Below, in pieces: positions 1 through 64,000 of a stretch of DNA of 64,000 bases. The notes below the pieces were generated by a model. The model was not told the origin of the DNA and ran no database searches. It worked only from the letters and a program-made list of their open reading frames with translations. The translations under genes and the position numbers were made by a program. The stretch's first letter is position 1, and the number at the start of each line of letters is the position of its first letter. Source of the DNA: Mesostigma viride (lineage: Eukaryota > Streptophyta > Mesostigmatophyceae > Mesostigmatales > Mesostigmataceae); the NCBI GenBank assembly GCA_009746045.1, contig RPFO01000127.1, positions 1,291,538-1,355,537 of the forward strand, given 5' to 3'.

Positions 1-1043
1 CGGCTGCAATTGGCGGCTCTATGACGTTAGAAAATGATATGTCTTCACACTTTGCTTGATTGAATTCCTTTTCATGCTCGCGTATGACGGGAGCGTGATT
101 TGCAGTGGCTCCCCCTGCATTAACCGGCCATGGAAATTGGGATTCTACTGTAAGAGACAGTGGAGCTGGCTGGAAAAAATGGCTCACGTCTGCTCACGTG
201 GCACAGTTGGCAGGGACGCATATACGTGGCTGACGGACGCATATACGTGGGAGACCCTTTGAGTTCTGGCTACTGCAACGCGCTCGAGGAAGCTTCCTAG
301 AATCCTGTAGACATTGTTGTTGTTGTTGCCCAATGCCCACGCCGCACATGGGCAGAATCCTACATAGTTCCTAGTGCCTACGAATACAGTACGTCTTCCT
401 GGACTCCTAGTTTCAAGTTCTTAGAACGCGTTAGGCCGGGTTTATTAGTTGCGCAATTTCTGGGACGTTTGCCAGAAGTTTTACATGGGGATGCACATGG
501 CAAACAGCTTGGCAAACGGCCAGCCCTGTGCTGCTCGTTCTCTGCGCGCGATTGCCACGGCATCAGCAGCCATTTTATGTAACCTCCGTGACTTCCATAC
601 AAAACCTACACCTCTTCACGGTGCCGTCCGTGCCATGGGCTCCAGGTTCCAGCGTCGTAGTATATTAATGGTTTGTTAAATGCGAACATATTTAAAGTGC
701 TGGCAAAAACTTCCTAGTTGTGCCCATTTCCGGCGGTGTGATGTGGAATGGCGGCATGCAAGAGTATCCCCGCATCCGCAGTACAATGTTGCTCAGTAGC
801 AGTTGCCAAAGACCTGCAATTTCACAAGCATGAACGACATTAGGTTTCTGGAAAGTATAGATAATCGTAGTCAAGCCAAGATGTACGATGCCACTCGAGA
901 AAACATCATCGCTTAGTTGTTATGTAACGAAGCGGTTATTATTAGAGGAATAATGGATCGCTGTGCGGCAGAATTCCTTGAAACTTCGGTACAATCATAC
1001 CATCGGGCGTGTGTTGCTAATTCGACTTGAGCCTTTTGCTGCC
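1..1043. other. Upstream region, no gene recognised
   Basis: Only short unconvincing open frames are present, on both strands. A duplicated ATATACGTGG-containing segment lies near 220-250. The last part probably holds the promoter and 5' UTR of the gene starting at 1044, but no specific element can be defended. Confidence 0.4.
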
Positions 1044-4000
1044 ATGGGGAAGTTACAGTTAGAGCTCGGGATCCTTGTGTTAGTTTCGCTATTGGTTCGG
1101 GGAACTGAAGCGGCGGTTTTTGAAGAGCTGGCTGGAATGAATCAGCATTTCCGGTCACTTGAAGAGGTCAGTTTCCAGCTCCTGGTACAACCTTGACGAT
1201 GTCCCATTTCACGACGAAGAGCGCGTTCCATGAAGTTTGCTCAGCAAATATGACAAACGTTAGGAGCTGCCATATCATCGAATGCCTAGTGCATGGCAGT
1301 GTCGAGCTTAAATTCTCTGGCTCGCTGGCATCGCTTGTCCGTCCTGGCGTATGCTTGCAGAAGAACTTGGGGAAACCTAATTGCAGGCAGACGGGCGTCG
1401 GCAGCAAGACTTGTGCACTGGGGCCGGTGGGCCAGGAGACCCAGCGCGCGTTCAAGGACCTGTGGGTCCCCAGCTCGGGCCGGCTGGGTGTCGTCCGGGA
1501 CGGCGTCCAGGAGTTGCTGGCAGGGAGCTTGTGGCCCCCTGGCTGCACCGAGTGGGCCTTGGACCACCGCAACCCGTATCTGTACAGCACCAATGGTATG
1601 CTTGCAACTGTTGTGCCCCACTCTCTTCACACACACAACACAGGCACACAAACACACTCCTCCACCCAGTCCCACTCCCTATCTCCCTCTCTTTTTCTCT
1701 CCCTCCCATCCTTGTCTCTCTTTCCCCCTCTCCTGTATTCCCACCTCCCTGTTGTTAATACTCTCACTGGCTCCGCTGTCTGTGCTCCCTTGACATTGCC
1801 TTTGACCCAGCCATGAGCCGCCCCCTCGTTTCTATCCCCCCCCCCTCCCCCCTGCCCTGCTCACTCACCATCCCTTTGTCGTTCATTCTACCCCCTCACC
1901 ACTGCCCTGCTCACATGCCGTCCCTTTGTCGTTCATCCTACTCCCTCACCCGTGGCCTTGGCCCCCTTATGCAGCATGCGCCACCCCCTTCCTTTCTTTC
2001 CTCTCCCTCAGCCCAACCCACTGTTTTACCTGTTCCTCTCCCCCTTCACATCTGTTCCTCTCCCCCTTCACACCTGTTCTCCTGCCCCTTCAGCTGTCCC
2101 TCCCCCTTCCACACACACACTCACCCACCCGCACACAACCACCCACCCACACACCCACACACACACACCACAAATCCTCTCTCCTCAACCACACAGGCCG
2201 CCCTGCTATCAAGGCGCTGACCTTCTCGGACATATCCCTATATGACCGCCAGCTGGGCCAGCAGGCGTCGGCGTTCACCCACCAATGGGACGCGATACAG
2301 CTGGGGCATGCAGGGCTGACACTCGGCCCTAATTGGGCCATCGACTTCTGGCTGCTCAACAGCTACCCGATGGATAAGAAGCCTCCCTTCATCCTGCTGC
2401 AGGGGCCCACGCGCGTGTATGGGGATAACACACCGCTTTGGTGGGTGGTGGGCGCGTGTTTGGCGTGTAGGGCTTGGGGTAGGGTTCATCAGGGTGTTTA
2501 TGGGTTAGGGTGGGCAACGAGGTGGCATACTGTTAGGGTGTGGAAGGGTGTTAAAGGGTTGTGGTGGGCAAGGAGGCGGCATATTTATTCCTGCCTGTGA
2601 CTTTCTTTGAATGTGAAGTAGGTGAGCAGTGGCGGCATGTCTGAATTAAAGGGGCAGGCGGGCAAGTGAGCATGCGTTGGCCGTCTGTCTTGAACGAATA
2701 TTTGTAACATGTGCCCCTTTTGCGCGCTCGGTTTGCCAAGCAATGGCACCCGCATGCATGGGCTGACACTCTTGTCTCGTTGTCTTGTTCCCTAAATTTT
2801 TTCCTGTGGTCTGGTTATTTTCAGTGGCCCCGTCAACCCGTCCCCCTCCCTGGCTCCCTCCTTTCACTCCCAAGCTGATTTCCCGTCGCTATGGGGATAT
2901 CTCTGCATGTGCTGGTGCTGCTGATGCTGCCGTAGGTGCCAGCATGTCGAGGGCATCGCAAGTGGTGTGGTCACAAGTGGTGTGGTCACGCATTTTGTCA
3001 ACTGCAAGACTGGTGCAGCGCTCACTTCCACCATCTCCTGTGGCCCCCCCGTTCCCTCCCCACCCCTACATGCCCCCCCCCCCCACCCCCCACCCCACCC
3101 CCCACCCCCCCACCCTGCCAGGTACCTCGCGGTGGACAGCTTCCCCCGCAAGTCCATCCTCCTCTACGCGGTGGAGCTGTCCAGCGGGCCCGTGCGCACG
3201 GGCATCCATCTGCAGGACCTGCCGTGGCATGCGTGGCACCGCATCACCATCGTGGGCTCCCCCGGCGAGCAGGTCTACTACGTGAACGGCACCCGCATGG
3301 GCTCCACCAAGGTCGTCACGCTGTCCTCCGTGTTCCTGGTCGGGAACGGCGGCCGCAGGCTCATGTCCCCCGGTGGTGGGCTGTTCGACTTCCGGTTCTG
3401 TGTGTCGCAGGACGCAGACGTACAAGTGGCGGTCGAGGAGCGCGCACGGTCCCACGCGCGTGTGATCCTGGGGCAGCTAGTGCAGATGGACTTGGACTGG
3501 CTGCCGCCACTTCCCGTGTCGCCCACGCGTGGGGTGGTGGTGGTTGAGAACGCGGATGACTTGCTCCTTCGCCATGCGTCCATCGGTGCCGCGATCGACA
3601 AGTTTGATGTCGTGATCCGGTTCGATAGCGGCCACTGGGTCGACTCGCGGGGGGTCATCACGGGGGGGGCGCTCCCGGGGGGGAAAGGCCACGGGTACCC
3701 CTCGCTGATCCCAGGTTTGCTGGCAAAATCTCAGGCGCGGTCCCTGGGGACGAAGCTGACACACCTCTTCATGAACGACTTCTCGCACCTGTGCGGGTGC
3801 AGCGATGGGAACTGCTGCCTCCCGAGCCAGGTCGCGCGCTTCATCGCCGAGTTGAGCGACGTGGCTCATAACCGCGCGCACGGCGGGAACGGCCACGTGT
3901 ACGTGATCGTGGTGCTGCCGCACGGAAAGCCCCTCCCCGAGGCGTTCAAGGCCATCCCAGAGTACACGGGCGTGACCGTGCACCTGCTCTCGATTGGGAA

Positions 4001-4234
4001 ACACTTTGAGGCGGCGATGAACGTGTGGCTGGAGGACAAGCTGAGCGCGCGCTGGGGCAGCCCCACGGGGGGGAAGGATGGGGCGGGGGTCGGTGACGGA
4101 AAGCAGGTGGGCGAGCTCGCTCTCCCCCCCTACTACTCGGCGCGCACGGGCTTCCAAGTTCTCGCGGCGCTCTTGCTTCACGGCATCACACCCACCATCG
4201 CCGGGTTTGACCGCATGGAGGAGGGGTTCGGCCG
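1044..4234 (+). CDS. Secreted LamG plus GT29 (sialyltransferase-like) protein, 3' end missing
   Basis: Exons inferred from frame and splice sites: 1044-1166 (start ATG in GCCATGG; hydrophobic signal LGILVLVSLLV), about 1386-1595, 2197-2440 and 3122-4234; the phases agree at the last two junctions. The first half has a concanavalin/LamG-like pattern (NWAIDFWLLNSYPM, then SILLYAVELSSG, HAWHRITIVG, YVNGTRMGS). The second half resembles GT29: VVVVENADDLL, then IDKFDVVIRFD and GTKLTH at the sialylmotif L position, and YYSARTGFQVLAALLLHG with AGFD at the motif S position. The usual VGNSG is VENAD, so catalytic ability is uncertain. It is likely a secretory-pathway glycosyltransferase. The exon after GR (donor GTGAGT at 4235) is not found before LINE sequence begins at about 5178. 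The C-terminus may be lost or lie beyond the inserted elements. Confidence 0.72.
1616..2196 (+). repeat. Low-complexity intron rich in CT, CA and CCC
   Basis: This intron lies between the exons ending at 1595 and starting at 2197. It is pyrimidine-rich on the plus strand, with CA/CACACC and CTCCC runs. This explains the proline- and serine-rich open frames across it. The acceptor is CACACAG before 2197. Confidence 0.7.
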
Positions 4235-5177
4235 GTGAGTGTGTGTGACGTATGCAAGTGGGGTTGCGCGGGTGAGTTTGTGTGCCAGTATAAGAGTGGC
4301 TTGGGGATGAAAGGTGCAGGAGGGGAGGGGCTGGGGATGTATGCGTGGGAGTAGGAGAGGGGTTGGGGCGGTAAGTGGGGATGCTGCAAGCAGTAGCGCA
4401 AATACCAGGCAAGTGCTGGGTGCTTATGTATATTTGAGGTGTGCCAACCTGATCCTGCCAGTGAGGATTTGCCTCGTAAGCCTAGGAAGGGTTGGTAGCA
4501 TTAGCCTGGGAATATTTTTGGCTGTAGGTGCGCACGTAGGGGATGCTTTTTGTTATTTGCCTGGCTGCCCGCCCAAAACTTGTTCATGCTGTCTGTTGTT
4601 TGTAAGTTCTAATCAGTTTTTGCTATTGCCTAGTGTGCTGCATATGGACCAGTGCTGCTTGCTCGGTTACATGGACTTGGTTAGATGGGCGTTGGTTACT
4701 GACCATGGGTTTTATAATCGTTTTTATGGGATGCGCTGCCGTGGTCGTGTGATGCAATATCCATGAATGTGATGGTAGGTACACGGCCGCATCGACCGAG
4801 CATGATTATTCACGACACCTGCCTGAAGGGCGAGTAATCGAAGAGCTGATCATTAAAGGCATGATTAAGCAGTTGACGTAGAGTGAAAGAGACTTTGATC
4901 GCATGGCATGTGGAAGAACGAAAGTTCGCAGAAAGAATAACGTGTGCCGAAATTTTTAGCATGACCTGTTTGGTGATGCCATGATGATAGCTTGGGGGGT
5001 TGTCCCCCCTCTCTTCTGTAGCACTGGGCGCCAAATGTGTAGCTTTATCACAGTGCCATATGCCATGTTTGTCGCATCTCAATCTAGAAATAAAACTTTT
5101 TTCTTCGATTTGCATTCTCAGGCACTTTTAATTCCTTCCATGGTATAGCATCCAGCCATGCATGGTGGATATCCTGC
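4235..5177. other. Intron or intergenic DNA after the GT29-like exon, nothing recognised
   Basis: It starts with the splice donor GTGAGT. I looked for a continuation of the GT29 motif S region, which should contain a Tyr-Tyr pair and an H-x4-E motif. None was found in any plus frame. It ends where LINE RT sequence begins. Confidence 0.4.
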
Positions 5178-6240
5178 ATGGGTGGGCACGGCGGGGTTAG
5201 CACGGGTTACCGCCTGGCTGACCTGATTTATGCGGACGACACCACCCTCATCGCGCGCCCCGAGCACATTCAGACCTGGCTGGACTGTCTGGGCCTGGAG
5301 GCGAGGGCGGTGGGGTTGGAGATTAGTGTCAAAACTGAGGCGATGGTGATTGGGGCCTCCAGTCGCCCACCGCTGCCGCGCCTGCTCGACGGGACGGAGG
5401 TCCCGTTCCGCGATCGCTTCAAACTGTTGGGGAGCATGCTCCCTGACACCGCCGACGATGTGGACGTCCGCATTGGCCTGACCTGGGCTAGGCTTCGTTC
5501 GCTCAACACCTACTGGCGCTCCAAGGGCCTGGACGAGCACCGCAAGCGCATGCTCCTAGGTCCTCGTCCTCACGGTGCTCACGTATGGCGCCGAGGCGTG
5601 GACACTCACGGCAACACTAGCTGGCAGCTAAGCTAGACGGCACGGTAACCAGGATGCTCCGACAGGTCCTGAACGTAGGGTTTTCTCAGCGTAGGTCATT
5701 AGAGTCTTTGTATCAGGGTATGCCTCGTATTTCGGACGAGATTAGGCGCAGCGTAGGATAGCATTTGTAGGACATCTTGCTCGCACCAGCCAGGTCGACA
5801 CCGCCCTTGGTCTGGCCGGTCCCCAGCGGCTCGGCCAACCAGGGCAGCATATTTTGACCTGGCCTGGCCCCAAGACCATTCCTAAAAGGGTAGGGAATTT
5901 ATTAATTAATTGATAGACACGTGACTGCGTCACGTGCATGAGCATAAGTCCTAAGGGTAGGGAAACATGCCATGAACTACACCCAGATGTTGCTGGCCGA
6001 CCTAGTGGTCCCAGCCCAGTTTGAACACCGCATCCCCTCTCTCTCCCTTCTTTGGACTGCCATGCAGGGCAAGACGCGGTGGCAGAAGATTGTCAAGGCT
6101 CACACGCCAGCCCCTGTGGGCAAGCCGCCTCCCCCCAAGAGGAGGAGTCGTTTTGATGAGTAGCGGTAGATAGGCTTTTCTAGAATAGCTAGCTTAGAGT
6201 TAGGTTAGTTCGATTACGCGGCTTCCTTCACTCCACCCAT
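5178..6240 (+). mobile_element. LINE copy A, 5'-truncated RT C-terminal fragment
   Basis: The copy begins inside the RT domain (RLADLIYADDTTL) and matches the copy at 8446-9358 almost base for base. It has frameshifts near 5560 and 5750, so it is a dead copy. The conserved end PPPPKRRSRFDE is reached at about 6162, followed by the LINE 3' UTR. It lacks the usual hairpin and tail, because the next ORF1-type element starts at about 6245. It also carries a 67-bp insertion at 5897-5963. Confidence 0.85.
5888..5963. repeat. Small hairpin insertion with 9-bp duplication inside LINE copy A
   Basis: GGGTAGGGA occurs at 5888-5896 and again at 5955-5963. Intact LINE copies have it once. Between them is an ATTAATTAATT stretch and a perfect hairpin, CACGTGAC (5918-5925), loop TGC, GTCACGTG (5929-5936). 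The AT tail, hairpin and TSD resemble a very short retroelement end. Confidence 0.65.
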
Positions 6241-6429
6241 CGACAAGCAACATCGTGCTCAAGCATCGTGCTCAAGCAACAAACGCTCGACCTCCGCGAT
6301 CGAGGAGGCCGGCATCACCAATTAAGCTCGCAGCCACTGACAATATCATCGTCAAGGCCACTTGGACCAGCCGCCATGTGAGAACTCGGAGTCTCTTGCC
6401 ATAGTGTTTAAGCGGGACATTCTTACCCC

Positions 6430-9358
6430 TTTGTGTTCGCCGCTGGCAGTTGCTAGCCTCAGCACGCTTAAGTTTCTAACGCCACGCCTTATGGTAGCAC
6501 ACTTCACCTCCGTCGAGGGGCGGTCTAAACACCACCTCACGGTGGGGGTGGGCTACGCACCCCATAGTGGTCTACCTGCGTTGGAACGCCAGAAGTTCTT
6601 CGAGGACTTGCATAGCCTTGAGGGGGCCACCCCGGCCCGCCACTTTTTGGTTATGCTGCTAGACGCCAATGCCACGCTCCCCGTGGGTACTGCTGGCAGT
6701 CGCTTTGCGCCTGCTGACACTGCTGCTAATGACAACACTCCCCTGTTTTCTGCCTTTTTGCGGGATAGCGGGATGGTTGCTGTCAACTGCCACTTCCAAC
6801 GTCCCTCCCAGGACTTGGTCACTTTTCGTGGCCCTAACGGCCGTCAGGCCTGTCTGGACTACGTGGTGGTACGGCAGCCCAGGTGTACCTCGGTTCTGGA
6901 CACCCGAGTGTTTGACACGCCCACGGTGTGCTCTGACCACCGGTTGGTGCGCGCGACCCTTCGGCTCCGGTTCCACGTCCCCGCGCGCCGCGCCCAGTGG
7001 TCCGCCCTGACTGGTCTGCTCTACGTCCGGTCAAGGGAGATCCTGAGGACTGGACGGACGCCGAGCACGAGCGGAACTGGTGCCGACGGAAGTACCTGTC
7101 GGCACTGGACGCCCGGGCGGACGTCGACGAGCTGGACAAGGGTGCCCCCAACGCAGCCATTTTTGCGGGCTTTGCGGCCCGTGCCCCGTTGCTGGCGGCC
7201 CGGCACCTGCCGGTCATGCCCCGCCGCCGCCCCGGCCCGCTCTACCGCCAGGACCCCAAGGTCTTGGCCGCCCGGCACCGCCTCAAGCGTAACCGGGACC
7301 CGCTGCAGAAACCATTGCTCAAGGCCGCCCTTGTGGAGGCCTACGAGCATGCTCAGGACGCGGAGGCGGCCCAGTGCATCGCGGATGCCAAGGCCTGCCA
7401 GGCTCGCAACCAGGGCAAGGACATGTGGTACCACCTCGACCGGCTCGGCGGCCGGCGGCAGCGCACCCCGGTGGAGCACACGGGGGACGGCACGGCGCCG
7501 GTAAGCCTTGACCGCTGGTTGGCCCACAATGTTTCCTTGACCGGTGGGGCTCGCGCCCCCCCCCGCCGCTTCACCCCGAGACGGCCGCCCGCCTCGGGGT
7601 CGCCGGACCCCCGCCGCCGCCAGCGCCCCCCTCCTCGGCCGCGGACTACCAAGTCCCCGCCTTGAAGGAGGGCTGCCTTGCCACCAACGACGTCGTCCAC
7701 CCCTTCACTTTGGAGGAATTGGACGGCGCCCTTGCTCGCCTGCGGTACGATGCGGCGGTCGGGCCGACCACCTTTCTGCTGAGCTGCTGAAGACCCCTGA
7801 TCTGGCGGTTAGGGATCTTCTGCTGGCGTTCTGCAACCGTGTCCTGCTCTCTGACGAGCCTCCGCCTGCTGAGTGGCAGACGGCCATCCGCGTCATGCTG
7901 TACAAGAAGGGCTCTGCTGCTGACCCCGGTAACTACCGGGGTGTCTGCCTCCAGAGCGCCGCGCTGAAGGTCTTCATGCGCATGATGCTGCACAGGCTCC
8001 GCGCCGCGCTGGACCCACACCTGGGTGAGTCTCAGATGGGTTTCCGTAGTGGTCGTAACACTGTCATGGCTGTGTTTGTCGCGCGCCGGTTGATGGAGGA
8101 GGTGCGTCGCCTTCCCCCTGACAGTTTGCCGCTGGTCCTCATTTTTGTTGACTATATCAAGGCCTTTGACACGGTCCTCTGGGAGGCTCTTTGGGCCATC
8201 CTAGCTCTGGACCGCGTGCCACCAGCGTTTATTGCTGCCATTCGCCGACTGTATGAGGGCTCACAGGCAGTAGTGCGGACTGCGGAAGGCACCACCCCAC
8301 CATTCCCCCTTCACCACGGGGTGTGGCAAGGTTGTGTCCTGTCTCCATACCTGTTCATTATTGTCGTGGACCACGTCATGCGCCAGGCACGTGCGCGCTT
8401 TACTGCTCTTAAGGGGTTCGAGCCAGGCTTGGACATCCTTAACGAGCGTGGGCACGGCGGGGTTAGCACGGGTTACCGCCTGGCTGACCTGATTTACGCG
8501 GACGACACCACCCTCATCGCGCGCCCCGAGCACATTCAGACCTGGCTGGACTGTCTGGGCCTGGAGGCGAGGGCGGTGGGGTTGGAGATTAGTGTCAAAA
8601 CTGAGGCGATGGTGATTGGGGCCTCCAGTCGCCCACCGCTGCCGCGCCTGCTAGACGGGACGGAGGTCCCACTCCGCGACCGCTTCAAGCTGTTGGGGAG
8701 TTGGCTTCCGGACACTGCCGACGATGTGGACACCCGCATCGGCCTTTCCTGGGCCAAGCTCCGTTCGCTCAACACCTACTGGCGCTCCAAGGGCCTGGAC
8801 GAGCACCGCAAGCGCATGCTCTTCAAGGTCCTCGTCCTCACGGTGCTCACGTATGGCGCCGAGGCATGGACACTCACGGCAACACTGGCAGCCAAGCTAG
8901 ACGGCACGGTAACCCGGATGCTCCGACAGGTCCTGAATGTCGGGTTTTCTCAGCGTAGGTCCTTAGAGTCTTTGTATCACGGTATGCCGCGTATTTCGGA
9001 CGAGATTAGACAGCGTAGGATAGCATTTGTAGGACATCTTGCTCGCACCAGCCAGGTCGACACCGCCCTTGGTCTGGCCGGTCCCCAGCGGCTCGGCCAA
9101 CCGGGGCGGCACATTTTGACCTGGCCTGGCCCCAAGAACATTCCTAAAAAGGTAGGGAAACATGCCATGACCTATACCCAGATGTTGCTGGACGACCTAG
9201 TGGTCCCAGCCCAGTTTGAGTACCGCATCCACTCTCTCTCCCGTCTTTGGACTGCCATGCAGGACAAGGAGCGGTGGAAGAAGATTGTCAAGGCACACAC
9301 GCCCGACCCTGTGGGCAAGCCACCTCCCCCCAAGCGGAGGAGGCGTTTTGATGAGTAG
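6430..9358 (+). pseudogene. LINE pol: APE-type endonuclease and reverse transcriptase, frameshifted
   Basis: The endonuclease part (6440-6985) shows VGYAPH, then LLDANATLP, a CLDYVVV segment and SDHRLV, typical of the EEP fold; the N-terminal catalytic motifs are missing. Frameshifts follow near 6985 and 7760 and perhaps 7550. From about 7765 to 9358 the RT is open. It has LYKKG..NYRGVCLQS, GFRSGRNT, FVDYIKAFDTV (motif A), GVWQGCVLSP (motif B), LIYADDTTL (catalytic YADD), and a C-terminal region ending in PPPPKRRRRFDE. No Cys-rich zinc knuckle was seen. The Arg normally present in motif B (GxRQG) is Trp here. It would copy LINE RNA at a nicked target in the nucleus. This copy cannot make a full protein. 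Confidence 0.88.
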
Positions 9359-9439
9359 TGTACTTAGGCTTTTCTAGATAGAGTTAGGATAGTTCGATCA
9401 CGCGGCTTCCTCCACCCCATCCATCATGAAATATGTGCT

Positions 9440-9464
9440 ACATGACCTCCCCACGGAGGCATGT
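9440..9464 (+). other. LINE 3'-terminal hairpin (copy B)
   Basis: The outer stem is ACATG/CATGT, with a single bulged A. The inner stem is CCTCC/GGAGG and the loop is CCAC. The AT-rich tail follows directly. The closing inner pair is C-G here but T-A in copy D and A-T in ORF1-E copies. Confidence 0.8.
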
Positions 9465-9600
9465 TATAATTTAATTTAATTTTTAATTCTTACCCCCCAT
9501 GTGCATGCAGGTCACTGGTGAGCTGCAGATCGGTCGGCTGTCCGCCTTCCCCGCGCACGGGGTAAGGCTGGCCCCGCTCCCCTGCTCCTCACCTTTATTG

Positions 9601-11385
9601 TTAATCATCCCACGGTCCTAAATTTAGGACTTTGTCCTAAATCGTCCTAGTGGTCACTATAACCGAGGTACCGGGGGGGGGGGGTCACTATATGGACCGT
9701 ACCCCATGTGGACCGTACCCGGCATGATGTACCCGACCCGTGGTACCGGCACATGGTACCCGGATTCCGTACCCGGGTACCGGGTATAATGGCGGGAAAG
9801 TAGGTACCTCGACCAAAAATATAACCGATTTTGGAGCGAAAAAGTGGGTGCGGGAATGAAGTGAGGTGGATATGGCGACCTGACAATCGTGGCCGGCGTT
9901 TTCACGTGCGTTTATCATTTCGGGCGCCCAGTAGCAAAAACGAAAGGTTGTTAGTTATGCTTAAAGGCTGTGAATATTTTCTGCGCAAGTTTTTATGTGT
10001 AGCGCTGTATCACAGCGGCACAACACAAATGGGTCGCAGATCGCCTGCTCGCGGAGGGTCGATTTTGGCACAAACATGTTAGTGTATTAGCAATGGTGGT
10101 GCGAATCAAGCCAGGAAATTTTGGTGGACGATTTTTATTATAGTCTGGAGTTTAGAAACGGAGTATTTGACATGGGAGCGCCTGGGCCGTGATATTCTTG
10201 CCCGATTTCCATTGTCGACCATGTTTTAGGGACGTTCAGGCTGGGCAGCGAGCGCACCTTATAGGTCTTCACTTTCGGTATTTCTTGGACCTAGAACGCA
10301 GCACAAGCGTGGTTTATACCATTGTCGAACCGGTTGGCCAGCTTTGGTGCGCTCAGCTCTCGGAAAGCTGACCTCGCTGCGGATTTCAGCGACTTTTTTG
10401 CAACCATCTGGAATGAGGCGACGTAAGTAGCAGGTAAGTGCCGGGTTGTCGTAGATCATGAGTGTAACTGGCAACGCTGTCGTGGTGTTTTGAGTCAGCC
10501 AGCTATGCCTAAAGAGAGGGGACGCTCTCTGTGCACATAACTGTCACACATAGTTGGTTTACGTCATACAATTTTTTACGTCTCTATCTTCGTCGTCCGC
10601 TGCAGCTAAAACACACATGCGTAAGAGCAGTTTTACTCATGTGTTAGTTATAAACCATGGTCCTATGGCCTGCAGTCGTTCAGGGTGTTCTCAGACAGTA
10701 TATACAGTATGGTTTACGTGTTACATGCACCCTGAATTCGCTCACAAAGCGTTGCATGTTAGCACAACGTCGTTTTGTAACTTGATTTGGCTGCATTCAT
10801 GTGTTAGTTGCAATGCAAATGCAATGTTTTTTCATCGCTGGGTGGTGGCCAGCATGTCCGTGATGTCAAAGAAGGTTTGGCATATGCTTAGAGAAAGTTT
10901 ACCGCAAGGGGTGGGCCATGTTCAAGCCGGGCAACCTCAGCAACCATGCAACCCTATATTGCATTACCTGCACCATCTGTGACACCGTTAATCACGCGTA
11001 TATATAGAGGCAGCCACAGCAGGGTATGGCCTTGTTATACGCTGCCCCGCCATCCCAAGGCCTCGTAGGGTCCCCTAGCGCTTGTAAGATGCTCAAGGGA
11101 CCGTGTGGATAGCATGGTCATGCGTTGACAATAATTGGTCCTAATGGTCCTAAAACCCACATTTTGGCCAAATTCGCGCTTTGAGGTCTGGCAGGTGGCA
11201 GGGCCCATTCATGCACTAAATGTAATTATTTGACCCCAGGTTTTTGATAGAAACTAAAAAAGTGTGTTATCTGTCATGGGCACGAATGCCAGGGTCAAAT
11301 TTTAATGTTTGCATATATATTTTTTAATTCCACTTGGTCCTAAACTTAGGACTTTTACTGGGAAGATGGACATTATATAGGTACA
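9601..11385. mobile_element. Probable DNA transposon of about 1.8 kb, non-autonomous
   Basis: It interrupts the ORF1 sequence between CTCCTCACCTTTA and TACATGGCGG. The ends carry matching palindromes, TCCTAAATTTAGGA at 9616-9629 and TCCTAAACTTAGGA near 11338-11351. The outer inverted segments are loosely alike (TGTTAATCATCCCA and TGTCCATCTTCCCA). The target duplication may be TTAT but is not certain. A cluster of GGTACC/GTACCCG motifs lies at 9665-9815. No transposase frame was found. Confidence 0.55.
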
Positions 11386-11535
11386 TGGCGGATAAGCTGT
11401 CGTTTCTTAAATGCCGCAAGAATTATCAAGCTCTCGGGGACTTCATGTACACGCTGCATGGACGATCGACGACTTGACCCTGGCACAGCAACAGCGGCGA
11501 CGGGATCGAGCTATGGCCGACCTCCCTCCAGCTGG

Positions 11536-12050
11536 CGTGTGAGCCTGGACAATCGTCTTCCACCTCTTCTTCTTCTGCATAGCCGTCCAAGCATTGAAGA
11601 GAGAGGGAGTGAATGTGATGTTCAAATGGGGCTGGGACCACTAGGTCAGCCAACAACTGCTGCCGTATGTATCTATAGGTCATGACATGTTTACCTACCC
11701 TTTTAGGAATGTCCTTGGGGCCAGGCCGGCCAGGTCAGTCAGGATATGCCGCCCCTGGGCTAGCTGGCCAAGCCGCTGGGGGCCAGGCAGACCGAGATCG
11801 GTGTCTACCTGACTCGAAGTGGTGCGAGCAAGATGTCCTACGAATGCCGGCTATCGACCTACGCAGCCTGTCTAATCTCGTCCGAAATGCGAGGCATACC
11901 CTGGTACAAGGGGCGCTTTGCTGAGTAGAATATTTAGTTAGGGTTTTCCTACTATATGTTAGATCAGCTTAGAGTTATATTAGTTCGGTTTCGCGGCTCC
12001 GCCCCGGCACCTCCATCCATCCAGCAAGGGAATATGTGCTACATGATCTC
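11536..12050 (+). mobile_element. LINE copy C with 5' inversion
   Basis: Bases about 11537-11910 are the RT C-terminal region in reverse orientation. From about 11911 the LINE 3' end (GCTTTGCTGAGTAG and 3' UTR) runs in plus orientation and breaks off within the hairpin at about 12050. The inverted piece matches LINE B at about 8973-9300 and the direct piece starts at about 9338. The two therefore abut in the parent element, as expected for twin priming. Confidence 0.8.
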
Positions 12051-12977
12051 CCAACCGCCGCGAATTTTCTCCGCTCTAGTCGCCCCAGGCTCCAGCGCTT
12101 CGCCCTCTGCTCCCTCCTCGGGCGTTCGATCCGACGCCGATCGAGATCTGGGGTCCCCCTCCAACCGTCGCGACCGAAGCCATCGCCCGCACCCTCCTTA
12201 AAGAAGCTTTCGAGCAGCACGTGACCCCCCTTGCCGCAGATGTGGCGGCAATGGGTCAGGCACGTTGGCTGCTGACGGCTCCCTCTCCACCACCGTCACC
12301 TCCACCTCCACCCTCCTCGCCTGATCCACCTCCACTGCCACCTCCTCCTCCACCGCCGCCCTCACGGCCCAGCTCCTCTCGACGTATCGACCAGCGCCTC
12401 AAGGACACCGCCATCGCCATCGAGTGCATGCATGCAGAACACCGCAGGCATCATGCACCGCCCATGAGCCTGCTGGCGGTGAAGGACATCGCCGCCAAGC
12501 CGGCCAGCCCCCGCTGGCCCAGGCCGACGACGCCCCTCCCACCCAGACCTGGGCGGACCTGCTCAAGCACCACGCCACCTCCACCACCTACACCATCGCG
12601 GCACAGCTTAAGCAGCAAGCCCTCGACCTCCGCGAGGAGGCTGACCGCACCAAGTGCAGCCACATTATGTCATCGTCAAGCACTTCGACCAGCCTGCATA
12701 TGAGACCTCCACGACTCTTCTCACGGCATTTAAGCGCGATGTATTCTAATTGCTCCCATGCATGCACTATCACTGGTGAGCTGCGGACGGTCGGCTGCCC
12801 GCCTTCCCCGCGCGCGGGGTAAGGCTGGCCCGGCTCCCCTGCTCCTCACCTTTAATTAGTACATGGCGGACAAGCTGTTGTTTCTTAAAAACCGCAAGAA
12901 GCTCTCGAGGACCGTCACTCACTTCACGCTGGACGACGACCTGACCCTGGCCCAGCAACAACGGCGACGCGAGCTAT

Positions 12978-15900
12978 TAATTAATTAATTAATTAATTAG
13001 AAACATAAGTCCGTTGGGAGTACATGTAGCACATATCCCGGAGAAGGGGCACTATGGCTTTTAATACATTCTGGGCTACTTCCTGCAAGGGTGGGAATGT
13101 AAGCAACACTTGCTCTAGGTGCACCAAGGCACCTGCACCCTCATGATCTTCACACTATGCCCAACTAAGGGGGAGTATGTCATGCGGGGGAAGATCATCA
13201 TGGCTATACAAGAGCTAGGGCATGGCTTCTCGACAGAGAGCATCTCTCTGCACGGCATAGCATGGCTAAAGTCTTAATGCGACATCCATGCCAGGGGTCC
13301 CATTATAGGCAGGGCGTGGCTAAATTCTGAAGGCGCATCATCCATGGGGGCCATTATGGGCGCACATGCGCGTGGGCCACATGCTAGGCTAAGCCTGACT
13401 AATCTGACACTACTGGTATATATTCCCTAGTCAGTGAGGTGGCAGGGGGGGCCTGCCAGGGCTTGTGGTCAACGTGGATGACCGCCCCCCTCCAGTATAG
13501 TATACCGGCTTCCCCCTTGCGCTCTGCCGGAGCTCATGAAGGTAGGTCGGCCATAGCTCGCGTCGCCGCTGTTGCTAGCTGGGCCAGGGTCAATTAGTCG
13601 TCGTCCAGCGTGAAGCGAGTCTCCGAGAGCTTCTTGCGGCATTTAAGGAACGACAGCTTGTCCGCCATGTGGTTGAAGGTGAGGAGCACGGGTGCCGGGC
13701 CAGCCTTCCCCCGCGCGCGGGGGAGGCGGACAGCCGACATGTCCAGCTCACCACCAGTGAGTGGCATGGGGGCAAAAATGTCGCGCTTAAGGGGACGTGG
13801 CGCGGCGAATATTTTCCGCGCGAAAAAATTCGCGGTACCAGCCGTACCGTGAAAAGTGGGTGCACGGTGCGCGCACCCCATGCGGAAGTGGCCATGGCGA
13901 CTGCGTTTAGGCGAAACTAGCAATGTAGGGCTAGAGAAATGCCAAAAAAATGCTCGAATGTTGAAGACGATGATTTAATGATGTTGGTTTGTGGCGGCAA
14001 GTAGCTGATTTACAATATCGCTGCTTTCTTTTTCTGCCATCGGCATGGGGGGTAAACTGCATTTTTTCGTCGCGCGGAATGAAATAGAATTCGTGATAGC
14101 GGCAATAAATTCGCAGTTTTGGGGGGCTTTTTGACCGCGACGGATGCATTAGTATCGGTAGCATTTAATTCCAAACCGAACTGGTGCTTTTTGCTACATT
14201 TTCGGCCATTCTCGGTAAGTAATTCTTCAGGCCTCCGCAGTGCATGTCGGAACCTTCCATGGAAGAACGGCCTTTGTTGCGCGCCTGGGCGAGGGATCTG
14301 CGAGGGAAAGGTATAGATTTGTCGCGAATGTTCTGTGCTATCAGTTCTTTCTTCTATGAGCTCATCGTTTGAAGTTTTTTTCGTTCTTTTTGGGCAGTTT
14401 CCGCCAGCTAGCTCGCCGTTGCTTGCCGTGGTGTTGTCGAATACCTGGCAGCTTTAGATTGTTTTCGTTGATGTCGTGGTCAAGGCCGCTTCAGTCGAAG
14501 CCTATAGCTTCTCGGGAAGGTTTAAGGTATTTCATGAAACGTGTTCTGGCAAGGATGTTGTGCGTATGGACGCTTCTTGTTGTGTGAGAGTGACGCACCC
14601 TCTCTTCGCAGCGGCATCACAGCCCTCATGCGCTGGGGGCCCGCCAATGGTGTCTTTCCATTTTATCGTGCAGGGGAGGAAGTGTTTTATTGACGATCAT
14701 GTTGGAGATATTGCATTTGTGTGACTGCATGTAGATAGCTGCCACCATTGGTTTATTTGAGCTTTCCCTTGATATGATGATGTGAAAAGACTGCAATGTG
14801 CTGAGCCAACCATGGTTGACATGGTTGACTGCATGCAAGCTTTCTATGCCGTGATCTCCTTGGTTCCTTGCCCTCCATAGTTCCAGTTTGTTGCCCATCT
14901 CAGGTAGGGCAGTAAAGGAGTCGTTGCAGTGTTGATTAGCTTGGTTGGCATAAACCTTAACACTCTAACCTGGGAGAAACATAGAAAATGCTGATTATGC
15001 ATTTTAGTGCCATCATCATTATTGTTATTCACATGCTTATAAGTCTGGCCATGCTCGAGGGACAGTGAAGGGGTATGAGGTGTGTGGCCACCCATTTGTA
15101 CTTCACAACATATTCAGCATGTATTTGATGCATGTTGGATCGCATGTAAAGTGTAATTGTGTTTACTTGGTTGCTGAGTGGTCCTTAGCGCCTTGTCAGG
15201 TGGTCGTCTAGGAAAGCCATCAGAGCGTGCCACAGTGGCCCCCGACCTTGAGCATGTGTCGTCATCAGTGTGCAAGAGTTAGAGGTGCTTTTGGTCATAG
15301 ATTTGCTGAGTTCTTGGCATGAAGTTTACAAGGTATTACCTTGGGTTGAGTATAGTGTATGCTCGCTTGGCATGTATGCCTAGCGATCGTGTTGCTATGC
15401 TTGCGCTGGCAAGGTTGGCCATGCCGAGGGCAGGTGAGGGCAGATGAGGTGCCTAGGCGTTTGCTTATGTTTTGTGATCGAGTTGGGCATGTTTTTTGGC
15501 TTTTTGGATGGAAAACATCATGCCTAAGTGGCCTTGTACAAAGAAAAACCTTCTTTAGCTTATGTTCAGGTTTTAGCACGTATAACCTTATAACTTGAGC
15601 TAGACTTGTCGGAATGACCTGGGACTTGGAAGACAGTTGTCCCCCTGTTAGACGGATTTTCGCTGCAGAAAAAAGTATTTTTTTGACGTGTTTATAAAAA
15701 GTTATTCCCAATGTCCGGTAAAAAAAGGGTCGTTTTGCGGGGAAATTAATAACTGTTCGAGGTTTTGCCCTTTCCATGATGTTAATAGCTCAGCAAGCTA
15801 CAAACTCAGGGAACTAAAAACGCTGCAGGCAGTTTTGCAAACAAATGTGTGCATTGGCTGGGGCATACCCAGCCCTAATTAGCGTCTTTTGCTATTTATA

Positions 15901-16254
15901 GCGCATTATTGGCGTATATATGGGGGTAGTGCCCCCAACAAGTGCATGGACAACTCACTAGAGATGTTATTTAGTGCCCCCAATCATAACTTAGCGTTGT
16001 GCAAATGAATTTCAAGTGATATTACCATAGGTCAATTTTTAAGGGTTTTGGGGTGCCACCTCCCCTTAAATGCCTCAAGAAGGCTCGTGGAGGTCTCACC
16101 TGCCGGCTGGTCGAAGTGCTTGACGATGACATTGTGGCTGCGCCGGGCGATGTCGGCTTCCTTGCGAAGGTCGAGGGCTTGTTGCTTGAGTTGTGCCGAG
16201 ATGGTGGAGGTGGTGGAGCTAGGTGGTGTGCTGCTTAAGCAAGCACACCACGCA
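12978..16254 (-). mobile_element. ORF1-E copy 5 (minus), with 11-bp TSD, interrupted by a TTAA element
   Basis: ACGCGAGCTAT flanks it at 12967-12977 and 16255-16265. The tail (TTAATTAATT...) lies at the left edge, so the element reads on the minus strand. It contains the 3' UTR (13003-13560), the ORF1 C-terminal half (13590-13790) and, beyond the TTAA element, more ORF1 (16070-16248). The 5' end is truncated within the coiled-coil region. About 1 kb remains once the TTAA element is removed. Confidence 0.85.
13791..16065. mobile_element. TTAA-flanked DNA element, copy 1 (2.3 kb)
   Basis: TTAA lies at 13787-13790 and 16066-16069, inside the Phe-Lys codons of ORF1 (TTTAAG), so the empty site is known. 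The termini are GGGGACGTGGCGCG (left) and, reversed from the right, GGGGAGGTGGCACC. This is a short imperfect inverted repeat. No transposase is recognisable; a 160-residue minus frame at 15777-15295 is open but only partly kept in copy 2. The TTAA target suggests mobilisation by a piggyBac- or Kolobok-type transposase. Confidence 0.85.
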
Positions 16255-16842
16255 ACGCGAGCTATATGGCCGACCTACCTCCAGCTCCGGCAAAGCGCAG
16301 GGGGCAAACAGGTATACTGGAGGGGGGAGTCGTCATCCACGTCGACCACTGTCAAGCCTTGGCACTGAGGCACCCCCAGTCTAGGGAACATAGCAGTAGT
16401 GTATATCAGTAAGGCTTAGCCTACCACGCGGCCCCAGCGCATGTGCGCCCATAATGGCCATGGATATGATGCAGTTAAGAATTTAGCCACGCCCTGCCTA
16501 TCAGAATGGGACCCCCATGGATGATGCATTAAGAATTAGCTCAGCCCTGCCTATACAGAGTGTCACTCTCTGATGAGAAGCCATGCCCTAGCTCTTGTAT
16601 AGCAATGGTGATCTCCCCCCCCCCATATGACAGGCCCCCCTTATAGTTGGGTTGAGCTCTGCATATGAGACTCTTGGGGGTGCAGTTGCCCTTGGTGCAC
16701 CTAGAGCAAGTGTCGTTTACATTCCCACCCTTGCAGGAAGTAGCTTAGAATGTATTAAAAGCCATATGCCCCTTCTCTGGGATATGTGCTACATATACTC
16801 CCAACGGAGTCATGTTACTAATTAATTAATTAGTTAATTAAT

Positions 16843-16885
16843 CTCCCAACGGAGTCATGTTATCATTTAATTTAATTTAATTTTA
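16843..16885 (+). mobile_element. Minimal retroelement copy: partial hairpin plus tail only
   Basis: Directly after the tail of ORF1-E copy 4 comes CTCCCAACGGAG, then CATGTTATC and an (ATTTA)n-like tail. This is about 45 bp of retroelement 3' end and nothing else. It is an extreme 5' truncation landed in another element's tail. Confidence 0.6.
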
Positions 16886-17172
16886 CCTCCAGCTACGGCA
16901 GAGCACAGGGGGGAAACCGGTATATACTGGAGGGGGGAGGTCATGAGTGGTCATCCACGTCGACCACAACTGAGCCCTGGCAGGCGCCCCCTGCCACCCC
17001 AGCAAAACCAGTCCAGTAGGAAATATATATAGCAGTAGTGTAGATTAGTCAGGCTTAGCCTAGCACGTGGCTCACGCCTATACGCGCATTGAATTGAATT
17101 GAATTGTAACATAACTCCGTTGGGAGTATATGTAGCACATAGCCCTTGAGGGAGGGCATATGGCCTTTCTTA

Positions 17173-19235
17173 ACGAATCCGGGTGCAACGAAAATGGCTG
17201 ACGGCGGTATGGCTGACGGCGGAGCTCAGATCTTTTGCATCTGAGCCCCAAATTCGGTCAGACCACTCGCATTCGATGCGCTTTTTTGAGACGCACCCGC
17301 CAGTATAATCGGTTACGGCTGAAACGCAGTATTGCGGAAGTTATCACGTGACAGGCAGCTATGACGACCTCTAAAGCAAAACGGGGTTTGGAAAAGGAGC
17401 TTACCGGCTCCCAGCCCAACCCGCTCGCCATCGTTCTTGCCCAGCCGCCTGGGCTCGCCAACCCACCGCCAGCAGCCCCATCGCCCAGCGCCTCGCCTGA
17501 GCCCAAGAAACCCTGCCACGCTCGCAACTGGAGCAAGTTCCTCCCCGGCGACCGACGCTTCGGCTGGACCGTGTGGCAAGAATTGTCGCCGCAGGAATGC
17601 ATTGAGGTTCTCCAGTTCCTCGAACAGGAGCGGAAGCTCTTCGTGCCCAAGGGGGGGCGGCTATCGACTACAATGGAGACATGTCCTGGCTCTATGCTTT
17701 GGACGAAGTACAACAACGCCTGATTATCTTGACCAGCCAATTCCAGAGCCACCTCTCCGACCTCACCCTCACGCTCCGCACCCCAGCCCCCGCACAGCCG
17801 GCAGCCCCATCGGCTTCCTCCCTCTGCAAGGATGACCTCCGCGCAGTGCTGGAGGAGCACGTGACCTGGCCGCTGGCCGAGCAGCTGACATCGCTGAACA
17901 CCACGCTCAACAAGGTCGAGGCCCGGGTCTCCAACGTGGAAACCAAGGTCGTCCACAAGCTCCAACCCCAGTTCACGGCTCTACACACCGCGGAGCAGGC
18001 TTCGGAAAAGCATGCTACACTTGTCTCTCGCCTTAACCAGGTGGAGGGAAAGTGTGGCGTGCTCCTGAAGAAGCTTGAGGCCATCACCGCCCACACCGAG
18101 GCCCTGGCCACACAGGTCCCCAAGATAGCGGAGCAGACGGCCACCATTGCATCCCAGCCACCCCGGCAGGATGCTGGCGACCTCCCGCCGCTCTCCTACG
18201 CGGACCTGCTGCGGTCAGCGACCGCCTCCACCACCGACGCCATCGCCACAAAGCTCCAGGAGCTGGAGAACCACCGCCAGGCCCAGCAACGGGAGGTCAC
18301 CGACCGCGCTCGCCGCGAGTGCCGAGTGGTGCTACGTCGCTTCCCCCAGAAGCCAGGTGAGACGTCAACCTCTCTTGCTGACGAGCTCAAGAACCAGCTT
18401 CTTACCCTCATGGGCCTGGTAGGTGAGGTAGCACTGAGCGGGTGCCACCGCCTTCCCCACTCACGGGACAAGGCGGCTCCCCCACCAGTCCTCCTCACCT
18501 TCCCCTCCCCTGAGGATAAGCAGCGGTTCCTCTCTCGTCGCAAGCGGTTGCACGACCTCACCTGGACGCTGGATGACGACCTCACCCCCGCTCAGCAACA
18601 GCAGCGACGCGACCTGCACATGGCCGGAATACCTCCGCCATAAGCAGGACCCCCAGAAGCCCAAGGTGTACTGGAGGGGCGGGGACCTGATGATCAACCA
18701 CAAGATGTGGACGCCCCCAGCGGGCTAGAATAGCAATAGCCCTAGATTGTAACCCTTGGCGTCACTGCCGCTAAGGCAGCCATGCCTAGACTATTTGCCT
18801 AGCTGTGCCAACACACCTAGTCACGTGCCGCCAACGCACGGTCCACCACCAGCCATAGCCTAGTACAGCCATGCTACGCCCTGGCTATGTTTAGCCAAGC
18901 CATGCCTATAATGGGACCCCCCCATGGATGTTGCATTAAGAATTTAGCCATGCTATGCCATGCAGAGAGATGCTCTCTGTCGAGCAGCCATGTCCTAGCT
19001 CTTGTATAGCCATGCTGATCTTCCTCCCTCACAGGCATGCTCCCCCCCTTACCCGGGCATAGCGTGATAGACCATGAGGGTGCAGGTGCCCTGGTGCACC
19101 TAGAGCAAGGGTAGCTTACATTCCCACCCTTGCATGAAGTAGCCTAGGATGTATTAAAAGCCATATGCCCCTTCTCAGGGATATGCGCTACATTGACTCC
19201 CAACGGAGCGATGTTGATAATTAATTAATTAATTA
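17173..19235 (+). mobile_element. ORF1-E copy 2, apparently full length (2.06 kb)
   Basis: A 13-bp duplication, ATGGCCTTTCTTA, lies at 17160-17172 and 19236-19248. The element has a 5' UTR with repeated GGCTGACGGCGG, a single ORF1, a 3' UTR of about 0.5 kb, a hairpin at 19190-19214 and a (TTAA)n tail. There is no endonuclease or RT sequence anywhere. It must depend on enzymes from elsewhere. Confidence 0.85.
17361..18643 (+). pseudogene. L1 ORF1-like protein of ORF1-E copy 2, frameshifted
   Basis: A first frame (17361-17723) starts MTTSKAKRGLEKEL. A second (17681-18643) continues with a long helical region of heptad character (about residues 40-180) and then a basic RRM-like part: RRECRVVLRRFPQK, CHRLPHSR, PVLLTFPSPEDKQRFLSRRKRL, TLDDDLTPAQQQQRR. 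This order, coiled coil then RRM then C-terminal domain, is that of L1 ORF1p, an RNA-binding trimer of retroelement RNPs. The two frames need one shift near 17690. Past 18643 a shifted frame reaches a stop at about 18728 (NHKMWTPPAG), matching the usual ORF1 end. Confidence 0.75.
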
Positions 19236-19849
19236 ATGGCCTTTCTTACATCCTAAGCTACTTCCTGCAAGGGTGGGGATGTAAAGGACCCTTGCTCTAG
19301 GTGCACCAGGGCACTTGCATCCCCATGATCTTCAAGCTATGCCCAGCGAAGGGGGAGCCTGTCATGGGGGGGAAGATCAGCATAGCTATACAAAAAAGCT
19401 AGGGCATGGCGTCTCAGCAGAGAGTTACTCCCTGCATAGGCACGACATAACTAAATAAAGCTAGGCATCGTCTGGAGGGTGGCTCATCATAGGCACACAT
19501 GTACATGATTAAATAAAGCGCGTGGCTTAGCTGGGATAGTGCCTCTAGGAGGCGTACATGTACATGGCCACGGTCTATTCTACACTACTACTGCTGTATT
19601 CGATCCCCTAAGCTGGGGCGTCTGGAGTCGCTGGGGCCGCGGGGGTCGCCTGCCAGGGCTTGTGGCCGACGTAGATGGCCGCCCCCTTCCAGTACGTACA
19701 CCGGCTGCCCCGCCTTGGTCTGCCGGAGCTGGAGGTAGGTACGTGCGCCTATAATGGGAGTCACTCCCCATGGATGCCTGCATTAAGAATTTAGCCAAGC
19801 CCTGCACCTATGCAGCGAGCTACTCTCTGCTGAGAAGCCACGCCCTAGC

Positions 19850-20137
19850 CATATCAAGGAGACAACCAGCGCAGGCCAGAAATCTGGAGAATCCGGACCA
19901 TGGTAGCTCGAGCCTGCCGTTATCTTGTCCGCGTGTTCGAGTCGTTCAGGATGATGAAGATGAATGGTGATGGAAATGTGTATCCTTGTGCATTGAAATT
20001 ATGGCTGGCTTACGTGTAGAGCGACTAGATGACCTAGACGGTGGGGCCGGAAACAGCATGCTTGATCAGGGCGTGTGTTTCGAGCCTAACTGGCCGGGAG
20101 TGTCTAGTGGTGAGCACCATTGCTGCGATCGCTCTCC
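19850..20137 (+). repeat. repA copy 1 (short dispersed repeat)
   Basis: It starts AAGGAGACAACCAGCGC and ends near GCGATCGCTCTCC, with possible CATAT duplications on both sides. It contains TAGCTCGAGCC and, 31 bases later, GTTCGAGTC. These resemble tRNA A and B boxes, but the spacing is shorter than in a tRNA. Other copies are at 22596, 23470, 27968, 46590 and 60580. Confidence 0.6.
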
Positions 20138-20434
20138 CATATGTTTAGCCATGATGATCGTCCACCCTATGTCCGCACCTTAGGTGCATGTTGGATCATG
20201 TTGGAATATACATATAGTACGTTGCACGTGCACTTTGTGCACCCAGAGCAGGTGTAGTTTACACCCTACCCGTGCAGGAAGTAGCACACATGCAATGTAT
20301 CTCTGATCTCAAGCCATACATGCCCCTTCTCAGGGATATGTGTTACATGTACTCCCAATCAACGGAGATATATATGCTAAAATTTCTTTTCCATCCTTGA
20401 CCGCTCTGTCACGGACCTCTGGACCCCCTCCCCC

Positions 20435-21154
20435 TTGACCGAATCCACCTTCCTCTTCCACCTCCAAGCAACCATCTCACAGCACGTGACGCCCCTAGCC
20501 GCAGATGTGGCGGCAATGGGCGGCACGCTGGCTGCTGAGCTCCCCACCATCTCCACCGCCACTTCCAGCCTCCTCGCCTCCTCCACCGCCACCACCCCCA
20601 CCTCCGACGCCATCACCGCCCAGCTCCGTGACATCGACCAGCGTCTTAAGGACAACGCCATCGCTATCGAGGTTCTGCAGAACACCGCAGGCCTCACCGC
20701 CCAGGCGGTGAAGGACATTGCCGCCAAGCCAGCCCCGGCTGGCCTGGCCGGCGATGCTCCTCCCATCACCACATGGGCGGACATGCTTAAGCAACATACC
20801 ACCTCCACCACCTCCGCCGTCGCAGCCCAGCTTCAACAGCAGACGCTTGACCTCCGCGAGGAGGCCGAGCTCGCCAAGCGCAGCCTCAACGTCATTGTCA
20901 AGAACTTCAAGATGGAGGAACTAGGTGAGAATTCCGAGAAGCTTTTGCGTGCGTTTGAGAGAGAAATCCTTGGTCGCATGGGCCTTAACGGTGAGATCGA
21001 GCTGGCCGCCCACCGCCTTCCCCGCGCGCGGGGTAAGGCAGGGCCGCCCCCGCTCCTTCTCACCTTTAAGACCCCGGCGGACAAGATTTCTTTTCTCAGA
21101 CGCCGCAAGCGGCTCGAGAAGACTCTCTTCACCCTTGATGACGACTTGACCCTG
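20435..21154 (+). CDS. L1 ORF1-like RNA-binding protein (ORF1-E copy 3), cut by CACTA insertion
   Basis: The best-preserved ORF1 in the window, open for about 240 residues. Order: a coiled-coil region (ITAQLRDIDQRLKDNAIAI and onward), TWADMLKQHTTS, LREEAELAKRSLNVIVKNF opening the RRM-like domain, AAHRLPRARGKAGPPP, LLLTFKTPADKISFLRRRKRL, and FTLDDDLTL. The last two codons come from the CACTA end. The remaining C-terminus (AQQQRRRELWPTYLQLRQ) lies at 32977 onward. It is 5'-truncated: the N-terminal basic region seen at 59449-58898 is missing. The likely role is binding element RNA and acting as a nucleic acid chaperone. Confidence 0.8.
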
Positions 21155-21174
21155 CACTAGGAACTCGGCTTTGA

Positions 21175-21490
21175 GAATGGGTGAGAAATGGTGAGAAAAA
21201 GGGTGAGAAAGGTGAGAAAAAGGGTGAGAAATGGGTGAGAATGGGTGAGAAAGGTGAGAAAAAAGGGTGAGAATGGGGTGAGAATGGGTGAGAAAACACG
21301 TTTCTCACCCGGGTGAGATTGCCCCAAAAAGGTGAAAAAAGGGGAAAAACGTGAGAAAAATCTCAAAAAACAGGACGTGAGATAAGTGAGAAAAACGGGA
21401 GGTGTGAAACGTGAGAAAAGTGAGAAAATCAGGACGTGAGAAAAGTGAGAAAAACAGGACGTGAGAAAAGTGAGAAAAGTGAGAAAACAC
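21175..21490 (+). repeat. Subterminal GTGAGAAA repeat array (left end of outer CACTA)
   Basis: Dozens of copies of GGTGAGAA or AAAGTGAGAAA occur in loose tandem. The mirror array, TTCTCAC, is at 25215-25499 plus 32927-32960. Subterminal repeats of this kind are the known transposase binding sites of CACTA elements. Confidence 0.75.
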
Positions 21491-21654
21491 AGCGCTGAAA
21501 AACACACCCATAATGCAATATGCTGGCAGCAGACACATGCATGCAGTGCCAGTAACAACCGCTGTTCAAAACAGCACGAACAATAATGATTTTTTCATTA
21601 AATGTTTGAATAATTTTAATGTTTACAGCTGCAAGAACCCGTTGATTCAACTAT

Positions 21655-21808
21655 TCAACACTGTTATGGCGTTATGTACATCTTCGGCATTCAAATATGC
21701 CTTTTCAACACAGTCTGTTATGGCGTTATGACATCTTCGGCATTCAATGCCTGTTCAACACAGTCTGTTATGGCGTTATGACATCTTTCGCATTCAATGC
21801 CTATCATC
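21655..21808 (+). repeat. Three tandem units of about 57 bp
   Basis: Units start around AACACTGTTATGGCGTTATG and contain CATCTTCGGCATTCAA. The last two are nearly identical. They lie in the outer CACTA with no gene nearby. Confidence 0.75.
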
Positions 21809-21954
21809 AAATACTATATGGTAGCTAGCTAACAAAGCGGGCCGGTCGACAGGGCGTCACATGCTGACTTGAAAGTGGAACCGCTTGCATTTTACTCTCG
21901 TGGTCCCTGCAAGAAATAAAGCAAACCGACACAATATACGCAAGAGGAAAAGAA

Positions 21955-22595
21955 ATCAGATCCTTGACATAGATGTAAGCGTTCTACAAGGATCTTGAGC
22001 TCAGCAAATGTGTATGGCAAATCATAATTCCATCAACATACAATTCTACACATCCATGCATGCAAGAGGCCGGGGGAAAAAAAACAGGCCCTTGCAGATA
22101 AACATCTATACCTTCAAATGCCAAAATAATGACACCTATAATTCCCCCTAAAATGAAAGCAGTGCAAGAGACAAAAAAGACATCAGATCCTTGACATAGA
22201 CATCACCATTCTACAAGGAAGAGCTCACCAGCACCTAACGGTCCATGCAGCAAATGTGTAGAACCCAACACTCACTCTTATGGCAAAGCAGCCCCATGTG
22301 GCAAGGCAGCACCATACACATGAATCACACCATGCGCCAGATGTCACACGAGCAAGGCACAACGTTGTCGTCGGATCAGAAAGCAACAAACGTGAAAACG
22401 CTAGCGGCCCAAATCTGAGATTCCGCGGAACACAGAAAATAAGAAAGCTCAGAAGCTACCAGCAAGGGATCGAACATATGACCTTTGGCATGATTTCGCG
22501 GCTGTGTGAGTCTCCTGATCCGAAGGCATCTCACTTAATTAACGTTTCGAAACAGCCAAACTGCGGAAAATCTCTTACCGGAGAGAGTTGCCAAT
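21955..22595. other. Outer CACTA internal region with one direct repeat
   Basis: ATCAGATCCTTGACATAGA occurs at about 21956 and again at about 22183, each followed by TTCTACAAGGA and an AGCTCA stretch. Nothing coding was recognised. Confidence 0.5.
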
Positions 22596-22812
22596 ATCAA
22601 GGAGACAACCAGCGCAGGCCAGAAATCGGGAGAATCCGGACCATGGTAGCTCGAGCCTGCCGTTATCTTGTCCGCGTTTTCGAGTCGTGCAGGATTATGA
22701 ATATGAATGGAGATGGAAATGTGTAGCCTTGTGCATTGAAATTACGGCTGGCTGACGTGAAGAGCGACTACATGACCTACACGGTGGGGCCGGAAACGGC
22801 TTGCTTGATTGT
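22596..22812 (+). repeat. repA copy 2
   Basis: It starts AAGGAGACAACCAGCGCAGG and is nearly identical to copy 1 for about 200 bp. It supplies the uninterrupted version of the LTR retrotransposon target (AAATGTGTAGCCTTG at 22717-22731). Confidence 0.75.
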
Positions 22813-23195
22813 GTTTCATCGTGGGCAACGAGTCCAACAACTACTTTCTCTGGGCGGCAAACTGCGGCAAATTGAACGCAAACCTCATCATGAAATCTTG
22901 ACCGTCGAAATCTAACAATCCGACGACTTATGCAGTATGCCGCGTAATTTTCTGTTGCGGGAGAGCCGTTGGGCCGGTTCCCGACGCGGGCGACCAGTGG
23001 TTTGCGTTAAGTTAACTTAGCTGAAGTTCCCCAAGCCGCATGATGGCTCTCATCGACGGCCTCAGTCTATTGACGCGTCGGCCCGATTTTGGCGGCACCC
23101 AATTTGACCCCAACGGCACCTACCGACAAAGGGCATACGTACGTTTCACGCGCACCACGACCTTCGAGCTCTGCTATGGCGGTGGTGCCGTGGGG

Positions 23196-23282
23196 CCCGC
23201 ATCAGACTGCGGGCCCTTATCTGCTTTGGCGGTGCTGCCGTTGGGCCCGCATCAGAATTCAGGCCCTTTATGCATGCGGGCC
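23196..23282 (+). repeat. GC-rich duplicated palindromic unit
   Basis: GGGCCCGCATCAGA occurs twice (about 23197 and 23247) within units that include GGCGGTG.TGCCGT. The first copy continues into a GGGCCCGCA...TGCGGGCCC palindrome. Its role is unknown. Confidence 0.5.
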
Positions 23283-23469
23283 ATTAATGCATGTTACTTT
23301 TTTAGTCTTCTGCATACAAATATGAAGCAATGAGGTCGTGTCCTCTGGATTTTTGCACTGCAAATGGCATTTGCACCGTGTGCAGTTCCTGGACGTTTGG
23401 AAACATGCATGATGGCATGTGGCTAATGTAATGACTGACTAGCTAGACCGTTTCAGTGGTTTTTCATTT

Positions 23470-23662
23470 GCGGGTATTTCCTCGTAAATGGTGGGAAAGC
23501 GATCGCAGCAATGGTTCTCACCACTAGACACTCCCGGCCAGTGAAGCTCGAAAAACACGCCCTGATCAAGCAAGCTGTTTCCGGCCCCACTGTATAGGTC
23601 ATCTTACAGTCGCTCTTTGCGTAAGCCAGCCATAATTTCAATGAACAAGGCTACACATTTGC
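23470..23662 (-). repeat. repA copy 3 (3' half, minus)
   Basis: It is the reverse complement of the second half of repA, from about TGTGTAGCCTTG to the GCGATCGC end. It diverges by several substitutions and short indels. Confidence 0.65.
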
Positions 23663-23949
23663 ATACTCTTTGCTTGGTTATCGGTGTGCCTTTGTTTGGA
23701 TGCAGGGGGGATCGCTGTGCTGACACAACGCGGCAAGGGATTTGCTGGTAGAAGATGCCCTTCCCAAGGCTGATTACAGCGACCCTGCGAATGGCGACGA
23801 GGCCTACTGGTGAGCCTTGTTTTTTGCAAATGCTACTTACGCCGTCTGCTTTGGTTATTTTAATTCAGTCCTATTGAAAGGCGCCTTGGGATTAGCCATG
23901 CAATCATGTTTTACTGTCACAAAGCCAGCCCTAGTAATTAATATCTAGT

Positions 23950-25038
23950 TTGTTTGGTTTTACCCATCCGGGTGCCATGATCTTGCCGCCAGTAAAAGCG
24001 TCCTGTGTTGTATCTGTTCTATTTTTTTTAATAACCAATACTTGCAATAATAATACTCTTTGCTGGGTTATCGGTGTGCGTTTGTTTGAATGCAGGCGAG
24101 ATCGCTGTGCTGACACAACGTTCAACGTGCTTGCATGGGCATCATTAAACCTGACGCCGCTTGTGCCGCAAGGCATTGTAGCGGCGTGTGGGGGCGTGAA
24201 GCGCTACGCGGATTCTTTCCACAAAGTCAGGATACACAGGTTCAACTACCGCACGGAGGCTGCGGACCAATCCCAGGGAAAGCGGCACAAGAATGCGGGA
24301 GTTGCGGTGCATGGCCCGGGCGGTGTAGACTTTGGTTTCATTACACACATTCTGAAGGCCAGGTTAGAGTACCCACGAGGGGGCTGGGAATGGCAGCTGT
24401 TGTTGAAGGTGGAGCTTTTTGATCGCCTTCATGTCGCTCACCTGCCCCACGAGAGGTTGGTGGTCATCAGCAGCGCACAGGCCCCCAGGTCGTCGTGCCT
24501 TGTGTTGCCAGGTGCAGTGAGCTCAGTTGGGTATGTCGTCGATGAATGCTATGCTCCCGAAATGGTGGTAATCCCTGCCAAACTGCCATGGAGCATGGCA
24601 CATCAGGCGCAATCTGCCCTCAGTAACCATGTGTATCACAGCGTGGCAGCAGATTTCCCCACCATGCCGCAGTTTGAAGTGATTGAGGAGGGTGAGCCGA
24701 TGCCACCGCCACCGCCTAGTGGCAAGAAGAAAGGCAAGAAGAAGGGGTCCAAGAAGAAGAAGGTGGCAGCGGCAGACCTAGGTGATGGCGACGTGGTGCG
24801 CCGCGCTGGCAAGGCACCTGCTCGAGGGCGCAGCCGCAAGCGTGGTGCTCCCACAGATGCTGGACCTAGCCAGCCCACCGTTGTAATTGAGGAGGTCCCT
24901 ATGGCAAAGAGGGCCAGTGGAAGGCAGCGTAAAGCTGTGAACTATTGCGACACTAGTGGGGATGACACTATGTCATCAGAAGATGATGTTGATGCAAGCA
25001 ACCCCTCGGACAGCAGTTCTGAAGAAGATGACTATTGA
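23950..25038 (+). CDS. Unknown protein of the outer CACTA element, C-terminal part
   Basis: The frame is open for 362 residues, but the true coding part probably starts at an exon near 24095 (acceptor AATGCAG). A near copy of that acceptor segment lies at 23672-23730. Residues after about 55 look like real protein: a folded part with VDFGFITHILKARLEYPRGGW, WQLLLKVELFDRL, then a Lys-rich patch (KKKGKKKGSKKKK) that fits a nuclear localisation signal, and an acidic Ser/Asp tail ending SSSEEDDY. I do not recognise the family securely. The folded part is vaguely like the domain found downstream of CACTA transposase cores. The DDE catalytic core is not seen. The gene lies just inside the right subterminal repeats. 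Confidence 0.6.
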   Translation: MFGFTHPGAMILPPVKASCVVSVLFFLITNTCNNNTLCWVIGVRLFECRRDRCADTTFNVLAWASLNLTPLVPQGIVAACGGVKRYADSFHKVRIHRFNYRTEAADQSQGKRHKNAGVAVHGPGGVDFGFITHILKARLEYPRGGWEWQLLLKVELFDRLHVAHLPHERLVVISSAQAPRSSCLVLPGAVSSVGYVVDECYAPEMVVIPAKLPWSMAHQAQSALSNHVYHSVAADFPTMPQFEVIEEGEPMPPPPPSGKKKGKKKGSKKKKVAAADLGDGDVVRRAGKAPARGRSRKRGAPTDAGPSQPTVVIEEVPMAKRASGRQRKAVNYCDTSGDDTMSSEDDVDASNPSDSSSEEDDY

Positions 25039-25214
25039 TTTAATTTGGGCATGACAGCATTGTTTATGGAATGATGTGCTGTTTTATATTGTATGACAAC
25101 CCTATATTAATTGCACCTTTGTGCACCCTATAATGCATATCAAAGTGGTGTTGAGTTTTTTTTCACGTTAAGGACTTAATGAAATAAAGCTCATGATTTT
25201 TCTCGTGTTACAAT

Positions 25215-25499
25215 CTTGGTGAGAAATTTCTCACCACGTTGACTTGTGATTTTTCTCGTGTTAGTGATTTTTCTCGTGTTGGTGAGAAACTTCTCAATTT
25301 TCTCAATTTTCTCAAATTTTCTCACTTTTTCTCACCCATTCTCACCTTTTTTCTCACTTTAGGGTTTTTTCTCACCCCAATCTCACCAAAACCCCCTTTT
25401 TCTCACCAAAATCTCACCCTGGTGAGATTTCTTGCCTAGCGTTTGCGGAAAAAAATTGAGATTTTTCTCAATTTTCTCAAAAAATTCTCACAAAAGGTG
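25215..25499 (+). repeat. Subterminal TTCTCAC repeat array (right end of outer CACTA)
   Basis: Many TTCTCA(C) and TTTTCTCGTG units, the reverse of the left array. The inner CACTA element has cut this array just before the terminus. Confidence 0.75.
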
Positions 25500-25860
25500 C
25501 ACTAGGAGCCGGGTGTTGACAAAGTGTGACAAATTTTTGTCAACAATTGTCAACTTGTTGACAAAGTGTGACAACTTGTTGACAAATTGTTGACAAAGTG
25601 TGACAAAGTGTGACAAAACTAGACAAAAAAATGTCAACAGCTTGACAAAACTTGACAGAATGTTGACAATGTTGACAAAACGTTGACAATCGTTGACATG
25701 TCAACTTTATGTTGATGTCAACAAATGTCAAAACACTGACAAGCCAAGGTGATTTGTCAACAAATGTCAAGACGTTTACAAACGCAGGCCAAACGCAAGA
25801 AAAATGTCAACAAATGTCAACATGACAAAATGTCAACACGATAAACAAAGGCATAGCAAA
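25500..25860 (+). repeat. Subterminal TTGACAAA array (left end of inner CACTA)
   Basis: Repeated GTTGACAAAGTGTGACAA and AATGTCAACA units. The motif differs from the outer element's GTGAGAAA, so the two elements carry distinct presumed binding sites. Confidence 0.75.
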
Positions 25861-26429
25861 CTGACAAATCAACACCACGCACAGGTAAACTTACTTCATT
25901 AAAATCAATATGGCTGCTGCCTTGCTGCCTGAATTGCGGTTTTCTGCATTACATTAGCATGACAAACTTTACTGACAAAACACATGAATGAAGAGTGCAC
26001 TCAATCACAGTCCGAGGGTGGCGTGCAAGATGTACAACCGCAAGCATCTCACAAATGCAGTATAACATCCGTCATAGGGCTGTCCCAGCGATCATTGCTG
26101 AAAAAAATGGACTCTCTAGAAATTTATCGCATGACAATGTCCAGTGCTACAGCGATGTGACGAGGGCTCAGAGCCTACAAAATCTGTGTCCGCAGGTGCC
26201 CTCCCCGCCATGCTGGCCAATGTGTCCGCCATGGTTGTGTTAGGTAGATCGCCTGCATGCAAGGGATACATGCGTTATCCGGCAAAGCAGCAAAGGGAAC
26301 ACACAAAGATCTTAAGTGAGATGAATACCCGAAATCAGCTGTGTGTAATGAGACGTCGTGAGAGCACAGCAGTCGCGTGGCTGTTTGTGAGTAATGGCTT
26401 GATTTTAGGACCGAGAAAGTGAGATAGCG

Positions 26430-26574
<145 letters not shown>

Positions 26575-29500
26575 ACGGGTATTCTCACCTAACTCGTCCC
26601 CATGTACCTCACAAGATGTGGAGAACAGCGAAACCCCAGGAATCCCTAGAGAAGAGCGTTGCGTTGCAAACTGCCGAAAAAACAAGTGGGAGCTGTAAAG
26701 TTTCTCCAAGATGCCAGGATGCTTTACGATCTACTTTCTTGCAATCTCACTACTATGGTGAATACGGCACTCTGAGAAAGAAAGAAGAAAGATTGACGCC
26801 AGATCCATGCGAAGGAAAAGTTAGGCCAATCAACTGAATATATGCCCCGTACAGGGTACGAATAAAATCTAACGAGGTAGAAGGCATCATAACTAAAGTT
26901 GACAGAGAAAGGAGTCGTTTGGTGTGGGGGTGTGTGGGGGGGTGGGTGAAAAAATCCTGTGATTATCAGCAAAAAGACGCTACTAAGGCAAGAAAGAAAG
27001 AAAAAATCTATCCATGCCACGCATGTCAACCAAGGCTTCTGGATTTCACAGAAGAGTCTCCCAACGGCAAAGGAGTTCGTATGATTTGTAGCTAAAAGCA
27101 GGGCTCCAAAAATATGCATAGAAGCTGGAAGCACAAAATACACTTTCCAAACTGCTACATTTAATTCCAATTATTAATGCTGGAGGGATCACCACCTACA
27201 AACGCTCAATAAAACAAGAATGCAGAAAACAAATTATTCCCGTGTGTGCTCTCCTGCCTGCTTTCTAGCTACCAAACAAACAAAGAAAGTGTACATTCTT
27301 TGGCTCTCCAATGTGCCTCTTTAGCGTTAAAAACAAAGAAATACAATTCTTCGGCTCACAATTGTGCTTCATTGGCGGTAACAACAGTGCTGCCGGCTGG
27401 GCTATACCAGAACACAAAGAACTATTAAACGGCACAGTCAGTAGAACCGTTGTAAAGTACTAAACAAACGAACAAACAAACAAACCGGAGTTGAATATTC
27501 AAATAAAGAAGGCGTTCCCATGAGGGAATTGCAACCGATAAAACATCATTATCAAGTCCCGAAGGCCTTTGGGTGCCCCTGGACTGAATTACAATGCGGA
27601 CATCCAATGGTGGCTGCAACGCACAGCATGTTTACAGCTTCGTGAATGGACACTAGATGAAGAATGATGACAGTTGCTCACCATAAAAAAATTGGCCGCG
27701 CTGGACAGCCGACCACGCCGCTGCCACATGCGATGGGGCCACGTGCAAGTCCAACGGTATCAGGCATCACAAGTACACGCGCGAAATTGACATCGAAATG
27801 GCAGCACAGATGCAACATACGAATGTATGGAGAACCGTTAGCTTAAACAACGGAAGTTTGTGAAAAGAAGGAAAGTGACGCAATAGCAGACCGTGGCATA
27901 CATGATACGCTCAACCTGTACATTATTTAAATACCTAATTCATAAGCACGTGACGCAACCTGTACACATCGGCAGGCTCGAGTTACCATGGTCCGGATTC
28001 TCCCATGCGCTGGTTGTCTCCTTGATATCGATGCCTTTCATAAGAATTGAACCAGATTTGGTTTGAATAGTACAATTGACCTTGTGTATCTAGGAGAAAA
28101 TGAATGTACTGCGAGCATGGCTAACTTGGCGGGAAACTCTGGGCGGCCCATGTAGCATCATGGGCGGTGGGCCCTAGGGCAATGCACGAGAATGTCACGT
28201 GCGTACGGCGTGTTCAAGTCGATGCAAGACTGTCAGTATTTCGGACGAAGAATTACTTACTCACCTCAAACGGTTAAGAGTGGGTTAGCTTCTGGATGTC
28301 CGAATGGCGCTGTGCCTACCAGCGAACAGATCGATGACAACTTAATTCTAGATCCTGGCTGTGTTTCTCCCCCGATGGCTTCTTCTGGCCCTCCGAGCTA
28401 GCTAGATAAATTTCATCAAGGACGGCGATTTAATTGCTAAGAAAATCATGACGGTCATCAGTGAGTCTATGATCCTATTCCTTATATGTAGTTATTCGTT
28501 CCTACCATACCGCCATTGCTGAAAAAGTCACAGCATGTAATTCCCACCTTGGCTGCGAGCCTTGGCGTAGCTTCCGTCTTCCACCTTCCCCGGCCACAAG
28601 CTTTTCCTTGGAGCACAAGCACGTCTTTCGTTTGTCATCGTTTAGCTTCAACGGGAACACCCGCGCAAGTCGCAAGTCGCCACCACGGGAATCACTTGCA
28701 CAAGCTTGCAAGACTTTGCGCAAGACGATAGTTGGCGTCGTCTATTAGTATTGTCCACGCATTTGCGGCCGTCTGTCAGTCTGCTGACTCTTATCGGCGG
28801 TCCGTAAGTTTGTGGCCATGCCCTGGCCATGCCAGTCATCCGACAGCCATCAGATGACGTCCAGTAAATTAAGTAAAAGTACTTATGACGAGTATTTACC
28901 AGTGGTAGAGAAACAGTCGTCACTCTACAGTATCGCTTGGTTGGGATCGCTTGCTGCTGGCGTAATCGCGTCCTTGATCGCCGTACCATTCAGGGAGCGG
29001 CCGTACCCGGAAAAACTGCATTGCGCAACAGTTGCCCGTCAGCATCCTTTCCCAAAATTCAAAGTTTGCGCCAAAGGCCAGCGTTCAACGAAGGCAGAAG
29101 TAGGTGTTGCGCGCAGGAAAAACCATGTCTACGGTTAGTGCTTGGGGCTAGCGCCGGCCGCCGGGCAGAGAGGGCTCGAGCAACGGGGCCACTCACCGAA
29201 GTTCTATGTAAGCAGTGAGCGCCATCCAAGATTGTGCAATAAGAGATGTTGCAGGCCCTCGAAGTGATGTGATTTCTTCAGCAACCGCTATCAGTAACGA
29301 TGTAGGTGCACTGTCGATGTATGTATGCTGAGCTAGGACATGGTGGTAGCCATTGAGGGAGAAACGTGTGCAGTCCTGAGCCAAGCAGCTCTTTACGCTG
29401 TAACGCAGCTCGAACAGGACGTCTGGAGCGCGCCAAGCTCCTTCAACGGCACCACGGTCAGCGAATTTTTGTCGTACGGTTTAACTAACAACACGAATAT

Positions 29501-29880
29501 AGTTAGCATCCCGTGCTCGAATGTGTAGGGCCGTTTCGTTGCGGGTAAAGCTTGCCACGTATTTCAGAGATTTTAATGTGTATTCTCTGAATGCTTTCAT
29601 TACCATGGTGCTTTCCGTGCTCGTCATCATATGTATACATTTGTGTTGCCGTTTCCTCTTCCATTTTGCGCGTGTACTTGCGGGTGACTGACACCGTCGG
29701 ACGGGCATGCGGCCTACCCGCGAATGGCTGAGACTGGCTCCTGCTTGAGACTTGTGGTGAGTAGTGGTTACGATCCCATACATAGGGTCTATACTAAGGA
29801 TATCACCGTGCTGTAGGTGGAATCGCATGCAGTGCCTCCTGTTGTTTTTAACTCCCTTTACCTGGCATTTTTGCCGAGGG
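26575..29880. other. Inner CACTA interior, no gene recognised
   Basis: Only short frames are present. A minus-strand repA fragment lies at about 27968-28030 (CTCGAGTTACCATGGTCCGG through GGTTGTCTCCTTGATATC). The composition is mixed, with no conserved motif I can name. Confidence 0.4.
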
Positions 29881-29887
29881 GTGAGGA

Positions 29888-31790
29888 TTATTCCTTGTCA
29901 TGGGGGCATACAGGACGGGTTACTTATTCCTTGTCATGGGGGCAGGCAGGACAAGTTAATTATTCCTTGTCATGGGGGGCAGGCAGGACGGGTTAATTGT
30001 TCCTTTTCATGGGGGCAGGCAGGGCGGGTTAATTATTCCTTGTCATTAGGGGCAGGCAGGACGGGTTAATAATTCCTTGTCATGGGGGCAGGCAGGACGG
30101 GTCACTTATTCCTTGTCATGGGGGCAGGCAGGACGGGTCAATTATTCCGTGTCATGGGGGCAGGCTGGACCTGTTAATTATTCCTTGTCATGGGGGCAGG
30201 CGGGACGGGTTAGTAATTCCTTGTCTTGGGGGCAGGCAGGGCGGGTGAATTATTCCTTTTTATGGTGACAGGCAGAACGGGTTAATCACTCCTTGTCATG
30301 GGAGGCAGGCAGGACGGGTTACTTATTCCTTGTCATGGGGGGCAGGCGCATTGCATATACATTTATTCCTTGTCATGGGGGGCAGGCAGGACGGGTTAAT
30401 TGTTCTTGTCATGAGGGGACGGCAGGGGGGGCTCATGATACCCTGTAGTGGGGTGGGCGAAGGCAGGGGGGGTTAATGATTCCCTGTCATGGGGTGGGGG
30501 AAGGCAGGGGGGGTTAACGATTCCTTGTGTCCATGGGGGGCAGGCAGGACGGGTTTCTTATTCCTTGTCATGAGGGGAAGGCAGGGGAGGTAAATGATTT
30601 CCTGTCGTGGGGTGGGAGAAGGCGGGGGTAATAATTTTTCCTTGCCATGGGGGCAGGCAGGACAGGTTAATTATTCCTTGTCATGGGGGCATGCAGAAAA
30701 GCTTAAAAATTTCTTGTCATGGGATTGAAAGCACCTCACAGTCAGTTGTCCTCCCTTACGAAATGGCGATTTTGTAGCTACATGATTAACAGAGCATATG
30801 CTCTAAATCTTGTAGCAATGGACCGCGTTATATTTCTGTTGGCGACTACTTTCAAACATTCATCATTTTTGTTTTTCTTTTACATTTGTCTTGTTGCGGA
30901 CAGGGAGGGTTGATTGCCTTTTCATGGGGGGCAGGCAGGGGTGGGGGTTACTCCTTGTCATGGGGGGCAGGCAGGGGGGGTTGATTGCCTTTTCATGGGG
31001 GGCAGGCAGGGGCCGGGGCTTAATTATTCCTTGTAATGTGGTGCAGGCAGGGGGGGTAATGATTCATTGTCATGGGGGGCAGGCAGGGGGGGGGTAACTC
31101 CTTGTCATGGGGGGCAGGCGGGGGGGGGGTAATTATCCCTTGTCATGGGGGTTCAGGCAGAGGGGGCTAATCCTTGTCACATGGGGGGCAGGCTGCGTGG
31201 GTAATTTTTCCTTGTAATTAGGCAGGCAGGGGGGGTAGTTGATCCTTGTCATGGGGGACATGCAGGGGGGGGCAATGATTCCTTGTCGTGGGGGGCATGT
31301 AGGGGGCGTCAAGTGTTCCTTGTTATGTGGGGCAGGCAGGGGGGGGATGATTCTTGTCGTGGGGGGCAGGCAGGGGAGGGGATGATTCTTGTCGTGGGGG
31401 GCAGGCAGGGAGTGTTAATTATTCCTTGTCACGGGGGGCAGACAGGGGGGGGCAATGATTCCTTGTCGTGGGGGGCAGGTAGCGGGGGTTAGTTGTTCCT
31501 TGTCGTGGGGGGCAGGCAGGGGGGGTCAATGATTCCTTGTCATGCCCGGGGCAGGTAGGGGGCGTAATTATTCCTTGTATTGGGGGCCAGGCGGGGGGCG
31601 TTAATCGTTGTCATGGGGGGCAGGCAGGGGGGTTTAATCCTTGTCATGGGGGGCAGGCAGGGGGGCTTGTTCCTTGTCATGGGGGACAGGTATGGGGGGG
31701 AGATTATTCCGCGTCATGGGGGTAGGCAAATGGGTTAGTTTTTCCTTGTCATGGGGGGCAGGTGGGGCAGCTTTATAATTCCTTGTGGTG
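29888..31790 (+). repeat. Minisatellite of about 36-bp units in two blocks
   Basis: The unit is roughly TTCCTTGTCATGGGGGCAGG then CAGG.CGGGTTAATTA. The first block (29888-30720) is the more regular and the second (30900-31790) is degenerate. Each block is followed by the same segment of about 170 bp (30721-30900 and 31793-31955, sharing AGCACCT, ATTAACA, ACATATGCTC, TTTTTGTTTTTCTT). The array and its flank were therefore duplicated as a unit. Confidence 0.85.
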
Positions 31791-31955
31791 GGTTTTAAGC
31801 ACCTTGCAATCGTTATGCCCTCTTAAGGAAGTGTGCTTGCGCAGCTAATCGATTAACATAACATATGCTCCAAATTTCGTACACAATGGATACCGTAATA
31901 AATTTGTTATTGACTACGAATAAACATTCATAATTTTTGTTTTTCTTCTGCAGGA

Positions 31956-32520
31956 AGTCTCGGCTGTTCTGGTGCCATATGCATCCTCACCATCGTCGTC
32001 ATCGACGTAGCCGGCGGACTCGTCTAGGGTCCATGCACGGGTTGCTCAGGTTTGTCTTTGAATCTGTGTGATGAGGTGTTTTCTTTGCGCAGTGTATGTT
32101 TGCCTGCAGCTACCTTTTTTGTTCCAAATAGATCAGTGCTTTCTTCTTTGCATTTGCAGCAAGAGAGGGAAGTTTTTGTACAGGTTTTTTAACGTAATCT
32201 GCCTCTTTAATGTTGCACAACTGACAACAACCATGTATACATTGATGTTATTTCCACCTCTGCATCTTTTTTCTGTGTTTTACAGGAGAGTCGAGAGCTT
32301 TTAATCAAAATGACATCCGCAAATGACGGCTGCACACAATATACCCAACGGGCGGCTGCCTGCAAATTCTTTGCAAGCATTTAGAGCTTTCCGTGGAAGT
32401 CATGCTCACAACGGGCTGCACGCAACGCAATGGGCTGCCGTCCGAACTTTGCCTACGAGACAATCGTTGTTGCTGTCAGCATTAAGTAATGCTTATTTTG
32501 TAATAAAAAGAAAAATTTCA
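31956..32520. other. Inner CACTA right interior, possible small exon
   Basis: After TTCTTCTGCAG at 31947-31957 a short plus frame encodes EVSAVLVPYASSPSSSST then stops. It could be a terminal exon but has no support beyond the acceptor-like site. Confidence 0.25.
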
Positions 32521-32524
32521 CTGG

Positions 32525-32926
32525 TTTTTGTCACTTTTTGTCACTTTTTGTCACTTTTTGTCACTTTTTGTCTGTTTTATAGTCCTGATAAATTTTCAGG
32601 ATTGTCTGTGATATATCAACGTTTGTGTTGTGATAAATGTGCACAAATGTCACTAATTGTGGTGTGATAAAATGTGATAAAATCTCACTCTCATGTTGAC
32701 AATGCGTGACGTTGACAATGTGTGACATTTTTTGACACTTTCACCTTGATAATTTGTCAAGAATTGTCTTGTAAAATCGACCTGATATGTCATGGTTTTG
32801 TCAACATTTGTATAGCTTTTGTCACACTTTGTCACACCACATGTCACACTTTGTCACACTTTGTCACACTTTATCAACCTGACATGTCAAGCATTGTCAC
32901 ACTTTGTCAACACCCGGCTCCTAGTG
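32525..32926 (+). repeat. Subterminal TTGTCACA array (right end of inner CACTA)
   Basis: TTTTTGTCAC occurs in tandem at 32525-32572. Below that lie many TTGTCACACTTTGTCA units leading into the perfect inverted repeat. Confidence 0.75.
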
Positions 32927-32976
32927 TGAGAAAATTGAGGGTTTTGAGAAAATTCTCAGAATCTGAGTTCCTAGTG

Positions 32977-34334
32977 TGGCGCAGCAACAACGGCGACGGG
33001 AGCTATGGCCGACCTACCTCCAGCTCCGGCAGACCAAGGCGGGCCAGCCGGTGTACTGGAAGGGGGCGGCCATCTACGTCGGCGTCCTTCCCCCTGACAG
33101 TTTGCCGCTGGTCCTCATTTTTGTTGACTATATCAAGGCCTTTGACACGGTCCTCTGGGAGGCTCTTTGGGCCATCCTAGCTCTGGACCGCGTGCCACCA
33201 GCGTTTATTGCTGCCATTCGCCGACTGTATGAGGGCTCACAGGCAGTAGTGCGGACTGCGGAAGGCACCACCCCACCATTCCCCCTTCACCACGGGGTGT
33301 GGCAAGGTTGTGTCCTGTCTCCATACCTGTTCATTATTGTCGTGGACCACGTCATGCGCCAGGCACGTGCGCGCTTTACTGCTCTTAAGGGGTTCGAGCC
33401 AGGCTTGGACATCCTTAACGAGCGTGGGCACGGCGGGGTTAGCACGGGTTACCGCCTGGCTGACCTGATTTATGCGGACGACACCACCCTCATCGCGCGC
33501 CCCGAGCACATTCAGACCTGGCTGGACTGTCTGGGCCTGGAGGCGAGGGCGGTGGGGTTGGAGATTAGTGTCAAAACTGAGGCGATGGTGATTGGGGCCT
33601 CCAGTCGCCCGCCGCTGCCGCGCCTGCTAGACGGGACGGAGGTCCCACTCCGCGACCGCTTCAAGCTGTTGGGGAGTTGGCTTCCGGACACTGCCGACGA
33701 TGTGGACACCCGCATCGGCCTTTCCTGGGCCAAGCTCCGTTCGCTCAACACCTACTGGCGCTCCAAGGGCCTGGACGAGCACCGCAAGCGCATGCTCTTC
33801 AAGGTCCTCGTCCTCACGGTGCTCACGTATGGCGCCGAGGCATGGACACTCACGGCAACACTGGCAGCCAAGCTAGACGGCACGGTCACCCGGATGCTCC
33901 GACAGGTCCTGAATGTCGGGTTTTCTCAGCGTAGGTCCTTAGAGTCTTTGTATCACGGTATGCCGCGTATTTCGGACGAGATTAGACAGCGTAGGATAGC
34001 ATTTGTAGGACATCTTGCTCGCACCAGCCAGGTCGACACCGCCCTTGGTCTGGCCGGTCCCCAGCGGCTCGGCCAACCGGGGCGGCACATTTTGACCTGG
34101 CCTGGCCCCAAGAACATTCCTAAAAAGGTAGGGAAACACGCCATGACCTATACCCAGATGTTGCTGGACGACCTAGTGGTCCCAGCCCAGTTTGAGTACC
34201 GCATCCACTCTCTCTCCCGTCTTTGGACTGCCATGCAAGACAAGACGCGGTGGAAGAAGATTGTCAAGGCGCACACGCCAGCCCCTGTGGGCAAGCCGCC
34301 TCCCCCCAAACGGAGGAGCCGTTTTGATGAGTAG
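32977..34334 (+). CDS. Accidental fusion frame: ORF1 C-terminus joined to LINE RT
   Basis: The frame reads through the ORF1 C-terminus (AQQQRRRELWPTYLQLRQ ... WKGAAIYVG) and then straight into RT at LPPDSLPLVLIFVDYIKAFD, for about 450 residues. The RT part keeps motif A, GVWQGCVLSP, the YADD box and the C-terminal region, but it lacks the fingers before motif A. The fusion is a by-product of LINE D landing in frame in ORF1, as the TSD shows. It would not be an active polymerase. It has no start of its own and would be read, if at all, only after loss of the CACTA element. Confidence 0.75.
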
Positions 34335-34477
34335 CGTAGATAGGCTTTTCTAGACTAGATATAGCTTAGAGTTAGGTTAGTTCGATTACGCGGCTTCCTC
34401 CACACCACCCATCCAACCTGGAATATGTGCTACATGATCTCCCAACGGAGACATGTTATAATTTAATTTAATTTTTA
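33084..34477 (+). mobile_element. LINE copy D, 5'-truncated, with 12-bp TSD
   Basis: ATCTACGTCGGC lies at 33072-33083 and 34478-34489. The copy starts in RT just before motif A and ends in the 3' UTR, the hairpin (34432-34456) and a TTTAATTTAATTTTTA tail. It differs from LINE B at only a few sites, so both are fairly young. Confidence 0.92.
34432..34456 (+). other. LINE 3'-terminal hairpin (copy D)
   Basis: Outer stem ACATG/CATGT, bulged A, inner stem TCTCC/GGAGA, loop CAAC. All ten pairs are Watson-Crick. The tail starts at once. Confidence 0.85.
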
Positions 34478-34954
34478 ATCTACGTCGGCCATAAGCCCTG
34501 GCAGGCGACCCCCCCCCCCCCGCGGCCCCAGCGACTCCAGACGCCCCAGCTTAGGGGAATATAGCAGTAGTAGTGTAGAATAGATAGACCGTGGCCATGT
34601 ACATGTACGCCTCCTAGAGGCACTATCTCAGCTAAGCCACGCGCTTTACTTCATCATGTACATGTGTGCCTATTATGAGCCACACCCCAGATGATGCCTA
34701 GCTTTATTTAGTTCTGTTGTGCCTATGCAGGGAATAACTCTCTGCTGATCGACGCCATGCCCTAGCTTCTTTGTATAGCTATGCTGATCTTCCCCCCCAT
34801 GACAGGCTCCCCCTTCGCTGGGCATAGCTTGAAGATCATGGGGATGCCAGTGCCCTGGTGCACCTAGAGCAAGGGTCCTTTACATCCCCACCCTTGCAGG
34901 AAGTAGCTTAGGATGTATGATAGGCCATACGCCCCCTCTCAAGGGCTATGTGCT

Positions 34955-34979
34955 ACATATACTCCCAACGGAGTTATGT
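34955..34979 (+). other. ORF1-E 3'-terminal hairpin (copy 3)
   Basis: Outer stem ACATA/TATGT, bulged T, inner stem ACTCC/GGAGT, loop CAAC. Compared with the LINE hairpin, two pairs have changed on both sides (G-C to A-T and T-A to A-T). Confidence 0.85.
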
Positions 34980-35025
34980 TACAATTCAATGCTAAAATTT
35001 GATTAAATTAAATTTAATTATTGTT

Positions 35026-35628
35026 TGGCGCACAGCAGGGCGGTGTGGAGGAAGAGGTACCGGCCAGTTCTGATACTCTGCTGCCCCGGCCCCGGCCATA
35101 GATGATGCACGTATGCATGCTCATGCACGTGTACGTGCATGCATGAAACGTTGCACGTTGCGTGTTGTAGGCACGAATAGTTGAATGTGTTACTTTATTG
35201 CAAGTTTACTGTTTACGTCAACTTATTCTTAAAATAAATATTGATGGGGGAGGTTGCGAAATCAAATCTAGTGAGCTAGACGATGGCGTCAAGAAGGCTG
35301 TAGCCATTAGCCAAGAAAATCAAAACAACAGCACGCGGTTGATTTTCTGCAGTTCAGCTCAGATTACACCCTGAGGATAGCCGCTGCACTACCGCCTCGT
35401 CTGCCATTACAGTAGAGGAGAGCTCAGATGAGGAATATACCCCCCTCTAGAGTGACTATATGGATGGGGCATGATGCAGACGATATTTGTAACTTTCGAG
35501 TAATTATTTTCTAATGAGATTAGCATAGTACTCCATGGCATGCCCATTTTACTTACATCCAGGTATCTTGAGGTGCGCACATAATTCGAGAAGCCCGGGG
35601 TCACCAGGCAGCCTCAAGCCTTACGATC
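35026..35628. other. Region between the nest and the GT29 gene, nothing recognised
   Basis: It contains a GCATGCATGCACGTGTACGTGCATG-like palindromic patch near 35110-35145 and no credible frame. It probably includes the 3' UTR of the minus-strand gene ending at 35629. Confidence 0.4.
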
Positions 35629-38600
35629 TTATGGCCTGGCCTTTGATGCCGATAGTGCGTAGATATCAGACATTTGGCAGCGGGCAATGGTGCAATGGTT
35701 TAGGATACCCAGGCGGCCCAAGAACGCAACCACCTTGCTTTCCGCATCAAAAGAATGGACTGGGTGGCCTGACGACCGGCTGCTCAGCTTCGTATAGTAC
35801 TGGTATGGCAGCCCATTCTCTTCATTCTCGCCGAAACCAAACACGGACACTCGCTGGCATAGGTTGATCAGCCTGCAGATTGTGACGGCAGCCATTGTCA
35901 AAATCGTCGAAGAATGGACGGTACCAGCATGGCAAGGTCAGTGGTACAAGACCCAAAGGGATGATCAATGCAAGAAGAAGCATCACACAAAGAAACGCGC
36001 AAATGATCATGTCGCCTGAGATCTGCCTGCAAACGGCTTCCCTGCATCCTTCTTCTGACACATCACCCAAGCATTGCAAGAACGGCCTGGGATAAACTGT
36101 GCCTACAATAGTTAAATCACAAGAAAAGCATAGCAACTCTGCTGAAGGCAACTAATCAATCTATTTGCGCAACAACTATAAACCGGCCGCCCTGCAATTC
36201 ATAACCCCAGAAAAAAGCAAAAGCCGGGGTGGAATAGACAAAGAACATTGCATACCCGAATACGGCGACCATCCCCGAGGTGGGTGCGTCCCCTCCCTTG
36301 AAGTCGCCCCCCCCCGCCGCCTTGACACACTCTCGGAAATGCACCACCATGTTCTGCGCGTGCGATACGACCGCGCGGTTCAGCACGAGGATGCGCACGC
36401 CCGCCTCCCGCTGCATGCGCGCGTACAGAGCCAGCGCCTCCCTGTCAGGTGGGGAACACGAGCAAACGGATGTTTATACGCACAAACAAAAACTGTTATT
36501 TATATCCTGGGAGCAATTACAGCAGAGACACAAACAGCTTGCTCGTGAGGAAAAGAGGCTGATAGAGAGCTGTAGCTTGACAGTACAGATTTACCATGCT
36601 GTTTCCTTTTGACCTTGCCGTGTGCTTTACCAGGCGACGACATTGTCTCGTGTTTAGAGATCGATACCTCACTCCATCCCAGCTAATGCTCCACGGCCCT
36701 TGTTCAAACAGTGCCCGCGGTTATTTGCAACAGGAAAGCAACACCCACCTGACAGTATCGGCCCCCGTTCGCGACGACACAAAGGTGACACCTGGCTCGA
36801 CCGGGTAGAGCGGCCGCTCCGGCTTCATCCGGCCGTAGCTGTTGTTGTCCCGGACAAGAAGCAGACAAGGAGGAGCAAGGACAGCACGTGCGGCCGTATA
36901 GAAAAGCAAAAAGAATCTCTACAGTGTGCTAATCAATGGCCAGCATGCTCGATAGAGGTGCGAAGTCGGCGGCCAGGGTTGTCGCAGGCTGTGCATCCAC
37001 TGTGACATGTGTGTGCCGTGTGCCGTGTGCCGTGTGCCGTGTGCCGTGTGCCGTGTGCCGTGTGCCGTGTGCCGTGTGCCGTGTATGTTTTTCTGGGTGC
37101 GTGCGAGGGTGGGGCTGCGGTCAGGCAGGTGACCTGGGCTGAGGGGATGACATGGTGAACCAGTGACAACAAAGGGTAAGCCAAAAACAAAGGCCAAAAC
37201 AGATGATTAAGGGTAAAAGGCGAAAACTAAAAGCGCTCCAATGGTCCGTAAGATGTTGAGAGAGAATTATTGCAAGGATGCATGCATCTTCGTTGCATGG
37301 TTTTGTGTAGCCATAATGTGGCTGGCGTCGGCTACCCATTCGCCTCAACATAGCATGCGCACTAGCCACTCACCGCCGCAACACACGGGCAAACCTAGCT
37401 GGCCACTCACCGCAACAATGCATGGGCATCCTGGCTGGCCACTGACCGCCGCAATGCATGGGCATCTGAGCTGGCCACTCACCGCCGTGACCACATGTGG
37501 TTGAGAAGCCGCATCGTCGTCTTGGTCCCCACGTGCTGCTCGTAACCTCTGGTGGGCGCCTGGTTTATGCGCACCACCATGTCGTGTGCGTCGATCATCG
37601 GCCCCAACTTGGCCCCCAGTAGCCCCCCGCTGTTGCCCACCACCGCGCACGTGCCCCAGGTATAGGGCGCGAACGCAGCGTCGGCGCTCTCTGGCAGGAT
37701 GGAGGAGAGGGCGGCGACGGGCGTGCGCTTGAGGTTGGGCATCTGGCGGTGAAGAAATAAGTTGCGGGGGCTGCGGCGGGAGTTTTTTTTTTTTTGGGGG
37801 GGGGGGGGGGGGCAGTGGAGGTTTGGGAACGGCGGAGGTCATAACGCGGGGTTGACAGGAGTGCGTGAGAGAGAAAGCGCTTTAACAGAGGTGGGGGAGG
37901 GCAATGAGAGAGCAGAGGGGAGGGTGGAAGGGGAAGAGTGTTGATCAGCACGACAAGGGAATGGGGGCGAGGAAAATGTGGGAAACTAGGGGGGGGAGGA
38001 ATGAGGGATGGAGCAGGCAACAGAAGTAGAACGTTTAGAGGCAGAAGCAGGCCCGCGGTTATGCAGTTGTGTTGGCAAGGAAGAGGGTGAAACCACCAGA
38101 TGGCATACTACACAAGCATGAGCGGAGGTGAGGAGTCCAGTGCACCACGGGCGGGCTAGGCTTCGCGAGGGCTACCCCTTGATAAAGGGGTAGGCATTTC
38201 CTACTAGTCCTACGATAGGCAAGAGTACAGGCAGAGACTTTGGCGAGCAAATCCTTATCTCGATTCAATGAAGGCGTGAAGATGGTGGGGTGACGATGTC
38301 AAGTGGCAGAGGGTGGGGTGACAATGTCAAGTGGCAACTGGGAAAACAATGGTGGCATGACTACGTGGCATTAGGGCACCAGAGGCATAGTTCTGACCAC
38401 CATTTCTTGTCCTCCACGTCTGCGCTGTTCATGGAATGACCGGTCCCCTCCCCCTCCCCCTCCCCCTTCTGCCTCCCCAAGCACCAAAAGTTGCCTATCC
38501 ACCATCCAGACAGGCCTTGCCCCTAATCCACACAGCACACCACAACATCAACGAGCCACACATGCCAATCGTGCACGCCAGCCAGCGACCCGGCCACCCC

Positions 38601-40000
38601 CACATCATGCCGCACACGAGAAGGGCCGAGGCCACCTGTCGCATGCAGCTCCCCGCTGCTTGCTCTCGCCCCCACCCCCACCCACCCACTTCCCACGTAT
38701 CTATGCACAGCTCATGCCCATGCCACACAAAATCCAGACAGACGTCGGGACCAGAACCACAGGCAGGCGCGCAGACAGCCACGGCCACTCCAGCGCATGC
38801 TCACTTGAAGCCCTTTGGGTAGGTGATGGGGAACCCCTCCGGAAGCGCCCTCATCTTATCCGGGTGCGCCCGCTTGCATACTTCCAGCAGCCGCCCCAGC
38901 CCGGCCTTGAGCTTCTTCTGCTTGCCGCCCACCAGCCGCTGCGTCGGGTCCTCCCAGCCGGCCTTGCCACCAGGCATCTTGCGCACGGTCAGCGTCATGC
39001 TAGACAGCACCACAAAGCTGCCGTCGGGTTGGCCGACGCAACCGGGGGGGAGCTGGAAGACAACACCCTTGAAGAGCTTTGCATCGTGCTCGTCGCTGGC
39101 ATAAGAGTTGCGCGGGGGCGGGGTGGATGCAAGGGACCCGGTGGAGGGTGCGGACGCGGGCGGCGCCGTGACGGCAACAGATCCTTGCACCAGGAACGAG
39201 CGCTTGTCGGGCAGCAGCTGGGCGCCCGCAGGGAGCTGGACGACCACGGTGCTCCCCGTGGACGGCCGCAGGGTGGAGCCCTTGGGGAGGATGATGGGCT
39301 CGGGGTTGTCATGCAGGTAGATGCGCACCGCCTGCATGACCTCGCTCCGCTTGCTGCTGCCCACCGCATCCGTAGGGTTTGTTGCTGCTGGCGTCTGCAC
39401 GTTGAGGGTTTCGGCTGGGTTGCCGATATTGCTAGCCTGGCTTGATGCGCCAGCAGCGTTGCCAACGGTAAATAGCTGTCCGTCGGGCTCGTCGGGCTCT
39501 TCTTCCGGCTCTTCCTCCTCGTCGTCATCGGGCGTGTCGTCGCTGGCGTCATCGCTCTCTTCTCGTGTAACCTGCGCCTCGGGCTCGCCTACATCGTCCT
39601 GGATGATGACGGCGGCATTCTGCTGGTCAGAACTACCAGCATTGTCAGCAATTGCCGCCCCCAATGCCTCGCGGATTGTATTGTCAGCTACGTAAGCGCT
39701 ACCTCCGACTAGGAAATCCTGCACGCCCACCTCTGGTTGTGTCAAAAAAATGCCCTGGTTTACAAGACTGTATGATCCTAACGCCCGCGGTGTGCCCGTC
39801 TCGGTTACGGCAGCATTGCTCTGCCAAGCTCCGCCGGCTTCGTTTTCTGCTCTGCTATCTGGAGGAGGGAACTGGCTGGAAATGAGCCCACGATATATAA
39901 TACTAAGTACCAGTGTAATGACTAGAAATGGAGTAAGCGAGCATGACTGTCGCTGATTAGCCCGCTTTGCCCTATTCGAAACATGCGTCAATTTAAACAT
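35629..40000 (-). CDS. GT29 sialyltransferase-like type II membrane protein
   Basis: Exons on the minus strand: 40000-38806, 37742-37483, 36838-36749, 36441-36256, 35872-35629. Exon 1 starts MFKLTHVSN, with one membrane segment (LTPFLVITLVLSIIY, about residues 23-37), then an acidic stalk (DDDEEEEPEEEPDEPD) and a beta-rich region. Exon 2 carries sialylmotif L (CAVVGNSGGLLG, IDAHDMVVRINQAP, VGTKTTMRLLN). Exons 4 and 5 join to motif S (APTSGMVAVFGG, then LINLCQRVSVFGFG), followed by YQYYTK (motif III) and HSFDAE, which fits H-x4-E. All key GT29 motifs are present, so it should be an active Golgi glycosyltransferase using a nucleotide-activated sugar; the sugar cannot be told. Phases agree at the last three junctions. 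The exon 1-2 junction does not fit in phase, so a small exon may be missed near 38.8-37.7 kb. Confidence 0.87.
37013..37085 (-). repeat. (CCGTGTG)n minisatellite in a GT29 intron
   Basis: About ten near-perfect 7-bp units (TGTGCCG) lie between GT29 exons 3 and 2. The frames across it are artefacts. Confidence 0.9.
37360..37490 (-). repeat. Tandem copies of a 5' splice-site segment
   Basis: Units of about 40 bp each contain GCGGTGAGTGGC when read on the minus strand. The one at 37476-37487 is the donor of GT29 exon 2. Further copies lie downstream in the intron near 37440-37455, 37405-37420 and 37362-37377; one has GTCAGT instead of GTGAGT. Confidence 0.75.
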
Positions 40001-41468
40001 TTTCGTCTACCTCTTTGTGTTTCACGAAGTGTCTCTCTCGACAGCACATTTGGTCATAGTCAATGCGCATTTAGGATAAACTTATTTGCAGACAATTGCT
40101 CGTAACTTTTGCAAAGTAACAAGACTTGACTTTGTCCTTATAATTCGGTCCATTGCTTGGCATTAGCTGCGCACGGAGCAGCAGAACCTTGGCGTTGCAT
40201 GAAGAATTGGTGGTTCGTGAATCGTGACTCCATAGCTGAGCCTTAACAATGGTGACAAGCGCCAGAAAGTCCAAAGTTGTGTCAGTCAGGTTGGTGAAAG
40301 GATGTTAGTAGAAAATTCGTTGAGATTCTTTATTATGTCCTGTAGTATCGGGCAATAGTAGTGCCATTAATGAGGGAGGAAGTGGAACATGGAATATGCC
40401 AGGAATCCAGTAACGAACTTGTTATGAACTTTGATTGGCATTGGATAATAAATATACCCATTTCCCCGAAAAAAAATAATTTTGAGAGGCACCTACAATG
40501 CAGGAGATGAGAGATCTCAGCTTCGCGCACGTTTTAGATACCGCACCACGTTTTAGATACCCCAGCAGTCGCGTGAAAGTCGTTTGAGTGCGTCCACGAA
40601 TCCGCAGCTAACTGAATCTACCAAGTGGCATGTCCTCATCGGATAGGTGGTCATGAATACAACAGAGGCATAGAATCCACCTGGCGCACTCCCCTTCCAG
40701 CCTCCAGGCCGTTTCGCGAGCTGACATCGCTACGGGCAAGCGGCCTAGCTGGACATCTCTGGACACACCTTTGTGAGCGAAGCAGAACTCGAGGCGCAGG
40801 GGTGGCATGCAACGGGGACATCGACGTACCAGGCCGCGGTCAGCGGTTGCGACGCACGCGTGTTCCCAGGCAACATTTTCTCGATAACAGTGCGAAATTG
40901 GTGAGCGTAGATACCAGTTGCAGTTGACTAGTGCCTGGCCTCGGGAATTATTGGCCAACTCCATCGATCGGAGGTGCTGCTGGCCACTGACTGGTTTTGG
41001 GTTCGGCAGAGCATGTCTGGAAAATCCTTCATCTGTGGAGGGACTCCGCGAAGCGACCCCCTCTTCGTCTAATGGCAGTGAAATTGTTCAATACAGACTT
41101 TTAGCTATAAGTGGCAACGCGTCTCTTGACATAGACTGCCTGGAAGCCTGGTATTTGCTAGTATGGCTACGAATCGGCCTGCACCCAATTCTCAAGTACG
41201 TACTGTGTCGTGAATGCTTTTTCTCCTCGCGGTACATCCTGTTGTGCCCACGGGATAAGGCACACCCATGAATATAGCTTTCCTATTGCAAAGATTAGAG
41301 TCATGCTGCCGGCGTCCAGTGGTCCTTCTATCTTGGAGTTCTCGCTGTGGATGACGAAGGCAGCTGTGAAGTCAAAATTTCTTCGTTTGTCCATCCCTTG
41401 ACGGAAAGTAGGCGTCCCGCTCACGTCAGGCAAAGCCCGTGTTCCAATCAAATTGCTTGTCACTGCAG
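40001..41468. other. Region between two divergent genes, probable promoters
   Basis: It holds the 5' side of the minus GT29 gene and of the plus UBE2W gene. The first exon and ATG of the latter must be here but were not identified. No mobile element was recognised. Confidence 0.4.
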
Positions 41469-44400
41469 GGCCTTGGCAGGATAGCGTCCGGGAGGTTGCA
41501 AAAGGAGCTGAAGGAGTGGCAGACTTCGCCGCCCGATGGCTTCAGTAGACAAGAGAGTGACAATTTGCAAAGGTGCGAGAGCAATTGCAGGACGCGATGC
41601 ACGGCTTACTATAGCCTAGGGAAGCTGCAATTTTTGGCCATTTGGAGGCTGCAAGGAGGCTGTAAGAAGTCATACGATGTATGTACATACTATGTATCCC
41701 GATGTGTATGAAGATATCTAGTTTTTCTTTCTCTTGTCTCCCAGGCACCGTAGCGATGGCAGTCACGGTTGCCTGTTGCTGTGTTGGGCTCATGCGGCAT
41801 GTATATACCAGGATGGTGAAATCCAGGACTGCCCACACGGCTCGCTTGTGAATCTGGGGTAGCCCAGTAGGTCAGCTATCTTGGGGCTGAACGGGTGTGC
41901 ATCGCTGGGAGTGACTTGGACCGTTGGGAGGATTGCCGGGGGTGCTGTGACGCCCAGGTACACGGGTTTGATGTCGAGGCTGACAGCATTAGCAGCACAT
42001 CATGCTGAAAGCTTTCACAAACTGTGTTTAATTGCGTGTCTCTCCTGCCAGGGGGTGCCCCCATTAAAACAATAAAATTCCATGTCAGGTCATGTACGTT
42101 TACAAACCCGTGCTGGATGTTGCCAGCCATTCGCTCGATATGCACCACTCTTATGCCGCCATGGGCAAGCATGTCTTGGCTGCAAGGTCTGTATTCTGTG
42201 GCATCCAGCCGGCTTGACATGCCCTTGCCTTGGCGGTGATGAAGCATAGTTTTGAGGTACCATGCTACTAGCACTTGAACAAAGAACTGCACCTCTGATT
42301 ACGCGCTGCTTATGCACCCTGCGCGGTGTACATTCTGCGCTATTATGATCACCCTGCAGTTGGGTGATCACGATGCAAGGGGCGCCAGGCACGCTGTACG
42401 CGGGGGAGCGTTTCCGGTTGCAGATCAACTTCCCCTCCGACTACCCCATGGAGTCGCCCGAGGTAATGGCTTAGTTACTGTACTCTAGCTGATGAAGCCG
42501 CTTGAGGTATTGGCTTATTTCCTTTAGTGGCGCTATAACTAGAGTATAGGTGTGCCCATGGTTGTACGCAATACTCTGTTAGGGGTTTGCATGTGTGTGT
42601 TTGCATGTGTGTGTTTGTATGTGTGTGTTTGTATGTGTTGTGTGTGTGTTTGTATGTGTTGTTTGCGTGTGCGTGTGCGTGTGCGTGTGCGTGTGCGTGT
42701 GCGTGTGCGTGTGCGTGTGCGTGTGCGTGTGCGTGTGCGTGTGCGTGTGCGTGTGCGTGTGCGTGTGCGTGTGCGTGTGCGTGTGCGTGTGCGTGTGCGT
42801 GTGCGTGTGCGTGTGCGTGTGCGTGTGCGTGTGCGTGTGCGTGTGCGTGTGCGTGTGCGTGTGCGTGTGCGTGTGCGTGTGCGTGTGCGTGTGCGTGTGC
42901 GTGTGCGTGTGCGTGTGCGTGTGCGTGTGCGTGTGCGTGTGCGTGTGTGTGTGCGTGTGCGTGTGCCTGTGCGTGTCTGTGTCTCTGTGTGTGTATTTGT
43001 GTTAATGCCGTCCCTGCAGTTGCGTCGCATTCAAACCGACAAACCTGGCGGCTTGCAGTTCCCCTCTTCTCCCGCTCTGTCCTTCTCTGCTGTTCTGCAA
43101 CGGTGATCAGCCAGGGGCCGGCGTGGGACTTGAAGCCATAAATAGCCCTGCATGGAAGACGACGAGGCCCTGGCATGAATGAGATGAGGGCGGGGGGAAG
43201 ACTGAGAGGGGGGGGGGGGGGTAGTTGGCTGCCATGCCCAGGGCAGTGAATGACCGAGTGATTGCATGCATGCACATGGCACTTGGCAGGGGCCCTTTGG
43301 GCCCCCGTGTTCGTAGGGATATCCCTTTCCAGTCTTATCCCCGCCGCCAGTTCTTTTTGTGGCAGCTCTCCCTTTCCTTTTGTTTTTCCCTCTCTGACAA
43401 ACCTGTGTGCCATCTCCTATGGCATTGTGCTCGGCCCCCGTGCTGCGTCATGCTTGATCCCGCCATGGGCGCGCAGGTCCAATTTGTGGACGTTCCGATC
43501 CACCCTCACATCTACAGCAACGGCCACATCTGCCTGGGTACGTGCGCGGAGATGCCAGCGCACTGTAATCGTGTGATGCATTGCCCCATGCTGCCCCCCC
43601 CCCTTGGCCCATTGTTGGGAAATACGGAGCAACATTCTTGAGCGCTTTGGTGGGGCATGTATTTGGGCTTGGGTGACACATGCATCCCTTGGGATTCAGC
43701 TTTGTGTGTCTTTATGTAAACACTAGGTGGACCTCACTCACGCGTGTGCCTTGTATTTGTGCCTGGTGACGTTGCGAGCAGATATCCTGTACAGCGGCTG
43801 GTCTCCCGCCCTCACCGTGTCGTCGGTCTGCATTAGCCTCCTCTCCATGCTGTCGAGCTGCACAGAGAAGGTGAGCCGCGTCCCTCGTCCGCATGAGCCT
43901 GCCTCCTCTACTACGGTGGGCAGCCTAACTATGTGCAGGGTTCCTCGTAGGTAATCTACAAAGCGGGCCCCGCGGCCTTCTTGTGCTCGATGTGCTGCAC
44001 AGAGAAGAAGGCATGCCTCATGTTGGCACAGGCCATGAGTAGACATAACTAACCATGCACCGAGCATGCCTTTCGGCGATTGTCTGAGCGCCACCACACG
44101 CGGCATGCATGGATGCTTGTAGTGCGGTCATGAAATGTAAAGGGTTTGGGGGTTCGGGTCTTCGGGACGTGGGTGCCGCTGTGTGGTAGTGCGCATTAAA
44201 ATTGTGTGGTTGCGGAGCGGTAGTCCCACCCCCCCGGTGTGCTGTTTCTGCTTCAGTGTGCCGCAGTCAGCGTCGTCTTTCTTTGCATGTGCGCATGCTG
44301 GTCTCATGGACATAGTGGCAATTTCATACCTCTCACGTTGCCTCGCCCCTTTCCCTGTTTGGCCGCTCTCATGCCCGCCGTGCGCTCTAAACCTGAAAAC

Positions 44401-45556
44401 GGAATTCCTCATCCCTCAACCCTCCGCACAATTGCTACTACCTCAACCCTGCGCATAACATACTTCTAATCCTTCAACCCTGCGCAGGTCGCGCCACCCG
44501 ACAACGACCGCTATGTGAAGAACTGTGCGGGGAGGTCTGCCAAGGAAACGCGGTGGGTTATGTAATTTAAGTCATAATACTAGAAGCATGTTTGCCATAT
44601 CCGTGGTAGTGTACAGACATTGAGAACTAAAGGCCAAAGACTGTGAAGTCAGCAACCGTAATCGGGGAAAAATCGGCAGCATTAGTGGAGTGGCATATTT
44701 GTAGTATATACTGGGGGAGGATGTACGGTTTCACATAGTACAGAAGTGTATATGTAGCACTTCAGTACTAATACTATCAGTATATATTGTAGCCTGTCTT
44801 TGTATTTGTGGTCCCTCATGCTCTTGGCTTCCGTCTTCACCCATGTCTTCCAAGCCATGCCACTCTTGTCGCCCTAATTTGTGGCTAATGGCTGACAGAT
44901 GAATATAGGGCACCTGGATGTACTGTCGGTATGCCTTTGGTAACTCGGTCATCAGCTGGGCTTGTCTTGGGTCCCATGCCTAGTCCTTTCTCTTGTCAAG
45001 GTCGCCCATTGTGGGGTTTGTCTTGGGGTTCCCTCGAGCATGGGTGGTGCAGAGAATGGCGGTTTGGGGACGACTCCGCCATGGTTTGCGCCAGGTTGTG
45101 CACATGTGGACAAGAGCCATGGCCACATGTGTACACAGTGGCAGCCTTGTAGAGTTGGGGGATGGCATGGCTGGCCTCGCAATGACCTCCTTGTCCATAT
45201 CCTGTTACAGGGTTATATAGGGTTGCATAGGGTCGTGTAGGATTGTATAGGGCTGGATAGGGTTGTATAGGGTCGCATAGGGTTGGATAGGGTTGGATAG
45301 GGTTGGATAGGGTTGGATAGGGTTGGATAGGGTTGGATAGGGTTGGATAGGGTTGGATAGGGTTGGATAGGGTTGGATAGGGTCGTATAGGGTTGGGTAC
45401 GGTCTAGCCGATCTACTCGAGATCCGCCTTTGTAGTTTGGGATAGACTATCGGGGCGTCTAAATCCATGGCACATCTATGTTGTTCGGGATGCTCCCCCC
45501 CCCCTGCATTTACCCCCTGCATGCGCAGGTGGTGGTTCCACGATGACAAGGTGTAA
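41469..45556 (+). CDS. UBE2W: Ubiquitin-conjugating enzyme E2, UBE2W family
   Basis: Exons: 41469-41572, 42360-42462, 43477-43537, 43782-43870, 44488-44552, 45529-45556 (stop TAA). All phases match. The product runs RLQKELKEWQTSPPDGFS, LQSWVITMQGAPGTLYAGERF, FPSDYPMESPEVQFV, then the active-site block HPHIYSNGHICLDIL with the catalytic Cys. It continues GWSPALTVSSVCISLLSMLSS, PPDNDRYVKNC and ends WWFHDDKV. The PHIYSNGHICLDIL active-site block and the WW-FHDD end are marks of UBE2W (plant UBC15-18 group). That family attaches ubiquitin to protein N-termini. The start codon lies in an upstream exon not found. Introns carry a large GTGTGC array and a GGATAGGGTT array. Confidence 0.93.
42664..42985 (+). 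repeat. (GTGTGC)n hexanucleotide array in the UBE2W intron
   Basis: About 48 near-perfect units. They produce long His-Ala, Arg-Thr, Val-Arg and Cys-Val frames on both strands. None is a gene, because the array sits between exons 42360-42462 and 43477-43537. Confidence 0.95.
45195..45400 (+). repeat. Decamer array (GGATAGGGTT)n in the last UBE2W intron
   Basis: The units at 45283-45380 are perfect and the flanks are degenerate. The core TAGGGTT is like plant-type telomere repeats, but the period is 10, so this is a minisatellite and not a telomere. Confidence 0.9.
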
Positions 45557-46589
45557 GACCCGTTGCAGGAGGACATGCATTGGTGCGCCTGCACTTCAAG
45601 AAACGTCAAGAAAGGGGAGGGGGGCCATTGTGGTGTGCCCAGCTTAGAATGTGGCAAACAGTCGTCCTGGTGTGAGAGGATAAAGAATTGGAGGGAAGGG
45701 CTGTCGCTCTTTGCACCTGCACAGGCACATGGCAGTTTGGTTGTTGGGTCTCTTTTGACACCTTGCTTGTTGAAGTCCAGGGCCATGGGTGGCTAGGAAA
45801 CACATCCCATCATTGGGGATTATGGCAGGAAATCAACTGGCAGTTGGAGACACTGGCTGCCATGGAATTCATGTTGAGCGTTCGAGATAGTCAGTGTATC
45901 TAGAAGCTATATTCAGCCCAGGGGATCTATCTGGTGGTTTTTGGAATTGAGCGAAGAAATCCCAGTTTGCATGGTTGAGGAGTTCTGTAAATATAAAATT
46001 AAATATTTCATTTTGCAAGGTATGTTATATAGTTCAAGTCAGGACGTTTTGTGTTACACTATACTCGTGCAAATGTAAACACTCCTGGCCACTATACAGA
46101 ATCACTCTCAATTCCTGCATGCAGGCGCAAGCAACAAACACGGTCCACTAAGGTAAACGCATGGGTTAATTCTTAGCTACACCGCGTCGATCAAAGTCCT
46201 CGCGCTCTGATATATATTGGCGGCCGGCCGGCCAGCCATTCGCACCGGCCGGCCGGCCGCAATACATTATTACTTAGTGAGACAACTATGCCTGGACGCG
46301 CGCATGGCGATACATGTCAATCCATGCATCATAATACACATTCATCATAATCTGAACGACTAATTAATTTTAATAAATTTACACACATGACTGTGCGCGT
46401 CACATGAGCGCGATCGAAGAAGTCCTCGGGGAAATGATGATGGGATGGGGTGGATGGATGGCGCTATCTAGGTCCAACATTTAAATTAAATTAAATTAAA
46501 TTAAATTAAATTATATTATATTATAAATTAAATTAAACTAAATTAAATTATAACATGGTTGTCATTATAATATGGTTGTCTCCTTGATA
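45557..46589. other. Intergenic region with strong hairpin and AT-rich tails
   Basis: No gene was seen. A GGCCGGCCGGCC inverted repeat lies at 46212-46262. A TAATTAATTTTAATAAATTT patch followed by a CACATGAC...GTCACATG pair lies at 46361-46408. A (TTAAA)n run at 46480-46555 ends in ATAACATGG and looks like the tail of a minus-strand retroelement. Confidence 0.5.
46212..46262. repeat. GC-rich inverted repeat (GGCCGGCC)
   Basis: GCGGCCGGCCGGCC and GGCCGGCCGGCCGC are separated by about 13 bases, with TATTG/CAATA-like bases extending the stem. The potential hairpin is very stable. Confidence 0.8.
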
Positions 46590-46729
46590 ACATCTTAAGG
46601 AGACAAACCAGCGCAAGCCAGAAATCGGGAGAATCCGGACCATGGTAGCTCGAGCCAGCCGTTATCTTGTCCGCGTGTTCGAGTCGTTTGAACAGGATGA
46701 TGAATATGAATGGAGATATGGAAATGTGT
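46590..46729 (+). repeat. repA copy 5, left part
   Basis: It starts AAGGAGACAAACCAGCGC and runs to AAATGTGT. The copy resumes at 56305 (AGCCTTGTGCATTG) to about 56337. The LTR retrotransposon splits it. Confidence 0.85.
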
Positions 46730-47514
46730 TGTAACGACTAAAAATGATCATCAACATCATCCACAGTCCAATATGAAAGATCTTTTACCTGGGTTGCTTT
46801 CTTGAGTCGCAGAACTTCAAGTATCCGAGCAACGTTGAGATGGAAATTCCACAGCACGTGATTTAGGGAATCACAACCCCTTGTAGACACAAAGACAAGC
46901 TCGTGTATAGACGACCTCTGTGGAACTGAAGGACGTCTATAGCCAAGGGGCTCTTATGAATGGACAACAAAGACAAGCTTTATTATACCATGGTGAATCA
47001 AAACCAACGTCCCAACAATTAAAATGGCGACCCCACGTCCTTGATATCGACGTGCTTGTCGAACTTGCTCCAACCTTAGCCTGAAGAGAACCAATCAGAA
47101 TCATGGAATTCTATACAAGATCTTCGTATCCATCCTAGTCACACAAAACAGAACAACACCACACACAGCCTGGCAGAATCTTTCCATGAGATCCTAAATC
47201 TGTCGTAAGCACTGAAGTCCCAAAGGAGCATTTAAGACTCAATAGTACCAACTAACAAACTACAACCCCACGTGGATCAGGCCACGACCAATGAGGGCTC
47301 CTATCAGTAGTACCAACCAACAAACTACAACCCTACGTGGATCAGGCCACGACCAATGAGGGTTCCTATCAGTTGGTTGACAAAGTATCAGCTCCAAGTA
47401 CCATCGTCTTAGAAACCTCATAACTTTCTCAATACTGATCCAAAAGTCCTCGAATAAAAGCCAAACATTCACAAAACAAAGGATGTAACAACAAAGTCAT
47501 TTTTGCTTGTTACA
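46730..47514 (-). repeat. LTR (3' LTR of the minus-strand element), 785 bp
   Basis: It differs from the other LTR by one 6-bp insertion (TTAAAA-like, near 47020) and very few substitutions. Inside is a direct duplication of about 65 bp (ACGTGGATCAGGCCACGACC occurs twice, 47271-47350). Confidence 0.93.
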
Positions 47515-47908
47515 TATCTCCCCCTCAAAACTGGACCTCCCAGGTCCAATAGCCAACTCTTGAAGGCAGAGGAACATTGAACAGAAATCCACCATCTCTT
47601 GGGAAAAGCAGATGGGTTTTTTCATCCCTGGAAACAGGGCCTCCTATCTCATAAACATCTAGTCACAGGTCTCTACAGCAGACAAGTCACTACCTTATCT
47701 ACTATAAATCCAGATAAACACATCTCAAAAGACAAGGTCTTCCATTCAGCATCCTGGAACCTGGAACTCTGGACTGGAACATCAGAACTGGACTGGAGCC
47801 CCCCCCCCCATCATCCATCCTGGAATCCCCCCCTCACACCACAATCCAAAGCACCTTCCATGCTCTTCCCCCATCCTTCCCCATCCTCTTCCTTCTCAAC
47901 TCTGTTCT

Positions 47909-48598
47909 TCACAGGCTATACCAATCCCCATTCACGCCATCCTTGCCCTTGGTCCCAAACAAGGGAAACTGCTCCACCATGTGAACCAAGTCTGGCCAGT
48001 TCCTGCTGACCTGCAGCACCATGCACGTCTCAGCAGCCCCTGCTGCCATCTGGGCAACATAACGCAGGCATGTCCCTGGGTAGGAGAGAAGCACCACAGA
48101 CTGGCTCTCAGGATCCATCACCCAAGTAGAAGATGTCTTGTGCCTGCTCACCCATGACCTGTACGCCCACCAGAACTGGAGAAAGGTCTTGACCACTGAC
48201 CACTTAGCACCTATCAAAGGCACCAACACCCTCAATGGGGTCAGACGAACCTTGAGCTCCATGGTGTACTTAGGCAACCCTGGGCTGCAGAAAAGGTTGG
48301 ATGTCTCCAAAGGGAAGCACCCCTTGACCGAGCTGGAAGAAGAAGAAACCAAGTCAAAGTCTCCCTGCTGAACTGAAAACTCCAACAACTCCATGTAGGA
48401 GGCCTCACCCATGCTCACTGGCTTGAACTGCATGAAGGCTCCTTTCAAAGCCTCAGGCAAGGTGGTCAACATATCCTGCACCTCTGCAGGTCTCATGTCA
48501 ATCTCAGGTCCTGGAGTCAAGGCAAACATCCTGTGCAACAGGTGGCCCACAAAAGGAGAGCCAATCTCATACAGACGTGCATGCAGGACATGAACCAC
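47909..48598 (-). CDS. Unknown frame of 229 residues at the 3' end of the LTR element
   Basis: This is the longest open frame in the LTR element. The product begins MVHVLHARLYEIGSPFVGHLLHRMF and has no motif I recognise. It lies downstream of the RT/RNase H remnant and upstream of the polypurine tract, where Ty3 elements have the integrase C-terminus or an extra gene. It has no clear membrane segment. The length and even amino acid use suggest it may have been coding recently. Confidence 0.45.
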   Translation of the reverse strand: MVHVLHARLYEIGSPFVGHLLHRMFALTPGPEIDMRPAEVQDMLTTLPEALKGAFMQFKPVSMGEASYMELLEFSVQQGDFDLVSSSSSSVKGCFPLETSNLFCSPGLPKYTMELKVRLTPLRVLVPLIGAKWSVVKTFLQFWWAYRSWVSRHKTSSTWVMDPESQSVVLLSYPGTCLRYVAQMAAGAAETCMVLQVSRNWPDLVHMVEQFPLFGTKGKDGVNGDWYSL

Positions 48599-49246
48599 GT
48601 GTCTTAATCATACCAGGAATCAAGCCCTAGGTGAACCACTCCATATGTCGAGGGTACAACACAGAAGTCACTCTCCATGTGCCATCCAAGCTCAAATCCC
48701 CTCAACCATCCTCAGAAACTGGTCACCAAAATCTGGATGTCATCTCAGCTTAGTCCAACCAAACTCCCACCAGAGTCCATCCCACTCAACTCAGATCCCC
48801 GTCGGATTCAATGAGTCCACATGAATCCAAGAAGGAGTAAACAGGATCAAGGCACCTAAGCCAAACAAGGCGAGGCCACTCCATGTTCTGGGACACCACC
48901 CTCCCTCAGCTAGAGTCCACGGGTGAAAGACAAGCCTGACATTCCCAGGGATAACGGGTCATCCACAGGGATCCATGCCACGAAATACTGACAACTCTCA
49001 CTGCTTGATCAGGGCAGGAAGCAGAGTGTCATGTAGCAAGGCTAACCCTCTATACAGCCAACCCCCCATAACTAACTGGGCTGCCAGGGTCCAAGGCTCA
49101 TCAAAGCTAGTCACCACAGCACACCCAAAGATTCCAGCCCTTCTCAAGGGAAGAGGTAGTCAGGGACAGATGCTGTATCACCACAACAGAGTGGCAGGTA
49201 ACCGAGCCATAATAAATCCCCAATCCATCCCAACTGGGGACCTCCC

Positions 49247-49606
49247 TCAGATCACCAACAGGTCATAGCAGGCTGGATGGATTCCAAGAATGCTCAATCC
49301 TAACACAGGGGCTGGCGTGAGCTTCTGCTGCAGCAAGTCCAAGGCCTGCTGACACCCGTCAGTCCACGCAAACTGGAACGAGGAAACGTCAACAGCGCCC
49401 CAGGTGGAAGTGCAGTCACCAAGAGGCAGGAGCAATCCAGCAGGAAGACGTTGCCAACAGGGTCGCCTCAGGAAGAGCAAGGGTATCTCAGAAGTACACC
49501 CATGATGAAGAGAGGCCGTGGACAGGGTTGTCACCAGTGGGTACCCGTCAGCAGGTTGGGGTGGTGCCACAAAGCACAGCCAAAATAGCCCACCGATGGC
49601 CAGCAA
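49247..49606 (-). pseudogene. Remnant of Ty3/Gypsy RT-RNase H junction
   Basis: The frame contains FQFAWTDGCQQALDLLQQKL followed by TPAPVLGL. This matches the F-x-W-x3-C-x2-AF-x2-L-K-x2-L-x3-PVL signature at the end of Ty3 reverse transcriptase. The catalytic YxDD region upstream and the RNase H core downstream are not open. The gene is dead in this copy. Confidence 0.7.
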
Positions 49607-49609
49607 AAT

Positions 49610-51970
49610 CAGGATACCACATAGTCAGGGATCTATGAGGTGAGCCCGACAGGATGAACTGAAATCCCAGGGTGAATCCACGCTATGATCCTCACAGATC
49701 TCCTCCCCACCAGAACAAATTCCCCCCCTCCAGCCGCACCCAAGGAGTGAGAGTGAGGTAAAGCCACATCTCCTTAGTAGCTAGTACACTCAAACCCATA
49801 GCCAGTGGCCTATGATAATCACAAGGCACACTATTTCTCCATAAGATGCCTGGGAAAACCATCCACAGCCTTGAGAGGGATAGCAGAAGATCAGTAATGC
49901 CTCACCAGCATTATGAACGGTATGCCCCAACTTGTAAATCGTAGCACACGCTACCTCCATGCAAGGGTTAGATGCAGCCCAATCCCCTGCACGCCCGGCT
50001 TCCCACACAAATCCCCCTCAGCATAACTGGTAAACTGGAGACTACCAGCATGCCTAATAATTCCACCCCTCTGCGTAGAATAAGCTGTAATAATCCTGGT
50101 ATCAGCTTCCCAAGATTGACAGCATGACCTAGCAGGAAGAAACGCCATGGATACGCATGAAGACAGAGGCCCAGCCAACCAGAGAAGGGTGGGGGAGGCA
50201 AGTCTCTCAGCCCACTAAACCACTGGTGGCCTGCAGGGTCGCTCTATTAAGACGTCCTATGCACCTCATGACCAGAGATGGGGTGGGAACTACAGCAAAG
50301 TGTCCAAGACAGAGTTGCATACAAGGCAGCTTGAGAGCAGACTGAAAGCAATCACCAATCAGCCAACTGATGTGCCCAAGCTTGGCAGGGCCCCAGCAAC
50401 AACATCACTCCCCGCAACCATCCAGGTGGCACTACCATGCAAGGTAATGTGGGCATTAGGATCGAAGGAGCCCAAGACAAGGTTGCACAAGTAGGGCAGC
50501 GTAAGGGTATGCTGGATGAGGCCATCAGTCATCAAACAGATACCCCTCAGCTTGGCAGGGCCCTAGCAAGTAAACTGAACCATGTCCCCCTAGTCAAAGC
50601 ATGGAAAGTAGTATCCATGTCCGTGGACCACGTAGACTGCCAAATGGTATTAATGTCAGTGTACCACGGATACTGATGCACATGAGGCAGGTTGTAAGGG
50701 TGGTAGAGGGCTGAATGGGTCCCCCGACTAACCCACACCTCTAAGCTCATGTGAGCCCCTGCCCATCACCAAGTAGTCCAACTCCTCAATTAAGAGTCAA
50801 CGGAGTGGGCACCATTGTCATCACTGTCATGCCAAAGATTCCAGCCGGCCCCACAGTTGTAGCTCCGTTGATCCCGCCCATCATCCAACCCAAAGGACAT
50901 CCTACCCATGCAAACATGATGCCAGACCCCCCGTGCAAGCAGTCCCATTCATACAACCATCATGATGTGCAAGCAATCAGCTCAAGGGCGGATGGTGTAC
51001 TATCAAGACAACAAGCCATCCTGGCACCATGCAAGCAAGGATAGGTCCATAGCAGGGCAAAGCAAGGGTAGGAGGTTACTCATCTGCACAAGGCTGGCTT
51101 GATGTCCACCAGCAGGCAGGACCCAGCACTGCGTCAGGAGCAGGCACCAGCATTACAGATACTCGTCACTTGGGCGTCCCCAAGTCACCAGAGTCGCCAG
51201 CGGCCACCATGCAGTGCTTGCAGTCGCCACCACGAGTGCTCTCAGGCCCCACCATGAGTGCTGGTAGTCGCCACCAGGAGTGCTGGCACTCGTCACCATG
51301 AGTGCTTGCAGTTGCCACCAACAGCACTAGTCCACTACCAGGGTACTCTCCAACGTAGCCTCCATGCACCATGCCCGCCATAGACATGTTCCCAATCCCC
51401 CACTGGCCCCAAGCCCCCAATAGGCTACTGCCACCACGCCCAATCAGCGTTGGACCACCCCCACATGTGGGTATCCAACACAGCTGTTGCCTGACTGGAC
51501 AACCAAGACTAGCTGCTTGCGCCGATCACGCTATGGGGAAGTGACTAAGCTGCTTTAAGGAGGCCTGGGACGGACACCAATGAGCCTGGCTCCAGAAGCT
51601 GCTTGGAAGAAGGACCACATGCTGTCAACTGCCCGGACTAAACGTCAATCAGGCTGCAGGAAGGAGCCAGCACTCTTCACTATGGCACTCATAAAAACTG
51701 CCTAGTAGGCAAGCCACAGACTGCCAACCTATTAAGAGAGCAGACTCGAACAGGGCTACTACCAAGTGCCAGGTAGCCAGAACTCCTAAGCCGGAGGAGC
51801 ACAAGGGCCTGAGGTGGTCTAACAGCCAGCAGAATTGCCCAAAAGTCGAAAAAATGGGCCTAAAAATGCCTTGACCAGTGTCAAAAATTCTGATCTGAGA
51901 ACTATATCAGATATATTCACAGATAAGAACTATGACAGCAGCCCTGGTGTCCATACTTGCTGTCCTAGTG
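49610..51970. other. Decayed interior of the LTR element
   Basis: Only short frames. Local repeats occur: CACTGGCA-type and GTCGCCACCA.GAGTGCT units at 51190-51330, and CCCAAGCTTGGCAGGGCCC.AGCAA at 50376 and 50547. The pol N-terminal domains are expected here but not readable. Confidence 0.45.
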
Positions 51971-51978
51971 CACCTCCT

Positions 51979-53594
51979 CAGAGTGCAATCGTACGTTATA
52001 CGCGTTATACGGTCACGGTGGAGTATAATGTATAATACGGTATAATACGGTATAATACGGTATAATACGGTATTATACGTTTTCGTACGGACACACTCAG
52101 AATACTCTGATTTTACACATTTTAAGACACCCACCATCAATCCACATGTTTTTAACACTGTTTTGGACATAATCCAAGGTTGCCCTACCCTCGGCTATAC
52201 TCTATACGGTGGATATTGTGGACACGATCGATATATTGCATGTAATACTGAGAATGTAAACGTGCGCATGCATAATTGTGTGCATGTGTATAACTGTATA
52301 TATGTGGCTTTATATTGGTTATGTTTACTTGGGTGCCTTCACTTTGATGCAAGTAATTATATATGGTAAAAAGGCCAGCAATAACTAGGGGACCGTGCAG
52401 TGGGCCAGCAAGGGGCCAACATGTTAAACATGGCTAAACAGGTGGGGATGTGATAATAAGTAACTCACATATTCTCACCTTCCATACAACAACCTTGTTT
52501 TCCAGCAGGCTGAAGAGCATGACAGGCGTCTATGAGCTCGCCAGCTCCTTGCAACGGTGATGCCGCTCCCAGGCAGCTAGGGTCCTTGACTACGCAATAT
52601 AGAATGTCTACCGTGTGAAAACCTCCATACAGGAAGCGTAGCAAAGCCAGATAACTGCCCGATCAATTCTGGGTAGCTTTAGGAAGCATGGCATACGCAG
52701 CGTAAGGAAAACCATTGAAAGCTGCGGAAAATCTGATAGCACAACTGCAACAAGTGGAGAACAAAATAGCAAGAAAAACCCAGAAACGGCGCAAAAAGTT
52801 TCATGCCAGGTTCATTAAGAGCGCAAACAGACTGGGCGGTGACATGCGGCAAATCAACGTACCACGGCCGGCATTATTTCCTACCCAGGCGCGCAAGAAA
52901 AGCCAGCCAGCCATGGATGGATTAACCGCGGATCGCGCAGGCCTGAACGAAATCATTTTAGAAATGACAGGAAATGGCCGCAGATCGAAGATGCTTAGGT
53001 TATTTTCATGGTGTCCGTTACTAAACGCCTCTTGCTGCATCAAAATAACCCACGAATGTCGAGTTCTACCGTCGCAGGCACACATGCTAGATTATTCATC
53101 GCGGCCAAATTGACGTTGGATGAGACCCCCGTGCAAATCTGTACCAACAAAGGCAGCGAATTTGCAAATAGTGCAGATCTTGCTATGAAACATCATAATA
53201 GAACATCACTTTTAACCATCGGCTTAATTTTTTCGCCTGTCGCCCGCCGGATTAGCCATATTTTAACGGAACGCACGTCGCCATGGCCACCTCCGCACGG
53301 TGCGCGCACTGTGCACCACAATGTCAAAATAAGATCGCGTCGAGTTCAGACGGGTCAGTACTTATAGTAGAGATACGAAATCTGTGGCTTCAAATCGTTG
53401 CCCTGTCGTTCTGGCATCCTAGCCGCGCAAAACGTAAAAAAAACGCGGAAAACACGGCATCATACGGTATAATACGGTATTATACGTCATTATACGCTAA
53501 AACGTATTATAACGTATGAATCATACGCTCAAAGCCAGCGTATTACGTATTATACCGTATTATACCGTATTATACGGCGTATGATTGCACTCTG
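51979..53594. mobile_element. DNA transposon with 8-bp TSD and TATAATACGG subterminal repeats (1.6 kb)
   Basis: CACCTCCT lies at 51971-51978 and 53595-53602. The termini are CAGAGTGCAATC (51979-51990) and its exact reverse (53583-53594). Subterminal GTATAATACG tandem units occur at 52027-52080 and 53464-53578. The TSD length fits hAT or Zisupton/KDZ-type elements. No transposase frame was seen; the best interior frame (52715-53113) is Lys-rich and unrecognised. Confidence 0.85.
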
Positions 53595-53602
53595 CACCTC
53601 CT

Positions 53603-55055
53603 AGGCCCAACAGGGACCATCTGCCAACAAGCAGTGGTAACCATCCCGTCCTGGGAGAAGTAAATGCGTGGTCACAATGGTCTGGCGCCGGTAAGGGCCC
53701 CAACTGGCAAGTGACCCACACCCCACTTGTGAAGGGACATTGTCAAGCAAGTGGTCCACCCCCTCTGGGAACATGTGTCAAAGGACACCGTCTAGCAAGT
53801 GGGCAACCCATGCAAGAGACACCTGGCAACTCATGGGTGCACGTGTGATACCCTCTAGGGGACAACCCACTGCAGGTATCCCGATGTCCCCTGATGTGGT
53901 GGCATCTACCATGCCATACGCCTCCATGATAGCATCTGGCACCCTTTTGGCAGACCTGGGATATCCACTCCCCCGCAGAAATTTTCTCAGGGTAACTAGA
54001 CACAGCTGTCCCAGTATGATAGTGGAAACCCCGTAAATGCTGTTGTTCTGCCCTGGCATGTGTGATGCCGTCTGGAAATTACATTGCAGACATCCAGGAT
54101 GTCCACTCCCCCGCAAAAAATTGCTCAGGGTAACCAGACGTAGCTGCCACCAATCTGGACAACTCCTAGGGAGCTCGCCCTACCCATAGTACCATGATGC
54201 TAGTGGGAACAACACAAATGCCGTTGTTCTCCTCCCCACCAAAACCAAACCACCATACACGTGGGAGGAACCAAAGCTCAACCTAGAACGCCTCCACTGT
54301 CATGATGCTCAACAAGAAAAGGAAGAGTTTCCCCCACAACTGAAACAAATGTTTGGCGACGCGTGAATTAAGGACGTGCCACAGTCCTTAAACAGCAAGG
54401 GTAGGCTGCCCATGCACCGAAGAAAAGGATCCTGAAAGATTGTCAAGTGAGTGCAAAAGGAACCTTGCGTAAAAAGGCAGCCCTGAATCCCTACTGTCCG
54501 CTCATCCGGGGCCACCCTCAAAAGACACGAGGTGTAACGTGAGCCACACCGTAAAAATGTCGTCAAGGAAAAGCAGCACCGGGAAAAAAAACAACCTTAG
54601 ACGGCGACGTCGTCAGGCGGTCGCGGTGGTGGTCGTGCGTGCAGCCGCAACCCGGAAACCGGGTGATAGGTGCCGTCGGCAGCAACATTGCGTCGGCTCA
54701 GCCATAACCCGTAGCGCCATGTCAGCCTGGCCGAAAACAGAGCCTGCAGGGAAAAAAGACAGCTCCTAGCAGGATTCTGTAGCCGGACCTGCTGAGCTAC
54801 TGGCCCAACACTCCGCATTGCCCTGCTCGAAACGTAGCAACACTTGCGTAATGCCGATATATAAAGATGTTTGGAGCTAGGCAGAGACTGCGGCGTCAGC
54901 AGCCACGACAGACAGGGCGGTGGTCGGACTTCAGCACGATGCGGCCAGCCAGCCGAAAGCCCGTAAGTAAGGACGCTTGTCAATGAAATATTGCACGAAT
55001 TTAAAGAAAGGGACGGTGACTTAGTGGTGCGTTAATAATGGCTTATGCAACACCC
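53603..55055. other. Decayed 5' interior of the LTR element
   Basis: A segment of about 120 bp with ATATCCACTCCCCCGCA.AAATT.CTCAGGGTAAC.AGAC is duplicated near 53960 and 54100. No coding frame was recognised. The gag region should lie here. Confidence 0.4.
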
Positions 55056-55059
55056 TTTT

Positions 55060-55293
55060 CTAGGGAGAGGTGAAGGAGAAGAAGTTCGCCCACACCTGGT
55101 TCCGTAAGGATGAAGGTGATTGTGTAACCCGCCTCACTTCAGTCATAGAAGTACGATTGAAATTGAGTTGACGCCGTGGAGTATGAGTAGTTGTCTCAGC
55201 ACCTTCCCTAGCAATGGGTTCCAGAGATGATGACGGATCTCCCAAACCTTGATTAGTAGGGGGTAAAGGTGATTGTGTCTTCGAACTACTCAT
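55060..55293 (-). pseudogene. Possible gag N-terminus of the LTR element
   Basis: This is the first ATG frame after the primer binding site. It is 77 residues and Ser/Pro-rich (MSSSKTQSPLPPTNQGLGD...), with an end like SSLRNQVWANFFSFTSP. The position fits gag, but no capsid motif or CCHC zinc knuckle follows. Support is from position only. Confidence 0.35.
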
Positions 55294-55520
55294 ACTTCCA
55301 CATGGAGTCGCGATCGTCTGCCTAGTAGAGACAACGGTTACGGCTGACTTCTAGTGTTACAGAGCAAGACAGTCACATCAGGATGTGTCTCAGTCTGTAA
55401 CACCGTAAGTTTTCCGCAACTCTATGAATCTTCTCGGATGACAGACATCTGATCAACGTTGTACTACCCGGAAGGTTGCGACTTCAAGAGAAACACCAAA
55501 GTAGAGACCTCCGATACCAA

Positions 55521-56299
55521 TGTAACGACTAAAAATGATCATCAACATCATCCACAGTCCAATATGAAAGATCTTTTACCTGGGTTGCTTTCTTGAGTCG
55601 CAGAACTTCAAGTATCCGAGCAACGTTGAGATGGAAATTCCACAGCACGTGATTTAGGGAATCACAACCCCTTGTAGACACAAAGACAAGCTCGTGTATA
55701 GACGACCTCTGTGGAACTGAAGGACGTCTATATCCAAGGGGCTCTTATGAATGGACAACAAAGACAAGCTTTATTATACCATGGTGAATCAAAACCAACG
55801 TCCCAACAATGGCGACCCCGCGTCCTTGATATCGACGTGCTTGTCGAACTTGCTCCAACCTTAGCCTGAAGAGAACCAATCAGAATCATGGAATTCTATA
55901 CAAGATCTTCGTATCCATCCTAGTCACACAAAACAGAACAACACCACACACAGCCTGGCAGAATCTTTCCATGAGATCCTAAATCTGTCGTAAGCACTGA
56001 AGTCCCAAAGGAGCATTTAAGACTCAATAGTACCAACTAACAAACTACAACCCCACGTGGATCAGGCCACGACCAATGAGGGCTCCTATCAGTAGTACCA
56101 ACCAACAAACTACAACCCTACGTGGATCAGGCCACGACCAATGAGGGTTCCTATCAGTTGGTTGACAAAGTATCAGCTCCAAGTACCATCGTCTTAGAAA
56201 CCTCATAACTTTCTCAATACTGATCCAAAAGTCCTCGAATAAAAGCCAAACATTCACAAAACAAAGGATGTAACAACAAAGTCATTTTTGCTTGTTACA
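55521..56299 (-). repeat. LTR (5' LTR of the minus-strand element), 779 bp
   Basis: It starts TGTAACGACT and ends GCTTGTTACA on the plus strand. It is nearly identical to 46730-47514 apart from the 6-bp insertion there. Confidence 0.93.
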
Positions 56300-57648
56300 T
56301 GTGTAGCCTTGTGCATTGAAATTATGGCTGGCTTACAACGTACATGACTCCGTTGGGAGATCATGTAGCACGTATTCCCTTGTTGGATGGGTGGAGGTGG
56401 GCGAAGCCGCGAAAACCGAACTAAGCTAATTAAGGGGAGGTGGCACCCCAAAACCCTTAAAAATTGAACTAAGGTAATAACACTTGAAATTCATTTGCAC
56501 AATGCTGAAATATGATTGCGGGCACTAAATAACATCTCTTGTGAGTTGTCCATGCACTTGTTGGGGGTACTACCCCCAAGTATACGCCAATATTGCGCTA
56601 TAAATAGAAAAAGACGCTAATTAGGGCTGGGTATGCCCCAGCCAATGCACACATTTGTTGGCAACCAAAAATCAACCATTTGTAGTTCCCTGAGTGTGTA
56701 CCTTGCTGAGCTATTTACATCATGGAAATGGCAAAACCTTGAACAGTTATTAATTTTCCCGCAAAACAGGTCTTTTTTTACCGGACATTGGGAATAAACA
56801 TATCATAAACACTTCAGATAAGGCCACAAAATCAAGCGAAAATCCGGCTAACAGGGGGACAGCAGTGGTCCAAGTCCCAGGTCATTCCGACAAGTCTAGC
56901 TCAAGTTATAAGGTTTTGCGTGCTAAAACCTGAACATACGCTAAATGAGGTTTTTCTGTGTATAAGGCCACCTAGACATCATGTTTTCCATCCAAGAAGC
57001 CAAAAAACATGCCCAACTCGATCACACAACATAAGAAAAGGCTAGGCACCTCATCTGCCCTCCCCTGCCCTCAGCATGGCCAGCCTTGCCAGCGTGCGCA
57101 TAGCAACACCATCGCTAGGCATACACGCACCAAGAGAGCATACACTAAGCTCAGCCCAAGGTTACCATGTAAATTTATGCCAAGAACTCAGCAAGTATAC
57201 GTGTAAAAACCTTAGAAATACTGCCCAAGCAATAGAGGCATCTGCAGCCTGCAAACTTGGCAGCAAATCTTACATGTTGTCTGCCAAGCATTCACATCCT
57301 ATCCAGCTTGCCTTGCTGCACACATAGCAGGGAAGTCTTAATGGTTATAGCTCAAGGAAAGCAATGGAAACACCTATCTAATGCAATGCCACTCATGCAG
57401 TATGGCCAGCAAAAGAACCACTCTCACCTTCCTTTCCAATAGGGCAATTTGCTAAGAAGCTGATGCCAGCTTGTTAGCCTCTAGGCACATGCCGGATGTC
57501 GTTCTTAAACAGGCGTGTCAGATCCGGCACATAACAAAGCGTCTGAGCAAGCTCACGTCCAAAGGATTATGGAAAACAAATGTCAACACATTACCAACAA
57601 CTTGACCTCGGCGCATTTAGCATTAATTAATTAATTAATTAATTATCA

Positions 57649-57673
57649 ACATCACTCCGTTGGGAGTAGATGT
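57649..57673 (-). other. ORF1-E 3'-terminal hairpin (copy 1)
   Basis: On the minus strand: outer stem ACATC/GATGT, bulged T, inner stem ACTCC/GGAGT, loop CAAC. The fifth outer pair is C-G, where the LINE has G-C and other ORF1-E copies have A-T. Confidence 0.85.
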
Positions 57674-58066
57674 AGCACATAGCCCTGAGAAGGGGCATAT
57701 GGCTTTTAATACATTCTAGGCTACTTCATGCAAGGGTGGGAATGTAAGCTACCCCTGCTCTAGGTGCACCAGGGCACCCGCACCCTCATGGTCTATCACG
57801 CTATGCCCGGGTAAGGGGGGAGCATGCCTGTGAGGGGGAAGATCATCATGGCTATGCAAAAACTAGAGCGTGGCATCTCAGCAGAGAGCAGCTCTCTGCA
57901 TGGGCACAGCATTACTAAATAAAACTAGGCATCGTCTGGAGTGTGGCTCATCATAGGCACACATGTACATGACTAAAAAGGCTAGGCCTAAGCTGGTATA
58001 GTGCCTGTAGTAGGCGGGCATGTACAAGGCCACTGTCTAACTATTCTACACTACTGCTGTATTCCC

Positions 58067-59449
58067 CTAGGCTGGGGCTGGAGTTGCTGGGGCCGCGGTG
58101 GTCGAGGGGGTCGCTTGCCAGGGCTTGTGGCCGACGTAGATGGCCGCCCCCTTCCAGTACACCGGCTGGCCCGCCTTGGTCTGCCGGAGCTGGGTGTAGG
58201 TCGGCCATAGCTCCCGTCGCCGTTGTTGCTGGGCCAGGGTCAAGTCGTCGTCCACGGTGAAGGGAGTATTCGCGAGCCGCTTGCGGCGTCTGAGAAACGA
58301 AAGCTTGTCCGCTGGGCTATCAAAGATGAGAAGAAGCGGAGGCGCCCCTGCCTTACCCCGCGCGCGGGGGAGGCGGTGGGCGGTCAGCTTGATCTCACCA
58401 AGAAGGCCCATGCGTGCAAGGATTTTGCTCTCAAACGCACGTGCAAGCTTCTCGGAATTCTCACCTTCTTCCATGTCCAAGTTCTTGAGTATGGCGTTGA
58501 GGCTGCGCTTGGCGAGCTCGGCCTCCTCGCGGAGGTCAAGCGTCTGCCGCTGGAGCTGGGCTGCGACGGCGGAGGTGGTGGAGGTGGTATGTTGCTTAAG
58601 CATGTCCGCCCAGGTCGTGATGGGAGGAGCATCGCCGGCCGGGCCAGCCGAGGCTGGCTTGGCGGCAATGTCCTTCACTGCCTGGGCGGTGAGGCCTGCC
58701 GTGTTCTGCAAGACCTCGATAGCGATTGCATTATCCTTGAGGCGCTGGTCGATGTCGCGGAGCTGGGCGGTGATGGAGTCGGTGGAGGCGGAGGGGGGGG
58801 GGGGTGGAGGCGAGGAGGGTGGCGGTGGCGGTGGGGATGGTGGGAAGCTCAGCAGCCAGCGTGCCACCAATTGCCGCCACATCTGCGGCAAGAGGGGTCA
58901 CGTGCTGCTCGAAAGCTTCCTTGAGGAGGGTGCGGATGGTGGCTTCGGTGGGGAAGGTGGGGGGGGCGGTTTGGAAGCCCAGATCTCGGCTTCGGAGCGG
59001 CCAACAAGGGAGCAGAGGGCGAAGCGTTGGAGGTTGGGGCGACTCATGCGGGGAAGGACGGGGAGAGTCTCGGCGGGGTCGACAAGCTGGCCAGTACCAG
59101 GCCCGCGGCCGCGGTTGTGGGACGTGAGGTACACGCACAGGGCTAGAAGCGAGGCGTGATTGCCGTGAAACACGTCTTCCATGAACCGACTGGGGCTGCG
59201 TTGCCAGAAGCCGGAGCTGTTGACGTCGAAGGAGGTCTCTTCCCAGGGCGGCTCAGCAGAGCGACTGCGCTTAGGATCAGGCGATGTAGATGGCGAGGCA
59301 AGCCCGGAAGGCTGGGCGAGCACCAGTGCACGACGAGTGTCACCGTTGCCATCTGGGCCGGTGGGCGAAGCTGCAGCCGAAGCTGCAGGCGTATTTTCAT
59401 TGCCGAGCGCAGCCGCCAGGCTGCGTTGCGTCGAGAGGCGTTTGCTCAT
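58067..59449 (-). pseudogene. L1 ORF1-like protein of ORF1-E copy 1, two frameshifts
   Basis: The N-terminal frame 59449-58990 starts MSKRLSTQRSLAAALGNEN and has a conserved PNLQRFALCSLVGRS patch. A second frame gives EAFEQHVTPLAADVAA. The third (to 58067) has the coiled coil (ITAQLRDIDQRLKDNAIAI...), LREEAELAKRSLNAILKN, AHRLPRARGKAGAPP, LLLIFDSPADKLSFLRRRKRL, FTVDDDLTLAQQQRRREL and a C-terminal tail of YWKGAAIYVGHKPWQ ending in Ala/Pro. The shifts fall near 58965 and 58800, both at poly-G runs. The full protein would be about 460 residues. The order of parts matches L1 ORF1p. Confidence 0.78.
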
Positions 59450-60566
59450 CGTATATTGCGTAATAGCGTCGGAAAATTATATCAGCATGTGCGTCGTAGA
59501 AAGACGCATCGATTGTGATATTCACGGCTAAATTCGGTGCTCAAACGTGAAAGTTATGAGCTCCGCCGTCAGCCATGGCTATCTCGTGGCTCGTGGCTCG
59601 TGGCCGTCAGAAATGGCATTTAGCATGCCAGCCACAAACTACACGAAATTGTACGAAATAGCTAGGAATCTGACGATGCAACCGAAAGAAATGGAGCGCT
59701 TCCTGCAGGGAAACTGCCCGAAAAAAAGGCGAAAGGCCGACGTTAATGCACCTGCCTGCAAGGAAATGTTTCATGCATAAACTGGCACGCAAGTTCGAAC
59801 AATAAAAGACATCATCCATTGATCAGGCGAACAAGGAAGGTGCGCCTTCCGTGAATACGTCGAAGGCGACATGCGCAGGCCTGCGTAGGTTCTTACCTTG
59901 AATGCCGGAAATGTAAAAGAAACCGGGAAGCTTCGGCACAAACTCGACAACACCATTAAGTTAGCTTCATAATCGCTCTTTAGAGCCTACGTTGCCTCAC
60001 AATAGCTGCCGTAAACCTGCATTAAATTTCATGATCCGCAAGAGAAATTATATCCTGGACCCCCGCGCCCGTAGCCGTTCGAGAAATTAGCGGTATTGCA
60101 AACCGTAAACTTTCCGCCACGAAATGAGGTCATCAACTAATCTTCTGCGAAATTCAATCATTTTTTCTAGCTGTTTACGTGCCATATCGATTAATATTGC
60201 ATAAAGGCATGCCGCCATGGCCACTTCCGCGAGGGTTGAGCGGTCCGGGCACACATTATACACCGTACGGACGGTACCGCGAATTTTTTGGCGCGGAAAA
60301 TATTCGGCGCGCCACGTCCCCTTAACTCTAAGCTAATCTAGAAAACCCTAACTACTCTACTCAGCAAAGCGCCCCTCCCCCCTGGGGGGGAGGGGACTTC
60401 ACCACAGCTAGGGGCTGGCGTGTGAGCCTGGACAATCATCTTCCACCTCTTCTCGTTCTGCATAGCAGTCCAAGCAAGAGAGAGGGAGTGAATGCGGTGT
60501 TCAAACTGCATGAGCCGGGACCACTAGGTCGGCCAGCAATTTGGTCCAACAATGCGACATGCAAAT

Positions 60567-61171
60567 TGATGCGGATAAGATATATACGAGCAGGCTCGAG
60601 CTATACCATTTAGTCCAGATTCTCCAGCACTATATCGATTTATGGCGCTGGTTGTCTAGATCAATGATATAGGCGCAGATCAGGCCGGGGGCCGGCCTAA
60701 AGTCTCAGCTTATTCACAGATCGTCAATCCCAGATTTGAATGCTCCGCGGCTCTTGTAGCATGGGCCAGCATGTACTATGATAATGACTTAATTACGTAA
60801 GCATATGTTTTTGAGATACTCATATTCCATGCATCCATACACATTCGTCCCATGGTGCACACGCTTCCCGCATCCGCCTTCACAGCCCTGCCGCTGCAAT
60901 GTGCACTCACGCCACTATGCACGGGCGGCACAAGGAGCCAGCTGCCACGACTCAATAGTGCATACCGGGGCTTGCCATGCAGATACGGTTCTCGAGAGCC
61001 ATGCGCAGCTGGCGTGCCATTGACGGGGAAAAGATACAAGCTGACTCTTAGCCACCAAATCGACCACGCCACACACCACGGTTGGATGATTCCGTGGCAT
61101 GTGCTAATCCGGCTGATGCAATTGCACAGCATTGGTGACCCCGCGCACAGCACGCTTGATGTGCCATCCAA
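60567..61171. other. repA fragment and unassigned DNA downstream of the pfkB gene
   Basis: A diverged minus-strand repA fragment lies at about 60580-60672 (CTCGAGCTATACCATTTAGTCC and onward). The rest up to 61171 shows no gene and includes the 3' flank of the kinase gene. Confidence 0.5.
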
Positions 61172-63789
61172 TCATGACCGTTTCCTGGCGGACGCCTTGG
61201 CCTTGGACTCATCCAGCATCGCCAGCGCGGCCAACGCGTTCCGTCGCTCCTCGGCCGCGTTCCGCCCCGCGATGCGCCCCATCGTCTCCGCCGCCTCAAT
61301 GTGCTGCTGCAGGAGCGCCCGGATGGTGGCCTCATCCGCCACGTTGCGCCCCGCGCCTTGCCGCATCGCGGTGGCCGCACCCAGCGCGTTGGCAAGCGCG
61401 ATGGTCGGGCCAAGCTCTGCGCGCTCGTAGACGGAGTGCAGTCCCACAGGCACGGGGAAGAGTCACAGGCACAAGTCAGAGGCCCAGTCAGGATGAGAGT
61501 GGAGTGACTGAGAGCGGTGTGTGCATGTGTGTGCTTGCGCGGGTTGGTGCACGCGTGTGCGCGAGTGCGATTTCGTGCATGAGTGCGTGTTTCATGATGC
61601 GCCGTATAACTGCAGAACTGGAGAAAACGTCGCAAACAGGTGTGGTGGACCGGCCGCACTATGGGTCAAGACTCATAAACCAGTGCTGGGCGGATGAATC
61701 TTATGCCGTGCAGCACTACAGGCAGCGGAGCACTATCGGCAATGCAAGGCGAGGATTGATCAGGGGCTGGGAAACGGGAGGAAAGTGACCCCCCCCCCCC
61801 CCCCAAGCATTTGTGATGGAACTCTGATGGACACTATGGTAAACAATGAGGCTGCCTGATCACCGCATCTGCTTACGAGCCTGCCAAGTCTGCATGTAAC
61901 TTTGCAAAAGCTGGCACGTCATCATGACATGGGCAAAACAGCCAGGCACACACCAAGCACTTTTCCCCACCACATCACACCGGGAAGGACATGCTAATTT
62001 GGATGCAGCACGAGTGGTACTCCCTGGAAGCTGCGCACTGCACAGTGGGGATTGCACCGACACGCTCACACTGCCGATCGCCTCACAAACACGCCGCCCA
62101 CTCCCTATCGCTTTCACCATAAGTGCTAAAGGCAGTAAAAGACCCCACATTGGAGCGAAGCACCTCACACTGCGCCTCTACGCACCAGCGCCCCTGCAGT
62201 AGCCGAGCACCACCGCGGCGGCAAAGCTGTCGCCGCAACCGACGGTGTCCGCCACCTCCACCTGCAGCGCGGCCTGGCGGTGGACGGTGCCGTTGCGGCG
62301 GATGACCTGGCAGCCGTCCGCTCCCAGCTTGACGACCACCCTGGGGGATGTCAAGCGTTGTGGGGAGGAATGGGGCAAGGTGAGTAGAAATGAGGGGAGA
62401 TGGGTAGAGGTGACGAGAGATGGGTAGAGATGTAAAAAGGTGGGTAGAGGCGAGGCGAGGCGAGGCGAGGCGAGGCGAGGCGAGGCGAGGCGAGGCGAGG
62501 CGAGGCGAGGCGAGGCGAGGCGAGGCGAGGCGAGGCGAGGAGAGGCGAGGAGAGGCGAGGAGAGGCGAGGAGAGGCGAGGAGAGGCGAGGAGAGGCGAGG
62601 AGAGGCGAGGAGAGGTGAGGAGAGGTGAGGAGAGCTGAGGAGAGGTGAGGAGAGGTGAGGTGAGGTGAGGAGAGGTGAGGGCAAGTGGGATGACATGAGA
62701 AGAGAGTAGAGATGAGGAGAGATTGTGGGAGCAGGAAGAAGATGAGGTTCGCACCGAGGCACAGCAACTGCTGGCAAGGGGGCAATAATCCCATGCCCTG
62801 CTGAATAATGGCCAGGAAGCCGATATGGTGGCGTTGTACCGTCCGCTGACAGGACATGAGGACATCTTCCTAACAGCCCGGTGTGTGGACACTTCCCTAA
62901 CGAGGGTGCCTGCCGATGGACCCAAGTGTGACACATCCATGCGCCCTGTGGTGCCCTCGCACTACCGCAAGGCGACACGTCAAAACTCTGCACCGAAAAC
63001 AGCCATCCAGTCAACTGCGTGGGAACGCCCTGTGCAAATGGGCACAGGGAAGTTCTTGGGGCGCATAGAAAAGGCTCTGACTTCCAGCGTTCCGTTTGCC
63101 TTGCACAGAACCGTGCTCATCGAAAACAATATTAGTTCTTGGATCGAAACTCGCTGATGGCACGACCAGCACTCGAGCGCACAACGCACAAGTGTGCACA
63201 AACACCACATCAAGCGCCGGCGAGGCACGCACCAGTCCAGCGTGTGACTGCGGTGGAAGAGGATGGAGGCCACCTCCGCGGGCTCCGTGGCGCCCGTTAT
63301 AGCGTGGGCCTGCGGGGGGCCATGGAGTCGGGCAAGCGGCAAGACGCCATGGCATCAAAAAATAAAAAGCACGTGGGTACTGATTAAAGAACCTTCAACC
63401 CCCTGCAAAAGTTGCGGTTGGCCTCATGAGCCACTCCAGGGATACAGGGGAAGGAGAGAAGAGCAGGGCATAATGGTGAGGTGGGGCCCAATCATATGGC
63501 AGACGGGGTGACAGGCCAACACACGCAGCGACTTTCTAGTACTAGTATTCCCGCCCAAGTTAAGTCTTCCTATTATGCCCCCTCCCCCTCCACCCATGAT
63601 GCTCGCCAGCAACAGAGAGTTGCGGGTAGGTGTTCGCATGGGGGCCATGGGTGTGTGCACCACCCAGTCACTATAAATAGGGAAAACATGAATCGTGGGA
63701 GTACACAACCGAGCGCAAGCGTCCGCACATGTGCCACGACTACGCACCTCATCCAGCGTAATGTGGCCATCCACCTCGTACAGCCAACA
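61172..63789 (-). CDS. pfkB-family carbohydrate kinase, C-terminal exons (5' end outside window)
   Basis: Minus-strand exons: 63789-63748 (tentative), 63309-63233, 62340-62186, 61416-61172 (stop). The phases fit throughout. The joined product reads YEVDGHITLDE-AHAITGATEPAEVASILFHR, then W-VVVKLGADGCQVI, VEVADTVGCGDSFAAAVVLGY, and LGPTIALANALGAATAMRQ-GAGRNVA. DTVGCGDSFAAA is the pfkB signature 2 region with the catalytic Asp (GxGD, here GCGD). The GAGRNVA block is typical of plant pfkB sugar kinases, possibly the chloroplast group that includes NARA5. It transfers phosphate from ATP to a sugar; the substrate is unknown. The C-terminal tail adds an Ala/Arg-rich helix. The N-terminal exons lie beyond 64000. 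Confidence 0.86.
62450..62690 (-). repeat. Pentamer minisatellite (GAGGC/GAGGA/GAGGT)n in the pfkB intron
   Basis: About 48 units with an ordered change: GAGGC first, then alternating GAGGC and GAGGA, then GAGGT-containing units. It lies in the intron between exons 63309-63233 and 62340-62186. The Ala-Ser-Pro-Arg-Leu frames are artefacts. Confidence 0.93.
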
Positions 63790-63889
63790 CTGACGACGGC
63801 AACTAATCGAGCAAAACTACTCGAATAAACACCTCCTCTGTATCATTTGCACTCACTACGTTTAAACTTTCACACGCAGGGACTATGGT

Positions 63890-64000
63890 GACTACAGTGA
63901 CCACCCATCTCATTCAGCATGTAATGACTACTCATCTGGTCAAGCGTGCAGTGACAACCCACCTCATCCAGCGTATAGTGACCATCAACCACCATCGCAC
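63890..64000 (+). repeat. Short tandem repeat (about 33 bp) at the window end
   Basis: Units of the type GTGAC.ACCCATCTCATTCAGC occur about three times. The same CCTCATCCAGCGTA core occurs at 63748-63761 inside the tentative pfkB exon, so this may be a degenerate copy array in an intron. Confidence 0.6.

Follow-up and report, generated by a model that had tools for sequence, protein, structure and literature searches.

Two retrotransposon families of Mesostigma viride, a LINE that bears a reverse transcriptase (RT) and a 2.0-kb element that encodes ORF1 only, end in the same 25-nt hairpin. We put at roughly three in four the probability that this hairpin is a recognition signal near the RNA 3′ end of a stringent-type LINE, whose ORF2 protein copies both families. 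The window analyzed is a 64,000-nt stretch of contig RPFO01000127.1, to which all coordinates refer. An initial annotation had described nine 25-nt hairpins in it, and all nine are present at the positions it gave; its observation is confirmed as a whole, with a case strengthened by whole-genome data, and its interpretation is partly supported. A pattern scan that allowed up to three mismatches found 10 places in the window versus 0.02 expected from shuffles, the tenth (16836) being one of the two halves into which a LINE hairpin was divided by the insertion that carries the hairpin at 16791. In the 440-Mb genome, the pattern occurs at 18,525 places with up to two mismatches, compared with one place for the reversed-pattern control. 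Prokaryote contigs totaling 257 Gb gave a single exact match to the pattern, a Pseudomonas site taken as chance, and viral contigs gave none; Rfam gave no family at gathering score.

Among 102 hairpins, counted with duplicates, from the window and from 50 fetched loci, the adjoining body was ORF1-only in 61, LINE in 33, and assigned to neither in 8; the set reduces to 92 distinct hairpins, and to 89 after removal of three remnant halves. In both families the hairpin sits at a fixed position directly ahead of an AT-rich tail. The hairpin had been called the sole common feature, which does not hold because the eight preceding bases and the AT-rich tail are common to both families as well: TATGTGCT, directly upstream of the hairpin, is matched at 7 or 8 of its 8 bases in 28/34 LINE-type and 50/55 ORF1-type copies. 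The tails vary among families and subfamilies, and the hairpin core is constant. The conserved hairpin common to both families is upheld. A LINE and a non-autonomous partner with a common, specific stem-loop 3′ end characterize the stringent type, and the Mesostigma pair shows this feature.

LINE sequence was recognized at several places in the window. LINE copy A (6430..9485, forward strand) is 5′-truncated and ends in a hairpin (9440..9464, forward; pattern scan and fold) and an AT tail, with the target-site duplication (TSD) ATTCTTACCCC at 6419-6429 and 9486-9496; its RT region (7544-9358, forward) matches RVT_1 with an E-value of 1.8e-23. LINE copy B (33084..34477, forward), also 5′-truncated, is nested in an ORF1-only copy, carries its hairpin at 34432..34456 (forward; pattern scan and fold), and is flanked by ATCTACGTCGGC at 33072-33083 and 34478-34489. 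LINE copy Z consists of a left part (11534..12055, forward; self-blastn and sequence) with an inverted 5′ piece and a hairpin interrupted at 12055, where an ORF1-only element has inserted, and of a right hairpin half with tail (16841..16882, forward; sequence). A further LINE 3′ end (56342..56429, reverse strand; hairpin 56342-56366) shares 85% identity with LINE B across 88 nt and was also recognized by its fold; past 56429 lies a TTAA transposon, whose ends were read by eye, and LINE sequence resumes at 60323-60539. Genome-wide, 37 of the 73 scored RT matches are listed at 100% identity, the window's own included. Matches of the LINE RT among PDB sequences include R2 retrotransposon proteins and LINE-1 ORF2, and no relatives were found in viral contigs. 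Ahead of the RT, where endonuclease motifs presumably lie, Pfam gave no match over 6362-7501; four RT relatives of 31-32% identity (P0005, P0008, P0009, P0010) carry PF03372 and/or PF14529 annotation. The LINE stretches read (A, B, and locus L052) are all truncated at the 5′ end, none being full-length; at L052, the LINE is cut at the equivalent of window position 7385 and adjoins an element with an ORF1-only-like 5′ end.

The ORF1-only family is represented by two apparently full-length elements, judged so by a common 5′ sequence from base 37 and 40 on. One spans 2,063 bp (17173..19235, forward; hairpin 19190-19214, ORF1 part 17681-18643) between copies of ATGGCCTTTCTTA at 17160-17172 and 19236-19248; the other, of about 1.99 kb (57624..59615, reverse; hairpin 57649-57673, ORF1 parts 58067-58891 and 58898-59449), lies between copies of ATGCTAAATGC at 59616-59626 and 57613-57623. 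Both resemble the LINE copies in the 3′ end region only and contain no open frame of RT size. As apparently full-length insertions with ORF1, without ORF2, and with exact TSDs, the two elements fit a HAL1-like non-autonomous LINE. Whether the insertion is of the LINE (two cases) or of the ORF1-only element (two cases), the TSD measures 11-13 nt. The other copies are broken by nesting: a 3′ part identified by sequence comparison (34490..34979, forward; rest 32977-33083; hairpin 34955-34979, with A-T at both variable pairs) hosts LINE B; a 3′ end (17098..17172, reverse; continued at 19236-19740; hairpin 17109-17133) hosts the 17173-19235 element; a 3′ part (16242..16840, forward; 5′ part 12056-12977; hairpin 16791-16815) lies inside the LINE Z hairpin; and a copy at 12978..13789 (reverse; rest 16070-16241; hairpin 13003-13027) is split by a TTAA transposon. 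A template jump from LINE RNA to ORF1 RNA at 16836 was considered and rejected: the left half of the LINE is present at 11534-12055 and ATCTCCCAAC, read by eye at 12046-12055 and 16841-16850, forms a 10-nt TSD, and the region is a nested insertion into the LINE Z hairpin. Likewise, the repeat at 13790-16069 and from 56430 was rejected as a third hairpin-bearing retroelement; with ends TTAAGGGGA(C/G)GTGGC and a position at TTAA, this repeat is a DNA transposon.

The ORF1 protein is under constraint, with a pooled dN/dS of 0.48 over 21 copies and a reference, a set that contains one reference duplicate and overlapping loci. Its domains are predicted in the order of an L1-type ORF1 protein (coiled coil, RRM, C-terminal domain) in a low-confidence model (pLDDT 56, pTM 0.26). 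Pfam returned no match above cut-off, and a Foldseek comparison of the model with the PDB placed human LINE-1 ORF1p at ranks 1-8, six of them with E <= 0.001 and the best with 2.7e-5.

The hairpin keeps its fold as its letters change. The fifth outer pair (bases 5 and 21) is standard in 96/100 listed genomic copies and base 20 is paired, with either base 6 or base 7, in 97/100; the listed copies were chosen for matching the fixed positions of the pattern and can vary only at 5, 6, 7, 13, 20, and 21. Base 20 can pair at either position because the bulge slides. In the hairpin at 56342, which has G-C at 5-21, base 20 takes base 6 as its partner and leaves base 7 as the bulge, with 10 bp and -11.1 kcal/mol in RNAfold; this fold occurs in 13/100 listed copies, and the same slide accounts for the hairpin at 19190. 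Of the older copies to which the annotation attributed single mismatches by decay, those at 16791 (5-21) and 13003 (8-19) have real mismatches; the 56342 copy is not necessarily decayed.

Covariation is clearest at 5-21. Across 24 distinct forms, 20 are paired there versus a permuted mean of 12.2 (p 9e-5), and the covariation score is 0.154, compared with 0.053 when shuffled (0/500) and at most 0.039 when slid. Tree-aware tests used 28 LINE and 53 ORF1-only copies of the 89 distinct hairpins, with the 8 unassigned ones excluded. Within the ORF1-only family, four branches changed on both sides of 5-21 (p = 0.0006). Within the LINE, the pair is standard in 27/28 copies and changes too little to inform (p 0.71), because it is nearly always G-C. 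Base 20 gives weaker results, with a permutation p of 0.13 in the 24 forms for pairing with 6 or 7 and, when the bulge may slide, tree-aware values of p = 0.049 for the LINE and p = 0.21 for the ORF1-only family. The compensatory change expected in a stringent-type stem is accordingly found at 5-21 and is weak at base 20. The annotation's statement that both strands change together stands for 5-21 between families and within the ORF1-only family; of the covariation that it sought at both pairs in both families, that at base 20 is weak and that at 5-21 within the LINE is not informative, and the support comes mainly from one pair in one family together with the between-family difference.

These data weigh on an explanation by descent alone. 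An old LINE would have given rise to the ORF1-only element by internal deletion, recent amplification would have multiplied a hairpin that is merely a relic, and the changed pairs would go back to the founders of a few subfamilies. Few forms exist, at uneven frequencies, one making up 34/100 copies; the common block and tail are consistent with one origin, and the base 20 test is weak. We nevertheless hold this account to be very improbable, given the double-changed branches under the tree-aware null at 5-21 and the constancy of the hairpin between families whose bodies differ. Moreover, LINE A and LINE B, 97.1% identical over 1,394 bp, differ at 3/25 hairpin positions, two of which are the partners 7 and 20 (C-G in A, T-A in B, with G-C at 5-21 in both).

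A role of the hairpin in copying is supported by insertions that contain little else. In 5/34 LINE-type copies only 1, 1, 1, 2, and 4 nt of LINE-like sequence precede the hairpin, and each of the remaining 29 has 63 nt or more; with nine further upstream stretches added, such ends make up 7/100 listed LINE-type 3′ ends. All five were read with both flanks and three have clear TSDs, so that hairpin and tail seem, from these sequences, sufficient to insert; the insertions argue for sufficiency, not necessity. No hairpin-only insertion occurs among 55 ORF1-type copies (Fisher p 0.007 versus 5/34), a share based on stretch-by-stretch reading that, for the ORF1-only family, covers sampled copies rather than the genome. 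This absence counts against the proposed mechanism, since it is not predicted if the RT pauses at the hairpin whichever family it copies. It would fit if the hairpin-only LINE insertions came from RNA cleaved at the stem base during processing, an origin compatible with an alternative in which the hairpin defines or protects the RNA 3′ end through termination, processing, or stability, and the RT reads only the AU-rich tail. The fixed place of the hairpin directly ahead of the tail also suits this alternative, which we consider unlikely: a processing signal alone leaves TSD-flanked insertions of hairpin and tail unexplained unless the RT also accepts them, the hairpin core is kept yet tails differ by family and subfamily, and the 3′ stem-loop of other LINEs is bound by the LINE protein in experiments (PMC4176376).

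The inverted repeat might instead act at the DNA level, offering new insertions a preferred target site or a cruciform. An ATTAAT-ending tail is joined inside the LINE hairpin at the same base 21 times genome-wide (control 0), against 0.05 to 0.07 expected if 10,000 to 14,000 insertions, an assumed number, were placed uniformly, and TSD-bearing cases are known from LINE Z and from a second locus, L043. These 21 are a tiny fraction of all insertions, and the other TSD sites of the window lack a hairpin. A frequent hot spot, suggested by 5/89 distinct sample copies, was rejected with 21 cases genome-wide at the main site; the sample over-represented insertions inside hairpins, which reduces this reading to a weak rival that we regard as exceedingly improbable.

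Under the preferred reading, recognition of the hairpin by the LINE, the ORF2 protein, with its endonuclease and RT, would attach to the hairpin and set the AU-rich tail, 3′ of it, on the nicked target, and target-primed reverse transcription would start within that tail. The ORF1-only element, with the same hairpin, a similar tail, and its own L1-type ORF1 protein, would borrow the ORF2 protein. We infer that the RT of this very LINE reads the hairpin, that the ORF2 protein binds it, that priming takes place in the tail, and that this LINE, rather than an unseen one, mobilizes the ORF1-only element. An improbable extension is a split retrotransposon, in which the LINE gives endonuclease and RT only, both families use the ORF1 protein of the commoner ORF1-only element, and the hairpin serves as an address that gathers their RNAs into a single particle. 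In that case the LINE would need the ORF1-only element as a partner, and the latter would not be a plain parasite.

Reliance of a Gag/ORF1-only element on another element's RT is familiar from Drosophila HeT-A with TART/TAHRE, which are telomere-specific, unlike the Mesostigma pair, and are not known to have a common hairpin of the Mesostigma kind. The UnaL2 (eel), ZfL2-1, and ZfL2-2 (zebrafish) elements form stringent-type LINE/SINE pairs with a common 3′ tail, and the zebrafish LINEs require the stem-loop and recognize its loop specifically (PMC4176376). The Mesostigma pair is similar in its 3′ stem-loop followed by a short repeat and in the common 3′ tail of LINE and partner; it differs in its streptophyte algal host and its 2-kb, ORF1-encoding partner. 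Common 3′ ends also join LINE1-1_ZM with ZmSINE2 in monocots and L1-1_CR with SINEX-3_CR in Chlamydomonas, and the monocot L1 hairpin shows compensatory mutations (PMC3747384). These, too, are green-plant LINEs with a non-autonomous partner, from which the Mesostigma system differs in hairpin sequence, tail, and the ORF1 of its partner; we found no mention of Mesostigma in the available portion of that source. Mammalian HAL1 (half-L1) is a non-autonomous LINE derivative that likewise encodes ORF1p only, but human L1 mobilizes poly(A)-tailed RNAs (PMC5753468), unlike the specific hairpin and AU-rich tail seen here. Zepp and ZeppL, LINEs of chlorophyte algae, nest in existing copies and are 5′-truncated, as the Mesostigma LINE is; Zepp forms one cluster per chromosome and has a poly(A) end (PMC3446292, PMC8226300, PMC3747384), whereas nesting inside the Mesostigma hairpin is rare, with 21 places at the tested site. 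The Mesostigma system belongs to a known kind, the stringent-type LINE with a partner, but here the partner codes for ORF1; in open-access full text we found no description of a strict hairpin used by a partner that encodes ORF1.

The finding bears on how LINE enzymes choose their RNA and on how recognition of poly(A) came to replace strict recognition of a 3′ structure. Drawing on monocots and Chlamydomonas, Ohshima proposed a strict-type ancestor for the L1 elements of green plants (PMC3747384), and Mesostigma is a member of the streptophyte lineage that diverged earliest (PMC7027972). In Mesostigma, the 25-nt signal of the LINE and its partner is clear, natural copies number in the thousands, and LINE copies are listed at 100% RT identity. 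With natural minimal insertions of hairpin and tail among these many copies, the RNA signal is directly testable with very short substrates.

In the hairpin common to the two families, the outer stem has four pairs plus a fifth (5-21) that varies; after a bulge of one base comes the inner stem, with a variable closing pair, four further pairs and a loop reading CAAC or CCAC. All nine 25-nt copies claimed in the initial annotation lie where it had placed them, and a scan allowing up to three mismatches identified 10 hairpin places in the window, against 0.02 from dinucleotide shuffles. RNAfold yields ten pairs in seven of the nine complete window copies. At 56342 and 19190, the bulge sits at base 7 instead of base 6, and because this move lets base 6 pair with base 20, neither needs to be a mismatched copy; the earlier description of 56342 as decayed is not required. 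The mismatches described at 16791 and 13003 are real and fall at pairs 5-21 and 8-19, respectively. In the 439.9-Mb genome, the pattern occurs 9,259 times in the forward and 9,266 times in the reverse orientation with up to two mismatches, compared with a single occurrence of a reversed-pattern control. The exact pattern was found at one place in 257 Gb of prokaryote contigs.

LINE A (6430..9485, forward strand) and LINE B (33084..34477, forward strand) are 5'-truncated and bounded by exact target-site duplications (TSDs) of 11 and 12 nt; those around the ORF1-only copies 17173-19235 and 57624-59615 are also exact and measure 13 and 11 nt. Both ORF1-only copies look full-length, since the alignment of their 5' sequences begins at bases 37 and 40, respectively; they have no similarity to the LINE copies except at the 3' end, and no frame large enough for a reverse transcriptase (RT) was found in them. 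The TSD scan covered nine hairpin copies, of which these four gave exact duplications; an 11-nt match at 16836, the split hairpin of a resident LINE copy, is accounted for by its nested host, and nothing credible was seen at 13003, 17109, 34955 and 56342. All four exact TSDs begin with AT, a start that is partly built in because the tail likewise ends in AT. Among 102 hairpins from the window and 50 genomic loci, duplicates included, the hairpin bodies were ORF1-only in 61, LINE in 33 and unassigned in eight. The tail reads TATAATTTAATTTAA... in most LINE copies and TACAATTCAATTC..., TCCTAATTAATT... or TGATAATTAATT... in most ORF1-only copies. Because TATGTGCT directly precedes the hairpin in both families, the block that they share consists of some 8 bases and the hairpin, then a tail that is AT-rich.

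Covariation had been proposed at two positions, pair 5-21 and the inner closing pair formed by base 20. Permutation of the nine window copies gave p = 0.010 for pair 5-21 and p = 0.097 for base 20. In the 100 listed genomic copies, pair 5-21 is A-T in 39, G-C in 39, C-G in seven, T-G in six, G-T in five and non-standard in four, and base 20 is paired with base 6 or 7 in 97. When each distinct form is counted once, 20 of the 24 have a standard pair 5-21 (permuted mean 12.2, p = 9e-5) and 22 have base 20 paired (permuted mean 20.0, p = 0.13). The covariation score of the listed copies is 0.154; shuffling gives 0.053, with none of 500 shuffles reaching the observed value, and sliding gives no more than 0.039. 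The other eight pairs have no room to vary in this set, since every listed copy is an exact match to the pattern. A tree-aware test drew its trees from the 120-base stretch preceding the hairpin, with substitutions re-placed at random. It upholds covariation at pair 5-21 in 53 ORF1-only copies (p = 0.0006, with both sides changed on four branches); the pair is nearly invariant in 28 LINE copies (p = 0.71). The proposal for base 20 is no more than suggestive (p = 0.049 for the LINE and 0.21 for ORF1-only copies).

In five of 34 LINE-type copies, the LINE-related stretch upstream of the hairpin measures 1, 1, 1, 2 and 4 nt, versus at least 63 nt in the other 29; the five begin at the stem base or a few bases upstream. 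Their TSDs are 18 nt at locus L006, 12 nt at L037 and, judged by eye, at least 13 nt at L039; L040 and L044 have no clear TSD. The corresponding stretch is never shorter than 16 nt in 55 ORF1-type copies, and hairpin-only copies are absent from that sample compared with the LINE-type one (Fisher p = 0.007). Genome-wide, TGTGCT precedes the hairpin in 3,706 of 4,269 exact LINE-type ends. It is lacking in 15 of the first 100 listed; on reading all 15, eight had kept a mutated LINE 3' UTR and seven were hairpin-only, two of these (L053 and L055) being judged on 40 upstream bases only. A natural LINE RNA consisting of some 25 nt and the tail has therefore been inserted, which is the best evidence that the hairpin and tail hold everything the enzyme needs, in the sense of sufficiency and not of necessity.

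A LINE of the stringent type fits these observations best. ORF2p would bind the hairpin, the AU-rich tail would pair with the nicked target, reverse transcription would begin within the tail, and the tail repeats would vary through slippage. Recognition of this kind has been demonstrated experimentally in zebrafish LINEs, according to passages of PMC4176376. The ORF1-only element, which encodes its own ORF1p, would use the same hairpin signal; because its end matches that of the LINE in hand and the TSDs of the two are alike, we infer that this LINE moves it. LINE activity looks recent, since 37 of the 73 RT matches scored (from 28,162 first-look candidates), the window's own copy included, are listed as 100% identical over residues 73-604 or more. 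Over 54% of its length, the window LINE RT is 92% identical to P0002, a gene model of Mesostigma viride.

An alignment search with the ORF1 frames returned 92 proteins at identities of up to 97%, and Mesostigma viride gene models account for 91 of these. Together with the RT match, this places the window in Mesostigma viride or a very close relative. Models of ~470 residues are present in many copies; one of 472 residues (P0048) represents 32 sequences. The low-confidence AlphaFold model of ORF1 (pLDDT 56) predicts a long coiled coil as well as a unit of beta-alpha-beta-beta-alpha form and, at the C terminus, one of alpha-beta-beta form. When this model was compared with the PDB by Foldseek, human LINE-1 ORF1p occupied the first eight ranks (E 2.7e-5 at best; 0.012 and 0.020 at ranks 7 and 8). 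For a stretch of 223 ORF1 codons compared in 207 pairs, dN/dS is 0.48 pooled, with a median of 0.42 and a range of 0.09 to 1.2. These figures also take in neutral decay since insertion and some duplicated rows; they suggest that ORF1 has been under constraint in the source elements. Mesostigma models among P0043-P0134, although predicted as host genes, are ORF1-only copies; some of these models also include unrelated Pfam domains (PF02517, PF08282, PF03124, PF01435), and the Mesostigma gene set is therefore inflated by this element.

Nested LINE and ORF1-only elements, accompanied by a TTAA DNA transposon and by simple repeats, make up much of the window. Of 89 distinct copies sampled, five are ORF1-only copies that sit within a hairpin belonging to a resident copy of either the LINE or the ORF1-only family (12046-12055 / 16841-16850 in the window; 2301 in L043; 1501 in L010; 1501 in L009; 2783 in L045). 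The main site of such insertions (ACATG/AT) accounts for 21 cases genome-wide, far above uniform insertion and few in absolute terms. A LINE copy at 11534-12055 carries an inverted 5' piece, as in twin priming. The TTAA transposon, with ends TTAAGGGGA(C/G)GTGGC at TTAA by eye, is present at 13790-16069 and from 56430 to about 60320; one copy lies within an ORF1-only copy and the other within a LINE 3' UTR, and the second itself contains the full-length ORF1-only copy 57624-59615. A further repeat (46730-47515 and 55521-56300) is 99% identical over 786 bp and has a 65-bp tandem unit. The simple repeats at 26433-26570, 42664-42976, 29887-31762 and 62447-62680 comprise AG and TGCGTG microsatellites, a 1.9-kb minisatellite with units of ~36 bp and a GAGGAGAGGC array. 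At locus L052 (2840-4501, reverse strand), a truncated LINE is joined to another element, perhaps a third subfamily: its 5' end is 71% like the 5' end of ORF1-only elements, and its middle is found again in L040.

LINE/SINE pairs sharing a 3' hairpin are known, and passages of PMC3747384 describe monocot pairs with compensatory mutations. HAL1, treated in passages of PMC5753468, is a known ORF1-only LINE derivative. The repeat passages of two Mesostigma genome papers (PMC6947507, PMC7027972) do not describe a hairpin-sharing ORF1 partner. The Mesostigma pair combines both features, in that the partner encodes an ORF1p and shares a strict hairpin with its LINE.
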